From Odiellus spinosus (Eukaryota; Arthropoda; Arachnida; Opiliones; Phalangiidae): DNA of 64,000 nucleotides. Positions 1-64,000 of the stretch are shown here, piece after piece; position 1 is the stretch's first letter, and every line of letters starts with the position of its first letter. A program made the translations under genes and the position numbers. The DNA lies in contig OY987225.1 of assembly GCA_963920705.1 (NCBI GenBank), forward strand, positions 33,891,458 to 33,955,457, read 5' to 3'. The notes below the pieces were generated by a model. It was not told where the DNA came from. It did no database searches and saw nothing but the letters and a program-made list of their open reading frames with translations.

Positions 1-1240
1 ATTACGGTCTTATGTTAGTTAATTATGATTATAACGAGTAAAAGCCCCTTAATAGAAACAATTCGTGTCATTGCACCTTCTTATAAAGTACAGCCTTACT
101 TTAAGTAAACATTTCCGTTGAGAACCGGTTTTTTGTATGTTAAATTTGACTCTAATCAAGGTTGCGAAACGAAATAGTATTTAGTATTATATCCTAAATT
201 CTAAGGAAAAGTCCTTAGGAAATAAAACCGGGCATAAAATCAATTTTCCAAGTATGGGCTGTAATAGCTTTGAAACAATACGTATTGTTTTTGATTTCGA
301 GATAATTTAGATTTAGATCCAAAGACAATTTCGTCAACTTAATTTGGCAGCGAGGGCAAAACTATTGGATAACATTATATCTAAGTTACACAGAGCTACC
401 ACTAGAAGTAAATATAAAGAAGTAGGTACGCCCCCTTTAACTAGAAACCAAAAAAAAAAAAAAAAAAACTGAGCTCGCGCCACCCAATTTTGAATCGAGC
501 CAATTAGAGAAGGGCAGCTGTTTGATGCCGATTTTTTCTTTTCTTATGGCGCCACCACACGGCCATAACCCGAACTATGAACTGAGGTGAACTGTCAAGT
601 TGGATTCATCGTTAATTACGTTATAATCTAATTACGATATATAAGTATGAATAATATAATCCATATACATTCTAAAAAAATGGTGACAGTATCCCTTTAA
701 TTAATTTAGATTATATTTATTTTTGCTTATGTAGTGCTTGTTGGTTTCGAGATAACGGAAATTAAACTTGAAAAGGAGTTTTAACTCGATGATTATTATA
801 TCTTTTGAAAACCACCCACTACATAACATTTTAAATTAGTCAACGTAAAGTTAGAGCAGGATTGAAGCTAAGCCTCGGTTATTATCTAAGAAATTATGTA
901 GAAACTGGACCGAATGTTAGGGTTCACCCTTACTAAAGATTACGTTTGAAATCACGAGTATATCTGATCAAATTATTAAAGAGATAATGAAGTAACTTTA
1001 TATTTTTAAGTTATTAAAGGTAGTTAATATCTTCATTAAAATTTAAACTACAGTTATATTAAATATATATTTAATCTTTTAAGATTTAAAATCAATAAAA
1101 AAACTCAAGTTAGGACCTAATATCGAACTAGCATTTCCCTTTTTTTTATTTTTTAGATGAATATATAAATCATTCTTAATCGTTTACGAACGTCTACATT
1201 GCCATAATAATAAATTTTCCCTCCAATTTGTTCTTCATTT

Positions 1241-1285
<45 letters not shown>

Positions 1286-3322
1286 GGAATTCAAGCCGTA
1301 ACTCATTTTTACTTCTCCCCACAGACTTCTCATTTATATCGTTAGGCTTAGCGAACGTTATGTTATATGGATTAAAATCTACATTTAAAAATGAAAATTC
1401 ATATATACAGCTATATGCCTTATCATCTACGCGTATATGTGTCTGCAATATTAATTTTACACCTCTCACGACCGTGAGCTGTTTTTATATCAAAACTAAA
1501 GCCCGTCGCGCACAGTTTGAAATAGACGAATTGGGTGGTGTAGATAAATTGGCTAATCACCTTATTTATTTGGTCTACCATGTGAAAACACCAGTGTATG
1601 GGTGTTGTTAATTACTATAAAACTGTAAATTACGCCTTAAATTACCGAGTAATTTACTAATTTACAAAATTAAGTCAATTTTAGAACTCTATAAGTGTAC
1701 CGTTTGTGATGTACGCCATTTCTTTTCGGATTTTATTTACGGTTTAAGTGTGCTCTCTTTAATTGAGATTTAACGCAAATGAAGTCCCGATAGATATATA
1801 TCTATTGTGTTTTTCCATACGAGGCTTAATTATAGTTTAAATTAATTACACGGCTCATTAACGAGTTTTTAGAGGTGTGATACGAAAACATATTCTCGTT
1901 AAGCCTAATTAATTTAAGATTTACAAAGAGTCGTAACTCGCCCATTCAATGGTGAAAAACCTTTTGCACGTATAGAAGTTCGTATATAAACGTGTAAATT
2001 TACTTCAAAATACATTTTGTTTTTTCTTCAAGAAAGTGAAGAAACTGTTTTGAAACTCCTACTTTTTTTTTCGAAATTTCCGTGTAGGCGTAAAGAATTC
2101 CGCGCGATTAAGTGGGCGCGCTATTAACATTTGACAATTAATTGTTAAAATAATAATTACTTCAGGAAAAACGTTAGGAAAGGTTTTAGGACCCGTGAAA
2201 AAATGTGCTTAGCAGCTGAAAAGGGTTTAGTGACTTGAGAAAATATTTGATAGGGTTTAAGCCTTTGTTACTTGGGAAAACGTTTGAAAAGGCTTAGCGT
2301 GGCAAAATAGGCTTAACTATTTTAGCTATAAACGTTATATTCCGATTTCAGGCTGGTTCTCGAAGCTATTTCAATCTTAGAGATGCTTATCTATTTTGTT
2401 TTCCTAAATCTGTATCTGATGAAACCCTATAGGCGTTTCTAATCCAGTGTAGCATTTGTGTTCACGCTTAAACGCATCCCTCGAATGCACAATGACTTTT
2501 TTCTCAAAAAAACGCGTAACTCATTGTGGCCTCCGCGAGGTTTTTTGAGACCTAGAAAATGTCACCTTCCGTCACGAAGTTCAGCAAACTTCAGTCAGAC
2601 CGGCGGCTTCTGACATTTTTATCCCATTTCTTTCCCACTATCCCGTTTTGTCTGAAGGTGCCTTATCCCTTAGGCTTGGAAGGTTGCCTTTTCTTTCACG
2701 TACTTTGTTCCGAACCTAGTATTCCCCTACTTTTTACCATGTCCTCCTGTTCATTGTCATTTAAGTTTCGTCTGAGCACCCAATAACATTGAACAGTTCT
2801 CCCAGCGACTTTAGCCTCGATTTACCCGTTTCTGTTCCCCCAAAATTACTTTCAATACTCTTCATTTCGTGTAGAAATGTTATTTCAATCAGCAAAGGCT
2901 TAACTATTTTGTATTTCATCGTTTTAAGCCTAAAACGAGGATTAAAAAGTCACGCGCCCGCGAAGAAACCGCGTGTCATCGTTTTTGCTACTTTAAAAGC
3001 GCGCGCTTTTTCGCGTACGCCGATTGGTTCGTTACTGTATGGTGACTTGAAAATTGCGCGAAAACTGTCTGATTGTTTATCTTTTTGGCGAGGAAATATT
3101 TTATGGCTATATTAAAAAAAAGGAATTCGAAGTTATCATCGGTTTCATTCGACCTTGAGTTACCGAAATCTCTCTGGCCGCGTATTCATTCGGGAATATT
3201 TTAGGAGAGAAGGTAAAATAATGAAATCATCGCGTGAAGAAAGTAATTATCTCGTTTTGTCGTTAAGCCTTTGTCGATTTCGATGCCAGGAATTAACCAG
3301 GCATTGTTAATTTCGAGCTTTC
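1..3322. other. Gene-poor AT-rich flank
   Basis: No convincing exon is visible on either strand. Open frames here (for example 1360-1611, 2559-2786 and 2789-3115) lack protein-like composition, splice context or recognisable motifs. The stretch contains homopolymer runs, several copies of the AAGCCTAA/TTAGGCTT octamer (near 1349, 1899, 2928) and otherwise nothing I can name. It could include 5' untranslated exons or promoter of the PPP2R3 gene downstream. Confidence 0.5.
1243..1283. repeat. Poly-T run (41 bases)
   Basis: An uninterrupted T tract. On the minus strand it reads as poly-A, so it could be the tail of a retroposed insertion, but no recognisable retroelement body or target duplication was found next to it. 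Confidence 0.9.
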
Positions 3323-3529
3323 ATGTTGATTATTAGTTTCGTGTTATTAGTTCGAATCTTTCAAGTTTTATTAGTTAAAATTAATGATCGCGCTAAGCCT
3401 AAATCTCCCCCCGAGAATGTTTGTTTCAACGGGGATATTACATCTAACTGTAAACGTACTAGTTCCACTACCGAATTTGACGCAACTACTCCCGAAAGTT
3501 CCGATAGTGAAAGCTCTAATGACGACGGG
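3323..3529 (+). CDS. Possible upstream exon of PPP2R3
   Basis: The frame is open and its second half has protein-like composition: a Ser/Thr/Asp/Glu-rich stretch with TTPESSDSESSNDDG at the end. It stops at a consensus donor (GGG|GTAAGG) in phase 0. The next recognised PPP2R3 exon (6348) also begins in phase 0, so joining them keeps the frame. PP2A B'' proteins commonly have long acidic, serine-rich N-terminal parts, which fits. The 5' boundary is uncertain: translation could begin at the ATG at 3323, giving a hydrophobic N-terminus that is odd for this family, or the exon could begin at one of the AG sites between 3345 and 3372. No homology was recognised, so this is an inference from phase and composition. 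Confidence 0.35.
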
Positions 3530-3920
3530 GTAAGGTCCTCTATAACTCTTGGCAACTTACCAGATTGTACCGAATATATGTTTCGAAGAATTCGTTCGAA
3601 ACTCTAATTCAGTTCGTATTATATTTATAGGTACACCTTTAGCTTTAAATAATTATATCCCTTTGCTAATACGATTGCAATATTACCACCCCTTCTCCCC
3701 CCAATTTCGTAACGAGTTTTGTTATCAGCGTATTAAGGAAACTAAGTATTTACAAATATGAATTAATCACTTTGTATTTTAGTATTTCGGGACCAATTAA
3801 GTACTTGCTGTCATCCAATCCACTTAGAGTAAATGAAGTATACAAAAAACGGGTATAAATTTAATTAACTTTAATTATAATTTGTCTTTGATAATAAGTT
3901 TTAATCGAATTGTTCTAACC

Positions 3921-4053
3921 TTAAAGGCCCTATCTGCTCTGAAATGCACCCCTTTAAAATGCATTTTCCCTTATGCACACACCCTAACTTTGACTGTAGA
4001 AGTTATGGTCAACGTCGTCTGCTAAGCTAGAATATAAGGCTGCTTTAAAGGGA
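3921..4053 (+). mobile_element. Dispersed ~133-bp element, family A, copy 1
   Basis: It begins TTAAAGGCCCTATCTGCTCT and ends near CTGCTTTAAAGGG, with an internal block CGTCGTCTGCTAAGCTAG. The same order of blocks recurs at 5001, 6691 and, inverted, at 60079. It has no coding capacity. TTAA occurs at both ends, as in the other MITE families of this window. Confidence 0.8.
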
Positions 4054-5000
4054 AAGTTGAAGTTTAATTGCGGAGCCCGAATTTTAAGAAAAACCTTAAT
4101 TATTTCGCCCCTTCGTGTCGTTTTCTTCCCGAACACCGAATTTTAATTTACTTTTAAATATGTTGTACGCTGGTTTCAAAAGGGACTGTAATAAGGAATG
4201 AGTGTGGACATAAGTAAATTAATATTTTAGCTTTCAATAATATTGGAAAACTTAAAAAAAAATATATATATAGAATTTTTTCTGTACTTTATAGTTATGT
4301 AACGATGGTATAGGGCTATATGGCATTATCATAAACATTATAAGTTCCTTTTTTAATGTTTATTTATCCGTTTTAAACTCTTGGAGGAAAAATAATCTTA
4401 ATAGCTTGGCTCCGCTTCTGAAAACGGTATAGAGGCATTTTCTCGAAAGATGCTGAACTCAAGTTTTTTTTCCCCCGTCACATCATCTTCTTCTCTATTT
4501 CTGGGTTAGCCTCAGTCTCCCGATAGCGAACTTATAGCAGCTGATGGTCTCCGCAAAAACCAGCCAACTATTTTTAGACTTTTTTCCCAGCTTTTCCCAA
4601 TCCCATTCCTAGAGAATTTCATACTCTCCGAAATTTTTACTCACAAAAAATACAAGTTTCATCCTTTTTACACCCCTAATGTCTAGTTTTACCGTTAATT
4701 CGAACTTTAAACTTCAACTTTTATTAGTTTCGAAGCTCCTAAAAAGTTTTAAAGTTGGAAAGTTAGGCCTATTTTATGGATTGTCGGGAGAAATCTTAGT
4801 TTTGAGTTTTTGAAAATGTTTAGTTACGTAAAAACTTATTTGTTCGTTACTATAGCGATCATGCTTTCACTGTCAAATGCAGGGACCTTCGTCTTAATTT
4901 GTGCTGTCTGAAATACTTTAATTATCCCTTTAAACCGTTTTCGACATGATGAGTTTGTAAAATATCTCTACCAGCAAATATTTGGTCCAAATATACAACT

Positions 5001-5135
5001 TTTAAAGGCCCTACCTGCTCTGAAACTTGCCCCTTTAAGATGCTCTTCCCTTACGCACGCAACCTAGCTTTGACTGTACAATTTGTTTTGTACAACGTCG
5101 TCTGCTAAGCTAGGAAAGAAGGCGACTTTAAAGGG
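5001..5135 (+). mobile_element. Family A element, copy 2
   Basis: Same block order as the copy at 3921: an AAAGGCCCTACCTGCTCTGA start, a CTTCCCTTACGCACGC block, GTCGTCTGCTAAGCTAGG, and a final GGCGACTTTAAAGGG. Divergence is mostly single substitutions and short indels. Confidence 0.85.
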
Positions 5136-5851
5136 CATTTGAAAATCGTAGATAGTCCCTTTTACATCAATTTTGAAGTTCCAAATTATAGCTATAACTT
5201 GACCTTTCCAATACGTTCAAAAAAGTCTGTATATATCCGGGAATCAGACTCATTACAAGAGTTACAATCTCAGAAGGGACCTAAATCATCGTAAGAAACC
5301 GATGTTTTAAATGGAGATTAACTTCATTTCCAAGATTTAATACAAATATACAATCTCGCGAAGTTGAAACAAGGGTGGAAGTTATTTTTATGTTTTTATT
5401 ATCATTGTGGTGACATTTAAAAGTTATTTCTTATCTTTAATACGAGTTACAAGTGGGCGCTCGCTTTATACACGACAGAAAAAGGTTCAACTGATAATGA
5501 AACTCAGTTAGAATTTTCAACAGACGTCGTGTTAGACTTCCCCTTTAAACCATTCGCATTCCGAATAGACGCGAGTATTAATCCCAGCCTCGTACGATAT
5601 GAAAACTATCTTATTTTGGTCATAGTTTCGGATAACGCCATAATCCCCCACATTTTTCACATATGGCAATAGCGTGGGAAAAATATTAAGGAGAACCGTT
5701 AAAGGGATGATGAAATGAAAAATTATTTTTATCGATTATATAAAAACGTCTGAATTGTACAATAAAATCGTAAAAGATTCGGATTTAGGTATTAATTTAA
5801 AAGGATAATCTCCTGCGGCTAATCTAATATATCCCATGTAGCTTTGTCTTC

Positions 5852-5977
5852 ATAAAATATTCCCCGCGACACGCTCTGTTGTGCGCAAAGATTGTGCGCG
5901 TGAAAATAAACAAGAATTAGATTTAGCTCCATGATTCTAAGAGCGACATGCCGCTGCACGTGTCGCGGGGATTTTAT
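5852..5977. repeat. GC-rich terminal inverted repeat hairpin
   Basis: The left arm ATAAAATATTCCCCGCGACACG is mirrored by CGTGTCGCGGGGATTTTAT on the right, around a ~85-bp centre. It looks like a small foldback element. No target duplication was identified. Confidence 0.6.
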
Positions 5978-6347
5978 TAAACCAAAGGTACATTTTGATT
6001 GGTCGGAGGTATTTCTTTTAATTGAATTATGACAAAATCAGGTTTACAAATTTTGTATAATACAGAGACCCTTTTTTCTACGAAGACGCGTATTATTTTT
6101 ACAACTAGAATCAATTTCCTTTTCACCCTCCCTTTAAAGAAGATCAGCCGTTTCGTGGTTTATATGTTCAATTTAATTTGGTATAATGGGATTATGCCTA
6201 GGAGGATTTATACACAATGTTACACCTCACAAAGAAGAATATATTCCATTCAAACTCTTCTTTAAATTCGAAACAAGTCGTCGCGTTATATTCGCACCTG
6301 CAACCCACCCACGCAAAAATATTTAATTTTAATTTTTTATTTATTAG

Positions 6348-9244
6348 GTCCACTCCCTCAATAACAAAGACAAGGAAAACCAAGAGCCTGGTCTTAAGAC
6401 AGGTTCATTGAGAAGACTACCGAAAACAGCGACCAGAGCGACTCATAATATTCCCAGGTTTTATTATCCCAATGGAAAACCTTTGGAATCTTCCACCATC
6501 GATGAAACCATCAAAAAAATTGCAAATGTATTCGCTTCTTTGGGAAACAATAGGAGAGTCGCAAATTTTGACCAGTTTGGTCTTATTACTAAGGTTGGTA
6601 TAAATTTTAAATTAAATATATTTGTGATTAACAGTTTAAAAATACAATATTTGCGGTTATTTGATTAGTTTTTTAAGAATATTATCTCATTGAAGGCCCA
6701 ATCCGCTCTGAAATTTTGCCCTTTTAAATGCTCTTCCCTTACGCATACAGCCTAGCTTTAACTGTATAACCTTTTATTGTCAACGTCGTCTACTAAGTCA
6801 GAATAGAAGGCGACTTTAAAGGCGCTTTAAAAATCGCAGATAGTCCCTTTAACCCTGATATTTTTCCCGCATTAAAATGAATAAATTCCAGTTTAAAAGT
6901 CTTATAATATTAACTATCATATTTTAGTGTGCCAACTCTAATATAAAATTCAAATTCTGTTCCATTTTCAGCTCGTGTAATTATATTTTAAAAATAATTT
7001 ACATTTTATTTTTATTTTTAAAGAATTTGTTTCCCGAAAAGTATTAGGCTGAACTCTAATGGCCGGCTGGTTGTGTACTGTCTTTTATCTTTCCTCTCTT
7101 TTAATTTCAGGCCTGCGGATTACCTCTTTACTGTAAAGCGCCTCTTTTCCAGGCTTGTGGAGGAGGTTCGATCAAAAACGCCGGAGTTGTACCTTGTGAT
7201 TCCTTCCTAGATTTTTGGCGGAGAATTTTAACCACGTGTCACGAGGAAGCTTCCAGGTTTATCCGAATTTTATCACGTGTCCAAAGGAATTACATTATAC
7301 CCGAAGATTTCGTCACTATGATACAAGATATGATCGACACCCATCCGGGACTGACCTTTTTAAAAGAAGCGCCCGAATTTCATTCGCGTTACGTTCATAC
7401 GGTTATAGCGAGGATTTTCTATTGCGTCAATAGGTCGTGGACTGGGAAAATAACCGTCGCTGAACTGAGAAAAAGCAATTTTTTACAGGTAGAATAAAGA
7501 ATTTAATAAACTCTTAAAATATTCTAAATTATATTCTTATACTTTTACAGGTTCTTAAAATACTAGAAGAAGAAGAAGACATTAATCAAATCACGGAATA
7601 TTTTTCGTACGAACATTTTTACGTCATTTACTGCAAGTTTTGGGAGCTGGATAAGGACCACGACCTTTTCATTGATAAAGCCGATTTAAGTCGGCACAAT
7701 GACGGCGCGATTTCCTCACGAATGATTGAGAGGATATTTTCGGGCGCCGTTACTAGGGGCCCAGTTTTAAAACAAGGCAAAATGAGTTACTCCGAGTTCG
7801 TTTGGTTTCTAATATCCGAAGAAGATAAACGACACCCTAGAAGTATAGAATATTGGTTCAGATGCGTTGATATTGACGGAGATGGATTCCTCTCCATGTA
7901 CGAATTGGAATATTTCTATGACGAACAGTTGCATAGAATGGAGGCCTTGGGTATCGAAACGCTTCCATTCAAGGATTGTTTATGCCAGGTAATTAACCGA
8001 TAGGTAAAAATAATAAAAAAATGTAGCGCTAAAATTATAATAAATAATACTTTATAGATGCTAGACATGATTAGACCAAAAATTCCTGGAAAAATATCTT
8101 TATCAGACTTAAAGAAATGTAAAATGACGCCAGTATTCTTCGACACGTTCTTTAATTTAGAAAAGTATTTAGATCATGAACAAAGAGATCCATTCGCTTC
8201 CCAAAGAGTAAGTTTCAAAAGCTAAACCAATAATAACCTCAAAATAGGCCTAATCTATGCTCTTTAATGATGCGGTTAATTTTATTAGGATCATGAGGAT
8301 GGATTAGACATTTCTGATTGGGATAGATACGCGGCTGAAGAATACGAACTTTTAGTCTCTGAAGAAAGTGAACAACAAGAAGATTTGTAAGAGAGAGTAA
8401 TTATTGTAATCTTTCATTCTTTTATAGTTGATAAAGTTGCGTAACTAAGTCCTAAACCGCGTGACCTTCCACACTCTTAAGCCTAAAACGCTTGACCTTC
8501 GGATACTCTTAAGCCTAAAACGCTTAACCTTGGGATACTCTTAAGCCTAAAACTCATGACCTTCTACTCTTAAGCCTAAAATTCGTGACCTTCGAAACTT
8601 TAAGCCTAAACTGGGTAATCTTCAATTCAAAATTCACAAAATTTTCCTCTTAAAACGCGTGTCCTTCTATAGTCTTAGTCTTAAATAACCGAGATAGGCA
8701 TATTATCACGCTTTAGGGAAAGTTACGTAACTTTTGATAGTAGTGCTATTTAGTCTAATTAAAATTATTAGAGGACTAATCCTACGCATTAAAACATGAA
8801 TGAAATGAAAAAAGGACCACTTATTGCGTAGTATAAAATTACCGTACTTTATTTAAAAATATCGACCACGACTAGTTTCGTCAACCGTTCGGTTGCATCA
8901 TCAGGTCCTTTTTTCATTTCATTCATGCTATTTAGTCTAATTCCAATGCATGCTGAAACAACTCTTTGCTTTTATAAAAAATTTTTAACATATTGTTTCT
9001 AATCGCAAATTTATTTTAAATAAACCAAAGAATGTACGAGGATTACGACGATGGTGATTTGCCAGTTTCGATTAATTTCGATAATATCATTCATCAAGGC
9101 GGAACGGGAGGAATGTCCGAACCAATGAACAACAGACTTTCCAAAAGCGGAGGTAAAAATATTAGGCCTACGCAACAAATTATAAATGATCTAGAAGATG
9201 AGGATTATGACTACGCCGATTCGGACGCCGATTATCATTACTAA
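6348..9244 (+). CDS. PPP2R3: PP2A regulatory subunit B'' (PPP2R3/PR72-like), EF-hand protein
   Basis: Exons read: 6348-6593, 7111-7488, 7551-7988, 8058-8207, 8289-8386 and 9031-9244, giving 507 residues with consistent phases; the N-terminus lies upstream and is not secured. The protein would target the PP2A A/C core enzyme to substrates in a Ca2+-responsive way (known for the PR72/PR130/PR48 family). Family landmarks seen: IPRFYYPNG near residue 32, DTHPGLTFLKEAPEFHSRY, NRSWTGKIT..ELRKSNFLQ, EEEEDINQITEYFSYEHFYV, and two EF-hands, DKDHDLFIDKAD (~residue 242) and the canonical DIDGDGFLSMYE (~residue 315), then FFNLEKYLDHEQRDPF and SDWDRYAAEEYE. The last exon adds an acidic, tyrosine-rich tail (YEDYDDGD...DYDYADSDADYHY), matching the acidic C-terminus of PR72. 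If the last intron is retained, a TAA at 8388 inside the donor ends the protein at EDL. Identity is very secure; the last-exon join is good inference. Confidence 0.95.
6691..6824 (+). mobile_element. Family A element, copy 3 (in PPP2R3 intron)
   Basis: Same architecture as copies at 3921 and 5001, more diverged: GAAGGCCCAATCCGCTCTGA start, CTTCCCTTACGCATAC block, CAACGTCGTCTACTAAGTCA, final GGCGACTTTAAAGG. It lies in the intron between the exons ending 6593 and starting 7111. Confidence 0.8.
8448..8690. repeat. Degenerate ~32-bp tandem repeat with AAGCCTAA core
   Basis: Five to six units of the type ACTCTTAAGCCTAAAACGC followed by TTGACCTTCGGAT, degenerating at both ends. It lies in the last intron of PPP2R3 (or just 3' of the short form). 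Confidence 0.75.
8744..8942 (-). mobile_element. Small insertion with 17-bp target duplication and hammerhead-like motif (Penelope/retrozyme-like)
   Basis: A 17-bp direct repeat, TGCTATTTAGTCTAATT, occurs at 8744-8760 and 8926-8942 and brackets ~165 bp of other sequence, as expected of a target-site duplication. Inside are a perfect 24-bp inverted repeat (8795-8818 against 8904-8927) and, on the minus strand, the ordered hammerhead core described separately. Hammerhead ribozymes in short non-coding units are characteristic of the pseudo-LTRs of Penelope-like retroelements and of retrozymes. No reverse transcriptase is present, so this would be a solo terminal unit or non-autonomous copy. Confidence 0.6.
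8855..8914 (-). ncRNA. Candidate type I hammerhead ribozyme
   Basis: Reading the minus strand: CTGATGA at 8904-8898, a 5-bp stem II CAACC/GGTTG closed by a GAAC loop, GAAA at 8879-8876, a short stem III (about 3 bp) and the cleavage triplet GTC at 8866-8864. A/T pairing between AAAAAA upstream of CTGATGA and ATTTTT after GTC could form a weak stem I with an internal loop. The order and sequence of conserved core elements match the hammerhead consensus and the minimal stem III typical of Penelope-type motifs. The base pairs flanking the core in stem II are not ideal, so activity is unproven. Confidence 0.55.
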
Positions 9245-9601
9245 AAGATACCCGTAAAATTCTAAAATCAATTTTATCCAACTACTTAGTATTTATTTAA
9301 TACCAAAATGGACTAGTTGTTTTTAGGAGCTTTAAGTTGACCTAGTCCCCCTCCCTCCCCTACCCTAGTTTTACAAATTTATCGCGGGTAATGCAGATTG
9401 AAGTTTTTTTTATTAATTAAAATAATTTTAATTATTATTACATATTATATAGATATAAATTCTAGAGGTGCTATTTTATACGAGTTTTTATCGTGGTCTG
9501 TCATATTTTAGTGTTCATGTGCCTTACAAAAAAATTATTGAATCATTCTTTCAATTAAAAGTTTATAACACTTGAATTCATAATTCATAGTGACGAAACA
9601 A

Positions 9602-9709
9602 AGGCTTAATGATCGGAAAATTAGGCTTAACGATCAGAAAATTAGGCTTAACGATCGGAAAATTAGGCTTAACGATCGGAAAATTAGGCTTAACAATCGA
9701 AAATTAGGT
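9602..9709. repeat. 21-bp tandem repeat with TTAGGCTTAA core
   Basis: Five consecutive units of ATTAGGCTTAACGATCGGAA with one or two substitutions each. This is another independent array built round the TTAGGCTT octamer. Confidence 0.9.
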
Positions 9710-10689
9710 TTGAATTTAGTTTTAAACATAAAATTAACTAAGTTTTAATAAGTGCCTTAATCGTGTTAATTAATAATTTTTAGTAATTAAGAAAAACTAA
9801 CTAAAAAAAATATAGCCAAGCATTTTCACAAAAATAACTCCGTCCTGTAACTAATTAGAGTTAGTTAAATAACTGTCCCCATTATGCAAATATTTATTAC
9901 GATTCTAGTCACAATACCGATAATTAGTTCAATAATGCCACAATTAAGCCTTTGATTTTAAAAATTCAAGCTCAGTTTTAAAAATTAGGCCAGTTTAATT
10001 TTAACATTTACTAGAACAAATTTTAAACTCTAGTCAAAAAAACATATTTGGGTTTTATCGTTATTTTGTGATAACCAAAAATACTCACGGATTAATTTTA
10101 ATTTTTGAACATGACTTTAAAATGTTCAAAGCTCAAAAGTTAACAAAAATTAAATTATGCCGAAAAATTCAACAGACCATTCCTATAATGGCCAATTATA
10201 AAATATCTTGTCTGTCCTGTTTCCCCAATTATTTCATACTAATCTATGTTTTTTTACAAACTTGAAGTTAATTTGAATTAGAATTTCGGGTTTATACATT
10301 TATTTGGTACGCGTGGCTTTAAAACAACGTTCGAAGTAATTTATGAAGTTTAAATGTAGCGTTCGCAAGTTTCTCAAAACCGTTCTATAGTTTGAGATTT
10401 CTTTAACATTTTTTTTGTTTTGAAAGTTAAAAGTTACGTATGATTAAATAAATGAAAAACTAAAACTTCATTAAGTCCCCCTTTGATGGAAAAGTTATTT
10501 GGAATACTTTTCTAAAAGATTTTCACGCAAAATTAACTTAAGACGACAATATTAAGATGTATAAGTTAAATATTAATTGTAAATAAATTCTTATACTATT
10601 ATAGTTTGTTTATTGAATTTCTTATATCGTTTTGTAGAATTTGGAAAGAAATAGTTCGAAGTGGGAGCGTATACACGTTTCAATATTCC

Positions 10690-11120
10690 ATTTAAAATTT
10701 CCCGCGCTCTTGATTCGACCGCGCCTATTAATCAGCTGTTTCTGACGTCACGTGTCAAAATATTTCGAGACTTCCTGCTGCGATGAGAGGAATGGAGGCT
10801 TGACTCGGATAATTCACAATATCTCCATGAAATTCTATATTAAACCTGGTAAACTATTGTAAATAATTAGTTAAGATTAGGTATGTTATATTCCAATTGT
10901 TTTCTAGGTCTTTTAGATATTTAGAATAAAAATAATAGGGAATATTTATAGAAATTCGACCATAACAAAGAAGTTTACACGTGATGCGAGCGCATGCGCG
11001 GTTACTCTAGCACCCCCCTAAGGTCACGAGCGTGGGGTCACCTATAGAAGGCTCTTAGTTCTATATTTTAGTATAGTCTGTCTTTCTACGCGCGTCACAC
11101 GAGGAAATTAAGGCGAAATT
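10690..11120 (+). promoter_or_regulatory. Probable TRIP12 promoter
   Basis: The stretch has locally raised CpG content in an otherwise AT-rich window. Motifs seen are a CRE-like TGACGTCA next to CACGTG near 10745-10755, a perfect NRF1/Ewg palindrome GCGCATGCGC at 10990-10999, and CpG-rich sequence to about 11100. It lies upstream of the first TRIP12 coding exon in the right orientation. Housekeeping promoters commonly carry NRF1 and CRE sites. The transcription start is not determined. Confidence 0.45.
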
Positions 11121-13728
11121 AGCCTTCTTAGCTTCGTCAGCGCAATCGAGTTATAATGATATAATAATTTTTCCGAACATAAATTATAATAACGCTAGTG
11201 TTGCTAGAGCGTTCCCCTAGTCGTAGTTTAGCTCAAAGTTGCCCGTATTCGGTTTGTTGGTTGGATTTGCTGCCCGAGTAATGTTAAAAGATTAGAGCCT
11301 AGGCTTAGTTTTATTTAAGGGATACAAAGAAAATCGGAGCGAAAACGGAGCCAAATGGTTCGCGACGAGAACAATGAACGTATCTCAGCATGAAAGGTAA
11401 CCTATAAACCTTTATTTTACGCTCGTAGTGGGGGTTCCGAAAAAATAGGCCTATTTCTCCTTTACAAAATCGGGAGTGTGTCCAAAGTTCCAAACTGGTA
11501 AGTAAACAGGCTGTATCCTGTAACTAAGGGGTCTACGTCCCCCAGCCAAATGAAACCTAGGCCTAGGGGCACCGTAGTTTGCTAGATATATTTTTCACGA
11601 AGACCTCCAAGGCCAATGCTCTTTTTTTATATTTGACGGGTAATAGGCCTAGGTCTACAAAAAGTAGACCTGAAGGCTGAAGAATAGACAAATCCATTTT
11701 AACCTGGCTTCTTCCCCCCACACTGAGATAATTACTTTTTTTCAAGTAGGCCAAGCACGAGAAATCGAGGTAGGTAGAGGGTCTAAGAACAAAGTCAAGG
11801 GATTAACTTGATTATGATTAGATATTTTCTTCATTTATTATGAAATGTAAATTCCCTTTATATAATAGATTTATAGTTTCTGAGAAATACAGGGGATAGG
11901 GGAAAGGAAATCCCTCGTCCTGTCGGAATGATCATAGCCCAAAAAATGTCAATAAATGCCAATAGGGATTTCGGTTTAAGTCGATTTAGAATTTTTTAGG
12001 AATTAGGTATAAAGCTAAATAGACGTTTATGTCTATTCTTTTGTTTATATATTACGTAATTATGGATAAAGGAAACTTTTAGACCTCCCTATTATGTTTT
12101 TTTCCCCCAACTTGTAAACGTCATGATATAGAAGTAGAGTTTGGAAATGATCAGGCTTAGCCTCCCTGCAGTGTCTCGCGTTTCTTCGTTTGTTTAGGAA
12201 GCGTTTTCTATCATTCTAAGCCATAAACTTGCTAAAATTATCGCCATTCGTTTGGGTACTTGTACCTTTCATATTTCTTTCCACTGAGGTAATTAACCTA
12301 AGATTAAACTTAACTTTTACTTTGTTTCCAAATCTACATAATAGAAATACAAATATAGATAATTGAATAATTATTTATAGCGATATAAATGTAATTAACT
12401 ACACGTAGATGTTTATCATTAGCTTAATCTTCAAGTTAAACAATAATTATTGTTAAATTAAGTTTAAAAATTGAAAATGCCGGAAGCTTAAAAGGGACTT
12501 GGTCTATTTGCTGTTCTTTTTTAAGACTCCCACCTTAGGAATTCAAGAATTTGTGGGTTTAAGCCAAGTTTAAAGCGAAACTCGCGTAGTTACGTGGTTT
12601 ATTTACCTTTATCTCGGTATTAAACAAAATTAAAAATTATTGGTTCCGATACTTTTGTTACTATATGTTTTTCTGGGTGTGCTAGCTAGAAACGTAATCA
12701 ATACCTTGATTCAGTGAACTTTTTGAGCTTGCAATCTAACATGAAAGATTTCATCATTTTTAAGAGTGATTAGGATGATCTGTAGTTTTATAAATTGCTT
12801 AATTTACCAAAGTGTAGCCTTAGAAAAGTTAGATTTAATTGCGAGATCATTCAGTTTTAATTCCAAGTATAGAGTCTTGCCAACCAACCAAAGCATGATC
12901 TTTGTTACGTATAAATGTAAAGAGATGATGAATGTCTTTTCCTAACTACTCGTACAAAGGGTTATCCTAAAGTAAATGTAGTTATCTAACGAGATCTTGA
13001 AGTATAACTGCGTAGTCAAATACTTGAAACTACTTTCTTTAGGTTTAAAGTCTAAATGACTAAAGTTTGATTATCAATCGGTGAAGATACCAGATTTAAA
13101 TATTTAATTCCAAATCAAAAACATTATATATTAATTTTGACCTTCAGAAATCATTGGTTTGTCAATGATAATCAATACTAGCTTTTGTCTTAGCATGGTA
13201 CTATCTTAAGAAAGTCTGAGGAACATTTGAGGGATTTTATTGCAGCCACGGAATACTGATTCAGTTTTCCTAGTAGTCTGTTGCGCTAAGAGCTAAATTT
13301 CCATTTTGAATTAACAAATTGTGGTTATAGGAAAGATTATAATTAAGGATTATTTGTCAACAAATGTTCTTCGGAAAGGGTATGGTAAACTCTATGCCAG
13401 CAAACCATCCCTAAGGTGAGGGGTCAGACCAGTGCCTTAATTAGTACCTCAATTGATAATTAACCTTAAAATCATAGCATTAATGTAATTTTAAAATCCT
13501 TTAAAGCACATTCACAAGCGTAAATGCTTTGTTAACATGTAGAGGTGAAGTAGAAATTGGAAACCTATTTTCAAGTTATTTTTTTTCTGTTTCACGTGCT
13601 CTTGTGAATGTGTCTTTAGGCATGAAAAGGATTCCTCATTTCTTGATTATTAAATTTTTAAGCCAAGGGTTTTGGTTCTATTTATCAGGGCCATGTGGAT
13701 GTGGCATAAACACTGGTAAGATTTGTCT

Positions 13729-16700
13729 ATGGACGACCAACCTACCAGTCAGCTAGGGGGGTCCAGCAACGCTTCTCTGGAAACTACCTTGAAGGGAGCC
13801 AGGTCACCAATAAGGACGCGATCTCTTTCGAGACGTTTAGCCCGGGAAGAACAATATCTTCAACAGCAATTAGCCAAAAATAACCAAGCTATTAACAGTC
13901 GTAATAAAAACTCATCAACCAGTCAAAGTCAATCTTCATCAACATCATCGGCGCAGACTTCGTTGGATCTCAGAACTTCTAAAGTTCATGCGGATAAGGG
14001 TGTAAAAAGATCCGCAAGCCCTAATATTGAAGAGTCGCGCGTCAATAAGAAAAAAATAAAAACTAGTAAGTTAAAAAGTTTAGTTTTTACTTTTAATTGG
14101 GCTAGCAGTTTTGAGTTTGGAACGTTACTAAGATAGACTTACGGTTTATCAAAACGCCACTTAAACTAGTTATACACATATAAATAAACAGTAACTATGA
14201 TAAAATTACATACCAAAGCAAACACGGTATTATTCAAGCTATGACCCATTAAATAATTCACTTTTACATTTAGAAAAGATTGTTATTGTTAATTTAGAGC
14301 TAAGCCTAATTCGGGACTAATTCCGTTTGAAAGTAAGGAACGTTAAAGGTGCTCATTTTGGCGCGAGTGTTGCCACATTTAAACTGCTGGAGCAAACTCG
14401 AGTGCTGGATAATCTTTAATTGACTTGGAACTCTGTTTTAATAGTGATTGGCCATTAAATTGTTTTGAAATTTAGATACTTTTGAGATTAGTTCTATGGG
14501 TAAATATTGATATTTCGAACTTTTGTGTATTTGGACATTTGTTTGAAATAATCCATTCTAACTAAAAATTTGGTATTTTGAAAATAAGTTTCCCTTTCCC
14601 TTTAAGTTTGTCAATGTTCTTATCAAAACCTAAATTTCAAAAGTAAATATTAGATAAAAATGAAGGAAAATGAGGCCTACTTTAGACAATATATTAAAAC
14701 TCCTTCTTTTTCAAAGTTCTCTATTTCACGCTAGTTTTGTATTACAATGTTTTTTACAGGAAAACCTAGTGGTACCTCAAAGTCAAACCTAAATCACAAT
14801 AAAGAACCTCATCTAACCACTCCTATAGTACGTATTTTACTACTTTTTCTCCACTACCAAGGCTTAAGATTATAACTCAATGTGTTTTTATTAGAATTTC
14901 TTGCCCGATATCACCGGTAGCAAAAGTAAATTTGTGGTGGAAGAAGGTGGCACGAGCTACCCCGTTTCTTCTTCAGCGCTCCCCACAGCGGCTTGCGCTG
15001 TGGCGCAAAATTATCCCGAAGATCTGAGCGCTGCTTCTGCGGAGCCGCAGAATTTCAAAGCAGAAACATCGGCTCAAAAAGAGGACAGAGAAAAGCAAAG
15101 CAAACATAAGAAAAAAGATCATTCCACGCGTAGTGGCCAATATTTAATCAATCATAACTCGCATCCGCAGTATTCCGGTAAGTTAATTTCTCTCGCTTAA
15201 AGGCGTTTGGGATTTAAAATTCCCCGTATTAAATTAATTTTGTAACCTCTTAAATAGGGGGAAGTTCTCATTCAACAAGATACCAAGACCAAAACAACTC
15301 TTTAGCTCATCCGGTGGCCTCCGCCTCTTCTAGTAGCGCTAGCGCTTCGAAAGATTCCAATATAGGCGGTAAAAATAACCGTCGGGGTCATAAAAGTGGT
15401 AAATCGTCTTATCACAACCAAAACCATCGAGATTGGTCCCTAATCGGACATCAAAGTGGTATTTCGTTTGAAAAATATAATACTCTCGCGCAAAATTCTA
15501 AAGGCGAAGACTTGACTGTCAATTCCTCGGACACAAATCCTTACAATTCTCGACAAGGAAACAAAAGAGGACAACCAGCCTCAGCCGCTACTGCAGAATC
15601 CTCTAGTTCCGCTTTCTCCACAGGCTCGAGACATTCCAGGTTAGTTTCTTTCAAGGGGCTTATATATTTTTTTTTAATATTCAAATGAAGTTCAGAGTCT
15701 TATCTCTCGAGAGTCTTCTATCTACAATTTGATAAAATTGTAGCATAGAGGGTTTATTTTTTGACGTAGTTGTAGATTATTTATTGTCACAAGGTTTTAA
15801 GTTTGTTTTTGTCCGGGTTTCGGGAAAGAAAACTAGCCTTCATTATCCCAATAAAGTCATAAAAATACTTAATCCAGAAAATCAACTACCTTTCGTATGA
15901 AAATTATTGTTAATTACTTGGCAGAAATAAATTGGGAAAAAAATTACCTATATATCATTTTAAATTTTCTTAATAACGCGTCAACCCACTTCGAATATGG
16001 CATTTTAATAGTACAATTAAATTAAAAATATAATCCCTAGGGTTTCTAAAATAATTGTGACAGCCTCACTTTAAGAAGTGATTCACTCAGAGGATTTAAA
16101 AGCTTCTTGTATTAGGAAAGTTGGACGTTAATTACGCTTTATTAAATATCTTTTGAATATGATTTTAGGGAAGCTAATTTCGGAATAAGCATTTTGTTCC
16201 TTTCCTTTGGGTCCTATAAAACTTAATATCGCCGTCAAAATTTCAAATTCTAAAACCAACTCGTGACTATCCCTTTTGAGAAGTTTTTATCTTAGCCTTA
16301 TCATTTTGTAAGTTTTTTTTCCACCGAAAAAATTGCCTGAATTAGCAACTTCAGTTGAAGTCAAAACTCAAAAAGTGGCCTGACCTTTATGAGTTTTTGT
16401 TATAAAGTTCGTCGGTAATGGAAAGATTTTCTTTCCACAGATACTCTCGCGGAGGTAACAATTTTAGCGTTGCTGAAAGCGTAATTGTGAATTGCGCGAC
16501 ATCGGCTCCCGGGCCTTCTGTTCCACCTCAGAATAGTTTTTTCAAAAAGAAGGAATCCAAATCTTCGAATCAACAAGGTCTGGATCTTAAAACCACCAAT
16601 AATAACGGTGGTGGAAATAATCCCGCCAGTTCAGCTCTCGGCGCAGCCTCCTCTTCATCAACGTCTTACCAAGCTCGTGATATCGCCAATTCTAATCAGC

Positions 16701-19700
16701 TGGAAACCAAGAAAAGCAAAAGCAAGACCACGGGGTCCTGTGCCAGTAGCCGGTCTGTTTTAAAAACTTTCCATTTCTATTTTCTTTTTGATACACTTTG
16801 CCATTTTTGTTGGGTTTTTTAAGTCTTCAATCTTTTGTTGGGTTTTAAGAGGTCTTCAGTCTTTTGTTGGGTTTTAAGAGGTCTTCTGTCTTTTGTTGGG
16901 TTTTAAGAGGTCTTCAGTCTTTTGTTGGGTTTTAAGAGGTCTTCTGTCTTTTGTTGGGTTTTTAAGAGGTCTTCAGTCTTTTGTTGGGTTTTAAGAGGTC
17001 TTCAGTGTTTTGTTGGGTTTTTAAGAGGTCTTCAGTCTTTTGTTGGGTTTTTAAGAGGTCTTCAGTGTTTTGTTGGGTTTTTAAGAGGTCTTCAGTCTTT
17101 TGTTGGGTTTTTAAGAGGTCTTCAGTCTTTTGTTGGGTTTTTAAGAGGTCTTCAGTCTTTTGTTGGGTTTTTAAGAGGTCTTCAGTCTTTTGTTGGGTTT
17201 TTAAGAGGTCTTCAGTCTTTTGTTGGGTTTTTAAGAGGTCTTCAGTCTTTTGTTGTGTTTTTAAGAGGTCTTCAGTCTTTTGTTGTGTTTTTAAGAGGTC
17301 TTCAGTCTTTTGTTGGGTTTTTAAGAGGTCTTCAGTCTTTTGTTGGGTTTTTAAGAGGTCTTCAGTCTTTTGTTGGGTTTTTAAGAGGTCTTCAGTCTTT
17401 TGTTGGGTTTTTAAGAGGTCTTCAGTCTTTTGTTGGGTTTTTAAGAGGTCTTCAGTCTTTTGTTGGGTTTTTAAGAGGTCTTCAGTCTTTTGTTGGGTTT
17501 TAAGAGGTCTTCAGTCTTTTGTTGGGTTTTTAAGAGGTCTTCAGTCTTTTGTTGGGTTTTTAAGAGGTCTTCAGTCTTTTGTTGGGTTTTTAAGAGATCT
17601 TCAGTCTTTTGTTGGGTTTTTAAGAGATCTTCAGTCTTCTGTTGGGTTTTTAAGATGTCTTCAGTTTTTTGTATAGTTTAAGCGAGTAAACCTTTATTTA
17701 TAAAACTCTTTTTGTTTCTGGTTTTGATTTCGTTTATTTAATAGTAGCCGGCGTTCCTCGCGAGTAAGTAAACTCTCTTCAGTGGCGGGTGGTTCTACGA
17801 GTGTTGACGGAGGGTCTGGAACTGCGGCCGCTGCTAGCGGAGGAGTAGGGGGACGTCAGGTGTCGCTTAGAAGTCGTGCTGGTGGAATGTCTGGCTTAGA
17901 TACTGGTCAAGAAGGCGTAGGAACATCCTTTTCGTTGAATGGTAATAATTCCGAGTCCGCAGCGGGAATGGGAAGCAATGCCACTGCCCACGAAGGTTCC
18001 GCTGCTGGGAGAAATAATTTAACTTCAGCTATAAGCGGCGGTACATCCAGTGAGTTCATGATTTTGATTATAAAAAAAAAAAAAATTATACGAATTGTAC
18101 CAATATTTTCTTAAAGGGAGAATGCAACCTAACATGTGTTTATCGATTCCTTATTGTTTAAACAGGAATAATCCACTAGGGAAAAAATTTACGGAATATA
18201 AAACTAGAAATAAATGTAGAACTTATTCGTAAAATAGGCTTAGTGGGATACGTGGAGATCTTGATTTTTTCGCGTATAGGCCCTTACCAAAAGACTTCCC
18301 CAAGACTTTTGTAGTGTTCTTGAAGACATCTTTAGATCAAACTAATTTTTTTTTTTTTTCCGTAAGGGAGGTCTAGCAACAGTCAAATTTATTTCTAGTT
18401 TAATATTTGTTTTGTAAACTCTTTATTGGTGGATTAGGCCTATTTTAACGATAAGGAATCGATAAAAAAAAATCACTTATTAGGCTGCAATTTTACTTTG
18501 AATAACTCTATTTCTTATTAGACGTAGGTGCGACTGTAGATAGTGAATCCGATGATAGCGAAATGGGACGACTTCAAGCCCTTTTAGAATCTCGTGGACT
18601 TCCGCCCCATCTCTTTGGCGCTTTGGGACCACGTATGCAACATTTACTTCATAGATCTATGGGAGCTTCTGCCAGTGAGTTATTAGTTAATTAACACGAA
18701 TACACATTTCATCGTCGTTCATTTTATGATTTTTAAGTTTAAGATATAATGATTATATTTATAATTCAGGTAGCAAAGCTCATCAACTCCTACAAGGACT
18801 TCAAGCGTCGGGCGACGAAGGCCAACAACTTCAAGCCGTGATGGAAATGTGTCAATTACTGGTTATGGGTAATGAAGATACATTAACCGGTTTTCCCGTC
18901 AAACAAGTCGTCCCTGCGTTAGTTGCCCTTTTATCCATGGAGCACAATTTCGACATGATGAATCACGCCTGTCGGGCTCTAACTTACATGATGGAAGCTC
19001 TACCTCGATCCTCAGCCGTCGTAGTCGAAGCAATTCCTGTCTTTTTGGAAAAAGCAAGTTTTATTTCTTTATTGTAGTAAAATCTCTTTTATGAAATGGT
19101 TTTTCCGCTCAGAATTGCCATAAAGAGGTTTTACTATATTGATTTTATTTTTAACTTCATTATATTGTTAACCTTAATTGAATCTCTCAGCTTCAAGTTA
19201 TTCAATGTATGGACGTAGCCGAACAAAGTTTAACGGCTTTAGAAATGTTATCTCGACGTCACAGCAAAGCGATATTGCACGCCAAAGGAGTGGCTGCTTG
19301 CTTGATGTATCTGGATTTTTTCTCGATTAATGCGCAACGAGCGGCACTGGCTATCACGGCCAATTGCTGTCAGAATCTAACTACGGAAGAATTCCACCTA
19401 ACTCGCGACTCGTTACCTCTATTAAGTAGTCGATTAACTCATAACGATAAGAAATCCGTTGAAAGCGTTTGCCTAGCCTTCTCGCGTTTGGTCGATTGCT
19501 TTCAAAATGATCCAAAGATTCTTCTCGAAATAGCTAATCACGGCTTGCTCACTAATGTACAAAGATTGGTAAGTTTTACCTCTCTTTTTGTTTTAAAACA
19601 ATCGGGGAAAATAAAAATTAGGCTGAAGATTGGATCAAAAGTTTGAGAGGAAAATTGTGTCTTAAGGTATGAGAATTAAATTGGGTCTAAAGGTTTGGTG

Positions 19701-22700
19701 ATTTGAGCATTGGATCTAAAGGTTTGGGGATTGGAGAATTGGGCCAAAACTTCAGTAGATTGGGAAATTTGAAAATTAGGCCAAAACTTCAAAAGATTGG
19801 GAAATTTGAAAATTGGGCCAAAACTTCAAAAGATTGGGAAATATGGAAATTTGGTCAAAAGGTCGGAGAAATGTAAAATTATTGGGTCAATAGGTTTGGG
19901 AAAATTAAGTAAAAAGCTTTGGGAATATAAAAATTGCAACATTGTAAAGTAGACTGAAAATATTCAGGCCCTTGTAAAGTAATTTGAGAGATCTGAGCCC
20001 ATTAAAAATTAGGTCTGAAGGTTGGAAAATTTTGAATTAGGTTGAAAGGTTGCGATGAATTTTGGGGAAATCTTATATTAGGTCAAGATTTGAATTTTTT
20101 CACTTAGTAAATGATTTTTACAGTTGATGGTCAGTCCACCCGTCATCAGCTCGGGAACATTTGTTACGGTTATACGAATGTTAGCCGTCATGTGTTGTAG
20201 TTGCCCAGAATTAGCCGGTCAACTATTGAAACAAAGTAAAGACCATTCTGGTAAAAAAATACTGATTAACCAATTAATTTTGATTAATTTATCATTTCTT
20301 TTCTATAGACATAGCAGAAACTCTACGTTATTTATTATTAGGAACCTCAGATTCGCATATGGAAGAGATAGAAGTAAGTAAAGAGATCATGATGTTGCGT
20401 ATATTTTGTTTTTGATTAGTATAACCCTAAACTTACGAGAAACTAGAGTTTTCATGTTTTAATCAGTCGTAAATTGTTCCTCTTAATAATCTTATAAAAA
20501 GTAAGTAACATTCAACTAAGCCTTTGAAACTTAAACTTTCTCTTTTCTCTCAATTAAGCTCTTACCTCGAAGTCCTCAGGAATTATTTGAAATAACTTCG
20601 TTGATCGGAGAATTGATGCCTCGTTTACCAACTGACGGAATATTTAGCGTCGATCAACTATTATCTAAACCTTTAGCGGCTCAAAATGATGCGGTAGTTT
20701 GGCAATGGAGAGACGATAGAGGATTATGGCATCCTTACGCCGGAATTGATAATAAGATTGTGGAAGCCGCTTATCAATCTGGCGAAGACGAAATTAGTTT
20801 ATCAACTATGGGAAGAACTTATACGGTTGATTTTAATTCGATGCAACAAATTAACGAAGATACTGGAACGGCCAGACCCGTTCAAAGAAGAGTGAATAGT
20901 TTAACTTCCGCCGCTTCTAGTTCCACAGCTAGTTTGGATAGTTCCGATTCTAGGGTCAATTGTCTTCAAGATAATATTGATATGGCAGCCGCTTGTATCA
21001 AATCACTCTTCGCTGTTTTATACGAAGTTTATAGCAGTTCCGTAAGTTATACTATCTTTATTTTTTGAGGGGGGGATTAAAGAAAGACTTAACTGAAACT
21101 TTTACTAGCGTTTTCAATTTTTCAGTAATTGAATATAAACTAGAGAATTTTAGGTCAATTATTTTAATTAAAAATTATTTGAAACTTTTAGGCTTAGCAA
21201 TGGGGTTGTATTTTAATGAAAAGGCTTTTCCACCAATTAGAGGCTAGTCTATCCCGTGATTTTTTTATGATACAATGATTGAGATAGTAAGGCTCTAGAT
21301 ATAGAGCTCTAGAATTTCAAAAACGTAATATTTTTAGAAGAAATTTGGAAAATTCGTAATGCTATATTAGACTTAAGTCTGTAATTGAGTACTTTGATAT
21401 TGTTTTTGAACATAGGCTGGACCAGCGGTGAGACACAAATGTCTTCACGCCCTTTTAAGAATGGTGTATTTCGCCCCTCCTGATCTCTTGAAGAATGTCT
21501 TGAAAATTCAAGTCGTTTCCAGTCACGTTGCGGCCATGTTGTCCTCTCAAGATTTGAGAATCGTCGTTGGTGCTTTGCAAATGGCCAATATTCTTATGCA
21601 AAAACTTCCCGATGTATTTGGAGTATATTTTAGCAGAGAAGGTATGTTTCTAACTTTCCTTCCTTATTTTTCATAAAGAGAATTCCTGGTAATTTAACCT
21701 CAAAATTAAAATTAAGGCGTAATTCATCAAATAATGAATTTGGCCAGAACCGAGGCTGAATTAGAAAGTAGTGCCAAACAATTGGTGTCGTCGCCCATTA
21801 CGGGTCCAGAATCAAACGCGATAGTCACTCCCCAAAGTACTCCCGATCAGAAACTGCCTCAACATCATCGTCACGCGTCTCAACATTTAACCGCCGCTCT
21901 TTCTGTAGCTTTGACCGATGTCTCTCCCTTGTGTAAGTTATATATTATTTTTTGGTTGTTTTTCTTCATTATTTTTAGTGTTTGGCCAATACAGATACTG
22001 GATCAGTACCAATATTGGGGTTTTAGTGCTATATTGCTTTCTGTTATAAATTTCCAATATTTGCCAGTACTCTCATTTCAAAAACTGATATAAAGCAGTT
22101 TATCCCAACTTGTTTCATTTTTAAAACTCCAAAGAATATTGGTTAAATTACCATATTGGCCAACACTAGTATTTTCTAGTTAATTCGTTTTATACTAACC
22201 TCTAAAATCGGGCCATCTTGGGGATAACAAACCGTTTCGGTTTCCAACCATCCTCCCCGTATTTGTATTTCCTTTTTTTACGGGGTCTCTCTCTCCTTCG
22301 ATCGGCGAAAAACGAAATAAAGGCGCTAACTATTTTGTGTCCTTCGAAAATCATCTTCAACCGTTGGCAGTCGGAAGTCATCACGTTTCTAATCAAGGGG
22401 GACACCATCAAACTCAGCCACCCACTCAAGCTCATCACCAATACCAGAGCGTTATTCAATCGCCGACTCCTTCCGTCGTATCCAATCACTCTGGTGGTCA
22501 CCACGCTCCTCATTCCTCTGCCTCTTCCGTCGTTGACCCTACTTCCGCGCAATTCGTTAACAATACGATCTTTTGGGGATCTTCTCCAACCCTTTTACCA
22601 AGCGCCGTTGCTCCTTGTAATTCCGTCGGAGCCTCAGGGACTGGTTTGAATCCATTGGCCAACGCTACACCTTCTCCAGCCACTACCGCGGTTTTGGCCG

Positions 22701-25700
22701 CTTCATCTTCCGGAGAAGAAGATCATTGCTCAACGCTTACTCACATGTAAGTTCTTATAATCTCAAGTTTTGAAGCAAACAGAGTAGAGCAGCATTTTTT
22801 ATTTTATACATTAAAAGTTTCAAAGTGTTATCTTTGATTAATCATTTGATATCTCTAATTTATGGTTCATTAATCATTTGATATCTCTAATTTATGGTTC
22901 ATTAATCATTTGATATCTCTAATTTATGGTTAATTAATCATTTGATATCACTAATTTATGGTTAATTAATCATTTGATATCTTTAGTTTATGGCTCAATA
23001 ATCATTTGATCTCTTTAATTTATGGCTCAATAATCATTTGATCTCTTTAATTTATGGTTCATTAATCATTTGATCTCTTTAATTTATTACTGCCAAGTCT
23101 AAAGTTTTTTTCTTTAGGAGGCTTAGTGACGTTTTAAAACGTAAACGCACACCTAAAAGAAGTAACGCTACTAGTCGTAAAGTTAGAACTGACGAAACTT
23201 CTCGTCATCACAATTTTCCGAGTTCGGCGGCGGCCGCTTCGGGAGGAGCTTCCGGAGGCTCTAATCACCATCACCCTCATCACGGAGGATTGGGAAGCCA
23301 TCATTCGAACAAGAAAATCTTAGACAGTGTGAGCCCAGTTTTGGGAAGTTCAGTTTTATCAGTGTCAGCTTCGCCGGTCATAACTCATCATTCGTTGACC
23401 GTGAACTCTGGGGCTAGTTTGATCGTGGGAAGCGGTCCTTCCCCAGCCAGCGCGGTTGGTTGGGGTCCCAATAGCGTGGCCGCTTCCGGTAGCGGATCAG
23501 CCGCCTCCTCTTTATCAGCCGCTGGAAGAGGAAAGTTGAGTTCAGCTGCTGCTAAAACTTCCGCCTTCTTGGCTAACCTAAATCCCGCTCGTTGGGGACG
23601 TTGGAGTTGTAATTCTCCCCTCTCAACTCGATCAGTTTCTCAAAATTCAATGGGAATTCAAAAATCATCCAGTTCCACCAATTTGGCTGGAAACAAAATC
23701 AAAATTAAGTCTTGGATTAAAGATCAAGGTAAAACTTTTATTTTATTTATTGATAAGGTTTTAAGACTTGATATTGTATTGTCTATTGAGAAAGTCATGG
23801 AAGTGGGGTCAAATAGGCCTGGATGTTAGAAAAGTCACGGATATGGGGGAAATAAGCCTGAATGTTAAAAAAGACACGGAACATTGGGCTAAAATATAAT
23901 GAGAGAAGATAAATTATCAAGGACAAATTGTGAAAAATGCTCCAAATATTAATTTTGAAAAGTCCTGGAAATAAGAAAATGGCCCTGAATCTAAAAGTCC
24001 TGGAAATATGAACATTGAATAAAATGGGGGAAAATTGTAAAATTAAAGTGAGGGGAAAAGTAAAAAAAAAAAAAAAAAAAAAAGATTATAAATTGTCAGA
24101 AGTCATGGGAAATAAGTGAAATTTGAGTTGGAGAAAGTCATGGAAATAAGAAAATGAGCCTGAATGTAACTAGAAAAGTCATGGAAGTGGGGAATCTAAT
24201 ATGGGAATTAACAATGTGGAAAATATTGGATATGTTTTGTCTACAGCCCAAAAGTTTGCCGAAGAATACTTCCCAGACGATACCCAAGGAAACACTACTC
24301 ACTCTGGCAAGAGTGTTTTAAATCGATTAACAATGGCCTTAGATCAGCTAGAAAATGTGGTGAGAGAAGAACTGAACTTTTAAATCTCTTCCGCGTTATT
24401 CTTCGAGAATATGGTAATAATTCTAGATCATTGATTCTAGTCTGATGGAGGATTGAAGGCCCTGGAAGAAGTTAGAATGGTCGTGGTTCACAGTGATATT
24501 TCTTCCTTCGAAGTAATACATAGTGGACTGGTCAAAAAGCTCCTGCATTTCTTGACCGCTGGAAATAGTCCCGAATGTACCATGAGAGCTGATAGGCTTA
24601 GAACGTTTTTGCACGTCTTCCTCGGCTCCCCGGTAAAAATATTTTTGAAATCTCGACTCTCAGTACTTAAAATTCTATTATTCTAATCCTTTTTTGATCG
24701 CTAGCTTTTTAAAATGTGTCCCTGCGAGTTAGATAACTTGAATAGCCGTCCTTTCTCAGCTTTGGTCGCTAAATTAAACTCTTGCGTCAGTCAGTTGGAA
24801 CAATTTCCCGTTAAAGTGCACGATTTAGGCGCTAACGGAGGAGGAGTTAGAGGAACGAGCGCTCTCAAATTTCTTAACACTCATCAGCTCAAGTGCAATC
24901 TACAAAGACATCCGTCTTGTTCCAATTTAAAACATTGGAGAGGCGGGCCAGTCATGATCGACCCTTTAGCCCAAGTGCAAGCCATTGAGAAATACCTCGT
25001 TATACGAGGATATGGCAGAATTAAAGAAGAGGATGACGAAGGTAGTGATGAAGAAAATTCAGATGATGATATTGACGATACAATGGTAAGTTTAACCCCC
25101 CTTCCCCTTTCAAGTACTTAAAACATGTAATTTAATTGATTTGTAGGCCGCTATGATGATAAATCACGGTCAAGGGCGTCATAAGTTGCAATTCATGATC
25201 GGAAATCACGTCTTGCCTTACAATATGACCGTATATCAAGCGGTTCGTCAATATAGTTACGCTAATGGAGGTCAAGGACCTGATGGCCACGAAACTGATA
25301 CTGATTCAGAAAGTCCGTTAGGTTATGCTAATATTTGGGTTCAAACCCACGCAATTTGGTATCGACCAGTTGCTGATAACGAAGAAAGTACTTCAGCAGC
25401 GGGAAGTATCAGCGGCGGAAGTTCAACTTCTCATCGTAATCAAGGTTCCGTTAGTTCGTCCAGTTCGGGAAATACCCGACACAGTAAAGGTGCCAATAGG
25501 TCTTCCGCTAAAAAGAAGGATGAGTTATGGAATGGTAAACTAGAAATCGTCTTAATTATTCTTAATAAATTTTTTCCTAAACTCTTTTATTTTGTGTAAG
25601 ATGGTTTAGTTCCTGAAGTAGTGAGCCCATTGTCTCTGTTCTTGAAACCTTCCTTACCCGAAAGTGTCACTGTTCACGATCCTTCTATCGAAGTGATCTC

Positions 25701-28391
25701 TTTACTTCGAGTATTACACGCTTTGAACAAACATTGGGGTTCCCTCTACGAGCTTCATTCTTGGAATTCCGCAGTTCCTCAAACGGAATTCTTGAACAAT
25801 AAGTTGACAGCCAAGGCTAATAGGCAGCTTCAAGATCCATTGGCCATCGTCACTGGAAATTTACCCGCTTGGCTTTCTCAAATAGCTTACGTTTGGTAAG
25901 TACTTTATATCAATATTGTATCATTAAAATAGGGTTAATTCACCAGGGGAAGATTTACACATACAAACAAACAAATATTAAGCCAAAAATCAGTTGCTTA
26001 TCTTCGGAAGTAGTTTAGTTTGATGTCTAGCTGAATATGTTATCTTAAGTCTAGTTTGAAGTGTATTTTATACATACAATTTACATTATAGTTGCTAAGC
26101 CTTGGCTTGGGGGCTTTAATCTGGTGATTAGGCACAAAATAGGCTAAATTCTAGCTGAATATTTCGGTATAACTATAGTTTAAATATAACTAGATATAAC
26201 TTGACCTGGTGAGAACCTTGCTAAGCCTACTTTCTAAGTTGAAATTTAATATCTTATTTTCAGTTTTCATCTTTTAAGCCTAAAATTTCTCAAATGATAA
26301 CTGTTTTTCTTTCTCTTAATTCTTAGTCCATTCCTCTTCCCGTTTGAGACACGTCATCTATTGTTTTACATTACCTCGTTTGATCGCGATCGAGCCTTGC
26401 AAAGACTCTTAGATATGGCTCCGGAATTAAATAACTCTGATTCAACCGAAAGAGTAACCCCGAGATTGGACAGAAGAAAAGTAACTTCAGAACTCTAGTT
26501 TTTAAATCTATCTACTTTATTAATAACAAGAATGGTTTTTCCTCATTCAGAGAACTGTATCCAGAGATGATCTTCTCAAACAAGCTGAAATTGTGATGCA
26601 AGATTTAGGAAGTTCTCGGGCTCTATTGGAAATTCAATACGAAAATGAAGTAGGAACCGGTTTGGGTCCGACTTTAGAGTTTTACGCCTTAGTTTCGCAC
26701 GAGCTTCAAAGAGCCGATTTAGAAATGTGGAGAGGAGAAAAAGTGGCCCACACCGAAGGAAGTAATCTCCCCCCTGTTCAATACGTTCACTCGAAATCTG
26801 GACTCTTTCCCATGCCTTTGGGTCGTAGTGCCAAAGTCGGTCAAGTCACCAAGATTCGTAGCAAGTTTAAGCTACTTGGAAAATTTATGGCCAAAGCTCT
26901 TATGGATTCTCGAATGGCGAGTATTTCTTTGAAACCTTTTGGGTCATAAATTTAAATGTTAAATGTGTTTGGGTTGAAAATGCGAAAGGTGTTTGGGTCC
27001 AAGATTACGTTAAATAGTTAATATTTTTGTTAAATGATTGTAATTTGGTATTTTAACTCCTATAGTTGGACATTCCTTTAAGTCTGCCATTTTACAAATG
27101 GCTTTTGGGCCAAGAACTGAGTTTAAGTATGGCTGATTTGCAACACGTTGATCCAGATTTGGCCAATTCGCTACGCCAACTTCAAAAAGTGGCCATTCAG
27201 AAACAAAAACTTGAACAGGACACTTCTCAAACTCCGTCTAGTCTGAAAGCGGCTCTGGAATTGTTGACTCTCGATGGATGCTCCATCGAAGATCTCAACT
27301 TAGATTTCACTTTGCCCGGACATGCTAACATTGATCTCAAAAAAAGTGGTCGCGATCTTACCGTAAATATTCATAATTTAGAAGAATATTTAAAAGTAAG
27401 TCTCAATCATTTTACACTCCTTCGGTTTTAAAACTAATTGGGGTGGGGTTTGGTTTCTTTAGTTAAGCAGCCATTGGACTCTAAATGAAGGAGTACGTCG
27501 TCAAATGGAAATGTTTAGGGAAGGTTTTGAATCAGTTTTTCCCTTAACGCGTCTACAACTGTTCTATCCTGAAGAGGTAAATTTATAATCTTCACCTCGA
27601 TTGATAAATGCTTCTAAAATAATGCTTTTAAATTAAATTAACCATTACTTTGATTTTTTAGATGGAACAACTTTTCTGCGGAAGTAGCCAAAGTCAATGG
27701 GACGTTAAAACATTGATCGAATGTTGTCGTTCGGATCACGGTTACAACCACGATAGCCGCGCGATCAAATTTCTATTTGAAGTGCTTTCGAGTTACAAAA
27801 CGGAGGAGCAAAGACTCTTCTTGCAGTTCGTAACAGGATCTCCTCGTCTACCAGTTGGCGGTAAGTTTGTTTAGTTTGTTTGTGTTGTTATAACACTTAT
27901 TAGTGATTTTTAAAGAGAGATTGAAGCGTGTTAATTTAAAATAATGGAAAGTCTAGTTGCCAGACTTCATTATCCCTTTTCAAAGTTTAAAGATTTAATC
28001 TTCAACTCTGTAATGAATTGATAAGAATTGAATCTGGCATGTTTTAACCTTTTAAAGAATTAGTTGTTCCAAGATATAAAAGATAGAAACCAATTTTTCA
28101 ACTTCATTATCCATTTAAAGGGTTAAGCGCTCAAATCTCAAAATGGATGTTATTCTTTAATTTTAAATTGTATTATTTTTTTTTTTTTTCAAAGGTTTCA
28201 AGAGTTTATCACCACCGTTAACTATCGTTCGCAAAACTTTTGATCCTAGTGAAAACCCGGATATGTATTTGCCATCAGTCATGACGTGCGTGAATTATTT
28301 GAAATTACCCGATTATTCGAGTATGGACTGTATGCGCTTAAAATTGTGCGTCGCTGCTAACGAAGGACAGCATTCTTTCCATTTATCCTAG
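13729..28391 (+). CDS. TRIP12: E3 ubiquitin-protein ligase TRIP12 (HECT type; fly ctrip orthologue)
   Basis: Twenty-seven coding exons can be joined in phase: 13729-14065, 14760-14827, 14895-15177, 15258-15639, 16441-16752, 17745-18049, 18522-18674, 18770-19053, 19191-19568, 20124-20235, 20309-20373, 20559-21041, 21416-21641, 21717-21932, 22323-22746, 23118-23728, 24247-24359, 24441-24632, 24705-25085, 25147-25534, 25601-25895, 26327-26480, 26551-26916, 27066-27395, 27463-27576, 27662-27860 and 28195-28391; 2,455 residues. The order is a Ser/Ala/Gly-rich disordered N-terminus (1-562, with GVKRSASP and KTTGSCAS as in vertebrates), armadillo-like repeats ([19 protein letters not shown] onward), a WWE domain ([14 protein letters not shown], ~938-1010), then a C-terminal HECT domain (~2055-2455) with catalytic Cys2422 in [13 protein letters not shown]. 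It ubiquitinates nuclear substrates (N-degron/UFD, DNA-damage control; family knowledge). Introns after 19053 and 26916 use GC donors. The exon starting 22323 has a weak acceptor and the donor at 16753 (GTCTGT) is weak. Confidence 0.97.
16806..17680. repeat. 30-bp minisatellite in TRIP12 intron
   Basis: About 29 units of 29-30 bp, core TTTTGTTGGGTTTTTAAGAG followed by GTCTTCAGTC. It is very homogeneous in the middle (17030-17500) and drifts at both ends. It lies entirely within the intron 16753-17744. The unit has no stop codon in some frames, so it yields long but spurious open frames. Confidence 0.97.
18112..18499. mobile_element. Foldback MITE, family C, copy 1 (TRIP12 intron)
   Basis: The left end TTAAAGGGAGAATGCAACCT and the right part ending GGCTGCAATTTTACTTTG are inverted copies. 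Long internal arms also match, for example TATCGATTCCTTATTGTTTA against AACGATAAGGAATCGATA. Non-coding, in the intron 18050-18521. The better-preserved sister copy is at 38666-39113. Confidence 0.85.
19690..20100. repeat. Degenerate tandem repeat in TRIP12 intron
   Basis: Loose ~36-bp units containing TTGGGAAATTTGAAAATTGG and CCAAAACTTCAAAAGA. Several near-identical copies lie between 19740 and 19860 and decay outward. Confidence 0.6.
22837..23090. repeat. 33-bp tandem repeat in TRIP12 intron
   Basis: About eight units of TTAATCATTTGATATCTCTA plus ATTTATGGTTCA. Two subtypes occur (ATATCT and ATCTCT). It occupies most of the intron 22747-23117. Confidence 0.9.
23760..24200. repeat. Degenerate purine-rich repeat in TRIP12 intron
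   Basis: Imperfect units built on AAAAGTCATGGAAATAAG and GAGCCTGAATGT, with an A-run of about 22 near 24062. It fills the intron 23729-24246. Confidence 0.6.
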
Positions 28392-30732
28392 TTTCAAATT
28401 AAAACAAAGTAACGAGAAGCAAAAACAAAAAATTATTTAAAAAAAGCCAAAATTAAAACTAATATTTAAGTAATAGACTATTTTAATAGATTTGATTAAT
28501 TTTTCGTTCGAAACTGAAACGAGAAAAAGGGATGTAAGCGGAGGATAAGTTTATCGTTATTTTAAACTTTAAACTTCGATTATATCGTGGTTTCTCATTT
28601 CATTTTTCTATCAAAAAATATCAAATCTATTCTGAAATAGTTAATTAAATATCTGTTTAATTCTTTAAAAGCTTTTCAAAAGTTAAAAAAAAATTAAAAC
28701 AACGTTAATTCCGCGAAAAAATTTAAAAGTTTAGGAACAGTTTTATATTTACTTTATATATAAACTTTTGCGGGGCGAATTAAGTTTGTTTTTATACAAA
28801 AATAGATAAAATAGACCTATTACGCGTTCAGCTTTACAACGTTTACGTTCCATCAAAAAGCGAAACAAAACTTTGTAGAATTTATTAAGAATTTTAGGGG
28901 CTTTTCATTTTATGTTTTGGCCCCCTCTTTGTGTCTGCGAAAGTTTGAGACAAACTTGTATAGTTATTTGCGGGATTTTGTGGCTACCAGTTAGGAGTTC
29001 GAAGTTTATCGGTGATTTCTTTATTTTCTTCAAGTTTTTGTCCTCGGAAATTTATTTGAAAAAAAGATAATTAAAATATCGCTGGATTTTTGAGAAAAAA
29101 AACTGTAATAAACCTATTTTCTTTTCGATAATCTTTAATACGTGTTTATTAGAAAAACAAACGTAACGTTTAGTTACAAACTTAACAGTGCGTGTTTAAA
29201 TAAAACTATAACCGTAAAGTTAGTATCGATAAAAACTCTGAAATAAAGACGTGAATTTTAACTGCGCTTGCTTCTTCGTTAAAGTTCGTGGTAAATACGC
29301 GTATGAAACCTTTAAATGAAGCAAACTTTTCAACTTATGGATTTATCAAGAGAGAAACAATGTGGTTTTCGAGTATCGTAAAAAAAAAATCCACACAATC
29401 TTGGGTGAAAAATTAAAAACCCGAAACAAAAACGCGTAAATTGAGCAAACTTTATCGCGATATGACAAAACAAAAACAAAAATATTTGTAAAATGTGCAT
29501 TTTTTGTGTTTAATCGTCGAGTGGTCCATTAACTGGTTGCTCAAAATAAGATTCAAAAACTCCCGTCACTTTAAAACAAACAAAAAAAATGAAACAAAAT
29601 CCTAAATTTGCTTCATTTTTAACCGTAGAAAAGTTTTGTTTTTGAATTTTTGGCCAAAAATAATCCGTTCGGACGTTTAATTTCTTTAAACTTCATCGTT
29701 TAATCGTTAAAGAAAAGTTAAAATTCATTTTATTTTACTTCATTGTAGTTTAATTTAGGTCAAAAAATGAAATTTGAAATTAGCGAGGAGATCAAACAGA
29801 TATCATTGTTTTGGCCATATATAGCGATATTCAAAGATGGCACTCGTCACGTAAATTTCTACAGCGGAAAATTTAATTTAGACTAAACTACAGGTTTTAA
29901 TTTATAAATTTCGTCATATCGATATTGATTTAACCTCTAAATCTTTATCTAAAATTACGATATTGTTCCGACACTAGTTAAACACGCGCCAATAATTTTT
30001 TCTTGAGAAAGAGAAACAATTTTGAAGAGTGAATTACAGATTTAGATGGAAGTTTGAGAGGTATAAAGTATTTTAAGCTCCGATGTCCCTTTCTGAAAAT
30101 CATAAAGTAATTTAAAAACAATTTATTTGGTAACTGAGAGCTGAAATAAAATTAAATTGACAATACTGGCAATTTAATTAACGCGTGTATAATTTAGTTT
30201 TATGATGAAAGGTTTTTATACAGAACGTAAAAAAGAATTCTAAAACAAAAACTTAGTAGAAGAAAACAAATATTTCAGCCGAGATTTAAAATAATTGAAA
30301 TTAATATTCTTATTATAAAAAAGTTAAGTTGGAAACACCCATTTTTCCTCCCGCAAGTGAGTAGAAACAAATGTTAACTTTGTTTTGAAAATTTAAATAA
30401 AAAAATCCCTTCTTTAATTATTTTTGCTTTTTATATTTAAAACTTAAAAAACCACCGTATTTTTTATTATGTTTATAAGATAAAGGAATATAAGAAAAGG
30501 TCAATATCCTCGCATTTCAGTTCAGTTGGTCAAGGCGAAAGTAAAGACCTAATAGACAAAATGATTATAGGAAGAAAAAAAAAGTAAACGTTCATCCGAA
30601 TTAACATAATTTAATTCCACAATGATACTGACAAGTAAAAGTGTATAAATTATGTAAAATTTAATATCCGTTGTCCGCATAGTTTACAAAGGTTAGAATA
30701 TTTTTAAAATTGATTCGAATTAATCTCTAAAA
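28392..30732. other. TRIP12 3' UTR and intergenic region
   Basis: No open frame looks coding. The stretch is very AT-rich, with several AATAAA hexamers (for example near 29112, 29198, 29240) that could serve as TRIP12 polyadenylation signals. TRIP12 and the ZDHHC24-like gene are convergent, so both 3' UTRs probably lie here. Confidence 0.55.
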
Positions 30733-31721
30733 TCACAGTTGTTTTATTTCTTGACGTTGCGAGGCAGTTTGATAGGAGATTCCATCTCCAGGTAGAATGG
30801 ATTTGGCCCAAAAAAAGAAAAAGGTATTTTTCCAAGAGGAACCGAAGATTTGTAAGAAATTATCACAAAACCCCAGATTGTAAGTGAAAATAGCTTCTTT
30901 CTTTTCGAACATAGTTTGTCCATTAATCATTCCCATTATTTGTTGCGAAAGGAGGTAACTCGTCATTATAACGGTCACGATAGAGAAGGTATGGGCGCTA
31001 ATCACTGCGAAACCGATCAGATTGAGAGTTCCTGACAATAAGGCAAAGTGAGGAGCCAAAAGAGCCAAGACTGACCACCAACCGGAACCGTTAACGTGAC
31101 TCAGACAATATTCCCAATGATAGCACACGCAATAAAGAGCGCCTAGTATGAAAAAAAATGGCTTCAAATCTATTGCTTATCACCTCGAAATCTAAACTTA
31201 CCAGTAAGAAGGTACGCTAAAGTCATGATGTAATATCTGTGATTGAAATAGCCAACGCAACAGCCAGAGAACATGCAATGATGATCCCGTTTCAGGATAC
31301 ATTCTTTACACAAAGTGCAATGATATGACCTGGGTGGTGCGTTCATTTCTACAGAAGGTAAATGGTGAGATTTTAAACTCTCTTATGTCTCTTTAATTCA
31401 AGATTCTCTAGTTAAATTACGACAAATGTAACAGTAGGTCCATCCTTCGAGCAAGGCAGCTGGCAATGGAAACTGTTTCCCCGTAACATCGACTCGCTTC
31501 AGGTAATACAAGTTTCCAAATATATTTACGGTTGTGAAAATACCTATTAATACGTGAAATATAACTGTCAAATTGATTTCATCATGATACTTTGGTAAAA
31601 CAATCAACAGTTCAAAAACGGCGAAGAATAATATCGCCCCAATCATGAAAATGAAAAGACTAAGGTCTCTTTTGGTCTCTGGTAAAAGATCTTTCGAATG
31701 AAGCGGTAAAGTATTCTTCAT
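30733..31721 (-). CDS. ZDHHC24: DHHC palmitoyltransferase, ZDHHC24-like
   Basis: Minus-strand exons 31721-31421, 31348-31202 and 31142-30733 join in phase 1/1 to give 285 residues, close to human ZDHHC24 (284). It would be a multi-pass membrane S-acyltransferase. Seen in order: two N-terminal hydrophobic helices (about 22-75), then the zinc-binding cysteine-rich domain W-x-YCYIC..NAPPRS-x-HC-x2-C-x2-CILKRDHHC (DHHC codons at 31286-31275) followed by CCVGYFNHRYY, then further membrane helices. A C-terminal LPGDGISYQTA matches the LPGDGI-QT signature of ZDHHC24. Start is the ATG at 31721, ahead of an AT-rich leader. It is convergent with TRIP12. Nothing is broken; the catalytic Cys is present. 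Confidence 0.94.
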
Positions 31722-33081
31722 TTTGTCAATTTTAATACTAAATGATTAATTTAATACTAAATTAAGTAAATTTTAAATCTCGCGAAATTTTAAAACACAC
31801 TCCCAGTTGTCGGCCATTTTTACGTAACTCGATTAATTTCGTTATATCACCGATAGAGGCGCTGAATTCGCTCATTTCTCCAGCCCGAGCGGCCGGCATT
31901 CGTTATGTAGTTTTCTATGAAGCAAGTTAGCAACGCGGTTGAAAGCTCGTCTAATTATTGTTATAATTAGTTAAGTATATGGTGTCAAGATAAATCAATT
32001 AATACTTACTAGGCTGCTTATTGTGTTTAACAAAAGTTGTGCTTTTATTGCGTTAAAATTCGAGGAATATTTGTGAAAACTGAAATGTGATGTGTTAGTA
32101 CTTAGTAGTGCGGTAATTAGGCCTCGGTTACTTTGTGCGCGCATTGCGGGAGTTACAGACGAAAAAAAATTCAAAGTTCGGACTAAATTATGTGCGTGTT
32201 TCGATATAAAACAAAGAAGATGAAGATTAATAACAACTACGAGCTTCATAAAACTTTTATTTGGTAAGTTATTAATTTATTTTTGATATAATATTTGTTG
32301 AAATGTAAGCCTTTGTTATATGGCGAATGTACTTCTATATTGGTGGCGATGTATGATTGGCTTATACTGGCCTAACCTTTGACCACCGTGACCTCCGTTT
32401 CTGGAGGTCGCTTTTAGGCTTAATTTGCCTATTTTCCACTTTTTTCGCACCTACCCGGGTTTCTTCACAATTTTTTATTAGACAACAAGATCGTTTCGAT
32501 TTTTGAGTCATTTATTTGGCACAATTATTATGAAAATCTTATAAGGGTACATTTAAATAATGAAATTGGCCAAAGGTGGTGATGGGGTTAACCGCTAGCC
32601 CGCTAGCTTCGTAAGTTAAGCACTTTTCTAAATTGGTACATTGCACCATAAATAGTGAGATTAATTCCCGAGAAATTGGTTACATTAATAGTCCAAAAAA
32701 ATAATACTGCACCCTAAAACTGTATAGGGTCCTCGATTCCTAGATTTCGTTTAAAATAAATACATAATGGCTTTTAAAACATTTAAAAGTTGAAGTTCAA
32801 CCACTCTTTTTCAAACTTAAAAGACAATCTTTAAATTCGGTTGAAAAAATGTCGAACTTCTCACATTCGGCGTAGTTAAATTTTCCAAGAAGAGATTCCC
32901 TGTAATTAAATAACAATTAACTTCAAATAATTAAACCAGGAATTACTAAATAAATAGAAGCCATATTGAACTTAAGGTTAATTTATTGCAACCCTTTAAC
33001 CCTATCAAAACTTAATGAATAATCATATAAAGAGGGGTTGGACTATGACTCTTTATTTATGAATTCCTGATTAATTTTTCC
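31722..33081. other. Intergenic region between ZDHHC24-like and the 33-kb gene
   Basis: Contains the presumptive ZDHHC24-like promoter (GC-richer patch around 31850-31900). Further on is AT-rich DNA with no supported exon; the minus-strand frame at 31995-32249 has no recognisable feature. Confidence 0.45.
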
Positions 33082-34025
33082 CTAATTTTCAAGAATAAAA
33101 ACTTGCCCCAATGTTTTAATTAATTGTCCAATGGCTTCGGACCAAGTACTTGGTTGTGACGTCATATCGGGTCCTTGTACCGTTTGTGGGTCATTGACTG
33201 GTACCCTTCTTGCGTCCCTATGGTGTTCTATTTGGGCCCTCTTCCTCTCAATTCCGTTATGGTTGCCGTTAAAACGAGTTGTCCCGATACCGTCCAAGAT
33301 GGTCATCAACTTATCGGCCCAAGATATGATACTGCTTACGGAAAGTCCAGTTGTTTGACGACGATGGTCCTTATTGTTCGGGGTGTCCCTCTTGTCCCTA
33401 GCGTGCCCTTGTTGATCAACGCCATTATGTTCTTCGTGGTTTTTAGTCGGGCTGACGCGGTCTAGCCCTACTAGATCGAAGATACGAAGTATTCTGGTAG
33501 CCAATAAAGATAGTCCGGTGGAATTCTTGCCATCAGCTTCCCTTTTGTTTCTTTCCAAATCTTTCTTATGGCCCAACGCGTTATGGTCGTCGTAGTTTTT
33601 GGTTGAAGCCACGTTGTTCAATCCGACCAGATCAAAAATTCTTAAGATTCTGGTAGCCAATAGAGAGAAAGGACTCGTATATTTCTTATCGTTCGCGTCT
33701 CTGACGTATCTGCGTTTTTGATTCGGTTTTTCATCGATGCCATTGGTGACTTCGTACATTTGCTTGGCCCTGAGTTGATCCAGTTCCAAGAGATCTATGA
33801 TTCTTAGTATTCTGTCAGCGATCATGTACCACTTGGAATGTTTAACGGTCCCGTTCTTAGGATGCCTCAAATCGTCTCGCGTGGCTGATGGGAATTGGTC
33901 CAAGTTAAATTGGTGAGATGGTGGCTCGAAGTAATAGGTAGTCAGGAACATGGCCGCCACTAGACCCATCATGTACAGTGTATTGGTGATACTTTGGACA
34001 TTGACTTGACGAGCTTCACGGTCAC
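33082..34025 (-). CDS. Tandem-repeat, propeptide-like secreted protein (unknown family), 3' exon
   Basis: The open frame continues to 34185, but a strong acceptor (TTTCTTTATATCACTCAG) at 34026 suggests the exon starts at 34025 in phase 1. It codes for 313 residues and is unknown to me. It begins with a hydrophobic helix (TLYMMGLVAAMFLTTYYF). Then come four tandem units of about 50-60 residues, each with an amphipathic helix: ADRILRIIDLLELDQL, LLATRILRIFDLVGLNNV, LLATRILRIFDLVGLDRV and SWADKLMTILDGIG. The units are separated by Lys/Arg-rich stretches with dibasic sites (QKRRYVRD, RNKREAD, RDKRD, RKRAQ) and end in Asn/His-rich segments. There is no cysteine. The layout resembles precursors cut by prohormone convertases, which is inference. 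The signal-peptide exon is not located; the exon at 42221-42380 would fit by phase but also fits the gene at 35 kb. Confidence 0.6.
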
Positions 34026-34708
34026 CTGAGTGATATAAAGAAAAGTAATTGTTAATGGTATATTCAAGATGATATCTAGATTTGTCCATCCAGAAATTTG
34101 ACAGATTTGTTGTAAAACACGCTACAAGACTAGAGAATTGACAGGGACTTATTAATTCAAAATTTTTTTTAATGTTATGGTACAATATTTACATATGGGT
34201 TAGTTTAGGAAAATCTTTGCGTTAAAAAGCGAAACATAAATTAATTTTAATTATAATTAAGTGAAATGTTTGCCGTGAAATAAGTTAAATTTCATTATTT
34301 GGGGTGATTGAAATAATTCTAGGTTTAAGTCAAAGTTAGGCTTAAAACATCGATATTGATTACTGGGGGCACAATACCATTTTTAATTAGTATAATTATT
34401 AACATATTTATTGGGTTTGAAATTATATATACACACAATTGCACTCTTAGTAGGGAAATAAACTTCCATAGAAAAACCTGATTTTCTTCCGGGATAAATG
34501 ACCCTTTTAAGATTACAACGGACTATAATTGATTTTAATTGAGCTATTTAGCGATTTTAATTATTTCTTTGGCATGAATTGTGAGGGGGTAATTATTCCA
34601 AGTTCTAAGCTGACTCGACTTTTTAACCGTATTTGTGACAAGTTTTGTTATAGGTTTGTTTTTCGATTGTTTTTTTACGAAGTTAAATTAATTTTAAATT
34701 AAATGGAA

Positions 34709-37700
34709 TCATGTTAGATGATTGCATTGGGCGTTGACTTCGTCCGTGCATAATTCCGTTATGTTTTTCTTGGGGTACAAATTATGCGTTTTTTCCAATT
34801 CAAGTAGAAATTCTCTGCAATTTAAAATTAAAACTTTAAAATCCGTTTTGAATTAAACAATTTAATAAGTGTCTCTTTGTCTCTCTGGAAAGATTGAGAA
34901 ATTATCAATCTTTTACAGAACTAAACATTACGTACACGTTGGCGTTTCCGGTACACCACAGTGACGTCACTTAACAATGAATAAAGTAATTGTATGACGT
35001 CACAGTGACTTTTTCAGAACACCGCGAGAGTGGTTCAATGGAATTCGATTTCTCAACCTATCTGATAATTTATTGAACTGTACCACTTACCCCAAGACTC
35101 TCAAGGCTTCTTGGAAATAGTACTTGAAACTTTGTTTCGATTCTTTGGTCATGTGTCCTCTTTCTTCCCTCAGTTGTTCGTTCGTTAAGGCCTGATACTC
35201 CTTCTTAGTGTCCATAAACTCTTCGAACTTGGCCGTGTCCAATTCCGAACCCTTTTGAATCGTAATGTCCTCGTTTCTCGCGCTTCTACCGCCGTAAGGG
35301 TTAACCACGGTCATTCCTCCGCCTTGTCTTCTCAAATTTCCGAAATGGTTGTAACTAGTAATGGGCTTCTTGTCGAAACTCATCACGTTGGGTATCAAAT
35401 GCGACCCCAAAGCTACTGGTTTGTAACGATGGTTCTGGTCGCGATGCGTCGGCGGTAAGACCGGGATGGCCATCTCAGTAGGAGGAAATCGACCGTACGG
35501 TAGATTCGGTAAAGGCGGAACCGGAAGCGGGGACAACGGCGAATTTAACATGAAAGTCGTGATGAGAGCGCCCACGATGGCCGACGTTAGTAGCAAGGCG
35601 GGGGAAGCGCTCCGGAAACTCGAAAACAGGCCAGACACCAAAGCGGGCAATTCTATATCGGAGTTTTAAAAGGACCAATAGGATTCGAGGATCAACCGGA
35701 AGAGGAAATAGATAGAGAGAAAGGGAGAAACAAAACGGAAAAAAAGGGTTGTTAGTTTTTATAATTGGATAATTGGAAATTAATTTTAAATTTAAAACCA
35801 GTTAAGCCTAATTGTACCCCGAAACCATGTACCATAAGCCAACGACGCAAACCAGTTATGGTAGACAGTAGCTTTGATGGTCGCTTATATTCAGTCTGCG
35901 TATAGAAGCCGGAGTTCAGCGCAATTTTTGTATGACCTTATCTAGTTTATGGCGTGTTTCCTTTAATAGATTTCCTGTAGTTTAGTTCTACGCCATGGGG
36001 TCAAAATCAAGGTGTTTTCTTCTCAAGTATCACCCGTGGGCGAAGACAAAACTCCCTTGCAAAATTACCCGTCAAAAAGAATAGGCATAAGTTTAAGTAA
36101 AGTGCTCTTCACTCTCACGTAACCCGTAGAGACTTTTTGTAGGTGATACGTCAAGGCAAAATGCCTTCCGATAAATGAATATTTAAATCCTAATTTTAAA
36201 GTAACCTTTTAATATTTAATTCCATGATGACAAGATAATTAAGACTTTGAATCTGATTTTATATCATTAACATATAATTATTTATTATAAATCAAGGATA
36301 TAGCTTTAGGGATATGTTAAATCTGATAACTCGAGGCCAATATCTATTCCTTCCTTTAAAGGGATAATGAATACTAACCTGACAAAATGTAATATTCAAA
36401 TCGATTTGTAAGAAAAATTACAATCAAATATATTAAGCTAGAAATCGATATTTAACTTACTCTGAATGTAGGCTTAACAAGGATTCATGAAGAGTTTGAA
36501 ATATAGCCGTATCCGCGTCTTACGCTAATTAGAAAAAGCTCGCGCATCTTAAGCCTAGTTTAAAGCGATTTAATACCGGACCGACTAAATATCTAGGTCA
36601 TTTTTAGTCCGATGTATGACGTAGTTTATTTCCGGAACGTAATTAACGATAATTTTCGTACGAAAGATAGTTGACTTGATCGAAGTACTTTTACGAAATT
36701 AACTGCGTGAAAGCGACCTTATCACTCGTGACAGAGTCACTTTAAAAGATTTACAAATGTCCCTTAGTCTTCACGCGTGTTAAGCCTACTTTTTTAACGA
36801 TGAATAATCGATATGAAAAATAAGCTATAGTTCATTATCCCTTTAATAAAATCGTATTAAAAAGCCAATAACTGGATTAAGGTTGGGAGAAATCCGGTTG
36901 AATTGTACTTCCTTATTAAGATTTGGGGAAGTCCGACATTTCCCAACCTTAAAAATAAAAAAAAAAAAAAAAATAGCAGTCAAACGAGGAAAAATTTAAC
37001 TTTAAATCGAAAACTACTTAACTGCGGGATTGATGTCCGCTACAAATTCCCATGACATCCAAATTTTCAAGTTCGCAGAAATATTATATATGTAGTTTAT
37101 TAAAGGGAGGGTGAAAAAGGAAACTCGAGTCTGTTTCTTTAAAGGGAAACTTGGAGCTAAAAATGGAATAGATTTAGAATTTATTTTTGGAATCACCGGA
37201 TGTCAACGAAACGTTTTCGATCATTTTCAAAACATTTTTTAGACAAGTTTGCGAAAGTTTGAATGCCTAAAACCTTGAGCATTAATTTATATTTACAGGG
37301 TTGCCACAGGTCAGTGAAAACAGGGAAAAGTCAGGGAATTTGAAAATGAACCCAAAAAAGTCAGGGAATTTAAAGATATTTTAAAAAGTCAAGGAATTTT
37401 AAGATATTTTAAAAAGTCAGGGAATTTAAAGATATTTTAAAAAGTCAGGGAATTTAAAGATATTTTAAAAAGTCAGGGAATTTAAAGATATTTTAAAAAG
37501 TCAGGGAATTTTAAGATATTTTAAAAAGTCAGGGAATTTTAAGATATTTTAAAAAGTCAGGGAATTTAAAGATATTTTAAAAAGTCACGGAATTTAAAGA
37601 TATTTTAAAAAGTCAGGGAATTTTAAGATATTTTAAAAAGTCAGGGAATTTAAAGATTTTTCAAGAAGCCAGGAAATTACAATCATCTGTAGAAAAGATT

Positions 37701-40700
37701 CTCAGCTGACGGCGTGTCAGTTGTATAGATTAGAACAAAGATACGCTTGCAACAAAGTTTGGCCAATACGATTATATAAAAAATAAAAGCTTAAAAATTG
37801 GGTAGTTATTAGCCGAAACGGTCAGGGAAAAACCTGGAAAAGTCAGGGAATTTGAATCTGAAAAAACTGGCAGATCAAAAACGTGTTTAATAATTGTTTT
37901 GAAAATTGTCGAAAATAATTTCAAATTTTTTTTAGCTCCAAGTTTTCCTTTAATATTAAAATCATTAATCATGATACTAGAGTATCTAATGAAAATCTCC
38001 AACATTACGCGTACGTGTACGTCAAGCGTACATATCGTTATGTTAACTTCACGTAGCCGTACGAGTTCCGCTGATTCTTTCATTTCCTTTTGATTCTCCC
38101 TTTACGTGGTTAGTTAATCCCAATCCTAGTTCGATCTTTAGTTGCCAATATAAAGGTCATTTTTCCCAGACAATTTTAATCCATTTTAACATTAAAACTC
38201 CATACATAATATATATTTTTTTCGTCGTGAGATCGTAGCTTGGTTATCAAGGTGGGCCATTATTTATCTATGATATTATTTTTCTTAGAAATGTAAGGGA
38301 AGCCAGGCTTTGTACTCGTTACAATTTCCCGTTAGAATAAACTCTAATATATTGTAATTGCTTTTTAACGACGAAGTGTCTGCTAGAAGTGGGTTTTTGT
38401 TTTTTTGTTATTATCTAGATCTAGGCTTTTATGGTTCAGGATTCCTCGGGGTCAATATTACCCCCAAGACATTGTAATATAAAAAAAACAACAACTTTAT
38501 TCTTTGTTTCAATCTTGGTAAAGACCTCAAAAACCTCTTGGAAAACCAGTTTTTTTCTATGGTTATTTAGATCCCTTCTAAGGTTGGAATGTTGTTTATT
38601 CTTGGAAATGGGTGTGACGATTTGCAATCATCAAAGTGAGATGGGTTTACCTTTTTACCACAAAAATACTTAAAGGGAGGATGCAACCTAACAACAAGTG
38701 ATTTTTTTATCGATTCCTTATTGTTTAAATAGGCCTAATCCACTATTTAAAAAATTTACAAACAAATATTAAACTAGAAATAAATTTAAAACTTACCCTG
38801 AAAATAGGCTTAGGGGGATTCATGGAGCTCCTGATTTCCTCCCGTGTAAGGTCTAGCGACCAATCGCGCGCGACGTAAGTCTCGTGGAGATCTCGCGTGA
38901 ACGACGGGCCTTTGCTCATTGGTTGCTAGACCTTACACGGACTCAATTCAGGATCTCCATGAGTCCCGCTAAGCCTATTTTCAGGGTAAGTTTTAAATTT
39001 ATTTCTAGTTTAATATTTGTATTGTAAATTTTTCATCGGTGGATTAGGCCTATTTAAACGATAAGGAATCGATAAAAAATCACTTGCAATTAGGTTGCAT
39101 TCTCCCTTTAAGTTTCTAGATTAGGTTAAAAGACCACCTTATCTTTTTGAACCAAATAATAATGCAATAACGTTGTTTTTAGGTTTAGGCCTAATTATAA
39201 AAGATAAGTCTATCTTGTACTGATTTCGAAACTTTTAAATTTAAAACTTTCCATCAAGTTTTGGAAATATCCTGAGCTTCCCGGGAGTATAAGGACTCGC
39301 GACCAATCACATTGATCATGGAGATCCAGCATTCTCCGTATAAGATCCATCGATCAATGTCATTGGTCGCAATTTATTTCTAGTTTAATATCTGTTTGTA
39401 AATTTTTCTACAGTTGGATTGGGCCTTATTAAAACGATAAAGTTTTTAGGTTTCATTATCCCTTTAATTTTAAATTTGGTATTATTTAATTAGTTATATG
39501 ATTTAATTTAAAATAATTGCAGTTTTAGACAGTGTTTTACCCCGTCTTAGTTTTAATTTCAATTCTTAATTAATAATTATATCGTAATTATCATTGAATA
39601 TTTCAATACATTATTGCTATTATTCTAATCACGTAGTAACGCGGATGCTTTAGACACCAATCGAGGAGCCCTACTTTAATTCGTGAGGGCGATATCCTGA
39701 TATTACTCGTTTATCTAAGATGATATCATCAAATATATAAAGGGTGTGGTCACGTGTAAAATGGGTTTAAAGTACTAGGGACTTTCACAAAAGTGACTAA
39801 TTTTTTGTAAATATTATTAAAATCAATCGTTTTTACCATTCAAATTTAAAAATTTTAAAATTATTTTAGTGGCACGCGCTAAGCCTAAATATAATTTAAA
39901 AATTATTTTAGTGGCACGCGCTAAGACTAAATATAATTTAAAAATTATTTTAGTGGCACGCGCTAAGACTAAATATAATTTAAAAATTATTTTAGTGGCA
40001 CGCGCTAAGACTAAATATAATTTAAAAATTATTTTAGTGGCACGCGCTAAGACTAAATATAATTTAAAAATTATTTTAGTGGCACGCGCTAAGACTAAAT
40101 ATAATTTAAAAATTGTTTTAGTGGCGCGCGCTAAGACTAAATAATTTAAAAATAATTTTAATGGCGCGCGCTGAGCCTAAATAGTTTCAAAACGATTTTA
40201 ATGGCGCGCGCTAAGCCTAAATATAATTTAAAAATTATTTTAATGGCACGCGCTGAGCCTAAATTTAATTTAAAAATGATTATATTGTAAATATATAATC
40301 AGGTCAAGGGTATTGTTTTATCTGTGGTGAAAGAATTCAAATAAAACTATTTACTTTAAGAGTCCGTAACCCTTTAATTCCGCTTTCCTAAATTATACAA
40401 TATATTGAAAGTTTTCGCGTGACGTCATAATCTTGTTATTCCCCTCGCGTTGTTTATAATGAAGCTGCAACCTTAGAAGGAATTTAAATTTCCATTGAAA
40501 GATATATTTTTCCCACGGTAATTATTCTCATTCCAAAATTGCAAAGTTTGTAAACATTCCCGTACGCGAACAGTGTTGATAAAACTACTTTTTCCTATGA
40601 GGATTAATATTACGTATCAATCCGCGTAGGTATTGGGTAAATTGCGACACTCGTTCAAACAATAGTAGATTTATATATGTAAATGTTATCTCATTTAATC

Positions 40701-42380
40701 TTTATTAAATCTGTTAAAAACATTTCAAGTCGAAGAACTTGCAAAATAGACCGAACAGTACACTATAGAATAGGTCCTTTATACGCAACCTTGAAAAAAC
40801 TCCGTTTTCAATTATTTACGATGGATAAATGTATCTTTCTAAGACTGCAATTGATTATAGTTCGTTTCACTTTCAATTGACAACTCGTACGAAACTAGAT
40901 TCCTTGGCTTTATCTCTAAATGAAGTAATCTTATAAGTTTAGCTTCGCACACGTTGTCAATTGGAGGTGGAATTGCTCGGATAATCATTGTTTCAGAAAG
41001 ACACAAAAGCTTCTCGGGTCTCTCTCTATGGCACGCAAGGTTAACGCTGTTGAAATGGTCAATTGAGTTGGACCCCACCCACGAGGACAGTTTGAAAGAA
41101 TGGCTTCAACTGACCTTGTAACCATCATTTAAAATTGTTTTGATTTTTATGGCACCCTCGAGAACATGGGACAAATATTTTCAAAACTCCAAGCTCCGTT
41201 CACACTAAGCGTGTATCGAAATCGATTTTAATCGATAAAATTAAATCGATATTTAAATTACTCTGAATCGTGTTAAGTTCGCTGCTCACGCGTTATCTTC
41301 ATAAATCGATTTATTATAAGCTAGCATTTATTTTTAGATTCCCATATTAATTTCCAAGATAATTGTAGATTCCCATATTAATTTCTAAGATATTTGTAGA
41401 TTCCCATATTAATTTCTAAGATATTTGTAGATTCCCATATTAATTTCTAAGATATTTGTAGATTCCCATATTAATTTCCAAGATATTTGTAGATTCCCAT
41501 ATAAAATTCCATAGAAAATTACTTCCCATATAAAATTCCATAGATAATTACTTCCCATATAAAATTCCATAGATAATTACTTCCCATATAAAATTCCATA
41601 GAAAATTACTTCCCATAGAAAATTCCATAGATAATTACTTCCCATAGAAAATTCCATAGATAATTACTTCCCATATAAAATTCCATAGATAATTACTTCC
41701 CATATAAAATTCCATAGATAATTACTTCCCATAGAAAATTCCATAGATAATTACTTCCCATATAAAATTCCATAGATAATTACTTCCCATATAAAATTCC
41801 ATAGATAATTACTTCCCATAGAAAATTCCATAGATAATTACTTCCCATATAAAATTCCATAGATAATTACTTCCCATATAAAATTCCATAGAAAATTACT
41901 TCCCATAGAAAATTCCATAGATAATTACTTCCCATATAAAATTCCATAGATAATTACTTCCCATATAAAATTCCATAGAAAATTACTTCCCATATAAAAT
42001 TCCATAGATAATTACTTCCCATATATAAAATTCCATAGATAATTAAATACCATAGAGATAATTTTGAGATTCCCATATAAATCCCCATAGAAAATTTAGA
42101 TAAATTTAATTTTAAATTCAAAATGATCAGAATCTTGACCAATGTCAAACTCCAATCTCTGAACAATACGAACCCAAATATCAATTAAATTAAGTTAAAT
42201 ACTTAAAAAACCAAACTTACGTTTAGTTAAATCTTCTTTGATGACTTTTAAATCGTGTTCAGGGTCTTTCTTTACTTCTTCGACGACAATTCCGTCATCT
42301 TCGCCATAAACTAAACTAACGGCTAGAAAAACTGTAACTAAAAGTAACAATATTACTTTACGACTCATTAATTTAACCAT
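34709..42380 (-). CDS. Secreted, proline-rich DM4/DM12-like protein (three exons, first exon distant)
   Basis: Model: exon 1 42380-42221 (signal peptide, VILLLLVTVFLAVSLVYG), exon 2 35652-35091, exon 3 34814-34709; phases 1 and 2; 275 residues. Exon 2 starts with a hydrophobic segment (LLLTSAIVGALITTFML), then a Pro-rich run (PLSPLPVPPLPNLPYG) and a charged helical end (KKEYQALTNEQLREERG). Exon 3, after acceptor TTTTAAATTGCAG, ends with LCTDEVNAQC. This C-x7-C near the C-terminus parallels the C-x6-C end of its neighbours, and its length (106 nt) equals exon 3 of the 53-kb gene. The C-x5-C-E motif of the others is missing. The 6.6-kb first intron is full of repeats; exon 1 could belong to the 33-kb gene instead, because both joins keep phase. 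Confidence 0.5.
36355..36846. mobile_element. TTAA-flanked MITE, family B, copy 2
   Basis: The left end TTTAAAGGGATAATGAA is inverted at the right end as TTCATTATCCCTTTAA. TTAA flanks both AGGGATAATG...CATTATCCCT termini. The interior (~470 bp) is non-coding and shares stretches with family C (GCTAGAAATCGATATTTAAC, CTGAATGTAGGCTTAA). Confidence 0.8.
37325..37665. repeat. 28-bp tandem repeat
   Basis: About twelve units of AAAAAGTCAGGGAATTTAAA followed by GATATTTT. An isolated related stretch recurs at about 37835-37855. Confidence 0.93.
38666..39113. mobile_element. Foldback MITE, family C, copy 2 (nearly perfect hairpin)
   Basis: Arms of roughly 200 bp. The left end ACTTAAAGGGAGGATGCAAC mirrors the right end TTGCATTCTCCCTTTAAGT, and TTAA sits at both borders. 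Inner arms include GGATTAGGCCTATTTAAACG-type segments. The centre carries GTCTAGCGACCAATCGCGCG and its partner. Same family as 18112-18499. Non-coding. Confidence 0.92.
39296..39450. mobile_element. Degenerate half copy of family C
   Basis: It shares the central CGCGACCAATCACATTGATC hairpin and the right arm TTTATTTCTAGTTTAATATC...GTTGGATTGGGCC with 38666-39113, but lacks most of the left arm. Confidence 0.65.
39854..40280. repeat. 42-bp minisatellite with AAGCCTAA/AAGACTAA core
   Basis: Ten units of TTTTAGTGGCACGCGCTAAG plus ACTAAATATAATTTAAAAATTA. The 42-bp period is a multiple of three, so a repeating open frame of 91 codons appears; it lacks any start context or spliced partner. Terminal units carry AAGCCTAA while the inner ones carry AAGACTAA, so homogenisation has spread a variant. 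Confidence 0.93.
41336..41500. repeat. 31-bp tandem repeat
   Basis: About five units of GATATTTGTAGATTCCCATA plus TTAATTTCTAA. It runs directly into the 29-bp array that follows, which shares the TTCCCATAT block, so the second array probably arose from the first. Confidence 0.9.
41490..42050. repeat. 29-bp tandem repeat
   Basis: About nineteen units of CTTCCCATATAAAATTCCAT plus AGATAATTA, with TATAAAA/TAGAAAA and AGATAATT/AGAAAATT variants interspersed. It ends about 170 bp from the 3' end of the signal-peptide exon at 42221. Confidence 0.93.
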
Positions 42381-42820
42381 GATTCCAAATATTGATTAAT
42401 TAAAATTAATCCTTAATTAAATTAAACTATATAAATTCTTTCTAACGGTAAATTAGTTTATCGCCTTTCTCCGACTTGATCCGCGTTACGTTTGAGAAAA
42501 AGTCAAATTGGCTTCGTTTTACCGGCAGAATTTCATCTCTCTATTTTGTCCGTCTGTCATCTCACTCTTAATTTGCATTACGTACAAACCTACGCCTTCT
42601 TTAACTCTTAATACGTTATAATAGAAATAAGGAGGAATGTATCTTTATGCGTAATGAATACTGAGATTGATAAAAAAACACTCAAATGTCTCGTGGAGGA
42701 AACAAATATTTCATACCGGTTATAAGTTGCTTTCTTAATGCTATAGAGTTAATATGATACGAGTAAGTCTCGCGCTTATACCAGTTTCAATGTAACCTAA
42801 TACTGTGGGAAGTTTCTGAG

Positions 42821-43023
42821 TTTAAAGGGATAATGAAGTGTGAATTTCTATTAATTTTTTATCGTTAAAAATGAGGCTATCACGAACTCCAAATGGAAAT
42901 TGAGTAGCATTTTCAGAAAGATCATTAAAAATGGTTCACTAAAAGGACTTAATCCAGGGGTATACAATTTACAACATGGCCTATGATAATAATAACCACG
43001 TAAGCTTTCATTATCCCTTTTTA
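42821..43023. mobile_element. TTAA-flanked MITE, family B, copy 1
   Basis: The left end TTTAAAGGGATAATGAAG is inverted at the right as CTTTCATTATCCCTTTTTAA. The interior contains TATCACGAACTCCAAATGG and AAATTGAGTAGCATTTTCAG, which are also recognisable in the element at 50900-51016. Confidence 0.8.
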
Positions 43024-44279
43024 ATAGTAGTCATCGTTCTATACCTACAATAGTGGTCTAGAGTTAATTTGATACATTTTTAAATCTCGCGTGAAAGTCT
43101 CGCGCGGATGAAAATTATTAACTTTGTTTCAAAGTCACCCGAGACTAGAAGATTAGTAATAATAAGGTATCTCGTAGCTTCCGTAATAGTATCGAGTAAA
43201 GTTGAATATGATAAAGTCTCGTGCGTGGAAAATGTTTATAAATGTATATAGGATATCAATGTTACCTAAGACTCGATAGTTAGTAATAATAAGGGGATGT
43301 ATATCGTTCGTAATGGTATAGAGTTAATATGATAATTTTTACAACGTGGAAGATGATACGTAAATAGTTTCAAAGTTACCTAAAGATTTGAGAGATAAAT
43401 ATTAAAATGAGTTGTATAAATTCAGTATTACTCTAGAGTTAAGTTGATTCTTAGTGAGGAAATGCGTGTGGTTGATTTTTTGGTTATTAAAGGAAGACAG
43501 ACAACCGTAATTTACGCGATTAATTAATGGTAATTTACGGTTTTCTCTGTAAAATTACCGTAATTTAAAAATATATTTTTGGATTGAAAATGAAGAAATT
43601 GCTAAAACAGGTCAAAGTTCAACATTTTAAATTGAACTTGACTATTGTATATTTCGTGTCTGTCTCCCTTTAAAGTCGTTGTTTTAACGTTAGAGTAGGT
43701 ACCCGTTTATGCGGAAAAGACAAGATCAAGTTCAGTTCAAGGGCTTCTAATTATTTAACTTGGAACAAGGAAATGACTTTTTTTACTTCTCCTTACCTTC
43801 TCCGGCGAGACACAAATTTCCCGTTATGGTAAAAAGCAACACCCTATTCTATCCGATAGTTCATTCCACGCGGAGTTCATTGACAGACCCACCAAGCCTT
43901 CTCCGTCTCCCCTCTATCTTTAAATACATATCCTTACTATTTAAGTACTTGCTAATTGTTTGTTTAAAGTCTAAGAGTGGATTTCGGCGCCTTAATCGAG
44001 TCAAGGTTCTTTGAAGAGTATTATTATTAGCGCTATTAACAATTATCAATAGACATTTAAACCGGTTGGAATATTTTTGTTTGACACTTCAAAAGGCGGT
44101 ATATAAGAGTTTCAAATAGCTATATAATTGTTTTATTTGCTTATTGAAGTAAAAATAAATATCGTGAGAAAATACACGTTCTCAAGAGAGAGTTATACCT
44201 AGTTATAGTTCACGATTATTATAGTTTGTTAGGTTATTACTAAATATTGAAATCTACCTTCGAATTAAGATTAACAAAT

Positions 44280-45400
44280 TTATTTATTTACCGTATAATT
44301 TATTTTGTACTTTATTAATTTCTTTATATATTTATTTATTAATTTATCTATCTATTTATTTATTTATTTATCTATTTTTCTATTAATTTCCCTTTTTCTT
44401 TATTAATTTCTTTTTATTAATTTCTCTATTTATTTTTCTATTTATTTATTAATTTCTCTATTTATTTATTAATTTCTCTATTTATTTATTAATTTCTCTA
44501 TTTATTAATTTCTCTATTTATTTATTAATTTCTCTATTTATTTATTAATTTCTCTATTTATTTATTAATTTCTCTATTTATTTATTAATTTCTCTATTTA
44601 TTTATTAATTTCTCTATTTATTTTTCTATTAATTTATTTTTCATTTAATTTCTCTATTTATTTATTAATTTCTCTATTTATTTATTAATTTCTCTATTTA
44701 TTTATTAATTTCTCTATTTATTTATTAATTTCTCTATTTATTTATTTTCTCTATTTATTTATTAATTTCTCTATTTATTTATTAATTTCTCTATTTATTT
44801 ATTAATTTCTCTATTTATTTATTAATTTCTCTATTTATTTATTAATTTCTCTATTTATTTATTAATTTCTCTATTTATTTATTAATTTCTCTATTTATTT
44901 ATTTATTTCTCTATTTATTTATTTATTTCTCTATTTATTTATTTCTCTATTTATTTATTAATCTCTCTATTTATTTATTAATTTCTCTCTATTTATTTAT
45001 TAATTTCTCTCTATTTATTTATTAATTTCTCTCTATTTATTTATTAATTTCTCTCTATTTATTTATTAATTTCTCTCTATTTATTTATTAATTTCTCTCT
45101 ATTTATTTATTAATTTCTCTCTATTTATTTATTAATTTCTCTCTATTTATTTATTAATTTCTCTATTTATTTATTAATTTCTCTATTTATTTATTAATTT
45201 CTATTTATTTTTCTATTAATTTCTCTTTTTCTTTATTAATTTTTCTTTTTCTTTATTAATTTTTTTCTTTATTAATTTTTCTTTATTAATTTCTCTATTT
45301 ATTTTTCTATTAATTTTTTTTTAATTTCTCTTTCTATTAATTTCTCTATTTATTAATTTATCAATTTATTTATTAATCTATTTATCTATTTAATTTATTT
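44280..45400. repeat. Large ~21-bp AT minisatellite
   Basis: More than forty units of TTTATTTATTAATTTCTCTA (with T), followed by a block where the unit becomes CTCTCTATTTATTTATTAAT. It degenerates into TTTCTTTATTAATTT at the right end. Strongly strand-asymmetric: almost no G on the + strand. Confidence 0.95.
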
Positions 45401-46077
45401 TATTAGTAAATAGTAAAATAGTTCGAAATATTTCTTATAGTCACTCGCATAATTATAATGATTATAAATTATGATAAAATATTCTGCGTGAAATTTTAAT
45501 AACGAGTCCTATGAGAATTGATAATGAGAATAATGAAATCTTAAATATTTCTTATTCTATCAAATTATTCTTTGTAAATTACTAAATTCCATATTCTTCC
45601 GCATGATTATATAAACTTAGTTTCCAAAAGTATCGGTCTTTCGAGAGCGTTGACATTAAACAAGGGGGAAAACATCCATAAACTAATAACTTTCGAGAGA
45701 CAGGATTTTTTTGGGATGTGGTCTATACGTGGCTAAAGGGTTTATGAAGTTATTACGATGGCTCTTTAAACCCCCCTTTTGCCGTCTTTTCCGGGAAGGG
45801 GGGGGGGACATTATGGTTTTTTGTTCCGAAAGGGAGATGATTCGGAAATAATGATAGATTTTCATCTTCACGCTCGGTGATTACGATTTACGAGTTTAAT
45901 TGGCCGAGGAAAAAAGTGTATTTTTGGTTTCGTTTCAACTCTCTTTTTTATTTTATTGAAAATGATAATTTAAATATATAGAATAATTATTAAAGTAGTG
46001 ACGCAACTGTCGACACTATTCGGGGCTAATTTCGCGAATTTAATCACGAAAAATTGAAAAAAATCGCTAATACCGCC

Positions 46078-46570
46078 TTCAGACGAGCCTATAAAACTGG
46101 GTTTAGTAAACCAAAGTTCATTTTTAAACCAGGGTTAGTGTTTCAGACGGTGTAAATTTAAAACCCAGATTCAAACCGAAACCGCGGTTAAAAAACCTGT
46201 TAAAAAATAAACCAACGCCATCCGCGCGCGGGAAAAGCTAAGCCTAATTATGTGAAATTAGGCTTAGCTCTTCCCGCGCGCGCGGCTTAATTTCTCCGCC
46301 TCAACCTTTTCTCCGCTTTTAAAAAATGATTGTGAACGAACTGATTATGAAATAAAGGTTGAAAATATTGGAAAATAAATCTCAAAGGTAATTTACTTTC
46401 AAAAAATCAAATCCCATATTTTTGGCGGGAAACATATTGCTATTAAATTTCAGTTTGTTTTGTTTCTCGTCTGAAAACATAGGTCGTAAGCTTTTAAACC
46501 AGTTTAAACTTCAGTTTATTTTGGCTTAAAATAAACCGAACTCGGCTTATTTTATGATCGTCTGAAGAGG
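46078..46570. mobile_element. Foldback element G with internal CG-rich hairpin
   Basis: The outer ends CTTCAGACGA and TCGTCTGAAG are inverted repeats, and AAACCAGGGTT / AAACCAGTTTAAACTTCAGT-type segments recur inside. Near the middle is a tight hairpin: CGCGCGGGAAAAGCTAAGCC (46225-) pairs with GGCTTAGCTCTTCCCGCGCG (46261-) around ATTATGTGAAATT. The stem contains the AAGCCTAA octamer on both arms. Confidence 0.65.
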
Positions 46571-46671
46571 GTATAAGGCTGTTTTTACAAAGTGTGACGT
46601 TGGTTTTACTTTTCGTGTACCTGTTAACGTTCCCCACGGACAGACGTACCTAGATTATTATATATTTTGAT

Positions 46672-46838
46672 GAATAACAAAACGTGGCGTTCATAAACGT
46701 TCGCTAACGGGCAAACAGTGCGTACAAAAGTATTAACTAACAAAAATATTGCATCTGTGGATAGATAATAGGCAGTCCTAATTTTACCTGAACTGTTTTC
46801 CTTTAGAGGACGCTTATGAACACCAGATTTTGTTATTT
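46672..46838. mobile_element. Foldback element F, copy 2
   Basis: The left arm ACGTGGCGTTCATAAACGTT is mirrored by GAGGACGCTTATGAACACCA on the right, bordered by ATAACAAAA and TTTTGTTAT. The same structure occurs at 51306-51501. Confidence 0.8.
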
Positions 46839-46949
46839 AACTATCTTAATTAACAATATTTAAAGTTAATATACACGTATAAATTCTGAACCTTATTAAA
46901 GTATAATCGTAATTAATTTAATTAAAAAATTCGTTATTAATAATTTAAT

Positions 46950-47975
46950 TCAAATTACAAGAGGTACCCGGAAAGGCGTGTCCAAAACTAAGTAAAAATC
47001 AATTTTATTGTCTTTGTAAACGAATGACGCGAAAGCCCTTCCTTTTTCCCGCTGATTACGACTCGTTCCATCATCCTTAACAAATCTGGATTCAATACCC
47101 AAGTACTTGAGGTACGGTTCCAACCAATCCTTGATGGAATCGTAAAAATCGAAATAGTCTTCGATTAGGTAAAAATATACAACCAAATAGAAGTGTATCA
47201 TTGAGTCTGGGTAGATAATACTTCTCTTAGATCTACCCGTCGACAAAATCTCCTCTTCCGATTGGTCATCGTCGGATTTGGTCACAAATTGTGTCAAATC
47301 ATAAACGGCTTTTCGTATTTTACTTAGAACATGATCATTAACGTCATGACCAAATTTCTGGTTCCCAAAACCAATGAATTGCAGGAACCATTCTTGCAAA
47401 GCGTTTTTCATCATTTCTAATTCATCGTGAGAATTGTATTCGTGTTGAAAATTTTGTTCTAGGAATATATTTTCCAAGTACTCGTATAATGGTGACCACA
47501 TATCATATCGACTATCTCTTTTGGATTTCGTTGGAATTTCGTAACGATTTGATTTTAAATTTACTTCCGGTCTAAAATAATCGTAAAAAGGACCAGTAAT
47601 ATCGTACTCTGGATAATTTTCCGTCGCACGACTAGTTTCAAAACTCCTGGGTTTGTTCATTTTTTGAACCATTGTTGGATACCAACTAGGGAACCATAGT
47701 TCGGGGTAGAAAATTGGTACTACAAATGGAATTGTGAAGTACATATAAAGGTCCAAGACTGTCTCGTCGTACACCAATCGCAATAAACGCGGGGATTCCA
47801 TTTTTCTCGTTGAGTCCTCCTTATTGGTTGATTGGCTAGCGAAAGGGTTGAGACCATCTACGTAATAAGATTGTACGCAAAAATATACTTGCGTTTCGAA
47901 GTCTTCGTAAAATATGGTAGAATGGATGTAATTGTTGATTATGATTATTATAAATAGAGTAAAGTACTTCAACAT
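46950..47975 (-). CDS. Secreted protein with repeated Y-x-D...F...P...V-P motif (341 aa), unknown family
   Basis: Single open frame. The first true ATG is 47975, which gives a clean hydrophobic leader (MLKYFTLFIIIIINNYIHS). Four motif-like segments occur: IFYEDFETQVYFCVQSYY, LVYDETVLDLYMYFTIPFVV, IIYPDSMIHFYLVVYFYL and, at the very C-terminus, FVYKDNKIDFYLVLDTPFRV. Each has Tyr, Asp, then alternating aromatic/hydrophobic residues, and two end in P-x-x-V-P. Between them are acidic/Arg-rich linkers with RSKRS-type basic sites (before the third motif). Two neighbours (48334-48696, 49278-49701) share the motif. The pattern vaguely recalls the N-terminal part of DM4/DM12 proteins, which often starts after a basic site, but I do not claim membership. 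Only one cysteine (in the first motif). Confidence 0.65.
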   Translation of the reverse strand: MLKYFTLFIIIIINNYIHSTIFYEDFETQVYFCVQSYYVDGLNPFASQSTNKEDSTRKMESPRLLRLVYDETVLDLYMYFTIPFVVPIFYPELWFPSWYPTMVQKMNKPRSFETSRATENYPEYDITGPFYDYFRPEVNLKSNRYEIPTKSKRDSRYDMWSPLYEYLENIFLEQNFQHEYNSHDELEMMKNALQEWFLQFIGFGNQKFGHDVNDHVLSKIRKAVYDLTQFVTKSDDDQSEEEILSTGRSKRSIIYPDSMIHFYLVVYFYLIEDYFDFYDSIKDWLEPYLKYLGIESRFVKDDGTSRNQREKGRAFASFVYKDNKIDFYLVLDTPFRVPLVI

Positions 47976-48333
47976 TATTGGCGCCAACTTGATTTATCTT
48001 TTTTAGATGGTTAGTTACTTTACTAATTAAAACTTTTATGGACTTATGCCATCATAATGACGCCTGCCACGAATAAAAAATATTACCAGAGTCATCGTGC
48101 TACTACTCAGGGGGCGTGCCGGCCGCTTGGGCATTTGCCCCAGTTATTTTTCTACTTTCGTTAATTCTTGAGATACTAGTTTCAAGGCCTAACTTCCGGT
48201 CGTATTAAGGCGTCGTCTGCTAAACCAATTTGTTTACAGAAGGATAATTAGACGCGGACAAAAGTGTAAGGACAATTTCCAATTTTTATCGCGTTTATTT
48301 TTAAAAACACATAGTTTAAAAAATCATCATAGT

Positions 48334-48696
48334 TTAAAATTTAAATATAAGATTAAAAATGTCTTCAGTTTTTAAAACATCAATTGGTTGTTTATGTACG
48401 AAGGACATTTTGAAGAAAAAATTCACTCGTTGGTCTTCGTAAAAAATCGAACGGGGTTTTCTCGTCATTGGACGATGTCGTGTCTTCGCGTTTTTCCATC
48501 TGGTGTCGTTTGATAATTCGGACCATGAAACTGGATCAACTACGATGGGCACCGTGTAAGGCATGGCCATCGACAGAATGAAATTGACCCTCTGGTCGTC
48601 GTAGGTTAGTCCAGCCATTTCAGGGAACCGCGTCAAAGCCGAACTGGTTAGTTCAGAAACTAAAAGCAACAGCCCTCGCCAACTGATACCCTCCAA
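48334..48696 (-). CDS. Short protein with two Y-x-D-x-RVNF motifs
   Basis: The frame is open for 120 residues, but no ATG precedes the leader-like stretch WRGLLLLVSELTSSALT; the frame opens at a TTG. Either a tiny ATG exon is spliced on upstream (an AG lies just before TTGGCGAGG), or translation starts at the internal ATG of MAGLTYDD. Two copies of the motif are clear: LTYDDQRVNFILSMAMPYTV and IFYEDQRVNFFFKMSFVHKQ. They are separated by an Arg-rich linker (TRHRPMTRKPRS). It is the middle member of three tandem minus-strand genes sharing the motif. Confidence 0.55.
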   Translation of the reverse strand: MEGISWRGLLLLVSELTSSALTRFPEMAGLTYDDQRVNFILSMAMPYTVPIVVDPVSWSELSNDTRWKNAKTRHRPMTRKPRSIFYEDQRVNFFFKMSFVHKQPIDVLKTEDIFNLIFKF

Positions 48697-48794
48697 GAAA
48701 ATTTCCGGAATAAAACGCTAAGCGGGGGTGGTATGAGAAAATTAGGGCCCCATTAGAAAAACTTTACAATGAAGATCTATACCGGGGAACGGAC

Positions 48795-49120
48795 GAACCC
48801 AATAGACCTCTCGCGTTTATTTTGACCCCTCCAAAGGTGGTAGGCAACCCACTGAATCAGGCCTGTAAAGGGAGATGATGAGCTCTGCTTGTCTGATTCT
48901 GCGGTTGCCAACATCTTTGGTGGAAGTCAAAATAAACCCAAGAGGTCTTAGATGAGTAGCAAGATAGCCGAACCCAATACACCTCTTGCGTTTATTTTGG
49001 CCCCCTCGAAAGGCAACCCACTGAATTAGAACTGTAAAGGGAGATGATGAGCTTTGTTTGTCTGATTCTGCGGTTGCCTACCTCTTTGGAGCGAGTCGAA
49101 ATAAATGCAAGATGTCTTAG
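48795..49120. mobile_element. Two tandem copies of a short foldback element (family H)
   Basis: Copy 1 is about 48795-48950 and copy 2 about 48970-49120. Each starts GAACCCAATA(G/C)ACCTCT, has GTTTATTTTG...CCACTGAAT, a common centre AAAGGGAGATGATGAGCT, then GATTCTGCGGTTGCC and an inverted end such as GTCAAAATAAACCCAAGAGG. The arms of each copy pair with each other. Confidence 0.8.
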
Positions 49121-49277
49121 AGATACGTAGCCAGGTCGATTTCTTGTTAATCGATGTCATATTTTTGACTTTCTGACGACATGGGATTTAAACCATTGGG
49201 CCATCATCCCCATTATAGATCTTCCATGGTATTTAACACGAAAAGGAGAGGTATTTTTAGTCTAGTTACCATTTGGA

Positions 49278-49701
49278 TTAAAGTAAATCTTCTATCCAAC
49301 GTAAACCGGAAACCAAACTTTCTGTCCCCGTGAAGGGAAGATTTGCTTGGAACAAGAAGAAATTGATCTGTAGAATGAAATTGCAATGTTGATCCGCGTG
49401 GAAGAATGTCCGAGCTTGACGCAAACTTGAAGACTGTCAAGGGAACATTATTTTAAAAGGGGGAAAGTGCTAGAGCAGATATGGCCTTTAAGGATGAAAT
49501 ATATCTTACTCGTTTTTTGACGATGTTTTCAAACTTATGCTTGCCCTTTTCTTTCTTGGAGCCGATCATGGGTACCTTGTGAGGCCAAATGATCAGTAAA
49601 ACGAAGGAAATGGTGTTGTCATTGTAAATAACCGATGGTCCTTCGATCAGAACGATCAGTCGCGAAAACGTCACCAACGTCAGTAGGAGATCTAGCCTCA
49701 T
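49278..49701 (-). CDS. Short secreted protein with Y-x-D motif (two exons, 93 aa)
   Basis: Exon 1 is 49701-49510: ATG, leader MRLDLLLTLVTFSRLIVLIEG, then VIYNDNTISFVLLIIWPHKV and a Lys-rich segment. It reaches a consensus donor (CGA|GTAAGA) in phase 0. Exon 2 is 49367-49278 after acceptor TTTCATTCTACAG; it reads INFFLFQANLPFTG and ends at TAA. The joined second half, K-R-I-N-F-F-L, resembles the second motif of its neighbour (RVNFFFKMSF), which supports the join. Without splicing the frame would run on into a fragment of the family A element. It is divergent from the gene at 50412, with a hAT-like foldback in the shared 5' region. Function unknown. Confidence 0.55.
49464..49494 (-). mobile_element. 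Terminal fragment of family A element
   Basis: AAAGTGCTAGAGCAGATATG followed by GCCTTTAAGG matches the 5' end of family A in reverse orientation (compare 60165-60200). It lies in the intron of the gene 49278-49701. Confidence 0.6.
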
Positions 49702-49979
49702 CGTATAAACTCCGAGCTTCTCTGATCGCTCAATTTCATGTCCGCAAAATGGTCTCGATTGCCGTTAAAAATCTCGACATTAACTCTTAGGTCTTTCACT
49801 TTTTACGCTATTAAATATCTAAGGTCAAAGGTTATTCGACTCTCTTTAATTTCTTCGCGACTCAATTTACTCGTAGTTGAATGTTCCATCCATTTAATTT
49901 GAGTGTTTGGTTTTCAAAAGCTTTTATGTCTCTTAAAATTGGCGGGAAACCTTTTTACATCCAAGGGTGTTTATTTAAC

Positions 49980-50271
49980 CAAGAAGGATCAGATAAGGAG
50001 AGGAAAAGTGGGAACGGCGCGGCTCCTACTGCGTCGGCCTAAACTCCCACTCTGGGAGAACGGGGGACAGACGGGGGTAGAGATGCTTCGTGGTAAATTG
50101 TTGTCACGTGGGTAAAACGAATCCTTTATGAGACGCGCTAGCTAGCGACCACGTGACAACAGTTTACCTCGGGAATTTCCTATCCCCCCTTTCCACCCGA
50201 GTGGGAGGTTGGCTCTTCTCTCTCTAACTCAACGCAGCCCCACTTTTCCTCTCCTTATCTGATCCTTCTTG
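49980..50271. mobile_element. Foldback MITE, family D, hAT-like
   Basis: The terminal inverted repeat CAAGAAGGATCAGATAAGGA (left) extends to over 30 bp and is mirrored at the right, ending ATCTGATCCTTCTTG. A 7-bp direct repeat, ATTTAAC, flanks the element (49973-49979 and 50272-50278), in the size range of hAT target duplications. The interior includes GTAAATTGTTGTCACGTGG and its inverted partner. It sits between two divergent genes. Confidence 0.88.
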
Positions 50272-50411
50272 ATTTAACTGTAATGTTTTTATCTAAAATA
50301 TTTTTTTAAAATTTAGGCATTTTTTTTTAAATAACGGACTTTTGGAATTAAGATCTCATTTTCGGATTAAATTCATTAGCGTCTTGTCGCGTTATTCAAT
50401 TAAGCTACAAA

Positions 50412-51766
50412 ATGTCATTCCGTTGTTTTAGATTAGTATTTATTTTCGCGTTTATAACTTTGCCTCAATTAATTACGTCTCAAAATGTGGTATCGGGACC
50501 CCAAAATCCTCATGTCGTTCCTCAAAACCCGGGAATGCAATTTAACCCTCCTCAAAACCAACAGTTCGGTTTTCAAAATCCTGGCCAACAATTTAATGTT
50601 CCACAAATGTCCAACTTCAACCCGCAACAGCAAGTTCAATTTCAACAACAGTCACCGTGGGCTGGTTTCACTAACATCTTGTCTCAAATCCCGATGGGTA
50701 CTTTAATGCAAATGGTCATATCTTTCGTGCAAAATACGCCCATCATGTACGTCCTCAACAGTATTTTTGGCAAATCCTTCGTCATTTTTCAAATTTTAAG
50801 CGTTTCTTACTCGGTTTTCGCGGCAATATCCTTACTGTTTCCTTCCGCTGGTCAGTACTTGCAACAGCAAGTGGGGTAAGTACAAGTCCGTGTAATTAAA
50901 GTAAAGCTGTCACGAATTTCAAATCGAAATTGAGTAGAATTTTAGAAAAGATCTAAAAGTGATTTTTTTGTAAAAGTACTTAAGACATTTAAAAATGAAA
51001 AAGTGACAGCTTCGCTTTAAAATCCAATTTTTTTCTTGTCTAATTTAAATTTAATTACAGGTCGATAACAAACGCTATTGTCCCTACGATGTACAATTTA
51101 CCAAATACTATCAGATCGGCTCAACCATTTTCCGGCGCCATGGATATGGTTGGAATTAATCAACCCGATTGTCAACTCAGGGCATCGTGCGAGGCTGGAC
51201 AACTCGTGTTCCATAATTTTCCCAATATGGCTCAAATTTTAAATTTATTGGGGTATTTTTTTATTTCAATTCTCACCTAGGAGTGTTAATGGATAAAGAT
51301 GAATTTAACGAATCCTGGCGTTCACAAACGTCCTCTAACGTCCAAAATAGTGCGGGCAAAAGTAGAAGATCTAACAAAACCACGTGATCTTCTGCCTTTT
51401 CTTTATCCATACCAGATACACTCATTTTGTAATTGTTCTACTTTTGACTTCGCGCGGTTTTTGCCGTTAGAGGACGCTTATGAACGCCAGATTTCGTTAT
51501 TCGGCTATATCTAGTTAAGATGTAGGTGTCCATTGATAAAATTCTTAGCTCGCAAGCATCGTAGGATGGTAAATTGAATACATATCCTTGGTTATTTCAA
51601 TAGAAATGTTTTACCAATTGAAGACAAGTACAACCAACCGTTTTTACGAGGAACTTCGAACGTAAACTGCGCAGCCGCATTCCGTACTTGTCCCCAATCA
51701 CCATTTCAAACTTTATTTAATTTTTCTTCTAATTTTGATCACAATCAAGTCCCAAGAAGGAAGTAG
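50412..51766 (+). CDS. Secreted four-cysteine DM4/DM12-like protein (three exons, 272 aa)
   Basis: Exons 50412-50875, 51061-51252 and 51604-51766, both junctions in phase 2. Signal peptide LVFIFAFITLPQLITSQ follows the ATG at 50412. Next is a Gln/Asn/Pro-rich region (PQNPGMQFNPPQNQQFG) and a long hydrophobic stretch (MGTLMQMVISFVQNTPIM, SYSVFAAISLLF). Exon 2 carries C-x5-C-E (DCQLRASCEAGQLVF); exon 3 carries C-x6-C-P (NCAAAFRTCPQSPF). The C-x-LRA-x-CEA and C-x6-CP-x-S blocks and their order match what I know of the arthropod DM4/DM12 family, whose role is unknown. The acceptor of exon 3 follows TTTCAATAG. A TTAA-flanked MITE lies in intron 1 and a foldback in intron 2. It is the only plus-strand member of the cluster. 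Confidence 0.72.
50900..51016. mobile_element. TTAA-flanked small MITE in intron
   Basis: TTAA|AGTAAAGCTGTCAC on the left and GTGACAGCTTCGCT|TTAA on the right are inverted ends. The interior (TTTCAAATCGAAATTGAG, AGAATTTTAGAAAAGATC) resembles that of the family B copy at 42821. It lies in intron 1 of the gene 50412-51766. Confidence 0.75.
51306..51501. mobile_element. Foldback element F, copy 1
   Basis: The left arm TGGCGTTCACAAACGTCCTC is mirrored by GAGGACGCTTATGAACGCCA. The outer AACGAAT / ATTTCGTT also match. It lies in intron 2 of the gene 50412-51766. Sister copy at 46672-46838. Confidence 0.85.
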
Positions 51767-52389
51767 TTTAGGAACTGTTAAGGTTCAGAATCAAAGCTTA
51801 TTTTATTTTTATCAATCAGGTCTGTGTTGTACTTGTAAGAATGCTATGTAATGATGTTTTTTCCAAAATGTGTCGATTTTAAATTAAAGAATAAAGAGTC
51901 TAATTACCACTTTAATATTATTCACTGATTTACAAAAATGTTATTTTAACATCGTCACGATGAAGTCTAAGTTTTGTTTTGTTGCAGGCTTACACTGTTT
52001 TTAATGTTTTAAACTACACTTTTATTTTATTTTTTGGCGAACAATTTTTACAGTGGATACCGAAATTTTTAAAATTAACTTTTGATAAAAGGTCAATTAC
52101 ATTATGAACTTCGCTTTTGAAATTTCAAATATTAACCTCTCCTAAAAGGTTATTTCTATTTAAACTTATCGTGTATTTCAAAAGCTTAAGCTACGACATC
52201 ACGGAATTTTGGCGAATTCCATTGCGCCACACTTGGAATGAGTTTTTAAACTTGGTGAAAATTTAATCTTTCTATCAGTTATATTTTGAAAACTTGAATA
52301 ATTAATGTAATTTTTCTATTGCAATCCCACAAATAAAATCTAAATTAAAGCAATATAAAATATATACCCGGAGAATTTAATCTTTTTCA

Positions 52390-52744
52390 GTGGACCATAC
52401 CAGAAGTCGATGAAACCCTCCTTTGAAGTCTACTACTCCAATGTTCCATATAACGCTCCTCTCTGTATGGGTAAAATTCCCAATTTTAAGAGTTAGAAGG
52501 GGTCCTACTTCATCCCCCCTGTCTACGAAAAATTGGAAATTCTCTCCCTCCACAAACGACGACGTTTTTGGAAGAACTCCGAGGCTGCTAGAGATATTCG
52601 CTCGACGAACTCACGCTCCGAAAACATCTACCGTTAGGAGGCGTGCGAATCGCGACTTTTGAGAATAACCCATACAGAGAGGGGTAGACAAGACCAGGGA
52701 GTAATTGACTTCAAAGGAGGGTTTCATCGGCTTCTGACCATACT
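52390..52744. mobile_element. Foldback element E
   Basis: Arms of about 40 bp: ACCAGAAGTCGATGAAACCC / CTCCTTTGAAGTC on the left against GACTTCAAAGGAGGGTTTCA / TCGGCTTCTGACCAT on the right. The interior has a further inverted pair (CCATATAACG...CTCTCTGTATGGG against CCCATACAGAGAGG). Non-coding. It lies between the convergent genes ending 51766 and 53045. Confidence 0.88.
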
Positions 52745-53044
52745 AAATATTTCACTGGTACTTTTGACATGGCAAAGTATTTGGTTACCTTTCTTCGCCT
52801 ATTTAAAAATAATACCCTTACCAAGGTCCTCCTTGTTACCTTGGATCATGGACCCAGTTTCAGTGATTTATACAAAATAATTCCAAAAAATTGTTTAAAG
52901 TCAATCACATTTTATTGTTTATGTACCTCAAGTACATAAAGATAATATTCAAACATAAAATAATATTTACAAAAAAATATCACACCGTACGCGTATTTGT
53001 TTAACCGGAGTTGTCAACTAAATATAATTGTTTTCTGTTTTGTT

Positions 53045-53805
53045 TTATATTTGCAGAGGACTGATCTTGCAACTTGGATACAAGTCATCGCAATCCAACA
53101 GCCTAGCTCCACGGATAACTGGTTCGGTATAACGATGGTTAACCTGACCACTGTAATTAGGCGTAATTAATGACCTCATCAAGCTGAAAAATGAATCCGT
53201 CAAGTACTTACCTAAAAAGTCTCATACCCCTGGCGGCGTATGGATATTCTTTAGCGACGTAATGTCCAACTTCGCAAGCGGCTTTGTCACGACATTCTTT
53301 GTCGATCCTCATGTAGTCGAAGGCCATTTCAACAGGGTCGTACGAATTTACGTTGCTGGAAACTTGATCCATGATACTGCTTTCCAAAGATCTCATGGTC
53401 GAAGCGATACCCGAGTTAGGGAAAATGAAGCCCAAGGTCATAGATATCATGTACAAAGCGCCGATGACCACCATGACTGGTTTCAACTTTATCAAGAGCG
53501 CGTAACCGATGGCCGCCAATTTAGCGGTTGTTAATGTAGCTGCTAGTTTGGCTAGAGACGTCTTGGTTAAGAAACTGGACAACAGTGATAGAATCGACAC
53601 CATGTCGAGGGAACGGGAGTCAAGTGGCCAAGATATGTCCGCTTCTGGAATGGTAAAAAAAAATTATTTGATTTATTTTAATATTAAAAACTTCGTTGCT
53701 TAAGGTCTTACCATCTTGTCGCTTGCTACTTCCAGGTCCCGCTTTGGACGCGTTGAAACAAACCAGCATAATTATGACGGTACGAAAAAGAGTTGAGGAA
53801 TGCAT
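53045..53805 (-). CDS. Secreted four-cysteine DM4/DM12-like protein (three exons, 210 aa)
   Basis: Exons 53805-53712, 53644-53212 and 53150-53045, phases 1 and 2. Exon 1 codes a signal peptide (LFRTVIIMLVCFNASKA). Exon 2 has a small-residue-rich amphipathic stretch (KLAATLTTAKLAAIGYALL), a hydrophobic helix (VMVVIGALYMISMTLGFIF), and then the C-x5-C-E block ECRDKAACEVGHYV. Exon 3, after acceptor CTAATTACAG, carries LDCDDLYPSCKISPL, a C-x6-C block as in the neighbours. The cysteine spacing, exon phases and length of the last exon (106 nt) tie it to the genes at 35, 50 and 60 kb. It is convergent with the gene at 50.4 kb. Function unknown; likely extracellular or membrane-anchored. Confidence 0.72.
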
Positions 53806-56800
53806 ATCTCGGCTTGAGAATTTTCGATTTATGAACGACGTTGGAAACTTGTGGGTAAGCTTGAACTTTTGATATTAGTCGCTGAAGAGGTGTGATTGAG
53901 TTAGATTAACATGAACCCCATTTTATACTTGGGATTAAATTTAATATTTTTGGGAAATTGACGGAAGGGGGAGGAAACATTTTACCTTTGCCCCCTATCG
54001 ATAAAATTATATTTGTTTAATTAAAACGGAAGCAATTAAGAGAAAGGTGGTAGACGAAAAAGTGGGTGTGAAATATCACTTAGTAGACTTACTCGATTTC
54101 TTTGATCTATATTGGTTTAGATTTAATTTAATTTATCAAACCACATATAATTTTTTACACAAGATTTTTTTTGCTGTTGTTTAGTTTACTGTCAGGGTCC
54201 GTTTTCTTCGGTTGGGACTGAAACTTATCATTTAGGCGTGGTTATTGTAACTGTAATATGTCGGTAAATTTGCCGTTTTGGCGCTAAGGTAGCGGGGGAA
54301 TTTTCGAAGCTCTTCTTGTCCAAAGTTCCAAACCAGAGTATGCGGACCCTTTTTACGTCAAGGAATTAAGCTGTGCGGATTTTTTGTCGCGTTTAATTAC
54401 GAGTTTTGTTTGCGTTTGTGATATGAAATTTGCGTTGGAAAATAGGGTAAGCTTATAATTTGGTTAATGATCGTTTAATTTTAGTCTATGAATGTTTGAG
54501 CTTTAAACTCTGACCAAGGCTTAGCAAATGTTTAAGCAAAAGAAACGCATAATTTACCGCATTTGATGAATAACACTATTTAGGTAACATGTATTATAAA
54601 TTCAAGGCTTAGCTATTTCAATACCAAGATAATTTAATAATGTTAATTAATGTTTTAATTTTAATCCAATATCAATGATAACTACCACAAATTATTTATT
54701 TCTAAACAACTTAAGTATTCCCAATTTCCCGCCAAAACTAAACCTTATATTTATAATGAATAAAAAATCATCAGTCTAATAAATTAAATTTAACTAGTAA
54801 TTACACGGTATTACATAACGTTGTAAATGATATAAATTTCGTAATAGGAACCACCCCCACGTGTTTTGGTATTTTTTATAAATTAGATGGAAATTTACCA
54901 ATATTTTCTGAAATAGCGATAGATAGAGGTCTCCACTATCCAGTAAATATAAAGTTTTTCAATGAAAACAAACAGTCGCGTTGAAAACAGAGGATAATAA
55001 AAAACCCTCCCAATTTAAACCTAAAAGTCTCCTTTATTCCAATGAGCTTGTAACTTTGATAAAAAATTAATCTGTATTTCAAATTAGATTATTTTTGGCA
55101 GCGAATTTAAATACATGTGTTTCGTATGAACCTTATCTAGCGCAGTACAGTCTAGTTAAATTAGTTAATTTGCTAAAAAAACGTACAAACAAAAATTACA
55201 ATCAGTTCTTAAAATATAAATTTTTATTTAAATTTAAAATAGTGTAATTTTATTACGCAATAATTGGCAATAATTTTCAAGGACGCCGATAAAATTAAAT
55301 TAACATCAGGATATAGATAGTTCTACAACCCTAGGCGTTAATTTTTTTGGTTGGGAGCCTAGTTTTTTATTGTCATTATCTAGGGAGATTATTCTATTTT
55401 ATACAAGATAATAATTATACTCGCGTTACAATAAGGGATCCGTTTATCAAATGAGGTGATGCTAAATAATGCTCTCCTAATAAATTACAATTAAATTAAA
55501 ATTAAATATAATCTCGACCAAGTCTTATTTATCTTGAAAGTTAGCCGCTGCTAATATCAATTTTAGAATCACTGAAATAAAATCAAAAAGAATAATGTTT
55601 AAGATTAATTACTAATTATTTAATAATTAGCTTCTAAGTTCATTACCCCCAAAATAATTAATTTAAAATATGTGTAAATTGTGTAAATTTCGATATTTTT
55701 TCGATTTAAAGGGACAATGAAATTTAACGTTTTTATCGATATAGGTATGTTAATTTGCAGTTAATTAACCAAGGTTTCTCGTTAGTTTACAGTTAATTAA
55801 CCTAGGTTTCTCGTTAATTTACAGTTAACAGGTTTTTAGTTAATTTACAGTTAATTAGCAAATGCTTCTCGTTAATTTACAGTTAAGTTCTAATTGTTTT
55901 CACTAATTCTATCCCCTTTTGTAAACTGATAAACTTAAAAAAATACATTATTCGTCTTCATTATCCCTTTAATCTATTATATCTGAACTTCAAAGCTCAG
56001 ACAATTTTTTCCCTATGGGGTTTTGATAATTGTACTACATTGCAAAACGCCATACGATTCAGTTCCAGCCTTGGAATGAACTAAAATTTCTATTGTAAAT
56101 CTAATACTAGTATGGCAATTAGTTTTCATCCAAGTTTGCGAACATATATAGTTGAAATATTCCCAAAAACTCTGTTATGAATAATTAAAAATCTTCGGTA
56201 TAGGTGCCCACTCGAAAAATGTCAACTTGAAATTATACGTAGGTGTTCGGGTCAAATAATGACATTATCCTGATAATTTAAAAGGTTCAAACTTCATGGT
56301 ACTTATTAGGTTACTTCTAAGGTCAAGGTCAAATTATAAATGCGAAATATATCAGAATTAGCATAAAAGCTTCGATTTTTTTTTAAACTCAAAGTAACTA
56401 GGCCGGATTTTCTTCATTGTAGACACTCAACCTGACTCGATTCGTGCCTTGTCAAATTGATTTCGCGCTAAACTCACTAATTTAATCACAGGAAATTGAT
56501 TACTTTTAATTTTCATATTCTCAGTTACAATAACGAAATAGATTTACCCAATACCCAGTGAGGAAAATTCGCCTAATTTGGTCAAAAATGGTTCAAATTT
56601 CAAGCGGAATTTGACCAATTAGGCCAAAATTGAAATGTTTTTCGTCCACTTCTGCTGAATTCAGATTATTTCATTTGGTCTATTTGGTCTAATTCTGTGG
56701 AAATTTTATAATTGGAACTTTTTCATTCGTTATTGTAACGGGAGCTGTTTGAAATTAAAAGTAAAACCAACGTCACGCGTATGATAAGTCAGCTTCGCGA

Positions 56801-56847
56801 TTTTTTCTAATTCCTTTAAAATCAAAAGTAAATGAGAAGTGTACTAC
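53806..56847. other. AT-rich interval, possibly with the last exon of the 56.8-kb gene
   Basis: No complete gene was seen. A candidate terminal exon for the gene starting at 57437 is 55571-55541 (-): strong acceptor TTTTATTTCAG, phase 2, reading DSKIDISSG then stop. Weaker candidates exist near 56690 and 56740. The rest is AT-rich, with a family B MITE at 55705-55972. Confidence 0.35.
55705..55972. mobile_element. TTAA-flanked MITE, family B, copy 3, with internal tandem repeat
   Basis: TTTAAAGGGACAATGAAAT at the left and TTCATTATCCCTTTAA at the right are inverted ends with TTAA at both borders. Between 55750 and 55885 there are four ~31-bp units of GTTAATTTACAGTTAATTAA plus CCTAGGTTTCTC. 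Confidence 0.82.
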
Positions 56848-57437
56848 CTTTTTTGTCTGGTGTCTCTGGGAGTCCTTTTTGCGTACCTTTCCAACATGGT
56901 TTCGACCAGACACAGTACCGGGTTTCGCGATTGATCGCATTCGATTAAACTTCGACCACTAAACGTTTTACTCGAAGAATACGTATTAATATCGCCGGTC
57001 GATCTTTTTAATCGATTATTATTACTATTATCGCGAACTAATAAGGAAGAAATTAAATTTTTAACGTTAGTTTTCCAAGTATCCGGTAACGATAATAATC
57101 GATCGTTATCATCCAACGATCTTTTCGATCCGTCACTACCGAACATTTCTTTCAACGATAATTTCATGAAATATTCCATGATTAATCGAGTCATTTTTAC
57201 GAACAAAACGTCCCATTCGGCTTTCTCGAATAATCGATTAATTAATCCCATGGTATTGATTAACATCACTTGTCGACCTTGTCTAGTTAACGATCGATTA
57301 TCGTTCGGTATCGTTATCGATCGATTAATCGAATAATTTCTCGATAAAGCGGGAAAACCGTCAACCGCGTTAATAGTAAATAAAATTAGCGCGAGAAAAA
57401 ACGCGCCAAAAATGCGCGCGAGATTTTGACACCGCAT
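56848..57437 (-). CDS. Secreted protein, probable divergent member of the cysteine-pair cluster (last exon unresolved)
   Basis: Exon 57437-56848, with ATG and signal peptide (IFGAFFLALILFTINAVDG). It stays open for 196 codons and ends at donor AAAAG|GTAGTA in phase 2, the same phase in which exon 2 ends in the neighbours. Near the end is ECDQSRNPVLCLVETML, a C-x8-C pair followed by acidic residues at the position where neighbours have C-x5-C-E. The middle part is helical and charged with basic sites (GSKRSLDD, RLKRSTGD). The CDS is rich in ATCGATTA-like codon runs, unlike its neighbours. The terminal exon is uncertain; if the donor is skipped the frame ends three bases on at TAG. Family assignment is inference from position, phase and the Cys pair. 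Confidence 0.6.
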
Positions 57438-59379
57438 ATCCGAATGACGTTTCTTCTATAGTATAGGATCCGAAAAATCGAGTTAGGCTTAATGAATATG
57501 CAAATTTCTCGTCGTTAGACAGATTCCGGGCTAAAAAAGTTCACCGTTGATCACACCCACGCGCGATATAACTCGGTTTCGACGTTTTCGAAGCTCGGTG
57601 TCTTAATAAATAACATCTTTTTCGGAAGAGGAGTTCATTTTAGTAAAAATAACGAATTAGGCTTAACGCGTCGGGGAAAAACCCCGCTGTAACCCGGATA
57701 GAAAAATTCGTGATTCTTATTTCTCGATTTTGATTCTCGGGCGACGCCATTCTGAATAAAAGAAATCATTGACAAAACCTAATTTATAATATATTACTGT
57801 TATTATTATTAAAATTTCCTCCTTATTTCTTAGTACGCGAGCTATAGTTTACGCTCTTCATTATTCTACGACTCCCAGAGTTTTAATACACGAAGTATTT
57901 TTCTGGTTTTAAAGATCTAAACTTTATTGAAAAGTAGAACGTATACTTTTAGTTTTTTGGGCAAGAAAAAGAGGGCTAATCTGGCTCGGAGATGCCCCAA
58001 AGCGGTTCTCCCTTATCGTTGCCTGGTGATTTTTCTCGTTAAAAGTATTTTGGAAACGAGTTCCGTAGTGACATAACTCTTTAGGGTAAAGTTTTGGCGT
58101 TTCTTTCTTGTTGAAATCGGTTGAAATTTAGGTAAACCATACAACAAGTTGGTTTTCGAGGGATAATTACGTCTCAGTTTTGAATAAAAACTAATTTTTT
58201 AAAATATCTTTGTCTCTTTGAAGACGTTTAGAATGGAACCAAAATTAATTTACTCCTAAGTCATTGGGTGAGGTCAGAGAAGGTTATGAGTGATGGTATT
58301 TGAAACTGCGGGGTCACGAAGTCCAGGTAATAGTCAAATAATTTGAAAATTGATCAAAAAGTCCAGGGAAAAATCAAATAATTTGAAAATTGATCAAAAA
58401 GTCCAGGGAAAAATCAAATAATTTGAAAATTGATCAAAAAGTCCAGGGAAAAATCAAATAATTTGTAAGTTGCTCAAGAAGGCGCCTAGAATGATAGTAA
58501 TTAGGTGATACGTCTGACGCGCTAAACCATTCTAATACTTGTGGAAGAAGACGTTAGCTTTCAGGGAGTGACTAAATTTTGACATTTCACTCGACTTATT
58601 TAGTTCGAATTAAAAAAAAACAAATTATTTGCCCGAGGTTTAAGATATTGTGGCGAAAGACAAGCCGTTATATTTTTGAGTCCTGTTTTATTTGAGCCCA
58701 CCCAATAATTATGGAATACTCCAATTTACATACGAAATTTAATAATACCTTCTAAATGTTTATCTAGACCTTGTGGGAAAGCCCTCCAGTAATTTCACAC
58801 TTATTTGTATATAACAGGATGTCGAAAAACATTTAGTTTATATCATTCAAAATGGTAACACGTTAATGATAATAATATAAGCAACGTTAATTCTAGTGAT
58901 AAGCTAAGCCTTATTTTGAATTGAAAATATTGAGATTTATGTCTAATTCATGACCCCCAAGACCTTAGGAAAATACCAGAAAAACTCGCGTAATTAAAGG
59001 GAAACTTTGAGCTAAAAATGGAACAGCTTTTCAATTTATTTTAAAACCTAAATATGAGTATAAGTTCTAGCCAATCATATCACTTCAGCCTTCAATAGTG
59101 CTTGTAATATCCAAATATTAAATGAACGCTCAAGCTTCTTTTTAACTGATACTAAAAACTTGTAGAAATTTAAAATGAAGACAAAATTATTAATGAATTA
59201 AAATTAACAAACTTAACCCTAAATAGCGAGGTGTAAAATTGTTTAAAATATAATTTAAATTAAAAGCTTGGAAAAGGTTATATTTCAATCCAAATACGAG
59301 GTATTCCTTTTACAAATTAAGGCTTATTGTATTTATAATGATATCGATGTCGTGTTTAATTTTAAAATAAATTAATTCC
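57438..59379. other. Intergenic region
   Basis: Includes the promoter side of the gene starting at 57437, CpG-containing DNA to about 57700, a 40-bp tandem array at 58331-58470 and AT-rich DNA. No exon is supported. Confidence 0.5.
58331..58470. repeat. 40-bp tandem repeat
   Basis: Three to four units of CAAATAATTTGAAAATTGAT plus CAAAAAGTCCAGGGAAAAAT, nearly identical to each other. Confidence 0.92.
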
Positions 59380-59384
59380 AAAAA
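59380..59384 (-). terminator. Pol III terminator of tRNA-Phe
   Basis: Five T residues on the minus strand, about ten bases after the 3' end of the tRNA gene. Confidence 0.8.
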
Positions 59385-59393
59385 TTCAATTCC

Positions 59394-59466
59394 TGCCGAA
59401 ACCCGGGATCGAACCAGGGACCTTTAGATCTTCAGTCTAACGCTCTCCCAACTGAGCTATTTCGGC
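59394..59466 (-). tRNA. tRNA-Phe (anticodon GAA)
   Basis: 73 bases including the discriminator A, no intron. The acceptor stem GCCGAAA/TTTCGGC pairs perfectly. The D arm is GCTC..GAGC and the anticodon arm TTAGA-CTGAAGA-TCTAA places GAA at the anticodon. The T arm is CCTGG-TTCGATC-CCGGG. Box A (TAGCTCAGTTGG) and box B (GGTTCGATCCC) are canonical. No CCA is encoded, as expected in a nuclear gene. Confidence 0.98.
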
Positions 59467-59874
59467 GATGTCTTCTCCCTACCTAGTAGCTCTTGTACGC
59501 AAACTCTAGCGATGCGCCGGTTTCTCTCTTCAATGATTTACGAGTTTGCGTGGAGGGGAGATAACGTTACGTGTTTTACGTAATAAAACAGGTGTTAACC
59601 CTCCCATTTCCTCCCCGGAACAGCTGGGAGGATGAGAGCCAATCAATAGAGTGCGCGAGAGATAACGGGATTCTTACTAGGCATAGATCAGTGTTAACGG
59701 GACTCTTACTAGATCAGTGTCTTTTTCTGTCAGGAAAAAATAAAAAATAACATTCAAAACACTGACTTACTAAATTAAACCTTTATTACAAGAATTAATC
59801 TACAGTATAAAACGAGTATAAATTGTAGAAATAAATTAATTTACATAGGATATTGAAACAATTCGGTATTATAT

Positions 59875-60978
59875 TTAACTTAATCCGATTGATTTAAGTA
59901 AAGTTTGTCCCAAACTTAGTGGGCAGTGAACTTGTAAAGCTTTGCACGTGTTTTTCTGCAAAGCCCACCATACGGCGTCTTCGTATTTTTCCATTCCCGG
60001 TATTTTGTTGCTAAAAATAATTAATATTAATTAAAATTAAGCCTAACTTAACTGAGCGTTGATTTGGGGGGGGAGGGGCTTCTTTTCTAGCTTAGCAGAC
60101 GACATTGACCATAACAAATTGTACAGTGAAAGCTAGGCTGTGTGCGTAAGGGAAGATGATTTTAAAGGGGAAAGTTCTAGAGCAGATAGGGCCTTTAAAG
60201 TAGGTTTCAAACTTCTCGTCTTACCTTAGACTCTGTAGTACGACTTTAGGCATTCCAGTTTTACTTAATAACTGCTCCAATTCGCAAACGACTCTTTTGC
60301 GGCAGTTTAAGTTATCAACTTGCAAGTACTTAAAGGTAGCCTCCGGATAGTCGGTAGATCTTAAGGAGGAGACGATTCTGTCGAAGTGGGGCAGCCCGAA
60401 GGAGATACCGTTCCTTCTAAACGGTGGTTGTTGAGGCCCACCCGGAGGTCCTCCACCAGCTTGGTGGGCAGCCGCAGCTTGGGCGTTTTGTACGCTGAGA
60501 GGGGGGACTTCCAAGGGTCCGAACAGATGCCCGTATTGACGGTTGAAGGCGGGGTCAACCACATTTTGAAATACTGTCGTCATCAAGGCGTACATTAGGT
60601 AACCTCCACCCACCTGTAAATTTCGGGTTAAATAAATCAATCTTTCGTTTACGAAGAACGCGTACGCGTACGTGAAGATAGACTTACCGCGGCTAGAACT
60701 CCAGTGGCGGTAGACATGAGTCCTTGGGCGGCTCCTAGGGCTGTTAGAGCCCCCAATGCCCCTTGTCTGTTTCCGGGTCCTTTATGTTTGGCGGGTTCCC
60801 GACTAGCCTTCGATTCGATCTCGTAGCTAGCTAGGTTAGTCGCGTTGAGGAACGTCTCATTTTGAGCTTCCGTTGATGTCGCTGTTTTGTTGACACTAAT
60901 AGTTTCGTGATCCGCATTCTGACCCTCGATCAAGTATAGCGTATTCAATACCAAAACTAATAACACCAACTTCTTCAT
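59875..60978 (-). CDS. Secreted four-cysteine DM4/DM12-like protein (three exons, 271 aa)
   Basis: Exons 60978-60688, 60613-60225 and 60010-59875; phases 0 and 2. The ATG at 60978 opens signal peptide KKLVLLVLVLNTLYLIEG. The next part has N-glycosylation-like sequons (NKT, NET, NAT). Exon 1 ends in a small-residue hydrophobic stretch (GALGALTALGAAQGLMST) that continues into exon 2 (VGGGYLMYALMTTVFQNVV). Exon 2 then has an Ala/Gly/Pro/Gln-rich loop and the C-x5-C-E block NCRKRVVCELEQLL. Exon 3 carries NTCKALQVHCPLSLGQTLLK, a C-x6-C-P-x-S block. Cysteine spacing, order and phase-2 last junction match the genes at 50.4 and 53.0 kb. A family A element lies in intron 2. Function unknown; expected at the cell surface or secreted. 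Confidence 0.72.
60079..60200 (-). mobile_element. Family A element, copy 4 (inverted, in intron)
   Basis: Reverse orientation: TCTAGCTTAGCAGACGACAT, GTACAGTGAAAGCTAGGCTG, CGTAAGGGAAGATGATTTTA and CTAGAGCAGATAGGGCCTTT correspond block by block to copies 1-3. It lies in intron 2 of the gene 59875-60978. Confidence 0.85.
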
Positions 60979-61099
60979 CGTCAATATCTTGATAGGAAAA
61001 ATAAAATGAAATTCATCTTAAGATGAACTATTCCAGATTATTCCCGAGTTAAAACTTAATAGATAATTATTATAATTCTCCATAAATTATTTAAAACAA

Positions 61100-61225
61100 T
61101 TTTCATCTAAATATTCAACCATAAATTATCTAAAACCAATTCCTATATTATCTCTAATATATAAATTATCTAAAACCAATTCCTATATTCATTATATATT
61201 ATCATAAATTATCTAAAAACAACTA
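61100..61225. repeat. Short AT tandem repeat
   Basis: Three to four copies of ATAAATTATCTAAAACCAAT plus TCCTATATT, imperfect. Confidence 0.7.
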
Positions 61226-61323
61226 TTCAATTGATAAATGCTCCGCGTAAAAGTCCATATTGTTTTGTTTTAGTATCCCAATACACTCTTACGTGGAATA
61301 ACTGTAAACAAATTCAACCCTAC

Positions 61324-61430
61324 CTGTAATTGTCTCCCGAACAAAAGATATTATATTTGTATTTGGCGAGTAACTCCTTCTCTGGATGGTATCCGAATTT
61401 AAAATGAGCTACTCTGGGTGTGAAGGTCAT
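61324..61430 (-). CDS. Orphan first exon of an unidentified gene
   Basis: ATG at 61430, 35 codons with strongly protein-like composition (TPRVAHFKFGYHPEKELL, then KYKYNIFCSGDNY), ending at donor TTACAG|GTAGGG in phase 2. No signal peptide, so it is unlike the neighbouring cluster members. I do not recognise it and could not find its second exon. It may lie beyond or between the genes at 57-60 kb. Confidence 0.35.
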
Positions 61431-64000
61431 TTTATAAGCTAAGATTATTTAGAGCAATCGGGGGAGGCTTCTGAAAACTAAAATTTACAGTCGAGAAAAT
61501 AAAAAAAAAGAACTTTCGGGTCGAACAAATAACCGTGCTATGAATCAACCCCCGCTTAAGTTTTTAACACACAACTGAATTCGGAAAGGGTGGCGGCCTT
61601 TCTCAGCTCGAGAAGTTTATATTTAGGCCTAGCTATATTAATCCGAATCCATCCCCCCCCCCCCTTAGGCTCTCTTTAAAAAAAATATCTGACTTAAATG
61701 AGTTCCGTCCTGATTTTATTTTCAAAAGGATACGCGCCTACTAATTTTCATCACCCACAGTTTTTTAAAATTATTAACTACCTTCTCGAAGCGACGGGAA
61801 CTAGGCCCAGTTCTAGCTTCTTATCTCGGTCTTTTGTGTAATGTAACAGAGGAGTCTTTTGTTTGTAAAGAATTAGGCTTAACTTTAACCCTAAAAGTTT
61901 TCCCCTTTCGTAAAATGCGTAGGTTTTAAATTATTTACTAGGGTGAAAAGATTATTCATTCAAGTTCAAGTTCGCATGTTTGAAATTACTCATTTAGGCT
62001 TAGCGAGATAAAGTCTTAAGGTATACTCGAATTTCTATTTAGGCTTAGCGAATTTAAGTTAGGCAAAGGGAAGTTTTTACCTGTGGAAATTTTACAAAAT
62101 TTAGGCTTAGCAAAGCTAAGTTGGTTTGGTTTCGCAAATTATCCATTTAGGCTTAGCAAAGATTAAGTTTGTTACGCAAATCACCCATTTAGGCTTAGGA
62201 AAATTAACTGTGTTTCGTAAATTACTCATTTAGGCTTAACAAAATTAAGTTTATTTCGCAAATTACTTATTTAGGCTTAGCAACGTTAAGTTTGTGGTGC
62301 TAATTACTAGTTTGTAACCTAAATTTAGCTTAGGTTTTTACGTAAATTATACTTGTTTACTTCAATTGTCACGCTAAATCATGACTTCTGAGCGTCTCTT
62401 TTTACCAAGGTAACAATTAGGCGGGAAAGGATGATATTATGATTGGTTAAACTTCCAAAAATACTCTTAAATTAGAGGTTGACTTGATTTTTACGCTTTT
62501 TAAACTAGATCAAATACTCGTGGAGTATAATATAAATATTTTGTCTAGTTCAAAGTCATTGTTTTCCGAGTTTCGGGATTATTTGTGGGTCGTAACCGAT
62601 ACGCTTTGAAGCCGGAGTATAATTTGCATCAACGGAAACAATGCGTACATGTTGTTATAAAAAAAAAACTTCAAGAATGATTGTTTTTCGATGGTTGACG
62701 TTTTTGAAGAGTCAGTAGCTCGTATAGCTGATTCCCTTAAAGTGACTCTGTTACCATTTATTTCGGAGGTATATGTGTTTTATGAGAGTGTAAATATTAT
62801 CATAGTATTGAAATTAACATAAAATATTTTACACCTTTGGGTCGACGCGTTCGAAATTAAAATGCCAAAAATTCATAAATGAATTTTTTTTTTCTCGTGA
62901 TGACGTAGGCATAGAATATTTCATTTGCAAATGGATCTCTCATGCCAAGCTCTCTAATTTAATCTGAATATATTTAAAATTCTGTTGACATTTTAAAATA
63001 TGCACCATTTTTAACTAAATTAGATTTTCCCTCACTGGAAAAGACAATTTCTTTCGTTATTCTATCAAAAGTTATTTAAATAAAAAGTAAAACCGATATT
63101 TTGAATCGTTTTTTAACGATCTTTCCGAAAATTCTAGTTAAATTATATTTGAAATTCGTGAAAAATCAGTCATAGGTTCACTTTTAAGTCTAAAAATAGA
63201 CCAGATTTCCTCTTTTTTAAGGTTTTATGACACGGATATCATTCTCTTGATTTTTGGCCCGCTGACCGCATCGCTGATCCGCCAATGTGGGAAGCTTAAG
63301 ATCCTTTTTTCTTAGATTTTATTCTCAATTTTGGGCCCCCCATCTAGAGTATTAGCCTGGATTCGAATTTAATACGGTTACTTCAGTTTTGACACCCCCT
63401 TACATTGAACCAAATATATTTTTTCATTTATTACTCGGCGTAAAACTAATTACTCTTTATATACCAACATCATTGTAAGAACTTATTGTTTGGATATTTT
63501 TATAGGTGTTTTATTTTTGTCTGAAGGATGTTTCACGCAGGGGGTTATTATTTTATATTAATTTTCTGGATGATCTCTTGTTTAAAACCTTTTTATCTGC
63601 ACTAAAGTTCACAAAATCCCGGCGATTCTAGAGTTGCCTCCTTTTCTCCCTTAGCAGACGACGTTAGCTGTAAGGTAAACCAAAACGGAAAATCGTCTGC
63701 TAACAACAAGAGGTCAAAGTTTTCAATTCAACCATTTCAAAAACGCAGTTCAAAACGAACTGTAGTGTGAACGCGCCTTAATTTTGAATTCCAATTATTC
63801 AATTATCCAAGTTGGCAATGATTAATTTATCTTTCGCGAAAAGAGAAATTTAGCATAAATTGTTTTAAATGGGTTGAAAACTTTGGTTTGGATATAATTA
63901 GGTTAAGCTCTATAAATTAGCCGTAATTTTTGTATTAATGTATCCTAAATTAAACATTTAATTGTAAGAAATCTAAGGTGGGGTCCTAGTAATTGTTAAG
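61431..64000. other. Non-coding right flank
   Basis: No exon is supported. It contains a C12 run near 61651, an octamer-rich tandem array (61995-62290), and near 63640-63710 degraded pieces of family A (TTAGCAGACGACGTTAGCTG and CGTCTGCTAAC). Otherwise AT-rich. Confidence 0.5.
61995..62290. repeat. ~40-bp tandem repeat with TTAGGCTTAGCAAA core
   Basis: About six units of CATTTAGGCTTAGCAAAGTT plus AAGTTTGTTTCGCAAATTACT, with variable spacing at the left end. Another array centred on TTAGGCTTA. Confidence 0.85.

Follow-up and report, generated by a model that had tools for sequence, protein, structure and literature searches.

Three neighboring genes of Odiellus spinosus probably encode secreted four-cysteine proteins of the DM4/DM12 family

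Results

Three neighboring genes in a 64,000-nucleotide stretch of Odiellus spinosus DNA (the window) probably encode secreted proteins that end in four cysteines, and these are new, clustered members of the known, little-studied DM4/DM12 family. Judging from the family and from the neighbors, we read the genes as insect-type. The first-pass annotation of this DNA had observed the three genes well and had over-extended the family to two others. We call the three genes A, B and C, and the remaining genes and open reading frames of interest D to I (Table 1). On the strength of the sequence comparisons described below, we are confident that A, B and C are paralogues with the DM4/DM12 affiliation and protein anatomy proposed here.

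Table 1. Positions of genes, open frames and a repeat element within the window.
Feature	Position	Strand	Length (aa)	Exons or parts	Basis and remarks
Gene A	50412-51766	+	272	exons 50412-50875, 51061-51252, 51604-51766	splice enumeration, splice contexts, DM4_12 match above gathering score
Gene B	53805-53045	-	210	exons 53805-53712, 53644-53212, 53150-53045	DM4_12 match of trimmed joined segment, BLASTP to A
Gene C	60978-59875	-	271	exons 60978-60688, 60613-60225, 60010-59875	DM4_12 match of trimmed joined segment, BLASTP to A and B
Gene D	42380-34709	-	275	exons 42380-42221, 35652-35091, 34814-34709	model from splice enumeration
Gene E	57437-56844	-	197	open frame	possible phase-2 exon end 56848
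Gene F	34025-32797	-		exon 34025-33107, last exon 32899-32797	C-x12-C in last exon; absent from the first-pass annotation
Frame G	47975-46950	-	341	four module copies, picked by eye	hydrophobic start
Frame H	48717-48334	-		two module copies	
Frame I	49701-49453	-		one module copy	hydrophobic start; possible donor 49510
Inverted-repeat, MITE-like element	51306-51499	+		arms 51306-51354, 51451-51499	inside intron 2 of A; repeat search

Gene models of A, B and C

When the three genes were rebuilt from the DNA, the gene models, cysteine spacings and phase-2 second junctions that had been proposed for them were all recovered, and the stops at 51766, 53045 and 59875 proved correct. The layout is most easily followed in protein A, where a hydrophobic N-terminus is followed by a Q/P/N-rich stretch, a hydrophobic segment at about residues 111-146, the motif C-x5-C-E and finally C-x6-C-P-x-S. 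Protein B carries its hydrophobic segment at about 65-108 and protein C a weaker one at about 94-112. In all three genes C-x5-C-E lies 19-20 residues upstream of a phase-2 intron, and C-x6-C-x-x-S is supplied by a short last exon; the distance from the last exon-2 cysteine to the exon end is 20 residues in A, 20 in B and 19 in C. The four cysteines are residues 192, 198, 241 and 248 of A, 149, 155, 196 and 203 of B, and 201, 207, 249 and 256 of C. As the first introns differ in phase (2 in A, 1 in B, 0 in C; also 1 in D), A, B and C have only the second junction in common, which is of phase 2 in all of them and in D. Every intron of A, B and C is of the GT-AG type; the second donor of A (GTATTT) is weak, and those of B and C are consensus-like. 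An AATAAA or ATTAAA hexamer follows the stop codon by 87-128 nt in the three genes, or by 87-147 nt when D is included, which is weak evidence because the DNA is AT-rich.

Signal peptides had been assigned to all three proteins. With hydrophobicity as the sole predictor, a hydrophobic 19-mer was present at the N-terminus of A and C, and also of D and E. Protein B fell below the threshold, though its residues 6-17 resemble a short signal core.

Twelve windows simulated with a Markov-2 model served to gauge how often the motifs arise by chance. C-x5-C-E with a phase-2 donor no more than 40 residues away was found three times in the window, in exactly A, B and C, versus zero times in the 12 simulated windows.

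The MITE-like element inside the second intron of A has a relative at 46661-46844. Elsewhere in the window, a tandem repeat at 16907-17676 leaves several reading frames open on both strands, and a tRNA-Phe (GAA) gene lies at 59394-59466 on the minus strand. Two plus-strand frames have clear Pfam domains: an EF-hand frame at 7518-8003 (8.3e-13), presumably a PP2A B'' regulatory subunit, and a WWE-domain frame at 20535-21068 (8.5e-23), which we take to belong to a ubiquitin ligase of the TRIP12 type. A frame at 26527-26949, considered as the HECT end of this ligase, had no Pfam match.

Assignment of A, B and C to the DM4/DM12 family

The Pfam DM4_12 domain (PF07841; profile length 86, curated cut-off 22 bits) is described in PMC12825958 as having four conserved cysteines near the C-terminus and as being of unknown function. 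Four such cysteines are present in A, B and C, each with its hydrophobic segment ahead of the domain. Protein A scored above the cut-off, with 23.7 bits for the whole protein and 27.0 bits after trimming (E 7.6e-6, profile positions 10-86 of 86). The trimmed, joined segments of B (16.1 bits, E 0.019, positions 4-86 of 86, or 83 positions) and C (15.7 bits, E 0.025, positions 10-86 of 86, or 77 positions) scored below it, and these two E-values are somewhat flattering, since each gene's last exon was originally picked for its cysteine pattern. For one of the two trimmed segments DM4_12 was the sole Pfam match and for the other the best.

When whole proteins were scanned, DM4_12 was found in A only, one of nine proteins, and B and C had no match; when C-terminal segments were trimmed, it was found in three of five (A, B and C, not D or E). 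The separate exon halves of B and C gave no match to the profile (0 of 4), so that both exons had to be joined, and the exon-2 half of A reached 20.4 bits while its exon-3 half had no match. Shuffles of B and C in which the cysteines were held fixed did not match DM4_12 either (0 of 10).

The three proteins are also related to one another. In a database of the nine window proteins, BLASTP aligned A with B at E 2.4e-12 over 130 residues, starting from within the hydrophobic segment, A with C at E 2.0e-4 and B with C at E 6.2e-5, and the A-B and A-C alignments span both exons. These values indicate that the three genes are paralogous; the earlier view that such proteins barely align outside their cysteine blocks was too strong. 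We assign B and C to the family on their homology to A, not on the Pfam cut-off. Compared with DM4/DM12 proteins generally, A, B and C share the four C-terminal cysteines and a nearly full-length profile match, but B and C lie under the curated cut-off. The DM4/DM12 label given by the first-pass annotation, which had proposed a PF07841 search with the joined proteins as its check, is supported for A, above 22 bits; for B and C it is favored by sub-cut-off matches of the trimmed segments only; and it is not supported for D and E, neither of which matched whole or trimmed.

A sequence search of the PDB with A gave a best E of 0.025, to a designed repeat protein, and one with a five-row alignment a best E of 0.82; neither search found a relative. 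Viral contigs scanned with the A-B-C alignment yielded 20 pattern matches, none of which was confirmed. PMC5583336 was discarded as a source on the family name, its one match to the name being a microscope part.

Genes D, E and F

A wider reading unites A to F in a single diverged family, one cysteine pair having been lost or altered in each of D, E and F. Each of these three proteins has one pair. Protein D has a hydrophobic N-terminus, a hydrophobic segment at 66-91 and C-x7-C as its only pair; E has a hydrophobic N-terminus, basic sites, C-x8-C and a further cysteine at residue 3. Several features speak for common descent: all the genes lie within one stretch, A, C, D and E begin with a hydrophobic stretch, and in D, F and A the phase-2 junction directly follows L-G. 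In addition, E has a possible phase-2 exon end at 56848, which its last cysteine precedes by 20 residues, a distance comparable to those in A, B and C. D and F are further alike in having E-x-L-L after the junction, and the last intron of F, of phase 2, has an apparent GC donor (GGG/GCAAGT) in the same context as the GT donor of D (GGG/GTAAGT).

Sequence comparison points the other way. Neither a DM4/DM12 profile match nor a set of four cysteines was found in D, E or F; F had no match in Pfam at all. BLASTP of D, E and F against A, B and C gave only E-values above 0.5, and among D, E and F none was better than 0.68 (nine-protein database). An hhalign comparison of a D+F profile with A-B-C returned a probability of 0.2%, although just the junction residues were aligned. 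We also counted exon pairs with a looser pattern that covers D as well (C-x5-13-C, GT donor, intron of at most 500 nt). The window contained nine of them, versus 13 in the 12 simulated windows, about one per simulated window. Of the nine, A, B and C account for one each and D for two; among the other four, three involve the exon-2 cysteines of A and C. By this measure D is not clearly above chance, although the control overstates chance for D because it takes in more arrangements than that of D. Taken with the lack of a hydrophobic 19-mer in F and the failure to find a first exon of its own, these results make a single family of A to F doubtful in our judgement, and we retain the DM4/DM12 family of A, B and C. 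What had been reported of D's structure, namely the phase-2 junction, the C-x7-C last exon and the stop at 34709, was confirmed, as was C-x8-C in E; it is their membership in DM4/DM12 that was not borne out.

Within about 3 kb of E, considering phase 2 only, no last exon with C-x5-9-C was found; relaxing the spacing to C-x3-16-C gave two weak candidates, neither convincing. The open frame of E may simply end near 56848 without a further exon. When the minus strand from 34.0 to 50 kb was scanned for a first exon of F, it yielded just the first exon of D and a start at 43011 that lacks a donor. Nearer starts were poorly hydrophobic or had no phase-1 donor, and the sole strongly hydrophobic start with a phase-1 donor upstream of F is D's. 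Between basic sites, protein F contains amphipathic repeats that are nearly identical: SLLATRILRIFDLVGL occurs twice, and a third copy is looser. By analogy the arrangement looks like a precursor that would be cut into peptides. The first intron of D (35653-42220) contains tandem repeats whose units measure 28, 29, 31 and 42 nt.

Frames G, H and I

Three frames located between D and A carry a loose module centered on Y-x-[DE], after which comes a hydrophobic run; we recognized seven copies of the module by eye. Only the Y is invariant; P-x-x-V-P ends four of the seven copies, including two of the four in G. In the nine-protein window database, BLASTP related H to I at E 1.7e-4, G to I at E 6.9e-4 and G to H at 0.049. 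None of the seven modules matched Pfam. To us the module is reminiscent of the front part of what we take to be typical DM4/DM12 proteins. One might imagine 32.8-61 kb as a single old cluster of secreted proteins in which the DM4/DM12 halves come apart, with A to C keeping the four-cysteine end, D to F having lost or changed one pair, G to I being tandem front-part modules cut by basic sites, and D and F perhaps sharing a leader exon. We regard this as improbable.

Last exons of B and C, and the Osiris family

Both B and C end in a short exon, and such exons could be chance open frames, the real genes ending elsewhere. The 12 simulated windows contained 62 C-x6-C frames behind a pyrimidine-rich acceptor, and acceptors leading to C-x6-C-x-x-S numbered six there and six in the window. 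Five of the six in the window fall in genes A to C, three of them nested within B; the sixth lies at 14829 on the plus strand. This explanation is nonetheless very improbable, given that the DM4_12 match of B and C requires both exons, that alignments to A cross both exons, and that in both genes the second intron begins with a donor resembling the consensus.

It is hardly credible that the proteins instead belong to the Osiris family (DUF1676, PF07898), an insect family that is likewise clustered and whose members have a hydrophobic segment and a pair of cysteines: the genes here are clustered, their products are probably secreted and have a hydrophobic middle, and PMC12825958 reports DM4_12 in planthopper Osiris17 and Osiris24, but DUF1676 was absent at E up to 10 from all nine proteins, A, B and C among them, and the cysteine pairs are C-terminal here whereas the same paper places the Osiris pair near the N-terminus, at the opposite end of the protein.

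Discussion

For A, B and C as DM4/DM12 paralogues, a common anatomy can be proposed. Judging from their hydrophobicity, the proteins probably enter the secretory pathway, and the hydrophobic segment may be embedded in a membrane or lie against it. Each would end in a small four-cysteine domain, lumenal or extracellular. Because this domain is coded across the phase-2 intron, successive exons would supply the first and the second cysteine pair, and the four cysteines would form two disulfides inside the C-terminal domain. Splicing in vivo and the function of the signal peptides we infer. An AlphaFold prediction of exon 2 of B together with exon 2 of C and of A was all helix and unusable (mean pLDDT 41.9); with confidence at that level, its placement of the first cysteine pair of B in a helix carries no weight.

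As to role, A, B and C may conceivably serve secreting epithelia, in cuticle or another apical matrix, an analogy that we offer tentatively. It draws on the presence of DM4_12 in the two planthopper Osiris proteins and on the action of Osiris genes in cuticle and tracheal matrix, as given in PMC12825958 and PMC9870157; the link is a co-occurrence of domains in a paper, external to the data of the A-C locus.

A compact cluster whose last exons are short and easily missed suggests that genes of this kind can be mis-annotated in automatic gene calls, and A, B and C provide a set of paralogues for joint knock-down.
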